Source: Effrenium voratum
Lineage: Eukaryota > Sar > Dinophyceae > Suessiales > Symbiodiniaceae
Assembly (NCBI GenBank): GCA_963377175.1
Contig: CAUJNA010003793.1
Location: 1 to 64,000, forward strand
DNA: 64,000 nucleotides
Reading direction: 5' to 3'
Translations under genes and position numbers: made by a program
Shown here: positions 1 through 64,000 of the stretch, one piece after another
Layout: the number at the start of each line of letters is the position of its first letter
Numbering within the stretch: the first letter of the stretch is position 1
Notes under the pieces: model-generated
Seen by the model: only the letters and a program-made list of their open reading frames with translations
Databases searched by the model: none
What the model was told of the DNA's origin: nothing

Positions 1-60
1 CCGACTGCGAGCCAGTCCTATGGCTGTGAACACATTTGTTACACATGCATATATATATAT

Positions 61-65
61 ATATA
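61..65. repeat. Left target-site duplication (ATATA)
   Basis: The five bases ATATA directly before the 5' LTR are repeated directly after the 3' LTR at 31275-31279. Five-base duplications are usual for Copia-class integrases. The left copy lies in an (AT)n run, so chance agreement is easier than usual, but the junction fits the LTR ends exactly. Confidence 0.75.
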
Positions 66-448
66 TGTGATTAGCCATGGTTTATTTCATCACCAGGGAT
101 GTCGCGGTAGTGACTGACCTGTGGTGTTTGGCTCAAGTTTTGGGTTCCGTCGCGCCTCGAATGGGCGTCGCCGAACCCCTGCGTCGACCGACGGCATCTT
201 GGGGGAGAAAGAGACCTCGGGCCGCCGCCAGGTTGGTAGGGACCAGTCGTGCGGCCTGTTGTCGACCAAGGTTGCGGGTTAACCCTTTTCTTGTTTGGTT
301 TGTTATCCTTTGGTTGTTGTTCTCTGGTGTGTGGGAAACCCTGATCTTTGGGACCGGGGATTGGTTTGCTTTTGGGGACCCTTTCTTTTGTGGCTTGTTT
401 ACCCCAACTTACCCATTGCCTGGGCACAGGCTCGTGCCCGAATCCACA
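66..448 (+). repeat. 5' LTR
   Basis: This 383-bp direct repeat of 30893-31274 begins TGTGATTAG and ends GAATCCACA, the canonical TG...CA form. Differences from the 3' LTR seen by eye are a T/C near 200, a T/C near 250, one extra A near 304 and a C/A near 380. The open frames inside it are shadows and not genes. It should hold the promoter and polyadenylation signals, but I recognise no TATA box. Confidence 0.95.
127..137 (+). other. Spliced-leader-like sequence in the LTR
   Basis: TTTGGCTCAAG matches the last 11 bases of the 22-nt dinoflagellate spliced leader. The 3' LTR has the same 11 bases at 30954-30964. A further 7-base match, TAGCCAT, lies near 73-79. Under equal base frequencies an exact 11-mer is expected about once in 10,000 LTRs of this length. 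It may be a captured relic leader, a trans-splice-related signal, or coincidence. Confidence 0.35.
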
Positions 449-475
449 GGTTATCAGCCGTAGGACTTTCCTACG
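449..475 (+). promoter_or_regulatory. Candidate primer-binding site and leader hairpin
   Basis: GGTTATCAGCC starts at the base after the LTR. Its reverse complement reads like a tRNA anticodon loop (CUGAUAA flanked by GG and CC). It differs by one base from the initiator-Met type anticodon region used as a half-tRNA primer by Drosophila copia. It is not the usual TGG 3'-end type. It runs into a perfect 7-bp hairpin, CGTAGGA-CTT-TCCTACG, at 459-475. The primer identity is inferred. Confidence 0.4.
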
Positions 476-502
476 CGCTTGAGACCATCAACTACAAGCT
501 CT

Positions 503-2560
503 ATGTCGACCCCACGATCTCGCAGGAGTGTCGTGGATGAGGAGGCCATCCTAGGTGGCCTCCGCTCAGGTGAGGACCTGCCGGACTATGACTACGAGGA
601 TTTCGAAGCAGGTTCAACAGGTCAGGACCGCAGGGGTGAAGATCCCGGTAGGGATACACCCAGGGGCCGTGGCAGGTACGCCGACGATGGAGACGATCGT
701 ATTTTCCGCCAGGCCACTGATGACGAGCGGACACGAAGGGTTTACTCCGGTAGGAGTGGCTCTGAATCAGGTCACAGGCGTGGGCATTTTGACTTCACCA
801 GCATGGCGATGGACATGGCCCGCCCTCATTCGGATGACCCGGAGGCCATGCCGATTCGACCTCCGAGATCTCTTGTTCCAGGTGAGTCGCAGGTCTCGGA
901 TGAGTTTGAGAGTAGGCCGCAGGGACCAGGAACTATGGTTCTGGTTCCGGGAGGTATCCCGGGCCGATCCACTGGTTCTCAGAATCCAGGTCAGTGTGAT
1001 GAGCACGAGGAGCGGAAATTCACGGACTTCGGATACGATGATCTGTTGAGATCAACCGCAGGTTGGGGCAGTAGCTCAAAACAGGGATCTGATGCCGGTA
1101 GGCCCAACCCTAATACTGCCAAATCTGAGTCTTATGATGGCGAAGATTACAATTTTGCGGATGAGGAGGAGAGCCATTCGCGCCGAGATGCAGGCAGCCG
1201 TGAGACTGCAAGGGCTAATCCCGCCGCTGCCAAGTTTGAGGTCGATGATGATGATGAGTATGCCGCGTTTGCGGATCGCCGTGATGAGGAGGAGGACCAA
1301 CCACGACGAAATGCTAGGATCCGTGATGCTGCGAGGCCCAGGAGCCTCTCTCGTGGAGCCGTCAGGGACCTTCGTGTTGACAGGGACGCCAGAAGCGAGA
1401 GAGAGAGAGCCAGGGAAAGTCGGGAAGTTCTTCGGGGATTGGAGGCCATTCATGACCGCGAGGGACCGGTAGGTCCCCCGGCTATTGGTGATTCCCCGAA
1501 TGTTCCCCCCTTTCCCAACATCACATTTGGAGGTCCGTTGAGTCAGAGAGACGTGAGCTCGAACCGGGTTACTGGTTCACCGAGGATCACTGAGCGGGCT
1601 GCCGATGTTGTTGGGACAGGTGCCAGAGATGGTCGGCTTGCCGATGCACTCGGGATCGAAGATCGTCCGTCGATCGCTAGCCCGTTAGGGCGAGATACCA
1701 GTGATCTTGAAACTCTGAGGTCAAGCAATGAGTTCACACCTCAATGGGGTTCGACTGCCAGGGAACGTAGTGTTTCTGCAAAGAGACCGCCACCTCTCGC
1801 CGCTGAGACCGATAGGTCAAAGGCGAGGAGGGCTAGCCCCTCACCAATGGATTCAACTCCGCAGGATGAGGAGATGCCCGATCCCGCTGATGTTCACATC
1901 CACTCCACCCCCGAGTCACGTGCATCCAACATTGATCCTCGATCTGGCGATAGCCGGAGAAGGGGATCTACCCCGAGTAGACCATCCAGGATTGATGATT
2001 GTCCTGTGGATGACCCCGGAAGACATGCCGGGGCTAGTGGGGCTCCTGAGAGGATCGAGATATCGACTCCTCCCGCCCTCAGATCTCAGTCTTCCGGCGA
2101 ATCAGCTGACGCTAGGGCGAAGGAGGTGTTCGATTTGCACATCCAGGAGATGCTCGAGAGAGGTGAGGTTTCCGGCTCAGTCGCGAAGGCGTTCCACATC
2201 TTTGCTGACCAAATCAGGGTACTGAACGGTCAGGTGGGTTCCATGCGAAGGGAATGGAGCGACGAGAGTCAACGGACAAAGGACAAGGTCGATCGCTTGG
2301 CAGCTGAGGTTGCGACCCAATCTGATGCCGGGAGGATGCGACTGATAGTTCAACGGTTCGCGAGGGAAGTTATTCCCGATAGCAAGGCCATTGTGAGGCA
2401 AGCCATCGATGAGCAAGCCGAGGTCGTGGAGCAGAGGATTAACCTACTGTCCCACGAGGTCCATGAATCTGTCAGGGACAATGAGGCATCGACTGATCGG
2501 CTTCGCCTGATGATTCAGGAAAATAGTGAGGCTGCCCGCAGAAGCCATGCTCCTCAGTAG
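503..2560 (+). CDS. Retrotransposon ORF1, disordered protein with C-terminal coiled coil
   Basis: No known family is recognised. From the first ATG (503) the frame encodes 685 residues. A TTG at 479 would add eight. The first ~540 residues are low-complexity, rich in R, D, E, S, G and P, with acidic runs near codon 250 and an Arg-rich stretch near codon 300. The last ~140 residues (nt 2110-2550) have the heptad-like, Ala/Glu/Arg-rich look of a coiled coil. The next ORF continues with another coiled coil in the -1 frame, open across 2530-2575, so ORF1 may be the N-terminal part of a Gag polyprotein. Many GNTA micro-hairpins lie within it, for example 642-655, 947-962 and 1462-1477. A structural or RNA-binding role is inferred from position only. 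Confidence 0.8.
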   Translation: MSTPRSRRSVVDEEAILGGLRSGEDLPDYDYEDFEAGSTGQDRRGEDPGRDTPRGRGRYADDGDDRIFRQATDDERTRRVYSGRSGSESGHRRGHFDFTSMAMDMARPHSDDPEAMPIRPPRSLVPGESQVSDEFESRPQGPGTMVLVPGGIPGRSTGSQNPGQCDEHEERKFTDFGYDDLLRSTAGWGSSSKQGSDAGRPNPNTAKSESYDGEDYNFADEEESHSRRDAGSRETARANPAAAKFEVDDDDEYAAFADRRDEEEDQPRRNARIRDAARPRSLSRGAVRDLRVDRDARSERERARESREVLRGLEAIHDREGPVGPPAIGDSPNVPPFPNITFGGPLSQRDVSSNRVTGSPRITERAADVVGTGARDGRLADALGIEDRPSIASPLGRDTSDLETLRSSNEFTPQWGSTARERSVSAKRPPPLAAETDRSKARRASPSPMDSTPQDEEMPDPADVHIHSTPESRASNIDPRSGDSRRRGSTPSRPSRIDDCPVDDPGRHAGASGAPERIEISTPPALRSQSSGESADARAKEVFDLHIQEMLERGEVSGSVAKAFHIFADQIRVLNGQVGSMRREWSDESQRTKDKVDRLAAEVATQSDAGRMRLIVQRFAREVIPDSKAIVRQAIDEQAEVVEQRINLLSHEVHESVRDNEASTDRLRLMIQENSEAARRSHAPQ

Positions 2561-2574
2561 AGAAAACCGTTGGG

Positions 2575-5500
2575 ATGCGGACACCGGCAGGTGTATGGAA
2601 CCCGAATCCTGTCGCGAATCTGTCCGATAGGGCCAGCAGCAGTGTAGTTGACGCGAATTTCAGGGAGTTAAACCTGAAGATTGGGGATGCTCTCCTTGAA
2701 CACGAGAAGTTTGCTAAGTGGGCCTCTGAATCTATTGAAGGGGTCAAAGAAGAGCACACTCGTCTTGTTAATCGAGTGTCTAGACTGCAAAGTGGAAGGG
2801 GATCTCAGGAGGTCGATAGACCATCAGGGCATGATTCCCCGCAGGACTGGCATGAGGCTGTTGACGAGATCAATCGGAAGATGCATGATCTGGCTCGAGG
2901 AATTCAACGTCAACGTCGGGATCATGATGACATCATTTCGAGGTTTGAAACCGTGAAGTCACATGTTGAACAGTATGAAGCGAGATCGGCAATTGTGAAT
3001 CGGGTCGTTGATGGCATCCAAGGGCAGATCCGTAATCTTCCTGCCAGCAGTGACCAAGTGCAGCCTGCCGTTAGGCGAGAGCTCGGCACATTCCGGAGTA
3101 CACTTGAAGGTGTTATGCGGAGAGTCAGCGCTATCGATGGTAACGTGCGTAACCTTAGCGCCGCGAACAACAGAATCATGTCCCAGCTCTTTGAGATGGA
3201 GGGTCAATTTGACGAGGCTGCTGGCATGCTTCAGGGTGTCCAGCAGATTAATGAAGCTCCTCCACAACCCAGAGAAAGACGGAATGTTGGTTACCATGCG
3301 TTTGCGGGGCAAGGACATAGGATCAGGTCACCGACGCCTACACCAGGGGATGGTGACGGCCGGGGTACTGGCCTGCCGGCGAGACCAGGCGAAGGCGTTG
3401 TTTTGCCTGATCATGTTTTGCCGAATGTGCCCGATAGGGTCGATCCTTCTCGCGCAGACAGGCATCCCATCTATCCCGTTAGGGAGAGGTCCGACAGCAG
3501 GAGCAGGAGAGTTCGGGGGTTGCCTGACAGGTCGCATTCGCCACCGGAGCGTGCTAGGGGTGGTCCCCGCGCGCGCGCAAGGGGGGACGTTTCTATTTCC
3601 CCCAATAGGGATGCGGGTAGGAATAGGAGCCCGAGGCCTGCTGCCGTCCCCGATAGGGGATCTGAGGCCCGGAGTCGACAACCGAGGGGGGAGAGGCCGA
3701 TCCGCGATAGCGGGAGCGTCTCTCCGAATTTTGATAGGCCAATCCGCGATAGCGGGAACGTCTCTCCGAACCCAGGTCGTCATTCAGGAGGTGGTGGGGA
3801 TAATAGGGCCCATGCCGACATCCAGAGTCCTGGTGATGAGTGGAGGACTCCTGGGAGCAGAGTCAGCGCCGACAACCAGAGTCCCGGCGATAGGCGAGGG
3901 ACTGCTGGAGCTCCTTCGGATCGTGGACAGGCCTCAGCGCCGGCTGCAAGAGGGGCTCCCGGCGGTGATGGCCCAGACGCGCCGAAGATTTGTGCCCTTG
4001 ATGATCCCAACGACCGTAGGCACCCGAATGCTGAATTCTCGTGTGTGACATGCAGTCGTGAGTTCTGCGGGCTTTGCCGTGGTGACGATGGGGACTGTTG
4101 CAATTGTCATTTCTTGAAGATGAAATGCTGGGCATGCCGCAAGAATGCTCAGGAGGTCTCCATGTATCTCTGCACGGATTGTGGGACTCACGTCTGTGAG
4201 AATCACAGTTACTTCGGAAATGACGGCCTTGAGCGATGTGCACGCTGCAATATTCGGCATGAACGCGCTCAAGCTGGACCGCCCCCTCCTCCTCCTCCTG
4301 GGGGAGGTGGTGGGCGAGGCGGATCACCTGGTCAAGGTGGAAGCGGAAGTGGTGGGCCTGGACATGCCCCAGCTCCACCGCCAGGTCCTGGACATTATGG
4401 TGGAGGCCAAGATCCCGCTGGGCCTTCTGGAGGCCCGAGTGGAGGGGCTCATACCGGGGGTTACCCTGGTGGAGCGCCTGGGTTCCACGGTAGTGCTGCG
4501 GATGTTCATGGGATTGGGAACAATCAGTGTGGATCCAGCTTCTATGGTCCTGCCTACGGAGGTGGCGTTAGTCACCAAGGGGTTGGCGCTGGCGTTAGTC
4601 AGTCTAGCAATGCCACAGGTTACCCCTCAAGTGTTGCGAGCGGTGGTAACCTTGGGCCGGGTCTTAGCCTCGGCTATAGTGTGAGTGGTGCCGGTAGGCA
4701 GGGAGATGGTGGTCTTCTCCCTGAGGCCTTGAGGGGAGATGATGGACGGGACAGGTGCACAAAGTGCAGCAGAATCCCTGAGCCTGGTTTCCCTCTTGTT
4801 CCTTGCGTTGGTTGCGGAATGAGGGCGTGTGAAGTTTGCTGCCCTATGCCTGCGAGACTGTGTGAAAGTTGCAGGATTACCTCATGTACCCCGATAGGGG
4901 CTCTCATTTCCACCGTTGTCGATAAGGACCGGTTCCATCACAAGTGCAACACAATCGTGCTGCCTGCCGAGCCGACAGCTGATAAGCTGCGGGAGTGGCT
5001 TTCAGAGATCAAGGAGAGGGTCAGGAATGCTTTCAGCTTTGACTCTGACTACGCGTTAGCGTGGATATCAGAGACTGAGAGGCTTGACTATGATGCTCTT
5101 GGCGGACCCTGCAAGTACCCGATTTTGGACTCAAACTTCACGAGCGCTATCAGGGAGTGTATCAAGACCAGGGCTGTTAGGGACAAGATGAATCGCCTGA
5201 CCGAAGCCGCTCAGAATATGAGTCCCCCGCAGGGTATCAAGGGGAGACAGATCTTGAAGCTTCTGCTGAACCACCTGCAGACTGGAGTCGAAGACGACCA
5301 GACCTTCAAGATCGCTGAGTTGACCAGCCTTAAGTGCCGGCAGACAGGTCACTCCGATGATGAGGCAAGGCTCCGGAGTTATCTGAGCACCTGGGACAAT
5401 CTCATTTCTGGGATTAGGAAGAAGATCGATGATGGGGTACTATTGGCTGTGTTCATCGAGAACGTTCGTCATCTGCGCTGTATGCGGCCTGACATTGAAA

Positions 5501-6270
5501 GGTGGGATCGCGATATGACCGTTAGGTCGTTCGCGTGGCTTTATAAGGCTTGTCAGGACTGTGTAGAACGGTGGCAGAAGCGCCAGAATACGCTCCAGAT
5601 GTACCAGACCTTTCACGAACAAAGGTCACGATCAGGCTCTCAATCCCGGGAGAGGGATCGGCATCCTGGTGCCCCTGGTGTTGTACGGCGGTACGACCCA
5701 CTTGCCAGGAAGAGTGATCCCAGCCCTTCAAGGTCCGTTAGGTCCGGAAGGGATGGGAAACCCGACGGAAAACCAAGATCATCTTCGCCCGGAAGGAGCA
5801 GTCAAAGGGACAGGGCTTCACCAGGAAGAGGCAGTCAGAGGGACAAGCGCACGCCATCTCCCAAGTCGCCGAGAAGACAGTCCCCTGCTGGGCCTGCTGA
5901 TCGGGCGTGCTGGGAGTATACAAAGACTGGGAAGTGTCAATATGGCCGGGAATGCAGGTTTGAGCACGACAAGAGCCCAAGGAACCCCGCTGCGCCTTCT
6001 ACGCCGAGGACTGGAGATAGGCCCGTTAGGGACAAGCCTATGTTCTTCGGATACTGCTACGACTGGATGTATGGCAAGTGCACAGCTCAGCCGTGCAAGT
6101 ACCTGCATCAGAAGCCACCACCAGGCACGAAGCCTATCACGCCTCGTTCCACTGCCGGTCCTGTTGTTGAGGATGAAGAGGGGGATACCCCTAGATCGCC
6201 AACGCCCAGTCCTCCCGATAGGGAGGCGAGGCGTCTCGACAGCCCCGCTCAAGGATTGACGGAATTTTAG
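2575..6270 (+). CDS. Retrotransposon ORF2, Gag-like protein with Cys-rich modules and CCCH fingers
   Basis: The frame encodes 1231 residues from ATG 2575. In order it has a coiled coil (about residues 20-230), an Arg/Pro-rich disordered region, a Cys/His module (about 473-560) with several CxxC pairs, a Gly/Pro-rich linker, and a second CxxC module (about 727-772). Next comes a helical region (about 790-1015) resembling a Copia-type Gag capsid domain, then an Arg/Ser-rich stretch. Two CCCH zinc fingers follow: CX8CX5CX3H near residue 1112 and CX7CX4CX3H near residue 1161. Copia Gags normally use CCHC knuckles, so CCCH fingers are unusual. The likely role is RNA binding and particle assembly. 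The -1 frame opens at 6222 and runs into ORF3, so Gag-Pol fusion by -1 frameshift is possible. The Gag assignment is by position and fold impression, and the fingers are seen directly. Confidence 0.82.
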   Translation: MRTPAGVWNPNPVANLSDRASSSVVDANFRELNLKIGDALLEHEKFAKWASESIEGVKEEHTRLVNRVSRLQSGRGSQEVDRPSGHDSPQDWHEAVDEINRKMHDLARGIQRQRRDHDDIISRFETVKSHVEQYEARSAIVNRVVDGIQGQIRNLPASSDQVQPAVRRELGTFRSTLEGVMRRVSAIDGNVRNLSAANNRIMSQLFEMEGQFDEAAGMLQGVQQINEAPPQPRERRNVGYHAFAGQGHRIRSPTPTPGDGDGRGTGLPARPGEGVVLPDHVLPNVPDRVDPSRADRHPIYPVRERSDSRSRRVRGLPDRSHSPPERARGGPRARARGDVSISPNRDAGRNRSPRPAAVPDRGSEARSRQPRGERPIRDSGSVSPNFDRPIRDSGNVSPNPGRHSGGGGDNRAHADIQSPGDEWRTPGSRVSADNQSPGDRRGTAGAPSDRGQASAPAARGAPGGDGPDAPKICALDDPNDRRHPNAEFSCVTCSREFCGLCRGDDGDCCNCHFLKMKCWACRKNAQEVSMYLCTDCGTHVCENHSYFGNDGLERCARCNIRHERAQAGPPPPPPPGGGGGRGGSPGQGGSGSGGPGHAPAPPPGPGHYGGGQDPAGPSGGPSGGAHTGGYPGGAPGFHGSAADVHGIGNNQCGSSFYGPAYGGGVSHQGVGAGVSQSSNATGYPSSVASGGNLGPGLSLGYSVSGAGRQGDGGLLPEALRGDDGRDRCTKCSRIPEPGFPLVPCVGCGMRACEVCCPMPARLCESCRITSCTPIGALISTVVDKDRFHHKCNTIVLPAEPTADKLREWLSEIKERVRNAFSFDSDYALAWISETERLDYDALGGPCKYPILDSNFTSAIRECIKTRAVRDKMNRLTEAAQNMSPPQGIKGRQILKLLLNHLQTGVEDDQTFKIAELTSLKCRQTGHSDDEARLRSYLSTWDNLISGIRKKIDDGVLLAVFIENVRHLRCMRPDIERWDRDMTVRSFAWLYKACQDCVERWQKRQNTLQMYQTFHEQRSRSGSQSRERDRHPGAPGVVRRYDPLARKSDPSPSRSVRSGRDGKPDGKPRSSSPGRSSQRDRASPGRGSQRDKRTPSPKSPRRQSPAGPADRACWEYTKTGKCQYGRECRFEHDKSPRNPAAPSTPRTGDRPVRDKPMFFGYCYDWMYGKCTAQPCKYLHQKPPPGTKPITPRSTAGPVVEDEEGDTPRSPTPSPPDREARRLDSPAQGLTEF

Positions 6271-6323
6271 GCGGGGCGGGCCGTTACCCTGAGGCCAACC
6301 GTGTTGTTGTGGCGTGTCCAGCT

Positions 6324-8951
6324 ATGTGGGCTGTTGCCCCAGCTACCGGTGGGTCTGCACCGGGTTGCCTTCCTCCTTGCGTTAGCAGTTGGGAGAAAAG
6401 CGAGCGAGGCGCATTGTTCTTCTCCGGCACTACCGGTGGAGGTCCTAAATGGGACCAAGTCATTTGGAGACGGACAGTTGACGCAAATGGGACCGTGATC
6501 GAGGATATCGGGGTGAACTTTTGTGATCGCCGAGCAACCTTGTTCAGGAGACTCCCAAGACGAAGTGATACCAAGACGACGTTTTGGTACTGTGATGATG
6601 CGGAGGTTGCACTGTCCTGGTTCCCGAAGGGTCCCGGTAGGGAACCTCTCGGGGTCAAGATTCCCGATCTTCCTGATGTGTTTGTTGTCTCGATTGAGAA
6701 TGACAATACGGGTAGGGTCGTGAATCGCTGCCGTGAGGCTGGATACAGCCATCCAAATGCGATCAAGTTCCCTTCGCGCAAGAGAATTGCTAGGGAGGTT
6801 CAAAGTGCTCTGATAAGAGCAGCGGCTGTTCACGCCCAAGTGCTCTTGGACAATGACGAGGACATCGATACCAACCCTGGTGATGTGCGGGGACATCGCG
6901 TTGTACGAAAGCCAAAGTACACTCAGAAGGTCGCTGCACCTGTTGGATACGGTGGGGTGAGGTGGCTGGTAGATACTGGTTGCCCAATGGATCTGGTCGG
7001 TCTCGATGATTTGAAAGGACCCGATAGGGCCCTGATTGCCAAAGGCGGACACACTCATGCGCTGCACACTGCCAACGGGGCGACTCGCACCGCTGGTCGT
7101 GTTGACGCCGATGCTGGCAACCTGGACGAGGTGATTGAGGCACACGTCCTTGAGTCCACTCCATCCATCATATCCGTTGGAAAGCGTTGTATGGATATGG
7201 GATATTCGTTTGAATGGGCTGCAGGTTGCAAACCTATTCTCACGTGTCCTTCGGGCCGAACGGTGACATTGGATGTCGTCAACAACGTGCCATATCTTCC
7301 GTATGGTGACACTCAGTTCGTTTCTCCCACTCTTGATGATGCTGAGCCAATCCCTGCTATGCCTGCCCCCGGGGCGGCGTATCGAGGGCCTGAAACCAGC
7401 GAAATTCCGCTGTGCAAATCTGAGCTTGCGGCCAAGAGTGGGCTACAGGACACCTGGCGCACTGAGCGGTCGGGCCATGTTGTGAAGGAGCACCGGCTTC
7501 CGCGCAAAGCAAAGTTTGTGCCGATAGGCGATGATTGCCCCGTTGGGGTTGATCGATTGGATAACTACAGGAAAACTGTCGTTCATCGAAATGGGGTTAC
7601 CCATGAGGTGCTGGTTGATAGTCTATGGGAGTTATCCGAAAGGGATCAGCATGCGATAGCATCTGATGTCCCTTGGACGGGTGAAACGTGGTTTCGGGTC
7701 AAGTGCGAGACCGTCGCTCTTCCCGGAAAGGCGGAACAGGGGGGTGAGGGCGGTAGCCACTCACCACCTTTTCCTGGCCCGGGGGAAGGGGATGATGGTG
7801 ACATAGTCGAGATAAATTTTCTCTCCGGACTCCGCACAGAGGCTGAATGGCGGGCTGATGCTAAGACGCTTCGCCATATGCTTACCCATCTCCCGAAGAA
7901 CCCCTATTGCCCGCACTGCCAGCGTGCGAAAATGGAGAATGTCAAGCTTCGCCGCAAAGGTGGTGCTGCTGCGCATGACGTGGTAAGTTTCGGGGACCTA
8001 ACCACTGCTGACACGATGGTGTTGCGCGGATTGAAGGATCGAGGCTTTCATGGCGAGGCGGACGCGATAGTGTTCTATGACCTCGCTACTGATTACCTCG
8101 AAGTCCTCCCTGTGCAATCCAGATCCCGTAGCAATACGCTGGAGGCATTTCGCAGGTTTGCAGGGGGGCAAACTCTGAAGTTAGTGTACAGCGACCAGGC
8201 CCCAGAGCTGAAGAATGCTGTCACTACGCTTGGAGCATTGCACCGGCTTTCTACACCGGGCATGCCCAAGACCAATGGCCTGATCGAGAACAAGGTTAAG
8301 CTCGTTCTTCACGGGGCACGTGTGCTCCTGCGTCAAGCTGGATTTGAACCTCGATGGTGGCCATTTGCCGTTAGGCATTTTTCCATGGCAAGGAACATCG
8401 AAAATCGCGGTGAGGGATCACCGTGGATGCGACGCCACGGTAACGGGAACTTCAGCGGAGTCATTCTGCCGTTTGGTTGTCTGGTCGACTTCTACCCCAT
8501 TGCTCCCAAGATTCGCAGGGATAGAAAGGGGGGGGTTCAAAACGCCCAAAACGACTTCAGACATGCTGGAAAGATCGACTCAGAGGACGTTGATGAAGGA
8601 GGAGACCACTGGATCGCAAATGAAGACGAGAAGGTTCTCACTCGCGTCCACGTTGAAGCGCGAACCGAGCTCTTTATCCCGATAGGGACGAGCTGTCCAG
8701 TCAAGATCAAAGACCTTGGCAGGAGGCGGAGCACAGTCCTCAACTATCTGACGGATCGACCGAATTCGTTGTTGACGAAAACTGGCTCCAGGCCGAAAAC
8801 GACCGTGGAGGTAACCACGAATGGACTGGAGAAACTCATTTCGACTGTGATTTTGATCAGATCGATGAGGATGAGGCCGAGATCTATGAGAACGAGGAGT
8901 ATGAACCCGAATGCAACGACGAACCGGACTTTGTTCCCATTGATGAGGTAG
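6324..8951 (+). CDS. Retrotransposon ORF3, aspartic protease and Copia integrase
   Basis: The first in-frame ATG is at 6324, but the frame is open from 6222 and overlaps ORF2 in the -1 direction. An N-terminal ~210-residue region is unrecognised. The retropepsin motif VDTGCP lies at 6969-6986. The integrase HHCC zinc site (HMLTHL...CPHC) is at about 7876-7920. The integrase core follows, with Asp in GDLTTAD (7995-8012), Asp in YSDQAPE (8193) and Glu in GLIENK (8286), giving D-X30-E. Genuine coding sense in this frame fades after about 8750. The rest to 8951 reads as a shifted shadow, while the integrase tail continues in the frame of the next entry. Two copies of a module with PIGxxCPV occur near 7515-7640 and 8640-8790. 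Confidence 0.9.
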   Translation: MWAVAPATGGSAPGCLPPCVSSWEKSERGALFFSGTTGGGPKWDQVIWRRTVDANGTVIEDIGVNFCDRRATLFRRLPRRSDTKTTFWYCDDAEVALSWFPKGPGREPLGVKIPDLPDVFVVSIENDNTGRVVNRCREAGYSHPNAIKFPSRKRIAREVQSALIRAAAVHAQVLLDNDEDIDTNPGDVRGHRVVRKPKYTQKVAAPVGYGGVRWLVDTGCPMDLVGLDDLKGPDRALIAKGGHTHALHTANGATRTAGRVDADAGNLDEVIEAHVLESTPSIISVGKRCMDMGYSFEWAAGCKPILTCPSGRTVTLDVVNNVPYLPYGDTQFVSPTLDDAEPIPAMPAPGAAYRGPETSEIPLCKSELAAKSGLQDTWRTERSGHVVKEHRLPRKAKFVPIGDDCPVGVDRLDNYRKTVVHRNGVTHEVLVDSLWELSERDQHAIASDVPWTGETWFRVKCETVALPGKAEQGGEGGSHSPPFPGPGEGDDGDIVEINFLSGLRTEAEWRADAKTLRHMLTHLPKNPYCPHCQRAKMENVKLRRKGGAAAHDVVSFGDLTTADTMVLRGLKDRGFHGEADAIVFYDLATDYLEVLPVQSRSRSNTLEAFRRFAGGQTLKLVYSDQAPELKNAVTTLGALHRLSTPGMPKTNGLIENKVKLVLHGARVLLRQAGFEPRWWPFAVRHFSMARNIENRGEGSPWMRRHGNGNFSGVILPFGCLVDFYPIAPKIRRDRKGGVQNAQNDFRHAGKIDSEDVDEGGDHWIANEDEKVLTRVHVEARTELFIPIGTSCPVKIKDLGRRRSTVLNYLTDRPNSLLTKTGSRPKTTVEVTTNGLEKLISTVILIRSMRMRPRSMRTRSMNPNATTNRTLFPLMR

Positions 8952-11900
8952 GGGTTGAAGAGACAAGCGTCACTACTGCCCTGCCCGCCGAGAAGAAAGA
9001 GCGGGACTTCATCAAGATAGAGGAGGATCCGAAGTTCGCCCCATCTTCCAAGCCAGGCCTATTTCTGGGCTATCGGTTAGAACCTGGGGGGCTGTGGAAG
9101 GGCGACTATCTCGTTGCTGATCTCGAGCACATCCAAAGGGGCCTCAGGAAACCAAGTATACACCAGGTCAAACGTATCTGGAAGAACCCTGAGGAGCCCT
9201 ACGTGTTCCCGATGTTGGCATCTTATGATGCTAGGACTCGGACCATTCGGGAGGCGTTAGCTGACCGAAGGGCCGACCTTAAGCCGAGTAAGAAGATCAG
9301 GGATGAATTCGACTTTGATGAAGGTCGGTTTGATGATCCTGATGATGATGACGATGACCAACAGGACGAGGGGGGCGGTAGCTCTTCCAAGTCTGATGGG
9401 GCCATTCAGAGCAAGGCTGTCCAAGGGAGTGGTGACGCGTGCGTCTCAGATTACTGGGAGCGGCACGACGAGGACAGCGCCTGGTATCGCATCCACGTTG
9501 AGGTGCGGAAGAAGTTCTTCGGGACGACGAATGAGGACCTTCCCCCAGGTGGTCCTTCGCATGAGGAGCTTGACACCGTTAGGGTCACGCACATGCGGGG
9601 GCTTGATGCCGTTGGAAATTGGGTGAGAGATGATCGTCATCACGATGCTCCCAATCATCGGCACTTCACGCGTGGATTTTGGACTGGTGTGACCATCCTC
9701 TTTGATAAGGGATGTGCTCCCCACGGTAGGTTTAAGCCAAAGGAAGAAGGAGCCAAACCTGCCGGAGGTCCGAAGAAGGGTCATAAGCTGCACGGAGACA
9801 GGATCGACTATGGCCAGTCCGCCGATAGGCGTGAGCGGCCATACGCAGGCACCGGAAAACCCAATTCAATCGATGCGGATAGTTGGAGACAGATGTCCAC
9901 CCGGTCTCGGGAGATATATGTTCAAACCGAACGGGAGTTATCCCTAAGGGAAGAAAGACGCCGCGAACATCCTGAGAGGGACCCGGCTGCTCCAGCGCCT
10001 GGCCGCAAGCTCCTCATCGAGTTTGCGTGTGAACCTGACTCGCGTTTGTCCGCAGTGATGATGGAGTGTGGAGGCGATGCAATTCGCGTTCACGTTGGCT
10101 CATTTGACATCACCAAAGCCAAAGACGTTAGTCGGCTTATTGGGATCATCGAGGATAATCCTGGGTGTGACCTGTGGGCGTCAATTCCGTGCGGACCGTG
10201 GAGTACATGGCAATATGTCAACCTTTCAATTCACGGTGCTGAGTTTGCATCACACCTGAACGATCTTAGAAGGAATTCTCAGGTCATGTTTGCGGCGTTC
10301 CTGCGGGCCTCCCGAGCCGTTAGGAGAGGAGGGGGCAGGGTTGCATTTGAGTGGCCTAGACACTGTCTTGGATGGAAGCAACCGTTCATGCAGAGGTTTC
10401 TTGCTGATCCTGATGTTGAGACCGTTGATTTCGACGGCTGTGATTTCGGGATGCAGGACAAGGACGGTGTGCCAATCAGGAAGCAGTGGAAGGTTGCGAC
10501 GACCTCCAAGGAGCTCATCGATGAGCTGTCAGGTCGGAAATGCAAGCACGAGAAGGGATACCTTCATGCACGCATTGAGGGGTCAGTCACCCCTACAACT
10601 GCTCTCTATCCGAGTGAAATGTGCGAGGCAATCGTTGGAGCGTGGTACCCGAACGGCACTTTCAAGAAGGTCGCAAATGCAATGCCGGTCGAGGTTGACC
10701 CGGTTGAACAGCGATGGAAGAAGAAGCCGAATACCTTGTACGTCAGTCTTGACAGTGAGGCTGCCAAGATCCCGACGCGGGCTACTTCGGGAAGTGCGGG
10801 TTTGGATACCTATGCCTCTGAGGGAGCATGTATTCCCGCAGGGGGGTCAGGCTTGGTCAACACCGGAATCTCGATAGAGATGCCCGCTGGGGTATATGCT
10901 AGGATAGCTCCCAGGTCAGGACTAGCCGTGAAGAACAGGATCGCTGTAGGCGGTGGGGTCATTGATCCCGACTACGACGGAGAGATCAAGGTCATCCTCT
11001 TTAATCATGGGGATGAGGACTTCGTCGTAAACCCTGGGGACCGCATTGCGCAGATCATACTGGAGCGTGTTATGCTCATCGACGCGTCGATCGTCCCTAG
11101 GAAAGCCAAGCGGGGAACCGATAGGGGATCCGCGGGTTTCGGAAGCACTGGTATAGCTGCTGCTGCCCCTACGATTGGATCTGATGGAAAGATCTTTGAG
11201 TTCTCTATGCCCAGGGGGGAGATATCCCTTTCTCATCGGCCGAAGAGCTCAGGTGTCTTTCCTCCCTTGTATGCTTGTGTCGCTAGGCCAGTGAACAAGA
11301 AGGAACAAGCTGGGAATGCCAAGGCTAAGGCCGCTCTTCAGAAGGAGTGGGACAAGTTAACTTCGCAAGGATGCTGGGACTTGTCGACCGTCCAAGAATG
11401 GCATGATGTTGCGGCCAAGGCACGTAAGGAAGGGGAGAAGATCCATGTTGGCAGAATCTTCGACATTTGTGTCGAGAAGAATCACGAGCTTCCGGAGGAC
11501 GATCCAAATCGCAAGTATAAAGGGCGAGTCGTGTTCGAGGGATGTTTTGTCCGTGATGAGATCGGGCATTGGGCCCTGTTCTCCGAGAACACCTCCTGCC
11601 CCGCTACTATGGCGGCGGGTAAGATGGGTGATGCTCACGGGTTACTCCCAGGGAATCTTCTGGAAGTGAGTGATGGGGAGTCTGCGTACACTCAGGCCCG
11701 CTTGAAGGGAAAGAAGACTTGGGTGAGGATTCCTCGCGATCAATGGCCACCTGAGTGGTTCGACGGCAGCGGAAATCCCAGATACAAGGATCCGGTCGTT
11801 GTCCTCGTGCTTGCACTATATGGACATCCGGATGCTGGTACTTTTTGGGAACAGCACTGCGAGGCAATGCTGAAGAAGGTCGGTTACGTCAAGGTGAAGG

Positions 11901-13909
11901 ATTGGGCCAGCGTGTTTAGGCATGAGGAGCTCGACCTCTTCCTTGTCGTGTACGTGGATGACTTCAAGATGAGTGGGCCGGCGAAGAACATCGCAGAAGG
12001 ATGGGCGCTGATCTCGAAGGTCATCAAGATGGAGGAACCAAGGCAGCTCAAGAGATATCTTGGCTGCGAGCACGAATTCACGCAACAGGTGGTCAAGGGT
12101 CACTTTGACCCGAGACTAGCGTGGACGGTCGGCAATCCTCCTGATAAGGAGCAACCCGACTTGAGGTTTGGTCCAGAGGGGTTACTCTCTAAGGACATCC
12201 CCAAGCCGGAAACCACGATAAGGTTCATCAAGTACAGCGAGAGCAGCTTCATGCAGGCGTGTGTCGATAGATACATTGAGCTGTGTCAGGGAAAGTACCC
12301 GAAGAAGCTGCAGAAGGTTGAAACTCCGTTCCTGGACGAGAGCAAGCCGGAGTTTGACGAGAATTCCGTCAATCCTGAATTTGACAAACTCTTCAACCAG
12401 GCGATGGACATGGAGACCGTCAATGCGCAGCCAGGATGCCTCGGAAATGACGCGGCGGCGGTGCTGATGAAGGTTCTCTACGGAGCTCGGATGGGCAGAT
12501 ATGACCTAATTCGTCCCGTGCAGGCGTTAGCCAGCCGGGTCACGAAGTGGAATCATCTTTGTGACCGCAAGCTCCACAGGTTAATTTCATATGTGAACTC
12601 TACGCTCGATCTTCATTTGTACGGTTGGGTGGGCGATAGCCCAGAGTTCATTGAGTTGGTTGCTTACTGTGATGCGGATCTGGCTGGGGATCGTACTGAT
12701 TCCAAGAGCACGTCGGGAGTGCTCATTTGCCTTGTGGGTCCTAGGACCTACATGCCCATCACTGGAGTAAGCAAGAAACAGACTTCCGTTTCGAAGTCGA
12801 CTCCCGAAGCAGAGATTGTTGCTCTCGACCATGGAGTGTCCAAGGAGGGAATGGCATTAGCTACCCTCTGGCAGCACGCTATTGGGAAGGGAAAGGAGAC
12901 CCAGCCGTTTATTATCAACGTGCTGGAGGATAACGAATCGGCATGCCGGATCGTTATAACTGGGAATAATCCCAACATGCGCTACATGTCAAGGACGCAG
13001 CGCATTGACATCTCGTGGCTCAACGAACGTTTTAATGCTGGAATTTTTCGGTTCGTTGCGTGCCCGTCTCACTACCAAGGCGCAGACATTTTCACTAAGG
13101 CCTGCATTGACAAGGTCGTGTGGAATAGAAATCTGCACACCCTTGGTATGTTTCTGCCGGGATACCTGCAGGAATATTTGGCCCAACCCACCCAACCCTG
13201 TCTTAAGCCCCCTGCCGCTCCTGGACTGCCCCCGCTTAGGGGGGTACGCATGGAATCAGGTGCAAAATCCGGTTTCAATCGGCTCATTGAGAGGTTACTC
13301 TCTGACTACGAGGGAATCGTGATTGACGAGGAAAAAGGAGGGAAAAGATGCGAGAAAACTATCATTGCGGACCAGGCGATAGCCGGAGTTCTTGCGTATA
13401 GTGATCTTTGCAGGGTTGTCACGCTTCAAATTGCTCCTGGTTACAGGAATCACATCATACGGTCTGGTAGGATTGAAGGCGATAGCCTTTGTTATATCGT
13501 GCTTGTTCTTAATGATCTTGCACCCGATAGGGTTGATTCCAGGACTGGGAAGTGGGGACAGACCAGAAAGCTTAGGGATAGGACCGAGGCTGCCGTTAGG
13601 CAAAGGTTCAACTTGGCTTGTGATGCTCGGACCAGTGGATGCGTTCCGATCATTCTCTACCGACCCAAATGCAATATCTTGAAGGAAGGTGAGGTTGAAG
13701 GAATCGCCACCACGCATGGGTTTGATTGCAGGTCTGTTTGCGCTTGCCAATGTGGTCTCAAGAGGCATGGGATCGTGTTTAGGTGCTTCTCTTCTAAGTC
13801 TTTCAATTCGTTTTGGAGTACTTGCAAGATGCGAGGAGGGGATACTCTCTCTCAGCACGACCGATTGCTTGCTGTTGGGAAGTGGTTGAGCAACTTCGTT
13901 GCCGCGTAG
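8657..13909 (+). CDS. Retrotransposon ORF4, integrase tail, methyltransferase-like domain, dUTPase, RT and RNase H
   Basis: The frame is open from 8657, -1 relative to ORF3. The first in-frame GTG and ATG are at 9203 and 9212, but coding sense starts near 8750. Domains in order: a Copia integrase C-terminal motif (GLFLGYRLEPGG, near 9057); a Rossmann-like region with SIPCGPWSTW (10181-10210) and FEWP (near 10346), resembling C5-methyltransferase motifs IV and VI; and a trimeric dUTPase with all five motifs (AGLDTYA near 10798, PRSGLA near 10912, GVIDPDYDG near 10957, GDRIAQII near 11037, RGSAGFGSTG near 11126). Copia reverse transcriptase follows with YVDD at 11951-11962, then RNase H (CDADLAGD at 12668, STPEAE near 12797, EDN at 12926). 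The final ~240 residues are unrecognised. Catalytic residues of dUTPase, RT and RNase H look intact. Confidence 0.93.
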   Translation, partial: SANRALYPDRDELSSQDQRPWQEAEHSPQLSDGSTEFVVDENWLQAENDRGGNHEWTGETHFDCDFDQIDEDEAEIYENEEYEPECNDEPDFVPIDEVGVEETSVTTALPAEKKERDFIKIEEDPKFAPSSKPGLFLGYRLEPGGLWKGDYLVADLEHIQRGLRKPSIHQVKRIWKNPEEPYVFPMLASYDARTRTIREALADRRADLKPSKKIRDEFDFDEGRFDDPDDDDDDQQDEGGGSSSKSDGAIQSKAVQGSGDACVSDYWERHDEDSAWYRIHVEVRKKFFGTTNEDLPPGGPSHEELDTVRVTHMRGLDAVGNWVRDDRHHDAPNHRHFTRGFWTGVTILFDKGCAPHGRFKPKEEGAKPAGGPKKGHKLHGDRIDYGQSADRRERPYAGTGKPNSIDADSWRQMSTRSREIYVQTERELSLREERRREHPERDPAAPAPGRKLLIEFACEPDSRLSAVMMECGGDAIRVHVGSFDITKAKDVSRLIGIIEDNPGCDLWASIPCGPWSTWQYVNLSIHGAEFASHLNDLRRNSQVMFAAFLRASRAVRRGGGRVAFEWPRHCLGWKQPFMQRFLADPDVETVDFDGCDFGMQDKDGVPIRKQWKVATTSKELIDELSGRKCKHEKGYLHARIEGSVTPTTALYPSEMCEAIVGAWYPNGTFKKVANAMPVEVDPVEQRWKKKPNTLYVSLDSEAAKIPTRATSGSAGLDTYASEGACIPAGGSGLVNTGISIEMPAGVYARIAPRSGLAVKNRIAVGGGVIDPDYDGEIKVILFNHGDEDFVVNPGDRIAQIILERVMLIDASIVPRKAKRGTDRGSAGFGSTGIAAAAPTIGSDGKIFEFSMPRGEISLSHRPKSSGVFPPLYACVARPVNKKEQAGNAKAKAALQKEWDKLTSQGCWDLSTVQEWHDVAAKARKEGEKIHVGRIFDICVEKNHELPEDDPNRKYKGRVVFEGCFVRDEIGHWALFSENTSCPATMAAGKMGDAHGLLPGNLLEVSDGESAYTQARLKGKKTWVRIPRDQWPPEWFDGSGNPRYKDPVVVLVLALYGHPDAGTFWEQHCEAMLKKVGYVKVKDWASVFRHEELDLFLVVYVDDFKMSGPAKNIAEGWALISKVIKMEEPRQLKRYLGCEHEFTQQVVKGHFDPRLAWTVGNPPDKEQPDLRFGPEGLLSKDIPKPETTIRFIKYSESSFMQACVDRYIELCQGKYPKKLQKVETPFLDESKPEFDENSVNPEFDKLFNQAMDMETVNAQPGCLGNDAAAVLMKVLYGARMGRYDLIRPVQALASRVTKWNHLCDRKLHRLISYVNSTLDLHLYGWVGDSPEFIELVAYCDADLAGDRTDSKSTSGVLICLVGPRTYMPITGVSKKQTSVSKSTPEAEIVALDHGVSKEGMALATLWQHAIGKGKETQPFIINVLEDNESACRIVITGNNPNMRYMSRTQRIDISWLNERFNAGIFRFVACPSHYQGADIFTKACIDKVVWNRNLHTLGMFLPGYLQEYLAQPTQPCLKPPAAPGLPPLRGVRMESGAKSGFNRLIERLLSDYEGIVIDEEKGGKRCEKTIIADQAIAGVLAYSDLCRVVTLQIAPGYRNHIIRSGRIEGDSLCYIVLVLNDLAPDRVDSRTGKWGQTRKLRDRTEAAVRQRFNLACDARTSGCVPIILYRPKCNILKEGEVEGIATTHGFDCRSVCACQCGLKRHGIVFRCFSSKSFNSFWSTCKMRGGDTLSQHDRLLAVGKWLSNFVAA

Positions 13910-14203
13910 CATTTGCTTGATCAAGCTGGCTCACACTGCGGGCAACCGCACCACATTCACAGGCGACTCAGTGCGCTTACTGACCAGTACTGAAGAATGA
14001 GGCAGATATGCCTATCACTAAGGTTTTCTTCTACTTCGTGATGAGCGGATTCAGTCTGTTATTCATCTTCTAGGTTCTTGTTCTAGGGAGAGGGTCTCTG
14101 GCCGGTAGGCTGAGCCTTCTGAAGGACAGGGGAATTCTGGCCGGTAGGCTGGGTTCCCGGTTCCTCCGTGGTTCCGTGGCCGGTGGCCCGAACCTGCTGA
14201 CGC
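13910..14203 (+). other. Intergenic region ORF4-ORF5 with a hydrophobic micro-ORF
   Basis: No long frame is present. An ATG at 14008 opens a 21-codon frame ending at TAG 14071-14073. Its product is almost wholly hydrophobic and aromatic, like a single transmembrane segment. Two GCC-GGTA-GGC hairpins occur near 14100 and 14140. As the only sizeable gap between ORFs of the internal region, it could hold a subgenomic promoter or an internal initiation signal for ORF5. That is speculation. Confidence 0.35.
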
Positions 14204-17200
14204 ATGGCGGCAGCTGGCGGAATGGGCCTGGGGCGCTGCATGGCGACGCCTCCGCGGCCGTCCTGGGACCTGGAGATGGGCTTGGGTATGGAGAAGCCTA
14301 AGGCTGTGGCCAGTTGTTTGCTTGCGGGGTACCGCGAGTGGACGGTTAAAGGGTTTAGGGGACAGGATCCGAAGTTCACCACGATTGATCCAGATATGGA
14401 GAAGGCTGATCAGCTGATTGAGGATGACAGCGCCGCGAGGTTCGACGAACTGGTTGGCAGGGTGTCCCACATCAGCAAGGACAAGCTCGACAAGTCGTAC
14501 ATGTCGGTGACGGACCATGAAAAGCTGCTCCGGTACCGGGCGATCAGGACTGCTGCGATAGTGGCTGAGATGAAGCGCCGGGGAGTGGAGGTCACGGAGT
14601 TGAACGCCGTGCACTTGGCGGCCATTCTCTGTGCTGCGGTTCCGACGGACCCTGCTTTCTTGCTCCCTTATCATCTCGTGTTTGCGATTGAGGAGGGCAT
14701 TGAGAGTGGCAAGAGCGCGCTACCCATGGATAGCAGTACGGAGCCGGCAGCTGAACCATGCGGAGGAATGTGGGCTGCAGACCCGAAAGCCTGGCCGGAG
14801 TGGAAGACGGTTCACCCGCAGACTGCCTTGGTAAAGGCGGTCGCTGATCAGGCAGAGGTGGCATTCGGAGATCACCCTCTGTATAGCGGAGATGATTTCG
14901 GTGATGCGGAGCACCATTTCAACGCAATCCGTGCCTGGATGAGCGAGAGGCCGAACGCTTTGTTCACGCCTCCGGAGCTGGTCGTGGACGCGATGATGCT
15001 GACGGAAGGGAGAAACAGGGAGGAGATCGTTAGATGTTCCTCGGGACGAAGGCTTTCGTCGGTCCCGTCGGTCAGAAGGTTTGCGTCGGCTGATAAGCCT
15101 GGAATGCGGGGTTACCTGCACGCGATGGGACAGATGTCAGGTGTGGTCACGTCCTTGCATGATGCCTTTGACTGGGACCGTAGACAGGTGTTGAGGATCT
15201 CGCCCAAGAATCCGGCGAGTACCACTGACGTGGAAATTGGTCCCGACGATGGATGGGCTTTCTTCGATTTGGCCATCAATTTCAGGGGCCAGACGGACAC
15301 TGAGAAGGTCCTCATCCATGGAACCTCGCAATCCTCATTGTGGAGCATCCTGGGTGGTATGCAGGTTACTGCGTCCACCGCGAGTGATGAATGGGTAGGG
15401 GTGTGGACATCGTTGAAGGCGGTCGAGGCCCTGGGATACAGCACCCTGTCGCACTACGGTCAGAACACGTGGGCGAGGGTCGCGATTTGCATCGCGCAAC
15501 CGGACGAGTCCGAGAATCTGTTCAGCGACAATCCCCACCTGAAGGGCGTCAAGCGAGGAGCCCAACGAGTGTTCCCGAACGCGAGGTTGGGGATCTGTGG
15601 GATCTGCATCAAGCTTGAGAAGCCTGCGGCGGACTCACAATATGTGGAGCTGTGCAACTCAGGGGGCGATAGCACCCTGCAGTACTACAACCCATTCGTT
15701 GAATGGAATCCGCATGCTCCATCGGTAGTGTGGGCTATGCACAAGTTCTTCCCAGAGAACTACATGGGGCCGATAGGTCTTTCCGTCGAAGAGGAGAACA
15801 TGCGTGCTGCTCCAGGGACCCCTCAGGCGGCCGAAGCGGAAGGTGGGGCACTATTCGCCAGAATCGTGCCGAAGTCGAACATGTTTGAGGCCATCCGGGG
15901 TGAAACGTTTGAGCTCACACTAACGAAGGGATACCTTACCGAGATCAAGGACGAGGCAAAGGCCGTTGGTCGGGGTGCTCTCTTCCCGCAGGAGCTTGAG
16001 TGTTTCGAGCAAGCTAGGAAGGTGATGCGCCTGGTCAGGAGTGGGAAGGTTGTTCCGCCAGCTATGGAGCTGCCGAAGGGAGGATACTCCCGTGTGGCAG
16101 TTGATCCAATCCAAATGGAAAGGCTGTGGGACACATGGGCAATCGCCGTGTTAGCGGATGTGATGCTGTCCATCTACCCATCCATTGTTCTGCACGAGAT
16201 GAGTCGCTACCAAGACAAGATGGTAATCTTGCTTCGGTGTTTAGCGGCTAGTGGGACAGGTGCTGCGGTGAGGATCGCTGCGGCCATGGCGGCCGGGTAC
16301 GGTCCTCCGGCGTTCAAAGAGGAGTCCGCGGCCCCGGATGCGACTGTGTTCTATCTGCTGGATCAGACGTTCAACACTGCATCCACGAAGAACAAGAAAG
16401 GGATGGACCCAGCAACGTTGGCGGATGATATCCTCAAGTGCAGGACAAAGAATGACCGGCTGAGGGGTTCCCCAGATAGCCGGCCGTTCAAGAACTGTGA
16501 GGTGCACTACGTGACCAGCACTCGTGATAACGAGGAGACATCCCTTCGGATGATGATTGACAAGGCGTACGAGCTGATGGACAAGCGGACGGAAGAATGC
16601 CTCCAGAAGTACAACAATGCAGATGCTGCCAAGCATGACCTGTATGTCTTTGGATTCCGTGGCTCCTACCTGTATAGGTGGGAGAGGAACGCATGGAAGG
16701 CCAGAAGTGACGCGGCGACCGTGTGGAGTAAGGACGTGGCGTCGCTGGTCGCGCTCAACAACAAGGTCAAGGTGATGGTTTGTGGTCCGGGGCGATCGTT
16801 AGATCGAGAGGGTGACCAAGGGGTTCACATGACTAAGGAGATCCAGCATAAGATGGGCGATCTCCGTGCGAACCTGATCCCTGTGGTTTCAGCAGACGCG
16901 GTGTCATGGGGGAGCGAAGTTGACAGCTACGGCAGGAATCGGCCGGTCCAGAGAGCATGGGCCGTGGTGCCGCCCTACCTTGCGGCAGTTCCGGACTTCT
17001 TCTCCCTGACCAGGACTACATGGCCTGGTTCTGTCACGTTGCACATCAGGGACAACATCCTCAAGCTTTTGAAGGAGGGTACTTCTTCAAAGATGGGTGA
17101 TGGCGGATCGATGTCTGAGTCTGAGGATGTCGACATGACAGGTGCCGCTCTGGGAGGACCGCCGGTAGGCGTTGCCTCTGGTGGGCAATCATCTGACGCA

Positions 17201-19177
17201 GGTCAGCAAGTGGAGGGTCAGATCGCTGCCCCGAAAGCACCTCCTAAGGCGTTAGTCACAAAGGAGATGCTGGCATCGGTGAGACCGAAATCCCCGCCGA
17301 ACCCACCTCGGAGTCCGAGAGTTTCTTCGCCTCAGGTCCCGGCGACCGAAGTTGGGAATCGATGGTCCTCGAATCTTCGAACGCCTAGAGCGACGATTGA
17401 GGAGGAGAACGCGGGTGGCTCCGCCGAGGTCGATGATCTCCTACCCGATAGGGAAGGGGTCGATCTTCCTACGGATACCTTCAACGATGGTGGGGTCCCG
17501 ACCGAGGCCGAGGTGCTGGAGTTCGCCGGAGACGTTGAGATGGAACCGGAGAAGGAAGTCGAGGCTCCCGCTGTAGGTGAGGAAGAGACTCCCGGTAGGG
17601 CAGCTGAGGTGCCTCAGGCCACTACGACTACGACAGAGCCGCCGATGGAATCGCCTGCGGCTAAGCGAGCGGCGTCGCCCGTTAGGGAGGAACGCAGGGC
17701 TCGAGAACCTGTTGGTGGTCAGAAGAAGGAGGAGGCGTCGGGTGCAGGTGGCCCGGGTGTGCCCATCTCCTATGCTCCGAAGTACACGGACGACGACGGG
17801 GACCTGCGGGATACTGCAGCGACCCCGAAGGCGGCTTCAACCCAGGAGTCTCGAGGGGGCATACACAATTATGCAAACACGCCGTACCCGGAACACCCGG
17901 GAGAGGCCCCCGAGTTGGAGTCAGCGGAAGTTCGGCATCACCGTGAGCATGGTTCATATCAATCCACGAGGGGCTCGCGGACATCAGCAAGACCGGCGGA
18001 AAGCAGGTCGAATAGGAGGTTCATCGTTCAGCATGTCCTGGCTAGGGAGGCTGGTGAGCCCTTCATCTATGCTGTGATCAGGAACATGGCAATCACTCAA
18101 GAGCGGGTTACCGCGGAGGAGTGGAGGAAGGCGAAAGAGACTAGCCACATTGTGTTCCCGAATCGCGATAGCGAGTGGAATGCGGTATTGGAGAGGGCCG
18201 TGCATAACGACTTCATGTACGGGGCGTTGGATGCTTCCCGAGCTGCTGGAAGGATCGATCAGGAGTACATCAATCCTCGAGATCGGAAGTCCACGCCGTG
18301 GGGTGATCAGCAATGGAACATGAAGAAGGTGGCGTCCGAGGCTGCCCATATCCCGTTAGGGATGAGGCAGGACATTCAGGCGAAGTACCATCATGGGCGA
18401 GCACCTCCGGGGGACTGGGCAGATATGCCCGATCGGGATGATTACATGGTTCGTGGTGTCGTTAGTGACCCGAACCGCAGGGCGTATGATTGTCTTCGAG
18501 CGCCGGGGGTGAGGGCTACCTTGCTGAACGCGCAGACGGGCCAATGCATTCCTTTGGACGACCCGACTTGGGTGCCGGAGGTTGCATCATCGCACTTGCT
18601 GGTAGGGACGATCTCTGTGATCGCATCGCACGTGGATTCCGCCCTTGGGCGCGCGTGGCGGATGCCCATGTTTCATCCCCAGCTGATGGCGGCGACGGCA
18701 ATGTTGGAGAAGCTGCAGAAGTACTTCAACGCGCTGAACGAGGCGGTATTGGGCAAGCGGTTGGGGACTGCGCCTTTCAGCATGATTGCCGGCCACCTCG
18801 CTCCGGAGCTGCGGACTGTCCCGACGAGGGAGCAGATGCCTGACACGTTGGCACAGTCAGCGGTTGAGGTGCTACTATCTCATGTGTCGGCATTGTCACA
18901 TTCAGGAACCCCTTCCGATAGGAAGGAGATCCTTGGTAGGGATGGGTTCCCGTTCGGGAAATCATGGTTCGAGGATGACCCTGAAGGAGCCACTTGGCCT
19001 GGGCACCATATGGCTGGAGGTGTCGCCGTCCCGCTGAAGCCGAAGACGAAGGTCGTGTGGGGGAAGCGACCACATGTGGACGACGAGGGCGATGTGGATC
19101 CTGGGGCGAGCTCTTCGGGACAACCGAGGACCGAGCCGGCCCCCGATGCGCCGGGTCAGGAAAGGATGATGATGTGA
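14204..19177 (+). CDS. Retrotransposon ORF5, large unknown protein with possible ADP-ribosyltransferase-like segment
   Basis: The frame encodes 1657 residues from ATG 14204, with an in-frame stop just upstream at 14198. I recognise no family with confidence. Around nt 15311-15430 there is LIHGT, then SILGG, GVWTS and ALGYS. The spacing is reminiscent of the His-Gly-Thr / Gly-x-Tyr-Phe / Ser-x-x-Tyr signature of PARP/Tpt1-type ADP-ribosyl folds, but the match is weak. A mixed alpha/beta region (about 16350-17080) follows, then a Pro/Glu/Arg-rich disordered part (about 17100-18000), then a helical C-terminal domain (about 18010-18900) of unknown type. Base composition and hairpin content match ORFs 1-4, so it belongs to the element. 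Its end overlaps the -1 frame that begins ORF6. Proteins like this are not part of ordinary Copia elements. Confidence 0.8.
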   Translation: MAAAGGMGLGRCMATPPRPSWDLEMGLGMEKPKAVASCLLAGYREWTVKGFRGQDPKFTTIDPDMEKADQLIEDDSAARFDELVGRVSHISKDKLDKSYMSVTDHEKLLRYRAIRTAAIVAEMKRRGVEVTELNAVHLAAILCAAVPTDPAFLLPYHLVFAIEEGIESGKSALPMDSSTEPAAEPCGGMWAADPKAWPEWKTVHPQTALVKAVADQAEVAFGDHPLYSGDDFGDAEHHFNAIRAWMSERPNALFTPPELVVDAMMLTEGRNREEIVRCSSGRRLSSVPSVRRFASADKPGMRGYLHAMGQMSGVVTSLHDAFDWDRRQVLRISPKNPASTTDVEIGPDDGWAFFDLAINFRGQTDTEKVLIHGTSQSSLWSILGGMQVTASTASDEWVGVWTSLKAVEALGYSTLSHYGQNTWARVAICIAQPDESENLFSDNPHLKGVKRGAQRVFPNARLGICGICIKLEKPAADSQYVELCNSGGDSTLQYYNPFVEWNPHAPSVVWAMHKFFPENYMGPIGLSVEEENMRAAPGTPQAAEAEGGALFARIVPKSNMFEAIRGETFELTLTKGYLTEIKDEAKAVGRGALFPQELECFEQARKVMRLVRSGKVVPPAMELPKGGYSRVAVDPIQMERLWDTWAIAVLADVMLSIYPSIVLHEMSRYQDKMVILLRCLAASGTGAAVRIAAAMAAGYGPPAFKEESAAPDATVFYLLDQTFNTASTKNKKGMDPATLADDILKCRTKNDRLRGSPDSRPFKNCEVHYVTSTRDNEETSLRMMIDKAYELMDKRTEECLQKYNNADAAKHDLYVFGFRGSYLYRWERNAWKARSDAATVWSKDVASLVALNNKVKVMVCGPGRSLDREGDQGVHMTKEIQHKMGDLRANLIPVVSADAVSWGSEVDSYGRNRPVQRAWAVVPPYLAAVPDFFSLTRTTWPGSVTLHIRDNILKLLKEGTSSKMGDGGSMSESEDVDMTGAALGGPPVGVASGGQSSDAGQQVEGQIAAPKAPPKALVTKEMLASVRPKSPPNPPRSPRVSSPQVPATEVGNRWSSNLRTPRATIEEENAGGSAEVDDLLPDREGVDLPTDTFNDGGVPTEAEVLEFAGDVEMEPEKEVEAPAVGEEETPGRAAEVPQATTTTTEPPMESPAAKRAASPVREERRAREPVGGQKKEEASGAGGPGVPISYAPKYTDDDGDLRDTAATPKAASTQESRGGIHNYANTPYPEHPGEAPELESAEVRHHREHGSYQSTRGSRTSARPAESRSNRRFIVQHVLAREAGEPFIYAVIRNMAITQERVTAEEWRKAKETSHIVFPNRDSEWNAVLERAVHNDFMYGALDASRAAGRIDQEYINPRDRKSTPWGDQQWNMKKVASEAAHIPLGMRQDIQAKYHHGRAPPGDWADMPDRDDYMVRGVVSDPNRRAYDCLRAPGVRATLLNAQTGQCIPLDDPTWVPEVASSHLLVGTISVIASHVDSALGRAWRMPMFHPQLMAATAMLEKLQKYFNALNEAVLGKRLGTAPFSMIAGHLAPELRTVPTREQMPDTLAQSAVEVLLSHVSALSHSGTPSDRKEILGRDGFPFGKSWFEDDPEGATWPGHHMAGGVAVPLKPKTKVVWGKRPHVDDEGDVDPGASSSGQPRTEPAPDAPGQERMMM

Positions 19178-19308
19178 CCCTTCCTGACATTGGGAAGCTG
19201 TCCGTGACGGAGAAGAAGAAGGACGACATGGACGTGGATCAGGAAGGCTCCAAGAAGGGCTCCGCCGAGACGAAGGAGTCCACGCCTCGGGGTACCGAGG
19301 CTGGGAAG
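19130..19308 (+). pseudogene. ORF6, 5' fragment upstream of the nested insertion
   Basis: In the -1 frame relative to ORF5, coding sense continues past the ORF5 stop at 19177 with an acidic and Lys-rich segment. The first in-frame ATG is at 19228 (MDVDQEGSKKGS). The sense is lost exactly where the foldback element starts (19309) and resumes at 26481. Joining the flanks directly leaves a one-base phase difference, so a further frameshift, an indel, or an imperfectly placed boundary must be assumed. Confidence 0.55.
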
Positions 19309-19319
19309 CCCAGTCCTTC
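19309..19319 (+). repeat. Left terminal inverted repeat of foldback element
   Basis: CCCAGTCCTTC is the exact reverse complement of 26470-26480, and both sit at the points where retroelement coding sense stops and restarts. Confidence 0.7.
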
Positions 19320-19640
19320 TTTAAGCGCTGGTTTCAGCACTGATTCGCGAATCAGCGCTGGTTTGACAAGGAAAAGTAGGGTTTTTGTGTCGGATCAGCG
19401 CTGATCCACTCGAGCAAGCGCTGAAACCTTCGAATAAGCGCCGGTTTCAGCACGGATTCGTCGAATCCACGCCAAGATGGCAAGGATCCAAGTTGACACT
19501 GATTCGACGAATCCTCGTCACGTGACAGGGCTTCGATGAGCCCTTGTTGGGTTGACACTGATTCGGCGGGTCAAACTGCAAACAAAAAACAGGAGCTTAA
19601 GCTTCCTTGGGCCTGCGAAGGGAATGCGTGATGAGTTAAA
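19320..19640. repeat. Left subterminal region with short GATTCG / AGCGCTG repeats
   Basis: Variants of TGATTCG, GAATCC and the palindrome AGCGCT recur every 20-40 bases. The right subterminal region (26340-26469) carries similar CGAATCCTCG units. Subterminal repeats of this kind are transposase-binding sites in other DNA transposons; that role here is inferred. Confidence 0.5.
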
Positions 19641-20218
19641 TTTGACAATTTTGGAATGAGCAACATCAGTATTATTTTACATTAGCACGTGCGTGCTCTT
19701 GACCAATTGGCTGTGAGCATCCTGAAACTGATTCGTTTTGAAAAGAAGGCTGAGTTTGTGAGGACATGGACCATGAAAGGAGCTGCGGTGATGCAGGCGC
19801 ACTTTGTCTATCGCGAGCGAGCTGCGCAGTCCTGCGCCCGGTCAATCCTGCTGCAAAAGTGGAACTTACGGAGCTGCCTCCTCTTCTTTTTTGTTTGCTT
19901 TTGCCACGAGCCCGCCAGGAAAAAGAGGTTGGGCTATTTTAGGCGGTCTCGCTTTCTCTTTCTCTTTCAGGCTCTCAAGAAGTTGTGCATCCTAACGTCA
20001 GTAGAGTATCCATCTTACCTCCATATATTTTCCTAATCCTTTCTCACATTAGGTGCCACAGGGTGGACAAGTTTATGCGCTAGACGCGGCAGAAAGTTTT
20101 GACTTCTGACAGCCGGAATCACGGCTTGTTGCGTCGGTTTGCTGTCCACTTAGGCCGCAGCCGTGAAGTGCGAAGGAGATGAAAAGGAAAGGAGCGCAGA
20201 GCTCCTCCTTGTGTTCCT

Positions 20219-20715
20219 AAAAGGAGAGAGAAAGAGAAAGAGAAAGAGAACGAAGAGAATAATACAGAAGAACAGCGGAAGAGGAAGAGAAAGAACACGA
20301 GCAAGACAAAAAGAAAGGTAGCGAGAAAAAGAAAGATAAAGAACAAAAGACAGAGAAAAAAGAGAAAAAGAGAAGGAGACAAAGAGAGAAAGAGAGAAAG
20401 AAAGACATAAAGACGGAAAGAAAGAAAGACAGACATAAAGAAAGAAAGCAAAGCAACAAAGACAGAAAGAAAGAAAGACAGAAAGAAGGAAATAAAGAAA
20501 GAAGGAAAGAACTAAATAATGAAAGAAAGAAAGAAAGAAAGACAGAAAGACAGACAGAAAGAAAGAAGTAAATGAAAGAAATAAAGAACTAATGACATAA
20601 CGAAGGAACAAGGAGAACGACAGACAGACAAACAGACAGACAGAAAGAAAGAAAGACAGAAGTAAAGAAAGAAACAAATAAAGAACTAATGACATAACGA
20701 AAGCAAATGGCGAAC

Positions 20716-20749
<34 letters not shown>

Positions 20750-21060
20750 AATAAAGAAAGAAAGAAAAATAAAGAAAGGGAAAGATAAATACATAATCAT
20801 TTACAGAAAGAAAGACATAGCAAGGAATAAATAAATCAATAAAGAAAGAAAGACACAATCAATGAGTAAAGAAATGAATGAATAAACGAGAAATGTTTGA
20901 ATAAAGACATGAATAAATACAATAAAGAAAGAAAGAACGGAAGACACAGAGAACGAGAGAAATACCAAGACAAAGAGAAAGAGAGATACAAAGACGAAGA
21001 TAAAGAGAAAACGAGAGAAAGATAAAGATAAATAGAGAGAGAGAGAGAGAGAAACAGAGA
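20219..21060 (+). repeat. Purine-rich (GAAA/GACA) tract in left arm
   Basis: About 840 bases consist almost only of A and G with scattered C and T, dominated by GAAAGA and GACA. It mirrors the pyrimidine tract at 25130-25910. The long minus-strand frames here (rich in S, F, L) are translation artefacts of the repeat. Confidence 0.85.
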
Positions 21061-21780
21061 AGGGGAAAACAAGCCTGCTGCAAACTATCGTTCTTATAGT
21101 TTTGAAACGTCTGCCAACCGGCTTCGCCGGCTTCACGGGTGTACAAACTGTTCCCGTTCTTTTACTTTTGTCGTTGGTTGATGTTTGGTACTTGGACCAA
21201 GCCCTGGGACCCTCCCATTTCCCCAGCATTGCCCTGAGATTGCTTGCGGTGTCTCTCCTGTTTTTGTTCCTTCGCTTGATGTTGATTTTCTTTGTGCCTT
21301 TGCAGGCGTCACCTGGCCAACATGTTCTAGTTATGTTCAAAACACTGTTCATCACCTTTGCTTTCCCTTTTCTCATGGGAACTTTGTTATCTTCATTGCG
21401 TTTGCCTTCTTTGGGTTTGGTGGCGTGGAAATTTACGAAAACATGATGAACCAGAAAAAAAGGGCTGCTGGCTTTCAATTGGTCCCTTGGCCAGGGTGGA
21501 TGGTGATGGAATTATGCCAGATAGTATGAACATATTTTTTGCAGGCGTCCCACTTAAAACATGATATGGGTCAAATTGTTTTTTGCAAAATTTGATCAAC
21601 GATGCGTTGGATCAAAATTGATCAAACATGAATTGCTGGGAAGCACGTGGAATTGAGAGCGAACCCAAAAATGGAACGCTAACTAGTTTTCCCTGTGTGG
21701 TTGCGAGTTCTAGGGAAAATCATGTTGAGCCATCTTAATTGAAATCAAAACCCCTCGAAAAGAGGGTGTCAACCCCTCGA
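21061..21780 (+). repeat. Left inverted arm, conserved unique-like segment
   Basis: It matches the reverse complement of about 24420-25110 at high identity, judged by eye. Each copy can be read as a ~130-codon open frame (minus strand here, plus strand at right). The frames differ by few residues, which may reflect recent duplication rather than protein selection. Confidence 0.75.
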
Positions 21781-21929
21781 AAAGAGGGTGTCACCTACGG
21801 CAACTGTAACCGCGACTCCTTGGGAAGAGGGTGTCACTCTTGGCCCAACACCCCTTGAGAAAAGGGTGCCATCCATGATAATTATTTCGTCGAAATACTT
21901 TAACACATAAAGACATGTAGTCACCAATT

Positions 21930-22890
21930 TGTCTGACAAAAGATTGGGCTGCAAAATGTTGAGACCACAGAAAGTTGTAGTCCAAATATGTTCCTTAATT
22001 GTATTGCATTTGTCAAAAGATGTTCAACTATCCCAAATTGTAATTACCAACTTATTTGTCAAGCATTTGGCCTGCAAATGCTTGAGGCCGCCGCACATGT
22101 GTAGTCCAAATATGTTCCTTAAATAACAAGTTGCTGTCAATTCTTTGGCCCGCAAATGTTTGAGGCCACAAGAGGCTATAACCCCGGATTGTCCCTTTCT
22201 CTATTTTTGAATTTGTTGGCCCACAAAAATGTGTAGTCACCAATCCCTTTTGTCATACATTTGGCCTGCAACATGTTGAGGTCACAGCGCATTGTAGTCC
22301 GGAAATGTTGCTTAACTATACTTTCAACATATGTTGGCCCATAAACATGTAGTCACATGTTTTGTCAAGTTGTTGGCCTGCTAACTTTTGAGGCCACAGT
22401 TGCAGTCCAACAAATGCTCAATGTCAAGCATTTGGCCTGCAAATGTTTGAGGCTGCCGTAAATGTGTAGTCCAAATATGTTCCTTAAATAGCAAGTTGCA
22501 GTCACCAATTTGTCTGTCAAATCTTTGGCCCGCAAATGTTTGAGGCCACAAGAGGCTATAACCCCGGATTGTCCCTTTCTCTAATTTGTTGGCCCGCAAA
22601 CATGTGTAGTTACCAATCCCTTTTGTCATACATTTGGCCTGCAACATGTTGAGGTCACTGGACATTGTGGTCCGGAGATGTTCCTTAACCGTACTTTCGA
22701 AATATGTAGGCCTATAAACATGCAGTTACATGTTCTGTCACATATTTGGCCTGCAAACTTTTGAGGCCACAGGAAGTTGTAGTCCACAATTCTCAATTAA
22801 CACACATGTAGCCACCATTGTGTTTTTGTTCAACTATGTGTCCTGCAACATTATGGGGCCACCCACACAAAAAAGTAAAACGGTTAGGGG
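21930..22890 (+). repeat. Tandem repeats, left side of foldback centre
   Basis: Degenerate units of roughly 55-60 and 110-120 bases each contain TTGGCCTGCAAA followed by TTTGAGGCCACA and TAGTCC. Each unit has its own TGGCC/GGCCA mini-inverted repeat. Inverted copies fill 23090-24260. Around 21755-21850 a CCCTC...GAGGGTG unit is also repeated. Confidence 0.7.
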
Positions 22891-22914
22891 CATCACCCGG
22901 GAATATGATTGTTA

Positions 22915-23050
22915 AATAGTTGTTAAATTTTAACATCCATTTAACATCATTTAACATCCAATTACCTTTAAAAGTAAATGACAATTGATGTTAAATGTTG
23001 TTAAATTGATGTTAAAATTTAACATCAATTTAACATGTATGGGAAATATA
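22915..23050. repeat. Centre of the foldback element, TTAACAT repeat
   Basis: An A/T-rich stretch of repeated TTAACAT and its complement ATGTTAA can fold on itself. It is close to the symmetry axis of the two arms. Confidence 0.65.
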
Positions 23051-23089
23051 ATTTAGGGACATCCCTGGATTACAATTTCCTGTGGGCTC

Positions 23090-24260
23090 AACCTGTTGAA
23101 GGCCACATATTTGACAGAAGGGAATTTCTGGGATGCGTTTGCAGGCCAACTATTTGACAAACCATGTGACTACATGTGTATGGGCCAGCATATGTTGAAG
23201 GTATAGTTAAGGAACATCTCTGGACTACAGTTTCCTGTGGCCTCAACATTTTGCAGACCAAATGTATGACAAAGGACATTGGTGACTACACAATTTCATG
23301 GGCCAACAAATTTAAGAAAAGAAAGGGACATTCCTGGGTTACAGTTTCTTGTGGCCTCAAACATTTCAAAGCCAAGGATTTGACCGTTCAATTGGGAACA
23401 TAGTTGGACTACAACTTCCTGTGGCCTCAAAGGGTTTGCAGGCCAAATATGTGACAGAACATGTAACTGCATGTTTATGTGCCTACATATGTTGAAAGTA
23501 TAGTTAAGGAACATCTCCGGACTACAATGCGCTGTGACCTCAACATGTTGCAGGCCAAATGTATGACACAAGAAATTGGAAACTACACAATTTTATGTGC
23601 CAGCAAATTCCAAAAACAAAACGGAGTTACAGTCTCTTGCGGCCTCAAACATATGCAGGCCAAAGCTTTGACAAACAAATTGGTGACTGCAATTGTTGAA
23701 TTAAGGACGATATTTGGACTACAAATTTACGGCGGCCTCGAACATTTGCAGGCCAAATGCTTGACATTGAGCATTTGTTGGACTGCAACTTCCTGTGGCC
23801 TCAAAAGTTAGCAGGCCAAAAACTTGACAAAACATGTGACTACATGTCTATGGGCCAACATATGTCCAAAGTACGGGTAAGGAACATCTCTGGACCACAA
23901 TGCGCTGTGACCTCAACATGTTGCAGGCCAAATGTATGACAAAAGGGATTGGTAACTACACATTTTTGTGGGCCAACAAATTCAAAAATAGAGAAAGGGA
24001 CAATCCGGGGTTATAGCCTCTTGTGGCCTCAAACATTTGCGGGCCAAAGAATTGACAGCAACTTGTTATTTAAGGAACATATTTGGACTACACATGTGCG
24101 GCGGCGTCAAGCATTTGCAGGCCAAATGCTTGACAAATAAGTTGGTAATTACAATTTGGGATAGTTGAACATCTTTTGACAAATGCAATACAATTAAGGA
24201 ACATATTTGGACTACAACTTTCTGTGGTCTCAACATTTTGCAGCCCAAACTTGTGTCAGA
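23090..24260 (-). repeat. Tandem repeats, right side of foldback centre
   Basis: Inverted counterparts of the units at 21930-22890, recognised by TGTGGCCTCAAA, TTTGCAGGCCAAA and GGACTAC in the same relative order. Confidence 0.7.
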
Positions 24261-24419
24261 CAAATTGGTGACTACATGTTTTTATGTGTTAAAGTATTTC
24301 GACGAAATAATTATCATGGATGGCACCCTTTTCTCAAGGGGTTTTGGGCCAAGAGTGACACCCTCTTCCCAAGGAGTCGCGGTTACTCGTGGGTGACACC
24401 CTCTTTTCGAGGGGTTGAC

Positions 24420-25110
24420 ACCCTCTTTTCGAGGGGTTTTGATTTCAATTAAGATGGCCCAACATGATTTGCCCTAGAACTCGCAACCACACAGGGAAAA
24501 CTAGTTAGCGTTCCATGTTTGGGGTTCGCTCTCAATTCCACGTGCTTCCCAGCAATTCATTTGTGATCAATTTTGATCCAACGCATCGTTGATCAAAATT
24601 TGCAAACAAAAGTTGACCCATATCATGTTTTAAGTGGGACGCCTGCAAAAAATATGTTCATACTATCTGGCATAATTCCAGCACCATCCACCCTGGCCAA
24701 TGGACCAATTGAAAGCCAGCAACCCATTTTTTTTGGTTCATCATGTTTTCATAAATTTCCACGCCACCAAACCCAAAGAAGGCAAACGCAATGAAGATAA
24801 CAAAGTTCCCATGAGAAAACGGAAAGCAAAGGTGATGAAAAGTGTTTTGAACATAACTGCGACATGTTGGCCAGGTGACGCCTGCAAAGGCACAAAGAAA
24901 ATCAACATCAAGCGAAGGAACAAAAACAGGAGAGACACCGCAAGCAATCTCAGGGCAATGCTGGGGAAATGGGAGGGTCCCAGGGCTTGGTCCAAGTACC
25001 AAACATCAACCAAAGACAAAAGTAAAAGAAAGGGAACAGTTTGTACACCCGTGAAGCCGGCGAAGCCGGTTGGCAGACGTTTCAAAACTAGAAGAACGAT
25101 AGTTTGCAGC
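24420..25110 (-). repeat. Right inverted arm, conserved segment
   Basis: Reverse complement of 21061-21780. An example is CCGGCTTCGCCGGCTTCACG (21118-21137) against its complement at about 25050-25070. Small differences show the arms have begun to diverge. Confidence 0.75.
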
Positions 25111-25129
25111 AGGCTTGTTTTCCCCTTCT

Positions 25130-25130
25130 C

Positions 25131-25171
<41 letters not shown>

Positions 25172-25910
25172 ATCTCACTTTGTCTTTGTCTTTGTTTCTC
25201 TCTTTCTCATTGTCTTTTTATTTGTCATGTTCTTTCTCTTTCTCTCTTGCTCTCTTGCAATCTTTATCTCTTTATCTTTCTCTCTTTGCCTCTTTCTCTC
25301 CTTCTCTCCTTCTCTCTTTCTCTTTGTCTTGTTATTCCTTGCTTTCTAAATTCATGTCTTGATTTATTTATTTATGTTTTCTTTCTTTAGGTATTTATGT
25401 TTGTCTTTCTTTATTTATAGTTATTTATGCATGTCTTTCTTTTTGTTGATTTGTTTCGTCATTTCTTTCTTCATTTATTTCATTGTTTTCTGTATTGGTT
25501 TATCTCTTTATATCATTGTGTTTTTTATTTCTTGAGTTATTTCTTTCTTTATGTCTTCCTTTCGTTGTTTATGTTCCTTCTTTGTTTCGTTATTTATGTG
25601 TTTAGGTATTTCTTTCTTTATTTATTTCTTTCGTTATTTCGTTCTTTCTTTCTTTCTTTCTGTCTTTCTTTCTTTCTTTCTTTTTTATTATGTTTTCTTT
25701 CTTTCTGTCCTTTTGTCTTTCTCTCTCTCTCTTTCTATCTTTCTTTCTTCATCTTTCTCTGTCTCTTTCTCTTGCGCATTTTTCACTTCTTTCTCTTTCC
25801 CGCTCTCTTGTTGTTGTTATCTTTCTCTTCCTCTTCATATTTCCCTTTCTCTTCTTTTTCTCTTCTTTTTCTTTCTCGTCATCTCTCTCTCTCTCTCTCT
25901 CCCCTTTTTG
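25130..25910 (+). repeat. Pyrimidine-rich (CTTT/TCTC) tract in right arm
   Basis: Nearly pure C/T sequence, starting with a TC microsatellite and continuing as CTTT variants. It is the mirror of the purine tract in the left arm. In supercoiled DNA such tracts can form triplex structures. Confidence 0.85.
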
Positions 25911-26469
25911 GAACAAGGAGGAGCCCTGCGCTCCTTTTGGAGCTGACAGCCCTTGCCTTGCGCCTTGCAGCAAGTGTTCTTTTCATCTCCTTCGCGCGTC
26001 ACCGCTGCGGCCTGGGAGTGGAAACAGGAATGCCATTTGTTTTTTGAGCGGGGTGAAACATGCAAATGTCTGAAACTGATTAAGTGGGCACAAAGCGCGC
26101 AAGTGCAAGCTTTCAGGAGCTAGCGACTACCTTCTTTTCGCGTACAATCAAGCACATTTAGGAGCAAGCGGCTTCCTGATTTTTGCTTACGGGCTATAGA
26201 GACTGTAGGAGGAGCCCAAGGCATCCTACGCTTTGTGCTAATGACAAAACATGTCACGCAACTGTGCCCGAGGCATCTGCGATATGGAAATGGAAAGTCA
26301 TGCCATGCAACAAAACTCAGCGAATATACTACGAGCATGCGCAGCTGACCCACGTCGGTTGACACGGATCCACGTCAACCCGAATCCTCGTCAAGTGTTT
26401 TTTACACGAATCCTCGTCAACTCGAATCAGCGCTGAAAAAAACGAATCCTCGCCATCGAATCCTCGCCG

Positions 26470-26480
26470 GAAGGACTGGG
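26470..26480 (-). repeat. Right terminal inverted repeat of foldback element
   Basis: GAAGGACTGGG, exact complement of the left end at 19309-19319; retroelement coding sense resumes directly after it. Confidence 0.7.
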
Positions 26481-29400
26481 AGGAAGGCCCGAGCAAGGCC
26501 TCCAACTACAGAGGGGCTACCGCTGAGGAGTACCGAAAGGCTGCTCGGGAATACGTGTACAGCGGGGAGGGAGATGATCGAAGAATCCTTCCCAAGAATA
26601 CTCCAATCAACATGGAGAAGTCGTTGCCGGCTGAGGTCGCGCTCCTGATTCCTAGAGCTGTGGCCACGCAAGAGGAGGCTGAGGAAGCCGAGAGGACCGC
26701 GATGGAGGCCATCCGCGGGGACTATAGGCTTCCGGACGTGGGTCAGGACGACAGGGAGAATGTCGACCCTTACACCGTGACGGACGAAGACTTGGCTGCG
26801 TCGGTAGACGCGTTGACTAGGAGGTTGAGCAATATGCCTGGATGGTCGGGGAATTTGATCGACCCTGTGAAGTCTGCTGAGCTGGTCGCGGCGAGATGGG
26901 GCGGTAAGGCGAGTTATGACAAGCCTGAGGCTCCTCTGACTGAGGCTGGGATGAAGAGTGCGTCATTGGAGGATCGTGCCTACGCACTATCGCAGCTGAA
27001 TCAGATGGTGAACTTCCACAAGAAGCACCTCTGCTCTGGGCGAGGAGCGCCTCTGGTGAGTGCAGCTGCCCCTAGTGGACCCTTTGCTCCGGACCAGCTA
27101 GATGATAGCAGGAAGTTCAGGCCGAGTGGGGCGGCGAGCAAGATGACCTACAATCTTGTGATACTGGATGGGAAGGAGGATTATCTTGCCGATAGGCGAG
27201 AAATCAATCCGGAGCTAAGGGAAACGGGAGTTATCCCTGATGAGGCCGTCACTTGCCAGATTGTGGTTCCCTCGAAGACGAGATTGGGTGAATACCTCCC
27301 AAACTACGAGGAGACAGTGGGCACTGTTGCAGGACGGGAGGCGGCGAAGGAGTTGATGAGACTGCTCTCGTGCGATTTCGACGGCTTGGTCATCAATTCA
27401 AAGAGAGTCTCGGAGTTATTCGAGGAACGTGTGCTGAAGGAGACCGGACGCGAGGCTGGAAACTGGGTGAAAAGTGACCAGGCCATCTGGTTCCTGAAGG
27501 AGATTTCGGGTATGGAGAACGCTGAGATGTCTTGGAAGTTCTTCATTCCGACGCTTAAGGCTTTCCCGATAGGGCAAGTGGAGGCGATGCTCATGGTCAT
27601 GTACGACGGGGATGGCGTTCTCCTCAAGGAGAGCACCAGGTTGGTTGCCGTTAGGCACACGCGGATCGGACGCGACTTGAGTTACAGTGCCGTTAGGCAA
27701 AGGTATACTCAGGAAGATGCACCTGGCGGATCTCTAATGTACGAGATGCATTGGAATGAACTCCCCATGGTGGGATACGTCATCATGAAGTTCTCGGACT
27801 TTCGGAAGGCGGTTCAGCTCCAAAGGGTGAGGCGCAATGGAAAGGCCATGATCGAGATATTGATCACGAGGCCCGATGTGTACGAGACCATTGGGGATGG
27901 TAGGCAGGATGAGGGCCTGATCCCACTTGTGGGAGCCATGGCGCCGGATGCTGAGGTATCGCCTTCGTGGTATGTCAGGGACAGGCTGCGGAACTACTCC
28001 GGTAGGTACGTGGTGGTAATGGTGGATCTTCGGGTGCACTGGTCCTTGGTTGGACCCGTGTTTTTGACGAGAAGGAAGACTCTTGCCGTTAGGAACGAGA
28101 TCCACATGGGAGCTTGGAAGGCGGCGTATATGTACGATGATTACACAATAGTGTACCATCGGGCATGGGACTACGGTGACTTCACCCCCGTTAGGGGAGA
28201 GCACAAGCGATCACGGGAAGAGGTCAGGCTGAATGTGACTGCCACGTTCTGTTTGAGGTGCGCGGAATTGATGCCGAATGGGATGCACTTGTGTCCCGGG
28301 TGCGCGCTCCCGGTCTTTTACCCGAACTTTATCCCCAACGCGGAGGAAAAGGACTTCGAAACGTGCCACATCGTGCCGGAGTGGGTGAGGACCATGGGGC
28401 AGTTCAAGCCCAGGAGGATTCCCTCCGAAGTGGTCGGAGTCATCAAGAGGAATTTGATTTCCTATTCGATGGCATCCGATCTAAGGATGACGGTGCAGAG
28501 CGGCATCAGACTTCCCCCTTATCTTGGTGAAGACAAGGGAGGTGTCGATGCGGCGTGGGATGAGCTGGCGAAGGTGCTCTTCCAATTCTCCTATGTGTCC
28601 GGGATTTCGGCCTCGGATGCGTTTGTGGAGAAGTGGGTGGCGAAGCACCTGATCAAGACCAACCAAGTCGATAGATTTGAGTCGGTCACGGAGTATTTCC
28701 GAGCCAATCCAAGACACGCTGCGCAGTGGGGTAGGCGTATGACGACTTCCGTTAGGAAGTTCGCTCGTCATGACACGTACTTGTCATTCTATATCCCGAT
28801 GGCATACGTGATTGGTTCTGCGGCTGGTCATCTGACCCCATTGTACCCGACCCATCGAAAGGACGTGGACATCCTGGAGAGTCATGCGTTGATGTCGCAG
28901 CTCAGGGAGTACATGGTATCGGAGACAGGGTATGATGAGAAGAAGAGGTTGAAGGAGGCGATAGCCAAGGTGCAGAAGGCGATCAATGCCGGACAGTCGG
29001 AGCCTCCCGCACCATTCCGTGACCCATTCGTCTACGTTAGCGACGAAAGGGTGAGGACGGTTCTTGACGGTCGTCAACCCGAACCATTGAATGTGGACAT
29101 CGAGGGACTCCAATCAGTGCATCATGCTGCGCCGAGTCCTGGTCCCAGGCAGGAACCGGTCCCCAAGGGCGGAAAAGGAAAAGGGAAGAAGGGGGAAAAG
29201 GGCGGTAAGGGCGGTAGCCCTTCCGGCCCGCCACCAAAGTCAGGTGAAGTGCCGGGTAAAGGATCCGGTAAGGGCGGTAGCCCATCCGTCCCAAAGGCGA
29301 AGGATGACGCTGGACCTGCTCCGATGGAGGTTGATGCAGCAGCTGCTCAGCCGAAGAAGTCTTGGGCCGAGATGGTGGTTGAAGGGGCCAGGCCGAGTGC

Positions 29401-30310
29401 CAAGGCCAAAGTGACCCCGGTTCCCAAGGCAGAGCCGAAAGGGAAGGCTGCTTCGGCATCTGAGGCGAGGAGTGCTCCGGCTCCAAAAGCTGTGGCTAAG
29501 GAGACGAAGCAGGCCGAACCGAAGGTTGAGGTCAAGAAGGAGAAGACAGGCGGAGGTGACGCTCCCGGCGGTAGCCGCGGGTCGGCCGAAGGGCAGAAGA
29601 GAGAAAGGAAGTCCCGTTGGGATCCCGACGAGGCTGCGAAGGAGTCGACAAAGCGGGAGGCATCCACGAGGCCTGGCGATGTCGACAGCAGACCAGGTGC
29701 GGCAGCGAGAGAAGCTAGCGGGGATGATCTTCACTCCGCGCTTGGCAGATCTTCGGCAAAGGATGCGGTAGCGCCTTTGACTGCCTCCAAGGCGATGGCA
29801 AAGAAGCCTGAAGGCGGGGAGATCCGGCTGCAGTCTGCTGAGCGGGCTGCGGCGAGCCCGGTGGAGGGTCACTTCCTGGTGCTGCCTGAGAGTTCGGTGG
29901 TGGACGCTTTCTTGACGATCTCCACCAACAGAGTGCTGAACAAGCAGGTTAGGGATTTCATCAGAAATGGTGAGGACGCGTCGGCACTGGAAGCTCTCAA
30001 CCAGATCGTGACGAACTCTCAATCTGGGAGGAGGCGTAGGGAGTCGGATGTTTCCCGTACTCCTTCTCGGAGGTCCGTTAGGACCGTGGACACCAGGGAT
30101 TCCAGAGAGTCGAGGAGGCGCAGATATCGTCCGCGGCGCGAGGATGATCGCGACAGGAGGAGGGACGATGCTCGTGATCGTCGTGATGATGATTCACTCG
30201 ATCGGGAGCGGGATCGAAGGCGAGATGATCGCAGGAGATCCGAAAGGGATCGTGATAGGGACCGTGCGCGGGGCGGACGTGACCGGAGGAGACGTGACGA
30301 TAGCCGGTAG
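26481..30310 (+). CDS. Retrotransposon ORF6 (3' part), unknown protein with zinc ribbon and Arg/Asp-rich tail
   Basis: The frame is open from 26363, but retroelement sense starts at 26481. The first GTG and ATG are at 26555 and about 26612. It encodes roughly 1275 residues and resembles no family I know. A Cys4 zinc-ribbon pattern (CLRC ... CPGC) is near 28249-28310. From about 29150 the protein is disordered, rich in Lys, Gly, Pro, Ala and Ser. The last ~90 residues (30010-30310) are an RS/RD-rich tail of the kind found in RNA-binding and splicing proteins. The stop TAG (30308-30310) lies in the loop and first stem base of an AGCC-GGTA-GGCT micro-hairpin. The N-terminal part is separated by the nested element, so the gene is disrupted. 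RNA binding is inferred from the tail only. Confidence 0.75.
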
Positions 30311-30892
30311 GCTGAGTCACGAGGATTGCGGCCGATAGGCTTGCGTCCGTTCTCCAACGGTCGGCGCGGTGCGGAGGTGGCGATGTTCCTCCCGGACCGC
30401 TGAGGCGCGGAGGTCATGTCTCTCCCGTACCGCTGCTGAGCTGCTGGACGTGCTCATCCGGAAGCAGTATGAGTGAGAGGGAAAGCAAACTGATGGGGGG
30501 TTACTCCCGGGTTTGCGGAATTCAGGCATTTTTCAGGTACGCATGGTCAGGAGTACCTCTTGCCGTTAGGCGAGGGTACTAATGGACATACGTTATCTTT
30601 TATTTCATGGCTTCTGATAAGAATTAAACTTCTTGCATTTCTGATGCAAACAGTTGTGACCTATTGTCGTCATGTGGACTTTTCCACAAGGTATGTTGGA
30701 CAGCGTTACCCCGATTAATTCGGGGTGGTGGCGGGAATTTAATGCCCGGGATGTCGCGCAACTGCCTTTGTGGGTTTGCTCCACCGCTGACGGCGGTAGT
30801 GTCCAGCTGTTTGCGGACGCATGCGAGCAGTTAAATCCTATCAGTAAATGGCACGCTCCACCCGTCATATGACGGGCTCCTCGTGAGGGGGG
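30311..30892 (+). promoter_or_regulatory. 3' untranslated region of the retroelement with structured elements
   Basis: No frame of note is present. A GGGGG-GTTA-CTCCC hairpin lies at 30495-30508. A longer one at 30552-30580 has 12 pairs (two G:U), one bulged C and a GTTA loop. A 7-bp stem (ACCCCGA/TCGGGGT) follows near 30713-30731. Then comes a 16-base perfect palindrome, CCCGTCATATGACGGG, at 30861-30876, and last the polypurine tract. Confidence 0.6.
30885..30892 (+). promoter_or_regulatory. Polypurine tract (plus-strand primer)
   Basis: GAGGGGGG ends exactly at the first base of the 3' LTR, the position required for the plus-strand primer left by RNase H. Confidence 0.85.
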
Positions 30893-31274
30893 TGTGATTA
30901 GCCATGGTTTATTTCATCACCAGGGATGTCGCGGTAGTGACTGACCTGTGGTGTTTGGCTCAAGTTTTGGGTTCCGTCGCGCCTCGAATGGGCGTCGCCG
31001 AACCCCTGCGTCGACCGACGGCATCTCGGGGGAGAAAGAGACCTCGGGCCGCCGCCAGGTTGGTAGGGACCAGTCGCGCGGCCTGTTGTCGACCAAGGTT
31101 GCGGGTTAACCCTTTTCTTGTTTGGTTTGTTTCCTTTGGTTGTTGTTCTCTGGTGTGTGGGAAACCCTGATCTTTGGGACCGGGGATTGGTTTGCTTTTG
31201 GGGAACCTTTCTTTTGTGGCTTGTTTACCCCAACTTACCCATTGCCTGGGCACAGGCTCGTGCCCGAATCCACA
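30893..31274 (+). repeat. 3' LTR
   Basis: 382-bp direct repeat of 66-448, about 99% identical by eye. It begins TGTGATTAG and ends GAATCCACA, followed by ATATA. It carries the same spliced-leader-like 11-mer at 30954-30964. Confidence 0.95.
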
Positions 31275-31279
31275 ATATA
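31275..31279. repeat. Right target-site duplication (ATATA)
   Basis: Matches 61-65 and follows the 3' LTR terminus directly. Confidence 0.75.
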
Positions 31280-32352
31280 CATACAACTACACACATCATG
31301 TGCATACAGACACATACACACCACCCCTCCCCAAAAGCGACTAGGACAACAACACGATGGGAGCGTTGTGTTAGAGGCTTTGTGCCATTTGCAATTTTGT
31401 GTTGTTAGGGGCATGTGTTTTTGGTTGAGGGACCCTGTTTGAAGTCGGTAACACCAGAGTCTCAGCGAAACACCATAAGCATGGAAACCCTTTTTGGCTG
31501 GAAGGATAGCTGCTTCAGCGACACAACATGTGTATTTGTGAGTGTGTTTGCTTGCACGCACGATTCACTAATGTGTTGCCAAAACACACTTGCAACACAC
31601 GTTGCTAAGTAGATTGAAATGACTTGGAAGGCACATGTAGCACACGACTTAGAGCACGACTCAGGTTTGCAAGAACTTGAACATGCTCTGGAGTAACAGA
31701 AAGCAGCCCGACACAGCAACGCAGTTTTAGTCATGTGAACGTGCAGCTAGACTCCGATCCTTGTGTTGAGTTGATTTTCCGCGAGGGTGAAACCTTCGAC
31801 CGCTGAAGACTGCAGTGCTTGGATGAGTACAGGTTTGCTAGGCGGTCCTAAAGCTCCAGTTTTTGACTTTTCATTGCGCGGGCTGGGTTTTCCTTTGCCC
31901 CTTCTTTCCATGGGGAAAGGAGAGACCCAGTAGGCACGTCAGACTAGGTGACTTTTTTGGTTGTGGAGTAGTGGGACCCCCGAATTCGTCAACCCATCCT
32001 ACTACGCAAAAGTGGAAGGATTCGCACTAAAGGGGGGCACCCACTATGAATCAACCAGGCGTTTGTTTCTCCGGGGGTAGCATTTCGGGCTGCCAAGCAT
32101 CAACTTTTGTCGCGACCTTTTGGTCAATGGGCTCGCGGAAAAGGAGGGAAACCGGGTAAGATCAAACGACACGTTAGATTGGGGTTGGGCCGTGGATGCC
32201 TTGATGACTCACAGTAGACAAGTACTGTGATGGTAAGAGAAGCCATGACCATCCACATGGGTTTGTGTTCTCTTTGTTTGGGCGCCAAAACGGGCACCAC
32301 CCATGGGATCCGCATCTGAATTTGGCCACCTGCCCATTGACTGACCATATAG
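31280..32352. other. Host flanking DNA, no gene seen
   Basis: Mixed-composition sequence with short CA-rich stretches near 31280-31330. No frame longer than about 110 codons and no exon-like segment that I would defend. Confidence 0.5.
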
Positions 32353-32431
32353 GACACTGTGACAGAGCTCAAGATGTTCGTGAACGAGAAGATGTCCATC
32401 CCAATGGAGCAGATGCTCTTTGTGTGCAGAG
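32353..32431 (+). CDS. Exon, ubiquitin-like domain 1 (first half)
   Basis: Between an AG acceptor (ATATAG, ending 32352) and an AG|GC donor at 32431/32432, the exon encodes DTVTELKMFVNEKMS, then IPMEQMLFV. This parallels ubiquitin's SDTIENVKAKIQDKEG, then IPPDQQRLIF. It splices in phase to 33269, where GKPLEDGRTL continues the fold. GC donors are common in dinoflagellates. Upstream exons are not identified. The gene could be a ubiquitin-domain protein or a decayed copy. Confidence 0.65.
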
Positions 32432-33268
32432 GCACAGCTGTGAGCCAGAGAAGTTTCCGGGGGTGGCCCAAGTAGAACATGTTGATTTCATGATGCGCTT
32501 GCCGGTGTTTGGGTTTGCTTTCGGATTTGCAAGAAGCTTGTGTCCTTTTTTGGGGCATCTTCCTGGGTTGTCATGAATGCCATGATGTGCTTGCTGGCGT
32601 TTGTTCACACAGACGCTTTGGCAGTGAGGCATGGCACCAGAGGCCTGATGTGGTCCTCAAGGTTTGCCTATGTTTGAAAGATACGACTCAGTTGCCCAAA
32701 GCCGACCTTTTGACCTTTTGGTTTCTCCTTTTTGGTCTAGTTTTAGTCATGGCCCCAAAAGGTTAACCTTTTATTTCTGTGTTCTTTGGGCAAGTGAGAC
32801 GAGGAACAGTCGAAGAATTTCATAGCTTCCCCTTGGCTTATTGAGCCTCTCAAACTCGTGGCCTGAGGCTTGCGCGGCAGAACGCTACCATTTGGGACGC
32901 GAGAGGATCCACCCCCCCGTCCCTGCGCTTCCCGAAATGAAGTTCTGATTAAGAAATCGGAGGCAAGTATGTAAAACATTGAGGTCAACATACATGTCTA
33001 GAGTGGTTCGCAATTGGTGTTGTCTTGATTTGGCTAGACAAACCCATGGCCCAGTTTGTTTACTTTACCTCATTTGCAACTGGCTTCCCCAATATTTACC
33101 CTATGTTCCCCCAGTGAACATCCCAATCCCCCCTAAAATAGGTTCTAAAATGGGTGGTGAATTCACCTACCCCAAACTGGTACCATTGGTTGTGACAACC
33201 ACAGCCACATCTTTGTGCCCCATTCCGTTTTTGTTTTCCGACACTGGCGTCGCCTCTCGCTTCCGCAG
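32432..33268 (+). other. Intron between ubiquitin-like exons
   Basis: Starts GCACAG and ends TTCCGCAG. A degenerate reverse-oriented MITE of family A lies at about 33100-33207. Otherwise nothing recognised. Confidence 0.5.
33100..33207 (-). repeat. MITE family A, degenerate copy
   Basis: Reverse-oriented relative of the family at 49182-49307: CCCCCAGTGAACATCC, then TGGGTGGTGAATTCACC and ACCATTGGTTGTG are recognisable. Confidence 0.6.
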
Positions 33269-33383
33269 GGAAGCCACTGGAGGACGGCCGCACGTTGCAG
33301 GAGATGGAGGTCCAGTCTGGCGACCAGGCGCGATCTGCACGTCGTTTTGGAGCACCAGATGGAATCGCTGAAATCCATGAAAG
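33269..33383 (+). CDS. Exon, ubiquitin-like domain 1 (second half), with one-base frame slip
   Basis: GKPLEDGRTLQEMEVQSGD follows the preceding exon in phase and matches ubiquitin's GKQLEDGRTLSDYNIQ. The expected last strand, DLHVVLEHQ (compare STLHLVLRL), is present but one base out of frame, near 33327-33333. This is either a sequence or assembly error, an unseen splice, or a disabled gene. With the AAAG|GCGCAG donor (33383/33384) the shifted frame joins the next exon in phase. Confidence 0.6.
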
Positions 33384-33717
33384 GCGCAGGAGTGTCCTAC
33401 CTCCCCAACAATCGTGAAAGCTGAGAGTTTACCTTGGTTTCACCCAGTGTTCTTGCGAGAATCCACTTGATATTGAAAGGGTATCTAGTGGCCGAACAAA
33501 AGTACCGCGGCAGAGGGTGAGGCGATGCCAGCGAGTGGCTTGATCTCGGTCCAGGAATCCGAATCCCCTTCCAGAGGGTAGTCTTTGGGCTTCCCTATCC
33601 ATCCCCGAAGGGTTCCGCTTCGTGACAACTTCTTTTTTCCTCAAATATGGGGTTTTCGTTGCACATGCTGAAGTTCCCCTTCTCTTTAAGGACCTCCCTT
33701 TGATTCCTAACGGACAG

Positions 33718-33862
33718 GGGGCCGGTTTCTATTTGAGGACAGCAATCCGGGGATCGCTCGGCAGGTGGCGCTGATCTTGCGCCTCAAGGGCTGTGGCCAG
33801 TTCATCGTGGAAACGGATGAAGGACCTGGCACTGCGGCGCTCGACCTGTGGCCGTTCACAGG
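33718..33862 (+). CDS. Exon of the ubiquitin-like gene, unknown segment
   Basis: After acceptor CGGACAG the frame reads GRFLFEDSNPGIARQ, then VALILRLKGCGQFIVETDEG, and ends near PGTAALDLWPFT, with a GT donor (GTTAAC) at 33863. Charge and hydrophobic patterning are protein-like, and the phase fits the upstream exon if its last part is read in the ubiquitin-consistent frame. No family recognised. Confidence 0.45.
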
Positions 33863-34394
33863 GTTAACCTTCCCTTGGGTTCTTGGGTCAAAGGAGTTGC
33901 CTCCCGTTTGGTGTTCCATTTAGAAGGAAGTGCTTGTTCTCCCTGAAGGCCAAAAATCCATGTTGAGAGGCTTGTGGTCATGACAGAGCCATCCCTAGGG
34001 ACTGACGCCCCAAACCGGGTGGGATTCGGAGTCGTGCGTGAGTTGTGCCGGAAAAACACCTCGGAATAGATTCCTCCCTTTGAGCAAGACGCCTGAGTCC
34101 TGCTGCGCCCGATGATTTCTCAGCTGAGCAAAATGTGATATATCAAGTGTGGCGCGAAACACAAGCACCAGTTTGTTTTTCATTTACAGGTGCATCACGT
34201 GTCCCAGCCCTCAACTTGAGGCTGGCCGGTGACAAGTTGCAAGGGTCAGCAATTTGACTCCTGAAACACATGTTCGTCAACAGAGTCAGACATAATTTAC
34301 TTATCAAGAGTAACGATTGCGGTGAATCCAAGACTAGGCCATTGCAAGTGTATTACTCGTAGACTCGCAGCTGTCAGTTGCGATTCACATTTGC

Positions 34395-34495
34395 TTGCTT
34401 GCTTGCGTGCTTGCTTGTTTGCGTGCTTGCTTGTTTGCTTGCTTGTTTGCTTGCTTGCCTGCTTGCTTGCTTGTTTGTTTGTTTGTTTGTTTGTG
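34395..34495 (+). repeat. (TTGC)n / (TTGT)n microsatellite
   Basis: Runs of GCTTGCTTGC grading into TTTGTTTG; the Cys/Leu-rich frames across it are artefacts. Confidence 0.9.
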
Positions 34496-34796
34496 TGCCT
34501 GTGTCAAATCGTTGTCCCCCTTCAGAAAGCTGGCTTCCCTTTGGACACGGACCAAATCGAACCCTAGTTCTCGCACCGGAAACTGTCCAACACCTGGCGC
34601 TTGACCTTTCCCGCCTGGATCACAACGTGCACCTTGTCTTTCCACGTCCGAGCAAAATAGTTGGACTCATTGGCTACTTCCCCGAAAATTTCAATACCGC
34701 ACACAGGAAGGCTTTGCGGGAAGATGGCGCACGTCTTTTCCGGCGGGTTCACTCCGGTGTCATGTCAATTTGTCCTGCTCCCAACTGCAAATCGAG

Positions 34797-34874
34797 GAGC
34801 CTCTTTCCGCGTGGACGGCGCCTGCGCGGACCGCACGGTGGCAGATGTGAAGACGGCCATCAGCGACAGAACAG
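34797..34874 (+). CDS. Exon, ubiquitin-like domain 2 (first half)
   Basis: Reads ASFRVDGACADRTVADVKT, then AISDRTG, matching the beta-turn and helix of ubiquitin (compare DTIENVKAKIQDKEG). The start is approximate, placed after the nearest AG. The donor is ACAG|GCAT at 34874/34875. It splices in phase to 35965. A second ubiquitin-like domain within 2.5 kb on the same strand suggests a tandem-domain gene. Confidence 0.65.
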
Positions 34875-35964
34875 GCATGGGTGATTTTCCGGGTCTCCGG
34901 CCAAGTCTGTCCAAAAGAGAAGGCTCTGGTTGCTGTTCCTTGGCTTCCTTGGCAGCCCAGAACCCCTCTTCCAATTTTTCAGCCTACGGAATGGCTATGA
35001 TGAGCGCCCCCCTTCAATTCCAGTCATCCACCCAAGGGGAGATGAAACTTGCCAGCCATGAAAGCTGAGAGGATGTGACAACGACTTTCCTTTGCGGGGA
35101 TTGGACCTGCCGTGAACCATGCGCGGGTGGGCGCCTCTCGCACTCTCATCCAGCTCCACCCATACCCCCAGCTTGTCACAAATGATTGCCCATTTCCCCA
35201 AAACTGCATCTCAAGCAAAAGGCAACGCGCTTCAAGGGGTTCGACGGTTTCAGCGACCCGATTCCGACTAGTTCAGATTGCAGCTAGAGTATTGCTCAGT
35301 TGAGCAGAGTTGGTTTGCTTAATTCGGTTGGGAACTCTCCTTATGCCGCGGAGGCGCTGCAAAGGCGAATAATTCTGGTGGGGAACGCCATGGGCAGTCC
35401 GTGTCTGTTCGAAAAGAACCTGCGCAGGCAGGTCCCATCGCCGTGTTTTGCCTTACACAAGGTTAAGAGGTAGCGCACGAGAAAGGTTTGCGATGGGGCA
35501 CTCCGCACTCGGCGGTTGTTGCGGCGTCTGGTGCCATGTTGAAAGCCACCCTGATCAACTTCTTAGGAAGGGTCTTAAGCATCACCTTGTTCATCCACTG
35601 TTCCAGAGAGTCGAGCTTTAAGCGGAACAAAACACTATATGTTTGTTATAAAGGTCGAGCTCACCTGGGGTAAAACGAGCTTATCATGATGAAACCTGTC
35701 GCTGAACAGAGTGTGCGGGCTTAGGGCAACAAAAAACAACACGTCAAGTAGCTGAAATGCCGGCTGTGTCAGGGATGTCCCCAATTGGAACCTCGGCACC
35801 CCAAAAGGGTGGGCTTTGAAGGGACACCAGATGGATCCCACCCATTTCGTGGGCCTCTTCAAAGACAAACAGAGGAAGAAGAAACACGAGGCGCACTTTT
35901 GGTGCACAAATCTTCGTGCCACAACTGAAAAACAACAACACAGAGGCGCGCACTCGACCGCCAG
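34875..35964 (+). other. Intron between ubiquitin-like exons (domain 2)
   Basis: Begins GC and ends CCGCCAG. No further gene or named repeat seen inside. Confidence 0.5.
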
Positions 35965-36075
35965 GGCTGTCGCCGCACGAGCAGCAGCTCAGCTACCGCG
36001 CGCAGATCCTGGACGACAGCCACACCTTGGAGTTCTATGGCATCAAGCGGGCGCGGTTTGGTTTGGGAAGGGCAG
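35965..36075 (+). CDS. Exon, ubiquitin-like domain 2 (second half)
   Basis: Continues in phase from 34874 with GLSPHEQQLSYRAQILDD, then SHTLEFYGIKRARFG. This parallels ubiquitin's GIPPDQQRLIFAGKQLED and GRTLSDYNIQ. The end is placed at GGCAG|GTTTCT; an earlier donor is possible. The final strand and any C-terminal Gly-Gly are not identified, so conjugation cannot be inferred. Confidence 0.65.
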
Positions 36076-38404
36076 GTTTCTCCCCCAGAATCGGCTTCCT
36101 TTTTTCTTTTTTTTATTTGTTTGTTTTTTTGGGTCCCTTTGTTTTTCACTAACCAGGCAACAAAAATATAATTCTTTGCTGGGGTCCTAATTCCAGCCTA
36201 GGTTTCGGATGAGGCTGGGGTTCTTAGGTCATGGGAGTCCACGATGCATTGTGATTGGGGTCTCCTCCGAAACTACTTTACATTTTACGTCCAAGTTGCG
36301 GTCGACTACACGGATGGAACAGAGTCAAGAAAGGTGTTTTTTTTCTGTGTACCCCAGACGCGGGCCAAGTCAATTGGGTTCCCTTTGTGGCCGATTCACA
36401 GGCTTCTAGAATATCTACACAATAGAATAATACATGTGTATATATATATATATATATATATCCTTTTCGGTTGCTGAAGGTGCTGTTTGTTCATGTTTTC
36501 CTGTTGGTTTGTAGAATCACATGCTCATGACTGGCAAAGAAATCATGACATTTAGGCTCCTGAAACAGTGGACACTTGCCTGTTGCAACTTTGTCACCCT
36601 CTTCAACTTCAACATGTGTATGTGTTGTGTGTTCCCTGTTTGTTTTTGGTTTTTGTGTGTGTGTGTGTGTGTTTTGCCCAGTTGCAGGTCTCAGGGCTTT
36701 GCACCGGACATGGGGAGCGAGCCACTCGCCACTCCGGTGCCAGGAGTGCAAGATTCAGCTCGCACGACGCAAGGCGGGCTGGGAGTTTTCTCCAAAGTTG
36801 AGGGATCCTCCCGCTGGACATGGGGGCCAGAGTCTGTAAAGGAAGCGCCTGTGTGAGAAAGTCTAAGTCATATGGCCCAGTTTGGTATTGCAAGGCTTAG
36901 TTTCCACAATCGATTCTCCTTAGGGCCATTTGTGGCATGTGTTTGAGGGTTTAGGCACTGTTCATTGGTGTTTGCAACTTGTCTGCAGGCGCCTGGCAGC
37001 CATTTGCGGGCATTTGCCCCTGTATCACTGAGACGTTGGAGTTTCCAAAGCACAACAATTGTGTCAGGAGAGCGAATGTTTTGCCCTCTTCGGCCTGTGT
37101 GGAAAACACACCCTGATTTGGTCACAGAGTAGGATTGCATCTCCTGTGGCAGGCTTGGCAAGTTCAATGTTGACGCTGTTTTGAAAACATGATGATATTG
37201 TAAAGGCGAGCAGGTGTGAAACTGGGAAGAGCTGGAAAGCCGCCCAGCTTTGACAACGTGTTTGCATCGCAATAGGCAAACCTTTCTTCTTCTTATTGAA
37301 GACTGTTGCTTCACTGCTGTTCACTTCTGGGTTGGGGTCGATGTTCCGAGTGAGGCCTTCAAAGTGACGGAAGAGCTGGACTTGGGCTTGATTTCAAGTT
37401 GGTAAGAGGCTTCCACAAGGGAGCTCGTTTGCTCATACCCGGGTCAAGTATGTTTTCCGAGCAGGACAACCTGCGAGAGTGCTGCTTCTGCTGCTGATTC
37501 CGGAGCCTGTGTAGGCCAGGGCTCAACTTCGCATGTACAGGGTGACGATTCCCCCAATGTGACCAGTTGGGACCCGGCTCCCAGCTGTAGAAGCAAAACT
37601 GAGCTGGAGGGGTGCCCTACAACCCCTGGCAAGGAGCCAGCCGCGAATAAGAAGGCAACACGCATGTTAGTGAGCACATACAGACTGGACTGCGAGGCGG
37701 TGGGCTTTATGTGTATGTGGCGTGGCGAGCCTGAATCGAGGTGCTAGATTGTGGCTTTCTCCACAGTCTACCAATTGACTGCTCTTCTTTTCAATACCAG
37801 TGATATGGGGATTCCCTTAGCCCTCATTCTGACAAAAAGTTCTATTTGTGATGTGCTTAGTTTCTGACAATATTCGAGACGCTTAAGCCTGGATTATATA
37901 TCTGTTCCCAGGGCCCCTGGCTTCATTGCTCGGAGGAACCCCCAAGAAGACACCCTCATGCCTACTCCTGGAAGCTTTACGCCGTTCATGGGCGGAAGAA
38001 GAGTTTGAAAGCGGCTTGTTGCTGCCTTTGAACCACGGATGGCAAATCTCTAGTTTGCTTTTCAACCCTTCCTTTTGCCTTTTGGATGTTGCCCCTGCTT
38101 AGCAAAGGGCGTATCATATTGAACGTTGAGGCGGGGGTGCTGAAACTGACTACGAAGAGGGGATTCAGTGCACAAATCCTGAAACATAGAGACAGGCACC
38201 TACGCACTTCTGGAGAGAGAGAGAGAGAGAGAGATAGAGAGAGAAAGAGAGAGGGAGGGACAAGGTTGGGAGCTCCTTGGGGGTCTTGCCAGGCAATTCT
38301 GATAAGCAAACACTGCAGAACAACGATCAAAGCCGCGGCAGCGGGAGCAGCAGAAGGGTCAGCCGGGTCAGCAACAAGAACGGCAGCAGCAACAGCAACA
38401 AGAA

Positions 38405-38466
38405 TAACTTTTTTGGGGGAGGGTTCCCCTACTAAAACCGACTACCGAGAAGAAAGAAGTTGGTAC
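38405..38466 (+). repeat. Dispersed repeat family C, copy 1
   Basis: CTTTTTTGGGGGAGGGTTCC followed by CTACTAAAA and GGTACCC; a close copy is at 62409-62462. Confidence 0.6.
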
Positions 38467-39652
38467 CCAAAGATTTAGTAGTAACTCGTGATTTGCAAAG
38501 GTCCCCGCAAGTGCAGCTCAGCGCTGCTGAGGTGGACGAAGGCAGAGGTTCCTGGCAGCGCGATGCGCAGGCCAACGGCCGCCACGAGAATGCTTGGGCT
38601 GGGTGGAGTGGGGTAAGCAGATTCTGAAGGCACTACTAGTTTCAATTGGATTTGGGGTGTTGTTTTTGTTGGTCATGACCGTATCAGGACATGTTTGAAG
38701 GGATAGGCCCGCTGACCAGAAGATGACGTCATCCGGCGAACCCCTGGCAAGAGCTGGCGAAGTCGCTTTTGATGAAGCATGGCCATCAGTCGCAGTCTAT
38801 TGGCCCCCGTGTCACACGGTCTAACCGGGTTTTCTGGGCGACTCCGTCACATTCCGAGAGGGTTCGCTCCACCGCCGGCCTGGGCAGCTCTCCTGTTCTT
38901 TTGAAATTGGGCTACCAGCCTTTGCACGTTGATGGCAGGGTGCCTCTCAGGGCTCCATCTTGTGGCGCGTAGACGCTTTCATGCTTGGTGCAGGTTTTGG
39001 GGGTATCAAGATGACCTTGTTCTATGGTTTGCTGGCAGAAGCTGACCAAACAAGTAAACGGCCCTAGCTCCTTTTCCCCATGGCCCCCAGTTGCATTGTT
39101 TATCAGACCCCGTCAGCATCTTGCAATCCTCGGTCATTGTGGCCTAGTCAATGGCCGCCTAGAATCTTGCATACAGCCCTTATCCATATTTGGAGCAATT
39201 ATTCAGCACCGCCACGTCTGAGTTTGTCATACATCTTGGTCAGAATCAGGGAAACTCGGTATGCCTGCGACAAACCATCGACTGCCACTAATGAAATCGC
39301 AAGCTGTTCGACAAGCCCCGACAGCCCTGCCAGCGTCCAGAATTCCGCGGGACAAATCAGCTTGTCACTTGGGCGTGTCGTCCAAAGGGCAGTGCTGGGT
39401 GTTTCCAAAGGAGACGAATTCGATCCCGGGTGCTCATTGCAACGGCTAAGCCGTGCCATGCATGATAAGAGCAGTGTCGTAGAAGACCGAGCGGCGGAGC
39501 GGGCAGACATATTTCGGGGAGGTTGCAAGCTGGGAATATGTCCGTTGCAAAACGCATGACTTGCTTGGGCCATAGCTTTAGTTGGCTTCCTCTTTACACC
39601 GTCCGAACAGTTAGGGCCTACATTTGGTGCTTCAGAAAGTAAGCTATCCAGA

Positions 39653-39758
39653 TGTGGGTATGGGTCAAAATTAAACCACCAAGGGACCGCAGGTTGTCCA
39701 TGTTTCCATTTACCAGGGATCCATTTTGGGCTTACCCTATATTTGACCCACACCCATG
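39653..39758 (+). repeat. MITE family B, copy 1
   Basis: Starts TGGGTATGGGTCAAAAT and ends ATTTGACCCACACCCA, an inverted-repeat pair. The interior contains AAACCACCAAGGGACCGCAG and TCCATTTTGGG, shared with the other family B copies. Confidence 0.8.
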
Positions 39759-40069
39759 TGGTGTTCCTTGGGTTTTTGCGCCCGCCTGAGTCGCTACATG
39801 TTGCTGGCACCACTACGACTTGGGCTCCAGCCACGTCAATTCGCTCGCTCCGATCGGGCGGTTTGCACCGTTATGCGCGAAAAGGCCTGCAGCCCGCGGG
39901 CGACCTGCGGGAAAACTTTGGTGCATGTTGCCAAGGGATGTTAGGACTTTAGCTTTTTGCCAACTAATGGGTTTTCCATTACGTTAAACTTTTAGCAGGG
40001 GAGCAGAAAGCAACCGAGAAAAGATGACTGCGTTCCCGCAACATGCACGAGGATTTCCAGAAGCAACCA

Positions 40070-40188
40070 TAGCTGTGGATCAAAACCAACGGTACCATTC
40101 CGGGGTAGGTGCACCACCCATTTTAGAACCTACTTTAGTGGGGAATGGGATGTTTATTGGGGGTACGGGATTTTGACCCATGGCCATA
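40070..40188 (+). repeat. MITE family A, copy 2
   Basis: Ends TAGCTGTGGATCAAAA and TTTTGACCCATGGCCA form an imperfect inverted repeat; the interior shares GGGGTAGGTGCACCACCCAT with the family. Confidence 0.8.
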
Positions 40189-40769
40189 TGTCTCCATGAC
40201 CCCGGGCCATCCCGCGGTGGTACATGACCAGTTTTTGGTTCCGGAAACTTCAGTCGGCATCAGTCGGCCATGTTTGTTTGTTTGTTTCTCCGGCAAAGGA
40301 TCTTTGGCAGTTTTGGGTGCGGGGCTCCTACCCCTTGGTTCAGGGCTCAACCCTGAGTGGCAACTCAGCTTGCAGTGAAACAAAAGGGCTTTTTGTTCTG
40401 GGCCTGGTTTTACTGCCCAAGGATCAGGCCTCGTGTTTGGCGCTGGACTAGAGACCAACCGGAGGGGGGCTACGATGTCAGGCTAAGGGTCCAACTTTGA
40501 CCCCCCAGACTTGGAACCGTGATTAGGCATCTTGGTTCCCAACACCAAGGGGAGCAACTAGGCTGTGACGCACGCCCAAGGGGGGCGGTCTACCCAATGT
40601 GGCCGCCGCAAGGCTCCAGGTGTTTTTGAGGTTCAGACCTTGTGCTGTTGTTTTGTGTGTTTCCCAACTAAAAGCAAACCACACCTCGTTTTTCTCCCGT
40701 TTGGAGAGGAAGCGAGGAAAGGAGGGGTAACGAGAGTTGATTCGTTGAGTGTACTTGATGGCAGTCACA

Positions 40770-40937
40770 AGCAAACACACAGACAGACACCCAGACCAGA
40801 CCAAGACCAAGACACACAGAAGCACAGAGACACAGACACACGCACGCACGCACGCACGCACGCAGGCACGCAGGCACGCAGGCAGGCACGCACGCACGCA
40901 CGCACGCACGCGCGCACGCGCGCACACACACACACAA
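40770..40937 (+). repeat. CA / CACG microsatellite array
   Basis: ACAGACAC grading into CACGCACG, CAGGCACG and (CA)n. Confidence 0.9.
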
Positions 40938-41414
40938 TCACAACATGTTTTTTTTTTGGGGAAGAATCAGGGAGTTACTGTTGGGGCTGCCGTACTGTAG
41001 TTCGAGAAGAGGCCACATATGAAGTTAGCAGGTTTGCTTGCAGAGACTCGCCCCATTGGAGCGGAGAGCTTGCAAATTGCCGAGTGCTCACGATGGATCA
41101 GAGCGAGCTGCCAGTGTAGTGACATCGACTTTTTTGTTGGTTTGGTGTCCCATTTGAAATGCAAGGGATGTACATGAAGCATGGTTGTTTTTAGTTGCTC
41201 CCCAAGCAGCAATTCTCAGCCCCGGCCCCCAGCAACAAAAAAGCAAAATCAACATGGCACAGCCTCATGTGGAGCACCTGAGCACTTAGCATACCGGCGC
41301 CAGTCTTGCCAAAGTCCGCCTTCAAACCCTCCAACACGCGGTTCTTTGCGCAGTTTTTCTCACCCTTTTGAGCAAGTCGCGGCCGTAGCGGCCACAGCCG
41401 AACCTCCAGCCCAC

Positions 41415-41518
41415 ATGGGTATGGGTCAACATGAAACCACCAGGGGACCACAGGTTTTGGTCCATGTTTCCACTTGCCAGGGTTCCATATGGGTTACCCT
41501 ATTTTTCACCCACAGCCA
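41415..41518 (+). repeat. MITE family B, copy 2, with adjacent partial copy
   Basis: Same ends and interior as 39653-39758. A 3' fragment is repeated directly after it at about 41521-41568 (ACTTGCCAGGGTTCCATTTG). Confidence 0.75.
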
Positions 41519-41603
41519 CATGTTTACTTGCCAGGGTTCCATTTGGGGGTTACCCTACTTTTGACAAAAAAAACACATACTGATTTGACCGTGTTCCTTT
41601 TTG

Positions 41604-41736
41604 CCCGGGCCGCGTGTCCCGCGTGCCATGCACCGCTCGGAGTCGCAGAACACCTACGACTGGCTGTCCACCTGGGGCCCCGAGCGCCTTCAGCTCGAAT
41701 CGGTCGGAACGGAGTGCCAGTTTCTCACGGGAGGCG
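41604..41736 (+). CDS. Candidate exon
   Basis: One frame reads RVPRAMHRSESQNTYDWLST, then WGPERLQLESVGTECQFLTG. Composition is GC-rich and codon-like amid AT-richer surroundings. Boundaries are uncertain and no family is recognised. It may belong to the same gene as the ubiquitin-like exons. Confidence 0.35.
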
Positions 41737-42940
41737 GTTGGGGGCGGAGGTCTTCCATGTTGGAGGGCATGTTTTTTGTTTTTTTCCCCCCATTTTTGTT
41801 TTTAATTGTTTTAAGGAGCACCTCGGCAATTTCAAGCCTAGGTGGATTCCAGGCTTGACATTGTGTTGGTTTCCTGGTTGAATCTAATCCCAACAGAAGG
41901 TCCATGATGAGTTGCCCATGTTGGGCTAAAGATAGCCGCAGGGGCCTGAGGGTAAAACGAGCTCACCCGGGGTTTGCTTATTCCAGTTTCGGAGTTGCTG
42001 GAATTATGTTTGTGCTTTGTTTGTTCCTACTGACTATGTTGATTCATTTGCATGGGGCCCACACTTATGATTTATTTTGTCGAGGCTTGCCATCTAAAAC
42101 CATCGCTTCGTCCATGGGAAATGAATATTTGGGGATCACGAAGAGTTCATTGCGACCTTGGCCACGGATTTCCATGGAGAACGGAACCCCACCTTGGCAT
42201 TGAGCAGCAACCAGGGCGAGTTTCGGGGGCGGCCAAATGTGTTCGCAGCTCGCGCCGTGGGTTTGGCTGTACAGGCTGTCCAGGAGATTGCTTTCCCTTT
42301 CGCCAGTTTTCGCCGTTTGCACCCAATGGCGCCCAGTACCAGTTTTGAAGCAACACCCTGCGCCAAAATGGCCTGTGCCTCCTTTCTGGAGAAATCTGGG
42401 CAAGGAGCCGGAGGGGTTCGCAACTCAGGTTCCTTTTGGGGGTTCATTGCGTACTTCAGGTTGGTGAACAGTTTTGCCCAGGCACCCCCGGCCTAGATCA
42501 TTTGAGCTGTGTCCAAAACCTCCGTGTACATGTTTAGCAAGAGTCGTGTCATATCGACCTGTGAGTAAGCCAAATCTCCCCACGCGTTTTTGTAAGGTGG
42601 CGTAAGCTGGTAGCGCAAGCAAAGTGATTTTGCAAATCATGACACGTTTAGGACATGGCTCATTTGGACTTTTTTCCGGATCGAGCTCCTTGTGAGATAC
42701 CCGGATTGGACTGTTGGACTGGGTACTACACATGCCAACAGTGTTCCCCCATCCTTTTTGTTTCTTGGTTCCCCTTTTAACATGGATTCAGCCCAAAGGG
42801 TTCCGAGTCTTTGTCTGTCAGGGCCTCGCAGCGTGCGGGTAAACCAACAGGGGAGTATTTCTTTTTCCAGAGCTTTGAATGTCGTTTGATGAGTGATGAG
42901 TCTTTCTGTTTGCCGCACCTTTTGGGCGTGTTTTCCATTA

Positions 42941-43054
42941 GGCAGTGGGTCAAGGCCAATTGTACCATTTTGGGGTAGGTGCACCACCCATTTTTATCCA
43001 TTTTAGTAGGGATTGGGGTGTTCACTGGGGGTATGGGGTGTTGACCCATGGCCA
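42941..43054 (+). repeat. MITE family A, copy 3
   Basis: GGCAGTGGGTCAAGG to TTGACCCATGGCC with the family interior GGGGTAGGTGCACCACCCAT. Confidence 0.8.
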
Positions 43055-43199
43055 ATTGTTTTTTTGCATCCGAAAGCCGAAAGCGGATGAAATTATCTTA
43101 GCTGCGCGCTCGTTTAGGTCGCGGAGGGCCTCTGACTCCATGCGCTCTGATCGAGGGGACTGGCGGGCAACGCCAGGCGGGGTGGCTGGAGGGTCGGAA

Positions 43200-43740
43200 G
43201 GGTGGAAGATGTTGGAAGGTTTCTGGTTGGTTCTGGTTGGTTTTGGTTGGTTTGGGTTGGTTTCGGCTGGTTTTGGTTGGCGATGCTTGATTTGTTTGGT
43301 TCAGTCTTGTGCTGGCTGTGGCTTGGTTGCTTGGTTGCCTACTTGGAAAGTTTGGCAAGGATTGTTGGCAAATTTGCTTCACATTTTTGTTGGGCTTCGT
43401 TGGTCGACCGGTGAGTCGGCCGGTTTTGTGCCTGGCTGACCGGTTAGCTTGTTTGCCTGCTTGCTTGCTTGATTGCTTGCTTGGTTGCTTGATTGGCTTC
43501 TTTTGTGCTCGGTTGGTTGGTTGCTTGATTTCTTAGTTGCTTAGTTGCTTGGTTGCTTTGCTTGGCCGCTTGCTTGGTTGCTTGCCTTGTTTGGTTGATT
43601 GGTTGCTGCTTGGTTGCTTGGCTGCTTGGTTGCTTGGTTGCTGCTTGGTTGGTTGCTTGCTTGGTTGCTTGCTTGGTTGCTTGCTTGGCTGGTTGCTTGG
43701 TTGCTTGGCTGCTTGGCTGTTTGGTTTGTTGGCAAGGTTG
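43200..43740 (+). repeat. TTGCTTGG minisatellite
   Basis: Starts as GGTTTTGGTTGG variants and becomes long TTGCTTGG repeats. Frames rich in Leu, Gly, Cys or Gln, Asn are artefacts. Confidence 0.9.
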
Positions 43741-44852
43741 GGAAGTTGGATAGAAAAAAGCCAACTCCAAAGGGCAGCCTAAATCACTTTGATCATCCAG
43801 GCGCGCTTTTATGCAACTCGCCCGTGATCGCTCGAAAAGAAAAGCCTGAAGTTGAGCTTGCTACGCCAGCCATTCACGCTTTCTGCAAGGTTGCTTTGGT
43901 CAGCCGCAAGTGCCACATGCTACAATGGTGGAGTTGCTCTGTTGCAGGCCCTGTGGTTTTGTTGTTGTGAGGTCTCTACGCACTTGTTCGTTGGTTTTCA
44001 CTCAGCTCGGTATGCTCCCGACAACAATTGCTATGTCCTAGGGCGCAGCGGAAGGGGCATTGTGCTGCACACCCATACCCTGCATGTCTTCTTTGTTTCT
44101 TGGTCTTGGGCTATTGTCTGAAAAGGATCCCTGAACAGAATGGGCAGGTTGCAGCTGGAATGTCGGCTAATCCGTGCAAGTTGGCCCGGATCAAAAGTTT
44201 CAGTTCCCCGCGGCTTCGAAGAAAACGCACGCCGTGCGGTTTCCTGGGCCAACATGGCAAGCCAGACAGCGACTTAACGGGACTCCAAAGGGGAGATTGG
44301 AAGGCCTGGCCAATATGAACACCGATGGCTCAGTTGCTGCTTTGACAGCAACACAGTAAAGTTCTAGGCAGGTTGCAATACATGTATGTTTATATATATA
44401 TTGTCAATGGAAACACGTCACAACATGTGTCATGCCAACTTGACAATGCAACTCTCCCAGGGTGTCTGTGGTTGAAGGCAGGCACGCCAAACTACAGGTA
44501 AAAGGAACAAACACAAAGAAGCAAAGCGGAAAACATCAAATAAAGAAGCACCATCAACTCAGACAAACGACCAAACAAACAAGCAGTCAAGGAAGCAAAC
44601 AAGCAGCAAAACATAGACCGACAGACACGCAAACAACACAACACTGCAGCAGGACACAAACAACACACAACACAAGACACAGCAGACAGAAACATGTCAA
44701 ACCACAACAGTACCAAAACAATCAACCACACCAAGCAAAATAAACAAACCACACATCACACACATGCCAACCAAACAATCAAACGAGCAAGGAAGCACGC
44801 GAACAAACAAAACAAGAAAGAAAGAATGAAAGCGAGCGAGCGAGCGAGCAGC

Positions 44853-44888
<36 letters not shown>

Positions 44889-45009
44889 CGTGATTGTGGA
44901 CAGTAGGGGGAGGCGGACAAGAACCTTTTCGGCTAGTTGGCGCATGACACATATTTGTGTTTGAACTTATGTGTGTGTGCATAGTTTGCGAACACACGCA
45001 TATAACACT

Positions 45010-45058
<49 letters not shown>

Positions 45059-45080
45059 CCACGCACACACACACACATCT
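44853..45080 (+). repeat. Two (CA)n microsatellites
   Basis: CA runs at about 44853-44886 and 45013-45080, separated by ordinary sequence. Confidence 0.9.
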
Positions 45081-46544
45081 ACACGGGCATACCAGCATTA
45101 CCTACAAACTTACAGGCATGTACCGGGCATTTGTAAATTACACCAATGGATCAACGTGATTGGTTTAAAGGCATATCGCACCTCTCTTTGTAGATCCCCA
45201 GAAGATGTGAGTTTCCCATGTCCTAAATCTTGTCTAAATCACATCCCCAGTTGAGTGGATGCCAAAGTGCTTGGTAATTAAGGTATAGTGCACATCCGTA
45301 GGTCCCCAGTTCATGGTTGTTGTTGGGAAACATTTTACATTTTCGCTTATCGTGGTTTAGTGGTTGAACTCCCCACTTAGCTGCTAAAATTTAAATTTTT
45401 GCTCCCCTTCCAAGGTCAACCAAGAGTTGAAGATGTGATTGTGCCATGTCCTGACTCCCTAGTTCGGAGGGCCCTGAGGATTGCAAGATGCATCCCTAGC
45501 CCGCGAGGCCGAGATAGCTCCTCCGTCCCAGCGCCTGGGCGAAATCGGAAGCTTCTTCGAAATCCCTGGGCACTTGCGGGGAAATGTCTCATTTTTGTTC
45601 CAAACTACTGGGGTCTCCTGCAAGACTATTTGTGTATGCTGAGGTACACGAAATATGAAAGGGAGCCTGATATGTTTTGTGTGATTTCCAGGTGCCCCAC
45701 GCCGGATTACGGATTAGAGATCTATGATTTGTTGGAGTAGTTCGGGTCATTTCCCCAGGGTCTTCTTTCCCCATGTGCAACAGAAGCCATCAGACAGAAG
45801 ATATCCGGAGGCCTTGAGTTGCCGCCGCCTTCCCCGGTTGGTTCCCCCGCTCAATTTGAGCAGCCGAACAAGGGCGACGTTTTTCCTGTCCTTTTCACTG
45901 CGTGGCAAAGTCGTTGCAAAGCGACTCATCCACGGCTTCCGGTCGGTGTCAACCACTCTCCGCAAGCATGTGTAGTCATAGCCCATCATAGTACCTTGAA
46001 AGTGCTTGCAGGACCAGAGCGTGCTTGACATGAGAAGACACATCCAGCCCTTTTTTGGGCGTCGTTTGTAGGCGGCCTACCTTGGCGTTGCATTGCCCAG
46101 CATTGCCCAGCTATTTGCTGGCAACAATTCTATACCTTCCTTCAAGTGCCACTTGCATATCTGAGTAATGTTGTTGAGTACTGACCAAGGTCACGCTGCA
46201 GCTTCGACAGGTATCAGTCGTTGGTGCTTTCTTGCCAATGATGTTGCATGTTGTCTACCTTGGACTCCCAGGGTTATTGAACCGGTCAATCAGAATCACA
46301 TGTCTGGGAGCACGGTCCTGGCTGGCAAAAACCACTGTTTGACTAAGCAATGGACGGCAGATGTGCCTCAATCCTGCCCTTCGAACACTAAACAGATTTG
46401 AACAAGTGGTTGAGCACCAACTTCACATGCTTGTCCTGCAGGGGCCCCCAAAAATGCTGGGCTTCTTTTTGGTTTCCCTTTCAAGCCCTCCAAAAGAAGG
46501 GTCCAACCAATTTGGGATACCCCTCATTTGTTTCAACCTCTCAG

Positions 46545-46620
46545 ACGGACTACAGCGACTACAGCGATGACCACTACGTGGCGGCGAATGTCAAGATCGC
46601 ATCTCACCCAGGACTCCAGC
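46545..46620 (+). CDS. Candidate exon
   Basis: After acceptor CTCTCAG the frame reads TDYSDYSDDHYVAANVKI, then ASHPGLQ. The frame remains open to a stop at 46775, so this could be a terminal exon. No family recognised. Confidence 0.4.
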
Positions 46621-49181
46621 GTGTGGCATGGCCTCACCACCTGGGTACCCGGCTGTCTCCTTTCCGCGCATCTTCTCAAGACTCCCCTCATGTCCACATG
46701 TTCAAAGTTCAACACGAGCCAATTTGGCGCCGTGACGCGGCAGATTGGCTGAAACATGGTCGATGCTTTGAATGAGACGGGTGAAGTCTCTGCCACATGG
46801 TGGCTGGGACGATGCAGTTTGCACCATGCTTGAAGACCATGCTAATATGCAAGGAACGTGTTCACATTCTTTGGCTCCGTAATGCCTCACATTTGGTGCA
46901 TCCCATTGGGCGGCTTGTTTCAACAGCGCAAGAGAGCGAGAAAGAGAGAGGGAGAGAGAGACATATAGAGGGAGAGAGAGCAGAGAGAGAGAGAGAGAGA
47001 GAGATAAAAAGAGAGAGAGAGAGACAGACACGGACAGGGGACCGCTTGGAGAAGCATTTATGTGCGAGGACACTACATGAACCACGAGGCTTGCCACCTC
47101 ATCAATGCCGGGCCCACCTGGCGCGCTTGTGCGTTGGTTTTTTGCGCATGAATGGGATCGCATGACTACAGCTTCATTTAAGGTCATGACTGAGGCAAGA
47201 ACCATGAAGTGTGGTGAAGGATTGGATGGCATCCATTTGGGAAAGGATATTACACTAAGAATACTGTTGGTGAATGATGTATTGCTGTTTTGTTCCTTGA
47301 TGACCGACTCACCCACTGCTGAAATGGGATTCGCGGTGCAGCGCTGCTCCATCCTTATTTGCATTGAGATTTCTAATGCAAGCTGGGAGGTAGGCCGTGC
47401 TTGCAGACAAATTGTGTCTGATGTTTGTCTCTTGTGTCAATCTTCGTCTTTGTGGTTGCTTCTGCTGACGGAGACGTGCTATGCACTCCTTGCCTACGTG
47501 CAAGCCTAGAAGCTTGCAGCTACTTTCTCACGATATTTGTGCCGTTCCAACGAATGTGAACCCCCTTCGAGCTGTGAATCAGGGAGGGTTCCATGGAAGA
47601 AAGGCAAGCACCACCATTGATAAGTAAATGGGACTTTGGGTCAAAATCACGACCGTTTTGAACTCGCATGGCACTGAATTTAAATGGGGAACCGCCTGGA
47701 AAGTGGTTGGGGGACATGAATTCCCACAGAACTGATGTCCACCAAAGGGTCCCGGACCCCTGGCTGGAACAGGCGAACTCGATGTTGCTTCCCAACTGTT
47801 TGTGACCGAACGTAGGGAAGCTCCTTTGTATGCTTCAGAAGACACCTTGGATTGGCTACTGTGGCATTTGGGTACGAGCCAACAGGGAGAGGGCCGGGCT
47901 TATTGATGTAGGTCCTGATAAGGATACTTTTGTGTCCTTGTGGTGTCCCTTCGCTTTCTTGTTTATGTTGTGTTTGTTTTTCTTTATTCCGCTGCTGCTT
48001 TCAATGCACAAAACTACCAGATTGTCCGAGGCTAGACCCACAACTCATTTGACACCCAAGAAACTGCTGTGACCATTTGACCAAAAACGGGGGTTGTGTG
48101 GTGGGCGACCAAAAACGGTATGGGCAAGTTGGACCACTTTTTGGACAATTTTTGGGCTTGTGCGTGGTGTCAGTGGTGTCCGATTTGTTTCCTTTCCTCG
48201 GCAAAAACGGGCCACCAAGCTACCCACTGCTTTTGGATCACATCCGGAGCCACCGGACCACTTGCCGTTTTGAGAGCCGCCAGGTCCATGGAATATTGGG
48301 CCTCCTTGCCTGGGCAGACCCGGGACCAGGCGGCGGCGGGCGTCTTGGGGGTGAGGTGATGAGTTGCTTCGGCTGCCTATGGTTGTTTCCAAGTCACTGG
48401 GGATTCTTAGGCGAAACAACTCCGACCCAAAACATGATCTGGGGGATTCTGAGTTGTTTCCGGGCATGGGCCGGTGGATGTTGTGTTCTTGTTTGATCTC
48501 AGTAGGAGAAACATGCATGGTTGGACACCACTCATTCCCGGCAAAGGGTCCATCTGTGGTTCTATATTCACGACTGAAGCACGCTAGTCACAGTATGTTG
48601 GGATACTTCTAAAAGACAAATCTGCTGACTCCTGAATCATGAGCTAGTTGTGGATATTCTTTAAATTGGGGACCACTGGTTGTTTTTTGTGTTGTTTATG
48701 AACATTGTTGCCCAGCCCTGGAACAGACAAGTGGTATTAACTTGTCATTGACCACCCTCTTTGCCACCCAGAGTTGCATGGTGGGTCTTGCGCCCGACGT
48801 TTAGAGCTCGCTGACTTGATGTCGAAAGAGATCATAAGAGTAGCTTGCTCTTAGACGGCCAAGATGTGTCATTGGTTGGGTTGCGTTCCCCTGCCAGAAA
48901 TCACATATGATTCAGCCAAGAGGCCGCGTGTTTATATTTAGTCAGGAAGCTTCAGACCTTTTGTTTGGTTTGTTGTGGCCAGGAGAGACAGGCAACTAAG
49001 TCTTGTGGCGTCTGTTTTGTCTTTTTTCCATTGGGGAAACATGCCAAAGCATTGCCCCAAGCAAGAAGCGAAGGTCTCCGATGAGTTTGCTTGCGCCGTC
49101 ATTTACATTGCATGAGGAGAAGGATTTGGAAGGCGCCATTTCTTGTTGCCCACGGCCGCCTGGCAAGTGGACACCAGTCAA
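46621..49181. other. Intron/intergenic DNA
   Basis: Holds a GA microsatellite (46930-47030) and otherwise unremarkable sequence. A frame at 48230-48360 (SGATGPLAVLRAARSMEYW) is exon-like but lacks clear borders. Confidence 0.45.
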
Positions 49182-49307
49182 ATGGCTGTGGGTCAAAACC
49201 AATTCTACCATTTTGGGGTAGGCGCACCACCCATTGTAGATCCAATGTTAGTGGGGATTGAATCGGATGTTCACTGGGGGTACAATTTGGCTTTTGACCC
49301 ATGGCCA
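49182..49307 (+). repeat. MITE family A, copy 4 (best preserved)
   Basis: ATGGCTGTGGGTCAAAA at the left and TTTTGACCCATGGCCAAA at the right form a 16-bp inverted repeat with two mismatches. The length is about 126 bp. There is no coding capacity, which fits a MITE. Confidence 0.85.
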
Positions 49308-49351
49308 AATGATTCGCCCCATGTCGAGTTCACCCATTGACCGATGTGCAG

Positions 49352-49444
49352 GCCTTTGTCTTTGAGTTCGAGCAGGGCCATGTCTTGGCTGCTGTGGAGT
49401 GGAAGGACCCAGAAAGACACCTGCACCGCTTGATCCGGGATGGG
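49352..49444 (+). CDS. Candidate exon
   Basis: After acceptor ATGTGCAG the frame reads AFVFEFEQGHVLAAVEWKD, then PERHLHRLIRDG, with a possible GT donor at GGG|GTCCTT. The sequence is clearly protein-like with alternating hydrophobic and charged residues. No family recognised. Confidence 0.5.
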
Positions 49445-51203
49445 GTCCTTGTAGACAACCCCCCCCCCGCCTCTGGTTTTGGACATGAATACTTGTAGAC
49501 AACCCCCCCGCGCCTCTGGTTTTGCACACGAATACTTGCATCTGGATCGGAGTGACGCAGCGCGGGTTCGTCTAGAGGCCGTCTGTCGGAAGAGGCGGGT
49601 CAAGGGGCCCCCAAAAATGGCTGTTGCCAGAGGGGTGGGACTGTAAGACCCAAGAATCAGAGGAGCGGAAGGCTCTTCACGGAGCTGTTCTCTGAGAAGT
49701 TTTCCTGGATGTCACATGGCTCACATGGCCAACGGTGTCTGCTGCACTCAACTGGCGGTGAGTCGCCACCATTTGGAACGTGTTGCACATGTTGAAGAGA
49801 CCTTGCGCATTTGTCCAGTTCACGGATTAGCTGCAGTTGTTGCAGCAGAAGCCAAATGGCTAATTACACTGAAGTTGCAGATGAGCATCTTCGTTTGGCT
49901 CCAGTGGTTGAAGTAAATGGCTAAATTACAGCGCCATCTTCGGCATGTTCCAGGTCCAGGTGTTTTGCGCTCGGTCAAGGGGCTGTAGATACCTGAAGGC
50001 ATGTGCCATCCCAACCCAAATTGTCCTTCCTGCTAAATGGTTGCGCGACTCATGGGTGACACCAGATTTTGTTTCTCACACTCTTGATTTTATGGTTCAC
50101 CTTGGCTAGCTACCCTCGAAAGGGGAGGAGCACAAAGGGTCCGCAAGCATGGTCGAACTGGAATTACTGCTTAAAATGGTTCATAGTTGGTAACGGTTGC
50201 GCTGGTCGCCTGGTTATTACAGCATGCTTTTTGACGGTGTTGCTCTTTGCCGCCTAGAATCCACCATGCGACTAGCGCAACCGTGACCTAATTGTTTGCC
50301 CCCAAAGCCAACATGTGTTCGATGCATGTCAAGAGATTTGCTGCTTCGGATGGTCCTCAGCCCTGAATCTAAGATTTCTGCGGGGGTCTCTGGCTCCCGG
50401 CGAACGGCGTCTGACGTTCGCGTGGTGTGGACTGGTAGTGTTCAGGGCTGTTGAAAGGCACCCCTTGGTCCTTATAGTAATGGCTGGTCCTGCATTTTTG
50501 TGGCAAGTTTGGATAACATTGTGGCCCACCCCACTGCACTAAGAACCGGAGCACCTACCCGAGATTTGCCCCGAGTTGTTTGGGCAACAACATGTGCCGC
50601 TGAGTGCCACTGTCCATCAAGTTGTCTTGGGGTCTGGAGTTTGGAGGTATTCCTTCGGGGAAATCTGTCAATCAGAATCTTCCATGTGAACGGAACCACC
50701 ATGACCCAGAGTTCCCTGTAATTCCTCCTTTTCTGGTTTACCTTTGGGGACCGCTGAAACATGAGCTGTCTTCTTTGGAGCAATAGGAACTAGAACTCTA
50801 TTCCTTTCTGGAACAGCCCTCGAAAAGCGGCGGAGATAAACACCTCCATGTGAATGGTCTCCACACACAACTACCCATATAGATGGGGAAATGGTATTAT
50901 TGTGACTCGTTGCCGAGGTCGCCCTTTAAGCTGCCACACGAGGGGTGTGAGGCGACCACACATGTCCAGGGAAACCCAGCTGATATGGTTATGTGTCAAA
51001 ACTAGGGGGCCCTGAAAATGGCGGTTTTCGATTTGTTATGTGGGTATGGGTCAAAATTTAACCACCAGGGGACCGCAGTTTTTAGTTTTTTAGTTCCATT
51101 TACCAGGGTTCCATTTTGGGGTTACCCCATTTTTGACCCACAGCCATGTTTTTAGCCCGGGCGAGGGCGCCGAGCCTCATCGTTGCATTCCTCAGTTCCG
51201 CAG
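49445..51203. other. Intron/intergenic DNA
   Basis: A duplicated C-run segment (CCCCGCCTCTGGTTTTG) lies at 49460-49530, and a MITE B copy at 51041-51147. No gene seen. Confidence 0.45.
51041..51147 (+). repeat. MITE family B, copy 3
   Basis: TGGGTATGGGTCAAAAT to TTTTTGACCCACAGCCA with the family interior. Confidence 0.85.
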
Positions 51204-51255
51204 GACCGAGGCGACGGCATGGGCGTCCAGCGACGCTCGGCTGCGCCCAAGACAG
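51204..51255 (+). CDS. Candidate micro-exon
   Basis: 52 bases between TTCCGCAG and GACAG|GTGTGC read DRGDGMGVQRRSAAPKT. Both splice sites are good, but the exon is too short to assign. Confidence 0.35.
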
Positions 51256-51488
51256 GTGTGCATGCGTAAAAAAAAACGAGGACCCTGATCAAAAGCGGCT
51301 TTCCTTTTGATCTACCTTGTGGCCGACCTAAAAACGGGTAACCTCAAAAAGACACGTGCCCAAAAGGAGCCTCAGCTCAATCCTGATGTGGTGTTCCTCG
51401 GCGGACTTCCCCGACTCAGACACGGACTCAAGGGGTTCTAATCGGAGCTTCAAACGGTTCTCATCGCCTGCACCAAAGGACAATCATG

Positions 51489-51597
51489 TGGCCATGGGTC
51501 AGAAGCCCGTACCCCCAGTGAACAATCCCCACTAAAATAGACTAAAGTGGATGATGCACCTGTCCCAAAATGCTACCATTGGTTTTGAACCATGGCC
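51489..51597 (-). repeat. MITE family A, copy 5
   Basis: Reverse-oriented, GTGGCCATGGGTCAGAAG to TTGAACCATGGCC. Confidence 0.8.
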
Positions 51598-54500
51598 TTG
51601 TGTAGCATTCGATTCGGTGCCCATTTGCCGTATTCACACCCATTCAACGGGTCACGCAAGAAGGAGTCCAAAGGACGTAACTCTGAAAGCTTCGAAGCTT
51701 CACACATGTGAGTGTAGATTTGTTTGCTTGCAGGGTTCCACTTCACCGTGCATGTTTGCCAGTGCTAGAAGCACATCTCCATGGGCCACTAGTGTAGATC
51801 ACGTTGAGAAGGACTCTTACAGAGTCGCTTGTATCTCGACTGGTACTACTCCCAAGCAATTGACAGGCGCCATACTTGAGCAATTTCCCAGGACTGTAAT
51901 CACCAAACAACGGGCAATGTTTAGTTGGAACCTTTTGCTGAGTACCGGCAACAGGCTCAGCTGACAATATTTGAAAAGGTGCAGGCATCAAACAGAAGAG
52001 CAGTTTACATCAGATATAGGTCGGGTGCAGCTTTTCACAGTGGGATTGGCCATGAGATTTGAACCATCCAAGGTACGGTTTGGGCCGTGGCACTCCTCTT
52101 TGAATTGAACTTGAAGCTTATCACCCTTTGAACAATGACCAATTGCTCAGCTAGCAAGGGTTTGTTGAACCTCCGAACCAGAACTCACTCTTCCCCCTTG
52201 TGGGGAAGTCTGAAAGGACCCCAAGAGATGTCAAGAGGCCTACTCCTTTTGGAATTGTTTTTGGGAGGTCCTTCAAGTTTCCACGAGGCCCTGAAGTGAT
52301 AAAGTAGGTAGTGGTTGGATGGGAAACTGCTACATGGCATCACCAAAATGTCTCATTTCCCATTGCTTCCATTTGGTTAAGACCCTTCGAACAAATACAC
52401 ATATTTCCAGTAGTGATAGATTCCCTTCAAAAACCAACAGGAGGAAGAAACCAAACTGAAGCAAATAGAGGATTGAGCTCAAGCGATGCAGAGGTCATCA
52501 GCCTGATCCACTGACAGCTCAGGCCTTGCCTTGGAGGCCAAAGCCCGGCCCCCAGCGCGCCAGAGTTTCGGCCAGGGAACACGCCTGGGCGAAGAAGCCG
52601 GTTTTAACTGGTTTGCGGTTGGATGAAGGCGTGGTTTTCACGAAACTGAGAGAGCACACGCATGTTACATGGCTTAGGAAGGGAAACCTGCGCATGCGAG
52701 CCTACGTGCAGAGGCGCCCAATCCCCACCCCGAATGGCCATTTTAGTAGGTGGTTTCTACCACCTGGTTTGATACAGATGATGGTGATGCCTAAGTAGAT
52801 GTTGGGTTTCGGGCGCTGCTCACCTGTATCCAGCCTGGTATTCAGAACATGGCAGACAGCCACGTTGATGTTTCCACGGTTTGCACGGTTCCGAGTATTC
52901 GTGCATTTGCAGGCTGAGAAAGATCCACTATAAGTCTCACAAACACTTTGCCATGTTGGCGGAATTTGTTGCGACCCTCGTAAAGAAAAGGGCACTTTAG
53001 AAGGGACCTAAGAAGGCAACGTGCCCTTTGATTTGAGTTGCCACCCCCTTGCAAGAATATCCCCGAGCTTTCTGAATTCTCAGGTGAGCCACAATCAAAA
53101 CCCGGGTAGATGAAGGTTAGTAAGGGACAATCTCCTGGCCATAAATAGCTGCGGATATCCGCCTTCTTAGTTCTTGAAGCATTCTGGGATTACGACCATT
53201 TTAGTACTCCGGTACTTCTTGATTCTGGCTCCGGTGCTTTTCGGCGAAGGTCAACGGTGAATGGCAAAAGCTGTCCACCTGGACTGCCTCAAGGAAGCCT
53301 GACTGGCAGGCGGGACGCGGGACGCGGGACGCGGGACGCGCCTGGGGTCTCAGTTTCGATGGGCTGGGCAATGACACGACTTGGCCGGGGGCCGATTTTT
53401 CAGATCATATTTTTCTGGTTTCTGGGGGATGTGTTCAGATTTGAGGCTGGGATTTGATCCCCCGGCTTCAGAAGCCAAATGCGAAGATGAAGAAAAGAAC
53501 ACCTTGAGGCCGGGCTTATAGTTTAGGCACAAGGTGATCCAGTCCATCCAAAGTTGGCGAAGTCAGGGGTCAGAGAAACAAACGATGCCCCAAGAAAAGG
53601 TGAGTAGTTGCTTCATTGATGGCCACCCTGAAGCTAGCACTTATTCTTGGGGTTGATTCCCCATTCTTTCCAACCATCGTCCTTTTCAAACACCGATCGC
53701 TAGTTTCCCAAAGCTTCCGGAGGTTTTCTAGAAAGATTCGGATCCCTGCTTTCAGAATGGAAATGGAAGGTACCCCTAGACTTATGTTCCGGCCAGGCGT
53801 GTGCGCGAATATGAAATGGGCCAAATGGGGGCACAGCTGGCACTCACCGACTTTGAATGCCAATATTCCAGCAAACTGCCACGGGCTTCTGTAAACCTTG
53901 CAGCTCAAGCAGCTACAAGTAAAATGCGCAACATAAGCCCGGGTTTCCCACATACTTGTGCGGCTCTTCCTGGGCAATGACAAGACAAGCTAAGTTCCAT
54001 GCAGTCTCGGTTCTGCGTACGCCTTTTGAAACCTCAAGCCAAACCGCAATACAACGAGCCCGGAAACAGAAGCCGGTGAATCCCGCGTCGACTTCCGCGT
54101 TTTGTTCCGACTTGAAAGCTGTCAAATGTCGGGTGTGAAACAAAAGAGGTTGGTCGTTTTGAACCCCTTCGGCATCTTGTCCCGCCTGTGCAACAGCCCA
54201 ATGAGCAGTGTGTTGGGCCGTCGCATGCCCGACAGGTGCACAAGATGACCATGTCCATCAGGAGCAGCCTTTGGAGACTTACGTCCGCCGCCCAGCATTC
54301 GCACCCGAAATGCATCGAAGTCAACAAACATCAAAAGGACATTTCCAGCAGGGACTGTGGACATTGCTTGGTGGTTCCCAGCCGTCCCCTTAGCAGTGTT
54401 TAGTGGTAGTTTCCATTTAACCCACTAAGAGTTAAACTGTTATCGGGGGATCAGTTTGGGCAGCCCAGATAGGTACATGGCTCCGTGCGGGTGCTTGAAG

Positions 54501-54694
54501 CCTTTGGTGCAATGAGAACCCACGTTTCCAAGGTTCCACAGCAACCACGGGGATGAGAATCATCTCGTGGTGCAGGCCGTGAGGCGGTTGGCAAAGATGT
54601 GTGACGCTCGTGTTTTCGTCTTTTGACTGGGCGCATTGGTTTTTGGAGAAATCGTTTTTTCCCTGGTGACAACCTTGCTGTTCCGCTGTTCTGT
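51598..54694. other. Intron/intergenic DNA
   Basis: No exon recognised. A 21-bp inverse match links 53721-53741 with about 63031-63051 (TTCCGGAGGTTTTCTAGAAA core). A copy of dispersed family D lies at about 54366-54467. GGGACGC is repeated near 53320-53340. Confidence 0.45.
54366..54467 (+). repeat. Dispersed repeat family D, copy 1
   Basis: Shares TGGTGG(T/C)TCCCAGCC, AGTGGTAGTTTCCATTT-like and CCCACTAA segments in the same order with 58869-58985. Confidence 0.55.
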
Positions 54695-54822
54695 ATGGCC
54701 ATGGGTCAAAAGCCAAATCGTACCCCCAATGAACATCCGATTCAATCTTATTAAAATAGGAAATGGTTCTAAAATGGGTGGTGCACCCCAAAATGGTACC
54801 ATTGGTGTTGACCCACAGCCAT
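54695..54822 (-). repeat. MITE family A, copy 6
   Basis: ATGGCCATGGGTCAAAAG to TTGACCCACAGCCAT, reverse-oriented, about 128 bp. It lies immediately upstream of the exon candidate at 54836. Confidence 0.85.
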
Positions 54823-54835
54823 AATATCCTTTTAG

Positions 54836-54959
54836 GTATCTCTTTGGCTTTGAGGGCAAAGAGGGCTCACGCTTTGTGAAAACTACAAGGATTGACCCCC
54901 GGTTTCGATTTCTTTTGCGTCCCTTCAACGACAGTATTCTCGTGGCTGGCACTGTCCAG
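54836..54959 (+). CDS. Candidate exon
   Basis: After acceptor CCTTTTAG the frame reads YLFGFEGKEGSRFVKTTRID, then PRFRFLLRPFNDSILVAGTV. A possible AG|GA donor is at 54959/54960. GA donors occur in dinoflagellates. It is strongly protein-like, but no family is recognised. Confidence 0.5.
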
Positions 54960-56329
54960 GAATCAAGTAGGATTCTGGTTCTCAGTGACTTTGCGGCAAA
55001 ACAAGCTAGGCAACATTGCCGGAGTATCGTTGTTTGAGCTATCCGTTCGCAGATTGCGGGGATTTGCGATCAGTTTCTTGTGGGGCAAACCTGAACTTCC
55101 ATGGTGAACAATCATCGCCACATGTGTGGAAGTTAGTTAAATACGTGCTCTTTTTTTTGTCCCCAGGACTTTGTGTGACATGGGTTCAGGATAGTTCCCC
55201 TTGACCAGGAACCAAACAGCGACCCATTTGTTTTGAGCATCCCTGATCCTGCTGAGTTGAATGATCATCACGCCCGGCCTCAAGGGCAATACCCCTGGCA
55301 GCTGGAACGGTGACATGGAAATATGAATGGCCGTGGGTCAAAGAAAAGGTACCCAAAATGGGTTGCCCTTGTAAATGGAAACATGGACTAAAACCTGCGG
55401 TCCCCTAGTGGTTTAATTTTGACCCACACCCAAATGAGTTGTCGCGCTACTTGATTTGCATCTTGATGCCAGACCCGAGCTCAATTGGTGCCTAGCCAGT
55501 TGTGCTTCACATGATTGTAGCAGGGGTGCACAAATATGTGAAGTCAGCTGCAAATTCAAGATGAATCATGCATTTGTGCCTGGGGTTTGGTGTATTTGTG
55601 TGTGTGTGTGTGGTGTCGGCCATGTGTTCCTATTTTTGCTGGCCTGTGCGCTGGTTGATACTATAGGAGCTTTCTTTGGGCAGTAGGCTCCATTTGAATA
55701 ATTTAAGTTGCCTGATGATTGCAAGGGATGTATTTCCTGGTCGGCAAGGGCTGCGAAAAGGGTCTGTATCTTGGTGTTCGGGTGTGCATTCTCGGGGACC
55801 ACGCTAGCAAGCGCTGAAGTTTGATCCAAGGAACCCCTGGTATGCACCCCTGGAATGCACAGCCACCCCCTCGCTCAAAATGGATGGGTTCTAGTCCAAT
55901 GACTGCCTGGCAGGTTTGTCACCAAGATACAGAAGACAGAGCCTGCTCACAACGTGTGGCACCCAGACGGCGCTGTTTGCGACTGTGGGGTGCCTTGAGA
56001 GAAGTGCAGAAGCTGCAATTTGTTGGCTGCTTTGTTCCTGCACTCCTCCAAATGCGCAGAAGGAAAGCTGAGTTTGAGGGGTCTTCTCGATGGTTCCATG
56101 TCAATGATCAGGCGAGTGAGAAGCTTCGAGAGGTCCGGCCATCCCACGCCGGCAGGTGGGCTACCCGCAGAAGATCACCCGGCAAATTTGGGGTGACCGG
56201 AGATTCACAGACGTGGAGGTGGGCATGCCATGTTTCCAGTCGGCTCATCGATTGAGGGCAACTTGTAGAAGGGGTATTTATTTTAGTTTGTTTTTTCCCC
56301 CCCTTTTTTTTTTGAATTTGTTTCGCTTT
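54960..56329. other. Intron/intergenic DNA
   Basis: Contains a MITE B copy (55327-55435) and a GT run near 55597-55612. A possible exon at 56052-56110 reads MRRRKAEFEGSSRWFHVND and ends at CAG|GCGAG, weakly supported. Confidence 0.4.
55327..55435 (-). repeat. MITE family B, copy 4
   Basis: TGGCCGTGGGTCAAAG to ATTTTGACCCACACCCA, reverse-oriented. Confidence 0.8.
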
Positions 56330-56700
56330 TGGCTTCTTGGCTTCTTGGCTTCTTGGCTTCTTGGCTTCTCGGCTTCTCGGCTTCTTGGCTTCTTGGCTTT
56401 TCAGCTTCTTGGCTTCTTGGCTTCTCGGCTTCTCGGCTTCTGGGCTTCTTGGCTTCTTGGCTTCTTGGCTTTTCGGCTTTTCGGCTTCTTGGCTTCTTGG
56501 CTTCTTGGCTTCTTGGCTTCTTGGCTTCTCGGCTTCTCGGCTTCTTGGCTTCTTGGCTTTTCAGCTTCTTGGCTTCTTGGCTTCTCGGCTTCTCGGCTTC
56601 TGGGCTTCTTGGCTTCTTGGCTTCTTGGCTTTTCGGCTTTTCGGCTTCTTGGCTTCTTGGCTTCTGGGCTTCTAGGCTTTTCGGCTTTTTGCTGGTTTAT
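56330..56700 (+). repeat. CTTCTTGG minisatellite with internal duplication
   Basis: GGCTTCTT units (variants TCTC, TTTC, TTCT) repeat for about 370 bases. The variant order at about 56330-56470 recurs at about 56505-56650, so a higher-order duplication occurred. The LLGFLASW frames are artefacts. Confidence 0.9.
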
Positions 56701-56782
56701 GCGGCTTTTGGTGGCTTTTTGGCTTTTCGCATCTTCTGCATTCCCAGTTCCTCTTCGGCAGGTGGCGTTTTTCCGACATCAT

Positions 56783-58150
56783 GGGGGGGGCTGCCGCCCC
56801 CCCCCAACCCCCGCTACGTTTTAGATTTTCTGCAGAGATTTAATTAGTTGCACCCCAAGTTGAATCATCAATTCTTCGAACGTCATGGGGGGGTTGCACC
56901 CCTAGTTGAATCATCAATTCTTCGACCATCATGGGGGGGGGGCTGCCGCCCCCCCCAACCCCCCCGCTACTTTTTGTATTTTTACAGGGATTGACATGCC
57001 CTCCTACTTGAATCATGGTGGGACATGCGGGGGATGTTGACGGGCTAGTGTAAAATGCGTCTATTTCGCGAGAACATGCTGTAAAATACGACACTTTACT
57101 GGCCCGGCAGAGATTGAATTGCACCCCTGTTTGAATCATCACTTTTTCGAGCGTCCAATTTCGCGAGAAAATGCTGCAAAATACGACATTTTAGGTAATC
57201 TGTGTAGTCCGTGTATGTCTGTATGTATGCATTTCTTCGAACATCATAGGGGAAGCCACCCCCGCCAACCCTCCCGCTGCCTTGTAAATTCTATCACACC
57301 CTTTCTTGAATCATTGCACCCCTACTTGAATCACCACTTCTTCCGACATCATGGGGGGGCTGCCGCCCCCCCCAACCCCCCCGCTACGTTTAGATTTTCT
57401 ACAGAGATTTAATTAATTGCACCCCTAGTTGAATCATCAATTCTTCGAACATCATGGGGGGGGGCTGCCGCCCCCCCCAACCCCCCCGCTACTTTTTAGA
57501 CTTTTTGCAGAGATTTAATTGCACCCCTATTCAAATCATCACTTCTGCAAACAACATCGTGGGGGGGGCTGCCGCCCCCCCCAACCCCCCCGCTACTTTT
57601 TATATTTTTTTACAGGGATTGACATGCCCTCCTACTTGAATCATCATTTCTTTGACCCCGTCACACGATTTGTGGGTGATGCTAGGGATGTTGGTGGGAC
57701 ATGCGGGGGATGTTGACGGGCTAGTGTAAAATGCGTCAATTTCGCGAGAACATGCTGTAAAATACGACACTTTACTGGCCCGGCAGAGATTGAATTGCAC
57801 CCCTGTTTGAATCATCACTTTTTCGAGCGTCCAATTTCGCGAGAAAATGCTGCAAAATACGACATTTTAGGTAATCTGTGTAGTCCGTGTATGTCTGTAT
57901 GTATGCATTTCTTCGAACATCATAGGGGAAGCCACCCCCGCCAACCCTCCCGCGGCCTTGTAAATTCTATCACACCCTTTCTTGAATCATTGCACCCCTA
58001 CTTGAATCACCACTTCTTCCGACATCATGGGGGCTGCCGCCCCCCCCCCAACCCCCCCGCTACGTTTTAGATTTTCTACAAATTCTTCGAACATCATGGG
58101 GGGGGCTGCCGCCCCCCCCAACCCCCCCGCTACTTTTTAGACTTTTTAAT
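56783..58150. repeat. Cluster of G-run/C-run hairpins in a tandemly duplicated region
   Basis: Seven copies of a hairpin of the form G(5-8)C-TGCC-GC(6-9) start near 56783, 56933, 57353, 57456, 57561, 58029 and 58098. Each follows ACATCATG or similar and precedes AACCCCC. A segment at about 57018-57410 is repeated almost exactly at about 57693-58080 (offset 675). Confidence 0.8.
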
Positions 58151-58614
58151 TGCACCCCTGTTCGAATCATCACTACCCCGCTCTGTTTTTCTTAATTGTT
58201 TTTTCTTTTTTTTGCATTTTTTTTTGCTGGGATTGAAATGCCCTCCTGTTTGAAGCATTATTGTCTTGACCCCGTCAACCCGCCAGCTACGATTTGTTGG
58301 TGATGCTAGGGATGTTGGTCGGACATGCGGGGGATGTTGAAAACGATGCTGGGGATGTTGACGAGCTAGTGTAAAATGCGCCAATTTCGCGAGAAAATGC
58401 GACATTTTGCTGGCCCGGACGAAAAACAAAAAAAAACCAAAAAAAAAAAAGAAGAAGAAAAAAAACCCAAAATAAATCCGCACCCCTTGTAGAATCTCCG
58501 AGTTGGCGCTTGGGATCGCGTCAGAATGTGCCAGAAGCCCAGGCCAGAAACTTCTGGGCTTTTGCTAAGCCAAGTAACTAAGTACGGGCCATGTTTTCAC
58601 ATCGTGATCGCCAG
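58151..58614. other. Low-complexity T- and A-runs
   Basis: Poly-T near 58200-58225 and poly-A with GAAG near 58425-58470; no gene. Confidence 0.6.
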
Positions 58615-58717
58615 GGTGTCCGGACGAGGCTCAGGATGGGATTGCAAGATTTGCTCAGGCCACATGATCCACACCCGGGTGTGCAATAAGCCCAGCAAGC
58701 CCAAGCCGTCCGGCCAG
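58615..58717 (+). CDS. Candidate exon with Cys/His residues
   Basis: Between ATCGCCAG and CGGCCAG|GTGATT the frame reads VSGRGSGWDCKICSGHMIH, then TRVCNKPSKPKPSGQ. The CKIC...H..H...C pattern could bind zinc, but one short exon does not establish a family. Confidence 0.4.
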
Positions 58718-58868
58718 GTGATTTGTGGGGGGAAGACCTTCCCAGTGCATCGCGCCGGGTCGCCAAGCCCAACCCGGATGCTCGAGGTTCCTTTTGTTCG
58801 CCGGGCGGAGGATTTGTTTGCCATCCTGGTCCCATGCTGGCTTCAAGGTACTAAGAGTATGCTCTACA

Positions 58869-58985
58869 GTACTTGGTGGCTCCCAGCCATCACCTTAGCT
58901 TTTTAGCCTTGTGTTTAGCGGTAGTTCCATTTCGCCCACTAAAAGTGAACAACTTTTAGCGGGGAATCTGAGGGCCCAAAGTATT
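58869..58985 (+). repeat. Dispersed repeat family D, copy 2
   Basis: Counterpart of 54366-54467: TTGGTGGCTCCCAGCC, TTTAGCGGTAGTTCCATTT, CCCACTAAAAGTG. Confidence 0.55.
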
Positions 58986-59846
58986 TTCCCGGTTCCGGGT
59001 TCGAAGAAAAACAAAACGCCCGCCTCCCACCTGTCCGTGCTCCATGTTATGACAGCGGTGACACACCCGGACAATGCACCAATGTTGGAATGGCAGTGGG
59101 CTAGGACTTGTCACAGCCCACTGACCTCGCAGTTGCTGCACGTTTGGCTCTTGCTGATGCCTAGCCATGTTGGCAACTGCTTGGGTATCCGCTCGGCGTC
59201 TCATGGCAAGCGAGGTCCACAGACAGTTTCCTCAAAACGTGGGAAGGCCAGCTTGAGTGGCAGTTTGCGCACTGGGAACCCAATCGCTCGGGAAGGTGGT
59301 CTATCCCCAGTACTTCAAGGGGGTCGGTGGAGGGTTGAAGCAAGGTGCCAACATATTGGGTCCGAACAGAAAACCAGTCCGTGAGAACGTGGGTTAGGCT
59401 GTTGACATTCAAGTGACATGTTGCTGTGGTATCGGGATGCATGGAGGGCGCACTGTGCCAATCTGGGGCTTTGAACTCTGGCAGAGTATGTTCTCCACAA
59501 GAGATCATTGAGGGCCTGATCTTTCCGAAGTCTACAGAACCCTGTCACTGCCACTACTCTGAGACACACAACAAAGGCGTGTGTATACTATAATTCATAT
59601 ACATGTGCAAATGTGCATGCCTGAAATGCTCATGAATTCTCCAAAAAGGACATTCCTCTACACACGCTAGTTGTTTTTGTTTGCACTTGATGCAAGTGGT
59701 TTTTAGACCTTACCAGGATTGCTCCTCTAAACCTCATCCAATCAAAGGGCCTTCCACGATCGAACTGCCCTACTTGTACTAGCACTTGGCTTTGTCTTGC
59801 CTATGGAGTCCCCTACACCTCGAGTGTTGTGTTGTATATACTCATA

Positions 59847-59968
59847 CGGCTGTGGGTCAAAACCAATGATACCATTTTGGGGTAGGTGCACCACCCATTT
59901 TAAAACCTATTTCAGTGGGGATTGAATCGGATGTTCACTAGGGACGATTTGGCTTTTGACCATGGCCA
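59847..59968 (+). repeat. MITE family A, copy 7
   Basis: CGGCTGTGGGTCAAAA to CTTTTGACCATGGCCA with the family interior. Confidence 0.85.
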
Positions 59969-59988
59969 TACTTCTCTACATACTCATT

Positions 59989-60107
59989 TGGCTGTGGGTC
60001 AAAATTGAACCACCAGGGGACCGCAGGTTTTGGTCCATGTTTTCCATTTACCGGGATTCCATTTTGGGAACTTATTTGTGACCCACAGGGCTGTGGGTCA
60101 CAGCCAT
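59989..60107 (+). repeat. MITE family B, copy 5
   Basis: TGGCTGTGGGTCAAAAT to TTGTGACCCACAG, with the interior AACCACCAGGGGACCGCAGG. Confidence 0.8.
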
Positions 60108-60172
60108 TTGGGGGGCTCCATGGTTTCTCTGCCATAATTTGCGGCTCTTTCCCTTGGCCTGTAACACTGCAG

Positions 60173-60265
60173 GCGGTCTTGGCGGCCGCCTCCACCGTCT
60201 TCGCGGCGATGCTGGATACGGAGATGAAGGAAAGCCAGGCGCGGATCAATCCGCCTGGCCTGGGC
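60173..60265 (+). CDS. Candidate exon
   Basis: After acceptor CACTGCAG the frame reads AVLAAASTVFAAMLDTEMKE, then SQARINPPGLGA. It looks like an amphipathic helix; the 3' border is unclear. No family recognised. Confidence 0.4.
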
Positions 60266-60902
60266 GCTCGCGTGGCTTCCACCCCTTTTCGTTTCTCTGT
60301 TGTCCCGTGGTGCCGGTTGTTTTTTTTAATCTTTTTTTCTTCTCTTAACCAGTTGCTACCTTTTCGTTCCCCGTGTTTTTTGTTTTGTTTTTCCCGGCGG
60401 ACGAGGATCCACAAGTGGGGAGGTGTTAGAGGAAAGCCGCCCCAGTTTGGGGTCCCTCTTGCACTTTGAGATGCATCCATATGAGGTTCAGGCACCTTTA
60501 GGTATCCACCAGGTGCCAAGCCCTTATTTCAACATGAGGCAGCTTCAGAATTGTCACATTTTAGTAAAGGCGTTTCATTCAAGACTGGTGGTTGGCATTT
60601 TCTTGCCAACAAACGATACCCTTTGAACATGGTTTGTGAACATCATGAGTCCGCTGATCACATGACCACTGCAAAGCAGAGCAGGCTACTGTGTGTTTGC
60701 TTGGCTCTAATAGCTTATACACATTGGGAATTGTTTCGTGACACCACGACACGCCCAGAACGACACCCCTGTCGATGCCCGATACCCCGTCGATACCCCG
60801 ACCATGTCCCGGAGAAGCTACTGGGGAAGACCGCGGATGCCTTGTCGGCCCACGAGCTCAATCCGCAGTGGCTGGGGCCGGCAAGCGCGCGCGCGGGAAG
60901 AT
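60266..60902. other. Intron/intergenic DNA
   Basis: No convincing exon. A GC-rich stretch at 60740-60900 is open in several frames. Confidence 0.35.
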
Positions 60903-61171
60903 GGTGGTGCTGAAAGCGGCGTCGGTTGGAGGACACCCTGTGGAAGGAGAAGTGGAAGAAGCTTAGCATGGAGCAGCAGAAAGCCTTTATTATCCCCGCA
61001 AAAGCAGTGCTGCACCAAGCTCCTCGACTGATCTGCCAAAGGCAGCGGCAGTGCCAAAGAAGCACTTGAAGGCGGTGAACGCTAAGGCTGCCAAGCCCGG
61101 CTACAGAGAGGAGAATGAATACCCCTTGTTCAAACAACTGCCCCGGAGTGTTTTTGAGCGTATACTGCCAG
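60903..61171 (+). CDS. Candidate coding segment ending at a GTATGT donor
   Basis: GC-rich, ending at TGCCAG|GTATGT (61171/61172), a strong donor. The last part reads AAAVPKKHLKAVNAKAAKPG, then YREENEYPLFKQLPRSVFER. An upstream part in another frame (RLEDTLWKEKWKKLSMEQQK) is also protein-like, so there may be an intervening frameshift or splice. No family recognised. Confidence 0.4.
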
Positions 61172-61871
61172 GTATGTGTTGCCTTCCACAAAATAATAAT
61201 AATCCGAAGCATGGTTGTGGAAAGCTGAGTTTTACGCCAGCCGTTTGTGACTCCAAAGAAATTCCCTTTACAGTGCACGGGCGTGGCTCGTATCACATTT
61301 TTCCGCAACCAATTGTCGGCTTCCGCAAGTTTGTGTGACATTCTTGGTGGCACGCAGGCTATGTGCTGCATGTTTTATCTCTGGGGACCATTTTGCAAGA
61401 GACGGTAATGATTTGGTCCTGATAAATTGAATATGTTCAGGATGACCTCTCATACTAGGCTAGATAAGGACGAGAGGCTCCAAATGCGATTCACTCATTG
61501 TGTCCACATCCTTTGCGAGCACAACATAGTTCGACCGGGGCTCATAGTTCGGCCTCAGTTTCCGTACGATATTCAAAGGCGAAAAGGCTCCCTGGAAATC
61601 CCCGAAAAGGTTGCAGTTCGTGACTTCCTAAAAGCAACATGGGCCGCTTTCGGCAGACACCCATTGCAATGTCGAAGTTCACCGGGGGTGGGGGGGGAGT
61701 CTATACATTGCAATTTGTTTGTTAGGAATTCCCCACTCAACCAACTCCTGCGAGAATGGTTGCATTCGTGGGCGTGGATGCTGATTTGCGCCGGCCAGGC
61801 GAGAGAAATCATCATTTCCGACTCTGATGAAGAAGTTGCTTGGCTTTTGATAGCTTGAGAGACCATGAACC

Positions 61872-61995
61872 ATGGCTGTGGGTCAAAAACAATGGTACCA
61901 TTTTAGGGTAGGTGCACCACCCATTTTAGAACCTATTTTAATGGGATTGAATCGGATGTTCATTGGGGGTACGATTTGGCTTTTGACCCATGGTC
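61872..61995 (+). repeat. MITE family A, copy 8
   Basis: ATGGCTGTGGGTCAAAAA to CTTTTGACCCATGGTCA with the family interior. Confidence 0.85.
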
Positions 61996-62126
61996 ACATG
62001 AACAGGCGGAAATCAGGTTGTAGCGCGAATCAGATGCAAAGTCGAATTGTTTGTGGAGAGGTGATCCCAGAGGCCAGGTTGGCCAGATTGCATGCACAAT
62101 GGTTTAGACCTTGTCATGCAGCATAG

Positions 62127-62228
62127 ATGGGTTTGGGTCAAAATCAAACCACCAGGGGACCGCAGATTTTGGTTCATGTTTCCATTTATCAGGTTGAATT
62201 TTGGGTACCCATTTTTGACCCGCAGCCA
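62127..62228 (+). repeat. MITE family B, copy 6
   Basis: ATGGGTTTGGGTCAAAAT to ATTTTTGACCCGCAGCCA. Confidence 0.8.
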
Positions 62229-62408
62229 GATAAGGCTGTAAAGCAAGTCAATGCATGTGAGCTGCATCTAAGTCTGTTCAGCACATGCTGGAGTACATCT
62301 ACACAGGCCGGAGCCGCCGATCATGCACTGTCCGATCAGTAGAATTGCCCCAAAAAAACTTCGAGCTGGCCACAAAGGAAAACACGTGGACTGGGTCCCC
62401 CAGTAGTG

Positions 62409-62462
62409 CCCTTTTTTGGGGAGGGTTCCCCTACTAAAATAGACTACAGAAAAAGGTACCCT
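62409..62462 (+). repeat. Dispersed repeat family C, copy 2
   Basis: CCTTTTTTGGGGAGGGTTCC followed by CTACTAAAA and GGTACCC, as at 38405-38466. Confidence 0.6.
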
Positions 62463-64000
62463 TATTCTAATCTCTCTACTGGAGGACCTTGTGGATATTC
62501 AAAGCCTTTGTTTTGTTGCCGACTGAAAACCCTCACACCGTCAGATGGAGCGTGAGCTTTAGGACTCCTGACCAGGTCTGACTTACCCTCGGGGCGTTGC
62601 CGATCGGGTGCTTGGATGCATGGTTCGAGGTAGATACGAAATGACGCGAACTCTGCTTCGACGTCATTAATGCGGGGTAACTGACTCACAGGCCTCCAGA
62701 GAATACCTTCACGTAAACTGGGCTTTGTGCGGCGTGATGGCTGAAAGCATGGAATCCAAGCAGCGGGTCCTAGAGAGATTTATCAGGCGGAATCTGCAGA
62801 ATAATGGAAGGGCCCAAACAATGTTCTATCCGTTTTCCCCTAGAATCATGACCATGGTTTTACAGTGACCCCCAACCCCAGGCTAAGTGTTTGTTGTTGT
62901 CTTTTGGTTCTGTGCATTTTTACTTGGCATTTTTACTGGCGGGGGGGCGGGGGGGGGGGGAAAAAACAGTTTTTTGCTACCATGCCAAGAGTTCAAGGGC
63001 TACCGTCCCCATGCTTTCCAGGCATCCTTCTTTCTAGAAAACCTCCGGAAACCCCACAAAACGGCCGGTTTTCGAAAAGAACGAGGGTTGGCCAGGCTGC
63101 GTGGCGGAGAGGGCTGGCTGCGGGATGGCAGCGGCGCCCAAATTGGTGAGACAGAAGGGCGCTCTTCAAGGGATGCTGTGGGTTCCTTGTGGGGTATCTT
63201 TTTCAGCTTGGTTGAAAGGGAAGCCAAGAGGAACACCGCAACTTGTTTAGGGGGGTCCCCTTTTTTTGGCACATACCCATATGTTTTTGCAGTGTGTGTG
63301 TGTGTGCATTGGACTCGCCGACATAGTATGTCCACTTCTTTGAATGCGCACAGCATAATTTTGTCAGAGGCCCCCAGTGTTTGCTCCAAATAGCTCCCTC
63401 CCTTTCTAACCAACCGCTTCTTGGAACTTGTGCTGATCAAGCTTATGTTTGTTGCAACCCGTGGGGGGACTCTTGTGGGCCTCTGTGGAGTTTGTGATTT
63501 TGCAGCAACTGGGCTCGGGAAGCTTTCACTTGGCGATTTCTCTGAATCTGATTCCCTGTCATTGGTGATTTCCATCAATTTCACAAGCACATTCTGATAT
63601 GAATGGACACTTCTATACGGGGACCCTGTGGTGAACATCATGTAGGTGAGGATAAGTGTGCACCACTTGGGAGTGCATTCTTCCTCAAGTTCCACAGTGG
63701 CACATGCGAAACGCTGCCTGCGCAGTGCCCTCGAGTTTTAGGCCGGAGTCCAGACTGGACTCGGAGCCCGCGAACCAGATGTTGGCCGTTGGGAACTGAT
63801 TCCCGCAAAGAGATGCTGGAAGGCAACAGGAAGCAAAGCCTGTGATCCAACCTCAAGATGCGTAAGACGATCGCTTGGGTGTTTTTTGTCAAACTAAGAC
63901 TTGGTCTCCTTGTCAGCCTCGCTTCGGTGTCATGATGTGCCGCTGTCCACGGGTCGGGTCGCCTTGCTGACCCCAAATCCACGGTACAGCTGGGCCCCTT

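Follow-up and report, generated by a model that had tools for sequence, protein, structure and literature searches.

LTR retrotransposons, of which Ty1 is a Copia-type representative, and RNA viruses that carry short recognised stem-loops provide the described systems closest to the hairpin array reported here. Ty1 can lose up to 5 kb of its interior and still transpose as before, so dispersed sites are no general need of Copia elements, and for Ty1 and Ty3 scattered RNA sites are thought likely to contribute to packaging (PMC4974528). Like the present element these are LTR elements whose Gag must choose its RNA, but the cis-acting sequences of Ty1 sit at the RNA ends, with the internal sequence dispensable, and the parts of that account dealing with packaging name no common hairpin (PMC4974528). 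The dispersed packaging signals of viruses resemble the array in comprising many short stem-loops genome-wide, with variable stems, a common loop motif and redundancy: the loops are (x)xYA in MS2 (PMC6281560), GxU in human parechovirus 1 (PMC5431903) and RGAG in hepatitis B virus (PMC7612645). A further parallel is domain d of the enterovirus oriL, where GNYA tetraloops are bound by the 3C protein and the cGUUAg loop has been solved as a Z-turn (UNCG-like) fold (PMC5633025, PMC5311481). In the literature searched we found no dispersed hairpin packaging signals for a retrotransposon.

The window, a 64,000-nucleotide stretch of a contig from the dinoflagellate Effrenium voratum (CAUJNA010003793.1, positions 1 to 64,000), contains a giant Copia-like retroelement spanning 66-31274, minus a 7.2-kb nested palindromic insert (19309..26475) that lies outside the hairpin system. 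Five copies whose alignments cover both flanks of this point (C441, C343, C3294, C1813 and C3532) all lack the insert. The element is bounded by a 5' LTR of 383 bp (66..448) and a 3' LTR of 382 bp (30893..31274), both on the plus strand in direct orientation with TG...CA ends; the sequence ATATA, present at 61-65 and at 31275-31279, may be a 5-bp target-site duplication, but it is a weak one because it falls inside an AT repeat. The 5' LTR carries a single GGTA hairpin containing G:U pairs (loop at 106), and its positions 127-137 match the 3' end of the dinoflagellate spliced leader over 11 nt. Between the LTRs, at 642..30619 of the plus strand, lie 71 Watson-Crick hairpins with stems of at least 4 bp around a GDTA loop (GATA, GTTA or GGTA, D being A, G or T), or 101 when G:U-containing stems of at least 5 bp are counted; the initial annotation had put the Watson-Crick number too low, at 42.

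The array runs through six plus-strand ORFs that overlap in different frames. ORF1 (464..2560; 698 codons stop to stop) has 9 Watson-Crick GDTA hairpins, or 11 with G:U stems included, in 503-2560. ORF2 (2530..6270; 12 and 17 hairpins in 2575-6270) has a helix-rich region followed by two CCCH fingers that score close to or below the Pfam cut-offs, at residues 1126-1147 (C-X8-C-X5-C-X3-H) and 1176-1197 (C-X7-C-X4-C-X3-H); one scores just above its cut-off (25.0 to 24.6 bits) and the other below (20.9 to 27). Its designation as Gag-like rests on its position and these fingers; a Pfam search matched no Gag family in the element, seven of nine weak matches to solved structures fall over the CCCH region, and an AlphaFold model of the helical region (pLDDT 39) was useless. 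ORF3 (6222..8951; 7 and 9 hairpins in 6271-8951) is by position the first part of pol, and has no Pfam match, so that no integrase was recognised upstream of the reverse transcriptase. ORF4 (8657..13909; 13 and 19 hairpins in 8952-13909) encodes a dUTPase (126.9 bits) and a Copia-type reverse transcriptase, RVT_2, which scores 24.8 bits (E 1.9e-5), below the curated cut-off of 31.6, and is 25.8% identical over 128 residues (E 2e-8) to that of a Copia locus whose reverse transcriptase scores about 124 bits. ORF5 (14201..19180; 16 and 22 hairpins) and the part of ORF6 lying 3' of the nested insert (26476..30310; 11 and 16 hairpins) have no Pfam match, and ORF6 ends in a basic C terminus. In collections of viral contigs and of genome contigs no relatives were confirmed.

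All 256 tetraloops were scanned across the element (471-19400 and 26401-30830). Perfect hairpins of at least 4 bp enclose 71 of the 256 GDTA tetramers as against 0.47% of all other tetramers, an enrichment of about 60-fold, and the excess above background amounts to about 105-124 of 257 GDTA sites. No other tetraloop among the 256 is comparably enriched, the next by p-value having three hairpins each, and a scan of loop sizes 3-9 recovered no comparable motif besides the GDTA tetraloop. GATA is the commonest loop (33/103 in Watson-Crick hairpins), followed by GTTA (21/73) and GGTA (17/80), so that the earlier impression of a GTTA majority was not borne out. The absence of GCTA, also noted earlier, holds for Watson-Crick stems of at least 4 bp (0/46, with a probability of about 3e-7 at the GDTA rate), but one GCTA hairpin using G:U pairs occurs at 18515. 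The stems are mostly of 4-6 bp and have no common sequence. They include the first full Watson-Crick hairpin, ATCCC[GGTA]GGGAT (642..655, loop in brackets), GGGACC[GGTA]GGTCCC (1462..1477), which folds within a 36-nt context, CCTCCC[GATA]GGGAGG (6211..6226), which folds within a 38-nt context (z -5.25), and the longest, the 7-bp GCCTCGG[GGTA]CCGAGGC (19284..19301), which borders the nested insert. Hairpin density is alike in all six ORFs (3.4-5.3 per kb), and short non-coding parts also carry hairpins (3 in 291 nt, 3 in 582 nt and 1 in 437 nt). Regular spacing was looked for and not seen; over the first 19.4 kb the mean interval of 230 nt is compatible with random placement (KS p 0.34).

The loop is related to, yet distinct from, the described ones. 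GDUA fits the xxYA of MS2 (PMC6281560) and the GxU of parechovirus (PMC5431903) alike. GAUA, GUUA and GGUA are stem-closed G-N-Y-A loops, and GUUA belongs to the enterovirus consensus; however, GAUA and GGUA are common in the array, unlike in oriL, GCUA functions in enteroviruses but is excluded from Watson-Crick hairpins of the element, and oriL has one or two sites as against about 100 dispersed ones (PMC5633025, PMC5311481). The element does not follow the GNYA rule of any base at position 2 and C or U at position 3, as GCTA is at 0/46 and GNCA loops are at background (3/421). All three strongly enriched loops have T at position 3, unlike GNRA loops with their purine there; GCAA, a GNRA loop, forms hairpins at 2/89 sites of the window element and four hairpins in each of the copies C343 and C1191.

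Two kinds of synonymous shuffle left 1.9 and 4.9 GDTA hairpins where the ORFs have 67, the latter figure (4.9 ± 2.2, maximum 12 in 500) coming from a shuffle that keeps protein, codon use and dinucleotides. All remaining tetraloops together form 100 hairpins in the ORFs against 95 in shuffles, which is background. The loop G of the ORF hairpins falls at codon position 1 in 41 cases, position 3 in 19 and position 2 in 7, so that the array occupies not only the two reading phases originally described but the third as well. DNA sampled outside the element, which includes few clear host genes, has 3 of 926 GDTA tetramers in such hairpins. The earlier statement that the nested insert and the flank have none is correct for the insert (0/93, both strands) and fails for the flank by one hairpin, at 47917 (1/318, both strands). 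A single 4.5-kb locus of an unrelated Copia family (L054), the one used for the hairpin comparison out of 150 RVT_2 places listed, has 0 of 28.

The array behaves as a plus-strand RNA structure. The complementary loops, which would represent the opposite strand, show no excess. Stems with one mismatch at GDTA contain G:U in 27 cases, C:A in 6 and other mismatches in 38, as against 65, 54 and 218 at other loops. These G:U pairs together with the strand bias suggest that the system acts in plus-strand RNA. Within ±100 nt the mean pair probability of GDTA hairpins is 0.82, compared with 0.32 for hairpins with other tetraloops, and falls to 0.67 when the flanks are shuffled (p 6e-5).

Comparison of copies from two subfamilies (A and B), 82-84% identical overall, showed that most hairpins are kept, and that the array is under selection in both. 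In three subfamily-B copies double stem changes are paired in 11 cases and not in 1 (control geometry 461 to 479), and in four subfamily-A copies single stem changes are paired in 9 and not in 2 (control 1185 to 1690), whereas single changes in the B copies keep 19 and break 24 pairs (control 2562 to 5195); as two subfamilies were compared, the evidence for compensation comes mostly from a single evolutionary split. Loop columns 1-4 change at rates of.03,.21,.07 and.05 against.169 overall, the changes staying largely inside GDTA and never reaching GCTA in the copy examined. Synonymous codon change inside hairpins (45/367) is less than half that outside (1784/6351). Among 20 stretches beside LTR matches, 9 were of type A, 4 of type B and 7 of neither, the last being taken as flank, and no third subfamily was found; the LTRs of the two subfamilies are near-identical.

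Individual sites illustrate these patterns. In C343, ACTCC[GGTA]GGAGT (744..757) has the compensatory form GCTCC[GGTA]GGAGC, TCCC[GATA]GGGA (8677..8688) is CCCC[GATA]GGGG, compensatory at the fourth pair, and GCGTC[GGTA]GACGC (26798..26811) is GCATC[GGTA]GATGC; CCGGGA[GGTA]TCCCGG (947..962) has become CGAGA[GATA]TCTCG, combining a compensatory stem change, a loop switch and three amino-acid changes. AGGCA[GATA]TGCCT (14000..14013), in the gap between ORF4 and ORF5, is AAGCA[GATA]TGCTT in C343 and broken beside the loop in C1191. Both copies have GGCC[GATA]GGCC for GGCT[GATA]AGCC (15088..15099) and GGTC[GTTA]GACC for CGATC[GTTA]GATCG (16793..16806), the latter compensatory at the third pair with the fifth pair lost. 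Loops also change: TTTTGAAGGAG[GGTA]CTTCTTCAAAG (17067..17092), an 11-bp stem with G:U pairs, has the loop AGTA in both copies, and CCTTCC[GATA]GGAAGG (18911..18926), which is TTGCC[GATA]GGCAG in C1191, has the loop GAGA in C343. Overall, 24 of 103 window hairpins no longer pass in C343, and 21 of 95 C343 hairpins are absent from the window copy. Each computational check named by the initial annotation (the loop scan, the shuffles, and the comparison of homologous copies, with its compensatory stems, conserved loops and reduced synonymous change) supports its core proposal of a nucleic-acid-level system, with RNA favoured.

The best reading of these observations is that the genomic RNA carries a redundant set of dispersed sites whose loops a protein would bind specifically. 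The plus-strand RNA has about 100 short hairpins with arbitrary stems and one tetraloop class, G-D-U-A (D being A, G or U), and a single loop-specific protein would read them many times along the molecule. The sites would work collectively, so that single hairpins can be gained or lost, consistent with the turnover between the window and C343 and the similar density in all six ORFs. The most likely candidate for the reader is the protein that the element itself encodes in the Gag-like ORF2, with its two CCCH fingers, through which the roughly 24-kb RNA would be selected for the element's particle and compacted in it. Such a packaging and compaction signal appears to be the most likely function, and we hold it with moderate confidence; it would also be the best fit of the three mechanisms that the initial annotation had offered. 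The array has the common-loop stem-loops across the genomic RNA, the restriction to the sense strand and the compensatory conservation that characterise packaging signals. It differs from the viral ones in its carrier, a retrotransposon RNA, and in that the capsid-protein reader is here a candidate. CCCH fingers usually bind single-stranded RNA, which counts against the packaging reading.

A lesser but substantial possibility is that another protein, of the host or from ORF1, ORF5 or ORF6, reads these RNA hairpins, and that they serve to export a very long transcript from the nucleus, to stabilise it, or to keep it from being spliced or trans-spliced. All the RNA-level evidence fits this equally well, the spread over all ORFs and non-coding parts suits a function of the whole transcript, and, given the spliced-leader relict in the LTR, the element RNA probably meets the host trans-splicing system. 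However, the rarity of GDTA hairpins in the sampled host DNA, few clear host genes among it, and their absence from the one locus of another Copia family argue for an element-specific reader.

It is rather improbable that an RNA-modifying enzyme acts on the loops and so labels the element RNA, for example with pseudouridine or methyl on U3 or A4. The strict U3 and A4, the freedom of position 2 except for C and the short stem of any sequence are what such an enzyme might require, but Pfam recognised no modifying enzyme in the six ORFs and the exclusion of C at position 2 would have no obvious reason. A role for the DNA form of the hairpins, in single-stranded cDNA or in cruciforms, during reverse transcription or integration is very unlikely: the hairpins are DNA-encoded and strand-specific, and strand alone cannot separate plus-strand single-stranded DNA from RNA, but the excess of G:U over C:A mismatches is expected of plus-strand RNA, and with RNA energies, the ones applied, the sequence around the stems appears optimised. 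Slightly less credible still are the translation or frameshift signals suggested initially, to which the location of most sites inside ORFs that overlap in different frames would lend itself; they fit poorly with the presence of about 100 sites where there are five ORF junctions, with the non-coding sites, and with the 16 of 59 scored reverse-transcriptase places that sit in one open frame of 2566 codons.

The other early suggestion, scars of a mini-element inserting as hairpins, accords with the many dispersed similar units and with gaps within a few bases at 3 of the 103 window hairpins and at 3 C343-only ones, but is contradicted by the gap-free alignment of 97 of the 103 to C343 (the other 3 being unaligned) and of 14 of the 21 C343-only hairpins to non-hairpin window sequence, from which they differ by substitutions alone. 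As gains and losses of hairpins mostly involve substitutions and no indels, and their stems share no sequence, insertion scars of the bypass-element kind, whose presence or absence should appear as an insertion, were rejected and have a negligible probability. Equally negligible is an artefact of chance, codon bias or mutation such as C-to-U editing in loops: GC-rich coding DNA does raise hairpin numbers slightly, but the shuffles destroy the signal, other-loop hairpins stay at background and editing of loops cannot create extra stems.

Viral dispersed packaging signals escape notice easily, given the degeneracy of their sites, whereas the single strict tetraloop of this element, of fixed size, stands out by plain counting; with the compensatory and synonymous-site evidence, this makes the packaging idea testable on one protein and one loop. 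More tentatively, the array may be a genome-wide RNA identity code, with a hairpin of any stem, bound by a GDUA-specific protein, about once per 200 nt, written at the expense of the protein sequence, by which the particle would pick and fold its 24-kb RNA. Subfamilies with a common code would also have their packaging in common and recombine, and this would account for how nearly identical their LTRs are. The finding suggests that an RNA code can shape the coding sequence of a retrotransposon over its whole length, and scanning all tetraloops for stem enrichment offers a way to find such codes elsewhere.

When each of the 256 tetranucleotides was taken as the loop of a hairpin with at least 4 Watson-Crick pairs, 71 of the 256 GDTA tetramers (GATA, GTTA or GGTA, where 'D' is A, G or T) in 23.4 kb of the giant Copia-like LTR retrotransposon at the start of the window proved to be closed by a stem, against 0.47% of other tetramers. 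GATA accounts for 33/103, GTTA for 21/73 and GGTA for 17/80, and none of the 46 GCTA tetramers in these 23.4 kb has a stem of 4 or more Watson-Crick pairs; one G:U-paired GCTA hairpin lies at 18515. The full tetraloop scan thus raises the 42 Watson-Crick hairpins counted in the initial annotation to 71, and admission of G:U stems of at least 5 pairs brings the total to 101. The excess over background suggests 105–124 real sites among 257 GDTA. By p-value the runner-up loop in the window element is GTCT (3/47, p 0.001 uncorrected for 256 loops); in other copies the runners-up are GGGG (up to 5 hairpins) and GCAA (4), and the insert of copy C3532 additionally gives AT-repeat loops as hairpins. 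Loops of 3 and 5–9 nt showed no comparable enrichment, save for GDTA hairpins re-read with a shifted stem. One hairpin occurs twice, with loops at 3706 and 3748, through a 42-nt near-duplicate at 3686–3771.

The array is due neither to protein sequence nor to chance. Shuffles preserving protein and codon use (n=60) gave 1.9 ± 1.3 GDTA hairpins (maximum 5), and those also preserving dinucleotides (n=500), which alter about half of the codons in the one ORF checked, gave 4.9 ± 2.2 (maximum 12), against 67 observed in the ORFs; the earlier view that protein sequence is not the cause is thereby upheld. Non-GDTA loops taken together are at background in the ORFs (100 observed, 95 in the protein- and codon-preserving shuffles). 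Outside the element, on both strands, only 3/926 GDTA are in hairpins: 1/318 in the window flank, 0/93 in the nested insert, 0/63 and 0/17 in inserts within two other copies, and 2/435 in five 10-kb stretches picked regardless of content. As these random stretches hold few clear genes, the control for real coding sequence consists of the shuffles and one 4.5-kb locus of one other, unrelated Copia family, where GDTA hairpins number 0/19 on the coding and 0/9 on the opposite strand and no loop is comparably enriched (the top one being the triloop AAA, 4/46).

Strand bias and wobble pairing indicate that the hairpins act as structures in plus-strand RNA. Neither the complementary loops on the plus strand nor, in the element copies, GDTA loops on the minus strand (0–2 hairpins per stretch) are enriched. 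Single-mismatch stems at GDTA comprise 27 G:U, 6 C:A and 38 others, against 65, 54 and 218 at other loops (G:U versus C:A, Fisher p 0.005), and stem pairing drops toward background beyond about 5 pairs. At the second pair from the loop, G(5')-U(3') wobbles number 13 and U-G wobbles 2. Under RNA energies with ±100 nt of flank, the mean predicted probability of hairpin formation is 0.82, versus 0.32 for other tetraloop hairpins, and falls to 0.67 when the flanks are shuffled (Wilcoxon p 6e-5).

The LTRs of the element lie at 66–448 (5') and 30893–31274 (3'); between them are six long ORFs, all on the plus strand. ORF2 has two CCCH fingers close to its C terminus, and ORF4 combines a dUTPase with a weak match to Copia-type reverse transcriptase. 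The dUTPase domain (10763–11152) lies within the pol region, which in the window copy forms two overlapping frames (6222–13909). The element is abundant, with 59 reverse-transcriptase places at 99–100% identity, the window's own included, these being the ones scored from 5679 loose candidates; the assembly that holds the window is 1.156 Gb long. In 16 of the 59 places the open frame runs to exactly 2566 codons. Both LTRs contain (127–137 and 30954–30964) the final 11 nt of the spliced leader of dinoflagellates, a relict that looks as if the LTR had taken up the reverse transcript of a trans-spliced RNA; the host is therefore probably a dinoflagellate. The nested element (19309–26475; 7.2 kb, 41% GC) is a large near-palindrome whose two arms measure 594 nt and 604 nt and are 97% and 93% complementary, the outer arms being rich in AAAG/CTTT. 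It is bordered by CTGGGAAG / CTGGGAGG, likely an 8-bp target duplication, and each of the five copies whose alignment spans the insertion point lacks it. The host flank carries tandem arrays at 56325–56691 (GCTTCTTG, 46 units) and 57313–57652 (a 105-bp unit, 3.3 copies). A random host stretch, L027, has at 8472–9173 an ORF with a GPSKSGKT motif, which presumably resembles the packaging ATPase of polinton-like viruses.

Within this one genome we compared two element subfamilies: window-like group A (C441, C1813, C3532 and C3294; 96–99% identical) and group B (C343, C1191 and C1202; 82–84% identical to the window). Across the subfamilies the LTRs are about 99% identical (loci L004, L006, L012 and L021 against the window), although mean internal divergence is about 17% (10–33% depending on the stretch), a contrast suggesting that the subfamilies recombined recently. 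Of the 103 window hairpins, C343 has 34 in identical form and 40 altered yet still passing as hairpins, whereas 24 fail and 5 do not map across all 14 nt. When the three B copies are taken together (at least 4 pairs, G:U allowed), 71 of the 103 persist in every mapped copy, 9 in only part of the copies and 18 in none, with 5 unmapped. Perfect GDTA hairpins remain perfect in C343 in 52/68 cases, versus 34/98 for other tetraloop hairpins (p 1e-7). The four loop columns have substitution rates of.03,.21,.07 and.05 (overall.169); 19/29 changed hairpin loops remain GDTA and none becomes GCTA, the figures for changes at non-hairpin GDTA being 12/72 and 3/72. Double pair changes in the three B copies kept or broke pairing in a ratio of 11:1, versus 461:479 in a control geometry (p 0.003), and single changes 19:24 (control 2562:5195), or 9:2 in the A copies (control 1185:1690; p 0.01). 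Synonymous change affects 45/367 codons inside and 1784/6351 outside hairpins (p 1e-12), and non-synonymous change 46/367 and 1071/6351 (p 0.03). At the hairpin at 953 the peptide PGGIPGR has become PRDISGR, yet stem and loop class are retained. The array is under selection.

Individual sites turn over. The 95 hairpins of C343 include 74 common to the window, and 14 opposite gap-free non-hairpin sequence; 3 others coincide with a gap, and 4 fall in a region whose divergence prevents alignment. Conversely, 97 of the 103 window hairpins align gap-free to C343, 3 have a nearby gap and 3 are unaligned. Over the N-terminal half of ORF2 most aligned pieces of the predicted proteins share about 34–61% identity, yet B copies there have 8/24 and 7/22 GDTA in hairpins (looser cut). 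We also read 20 stretches adjoining other LTR hits: 13 belong to the element and have 117/201 GDTA in hairpins, and the 7 matching neither subfamily have 1/66 (same looser cut). This persistence amid turnover indicates that density is preserved more than individual sites.

Hairpins are similarly dense in the six ORFs (3.4–5.3 per kb) and also lie outside them: the 291-nt ORF4–ORF5 gap has 3, the 582 nt of the 3' non-coding end have 3, and the 437 nt of 5' LTR plus leader have 1. Such a spread argues for a role of the RNA as a whole, be it export, protection, compaction or packaging. If one loop-reading protein bound repeated sites, these would be expected to look as they do here, with an invariant loop set on stems of any sequence, high density and redundancy from end to end of the RNA, and absence from the other DNA examined. 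Packaging-signal loops of MS2 ((x)xYA; PMC6281560) and parechovirus (GxU; PMC5431903) closely resemble GDUA, the RNA form of the loop. GUUA is a known structured Z-turn loop of the GNYA class (PMC5633025, PMC5311481), a class that tolerates C at positions 2 and 3, whereas the array does not. For Ty1, a review places the named cis sequences near the ends and regards the packaging sites as not clearly defined (PMC4974528). We found no report of a dispersed tetraloop array in any retrotransposon in the open-licence PubMed Central literature, which leaves its absence unproven. By its working principle the array may be assigned to the dispersed-packaging-signal kind as a putative member. Our first choice of candidate reader is the element's CCCH-finger ORF2 protein, which would read the hairpins for packaging; we prefer it because the reader seems element-specific and the viral precedents use closely similar loops. 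The data show an array under selection, and from this we infer that the hairpins may be read by Gag for packaging of the element's RNA.
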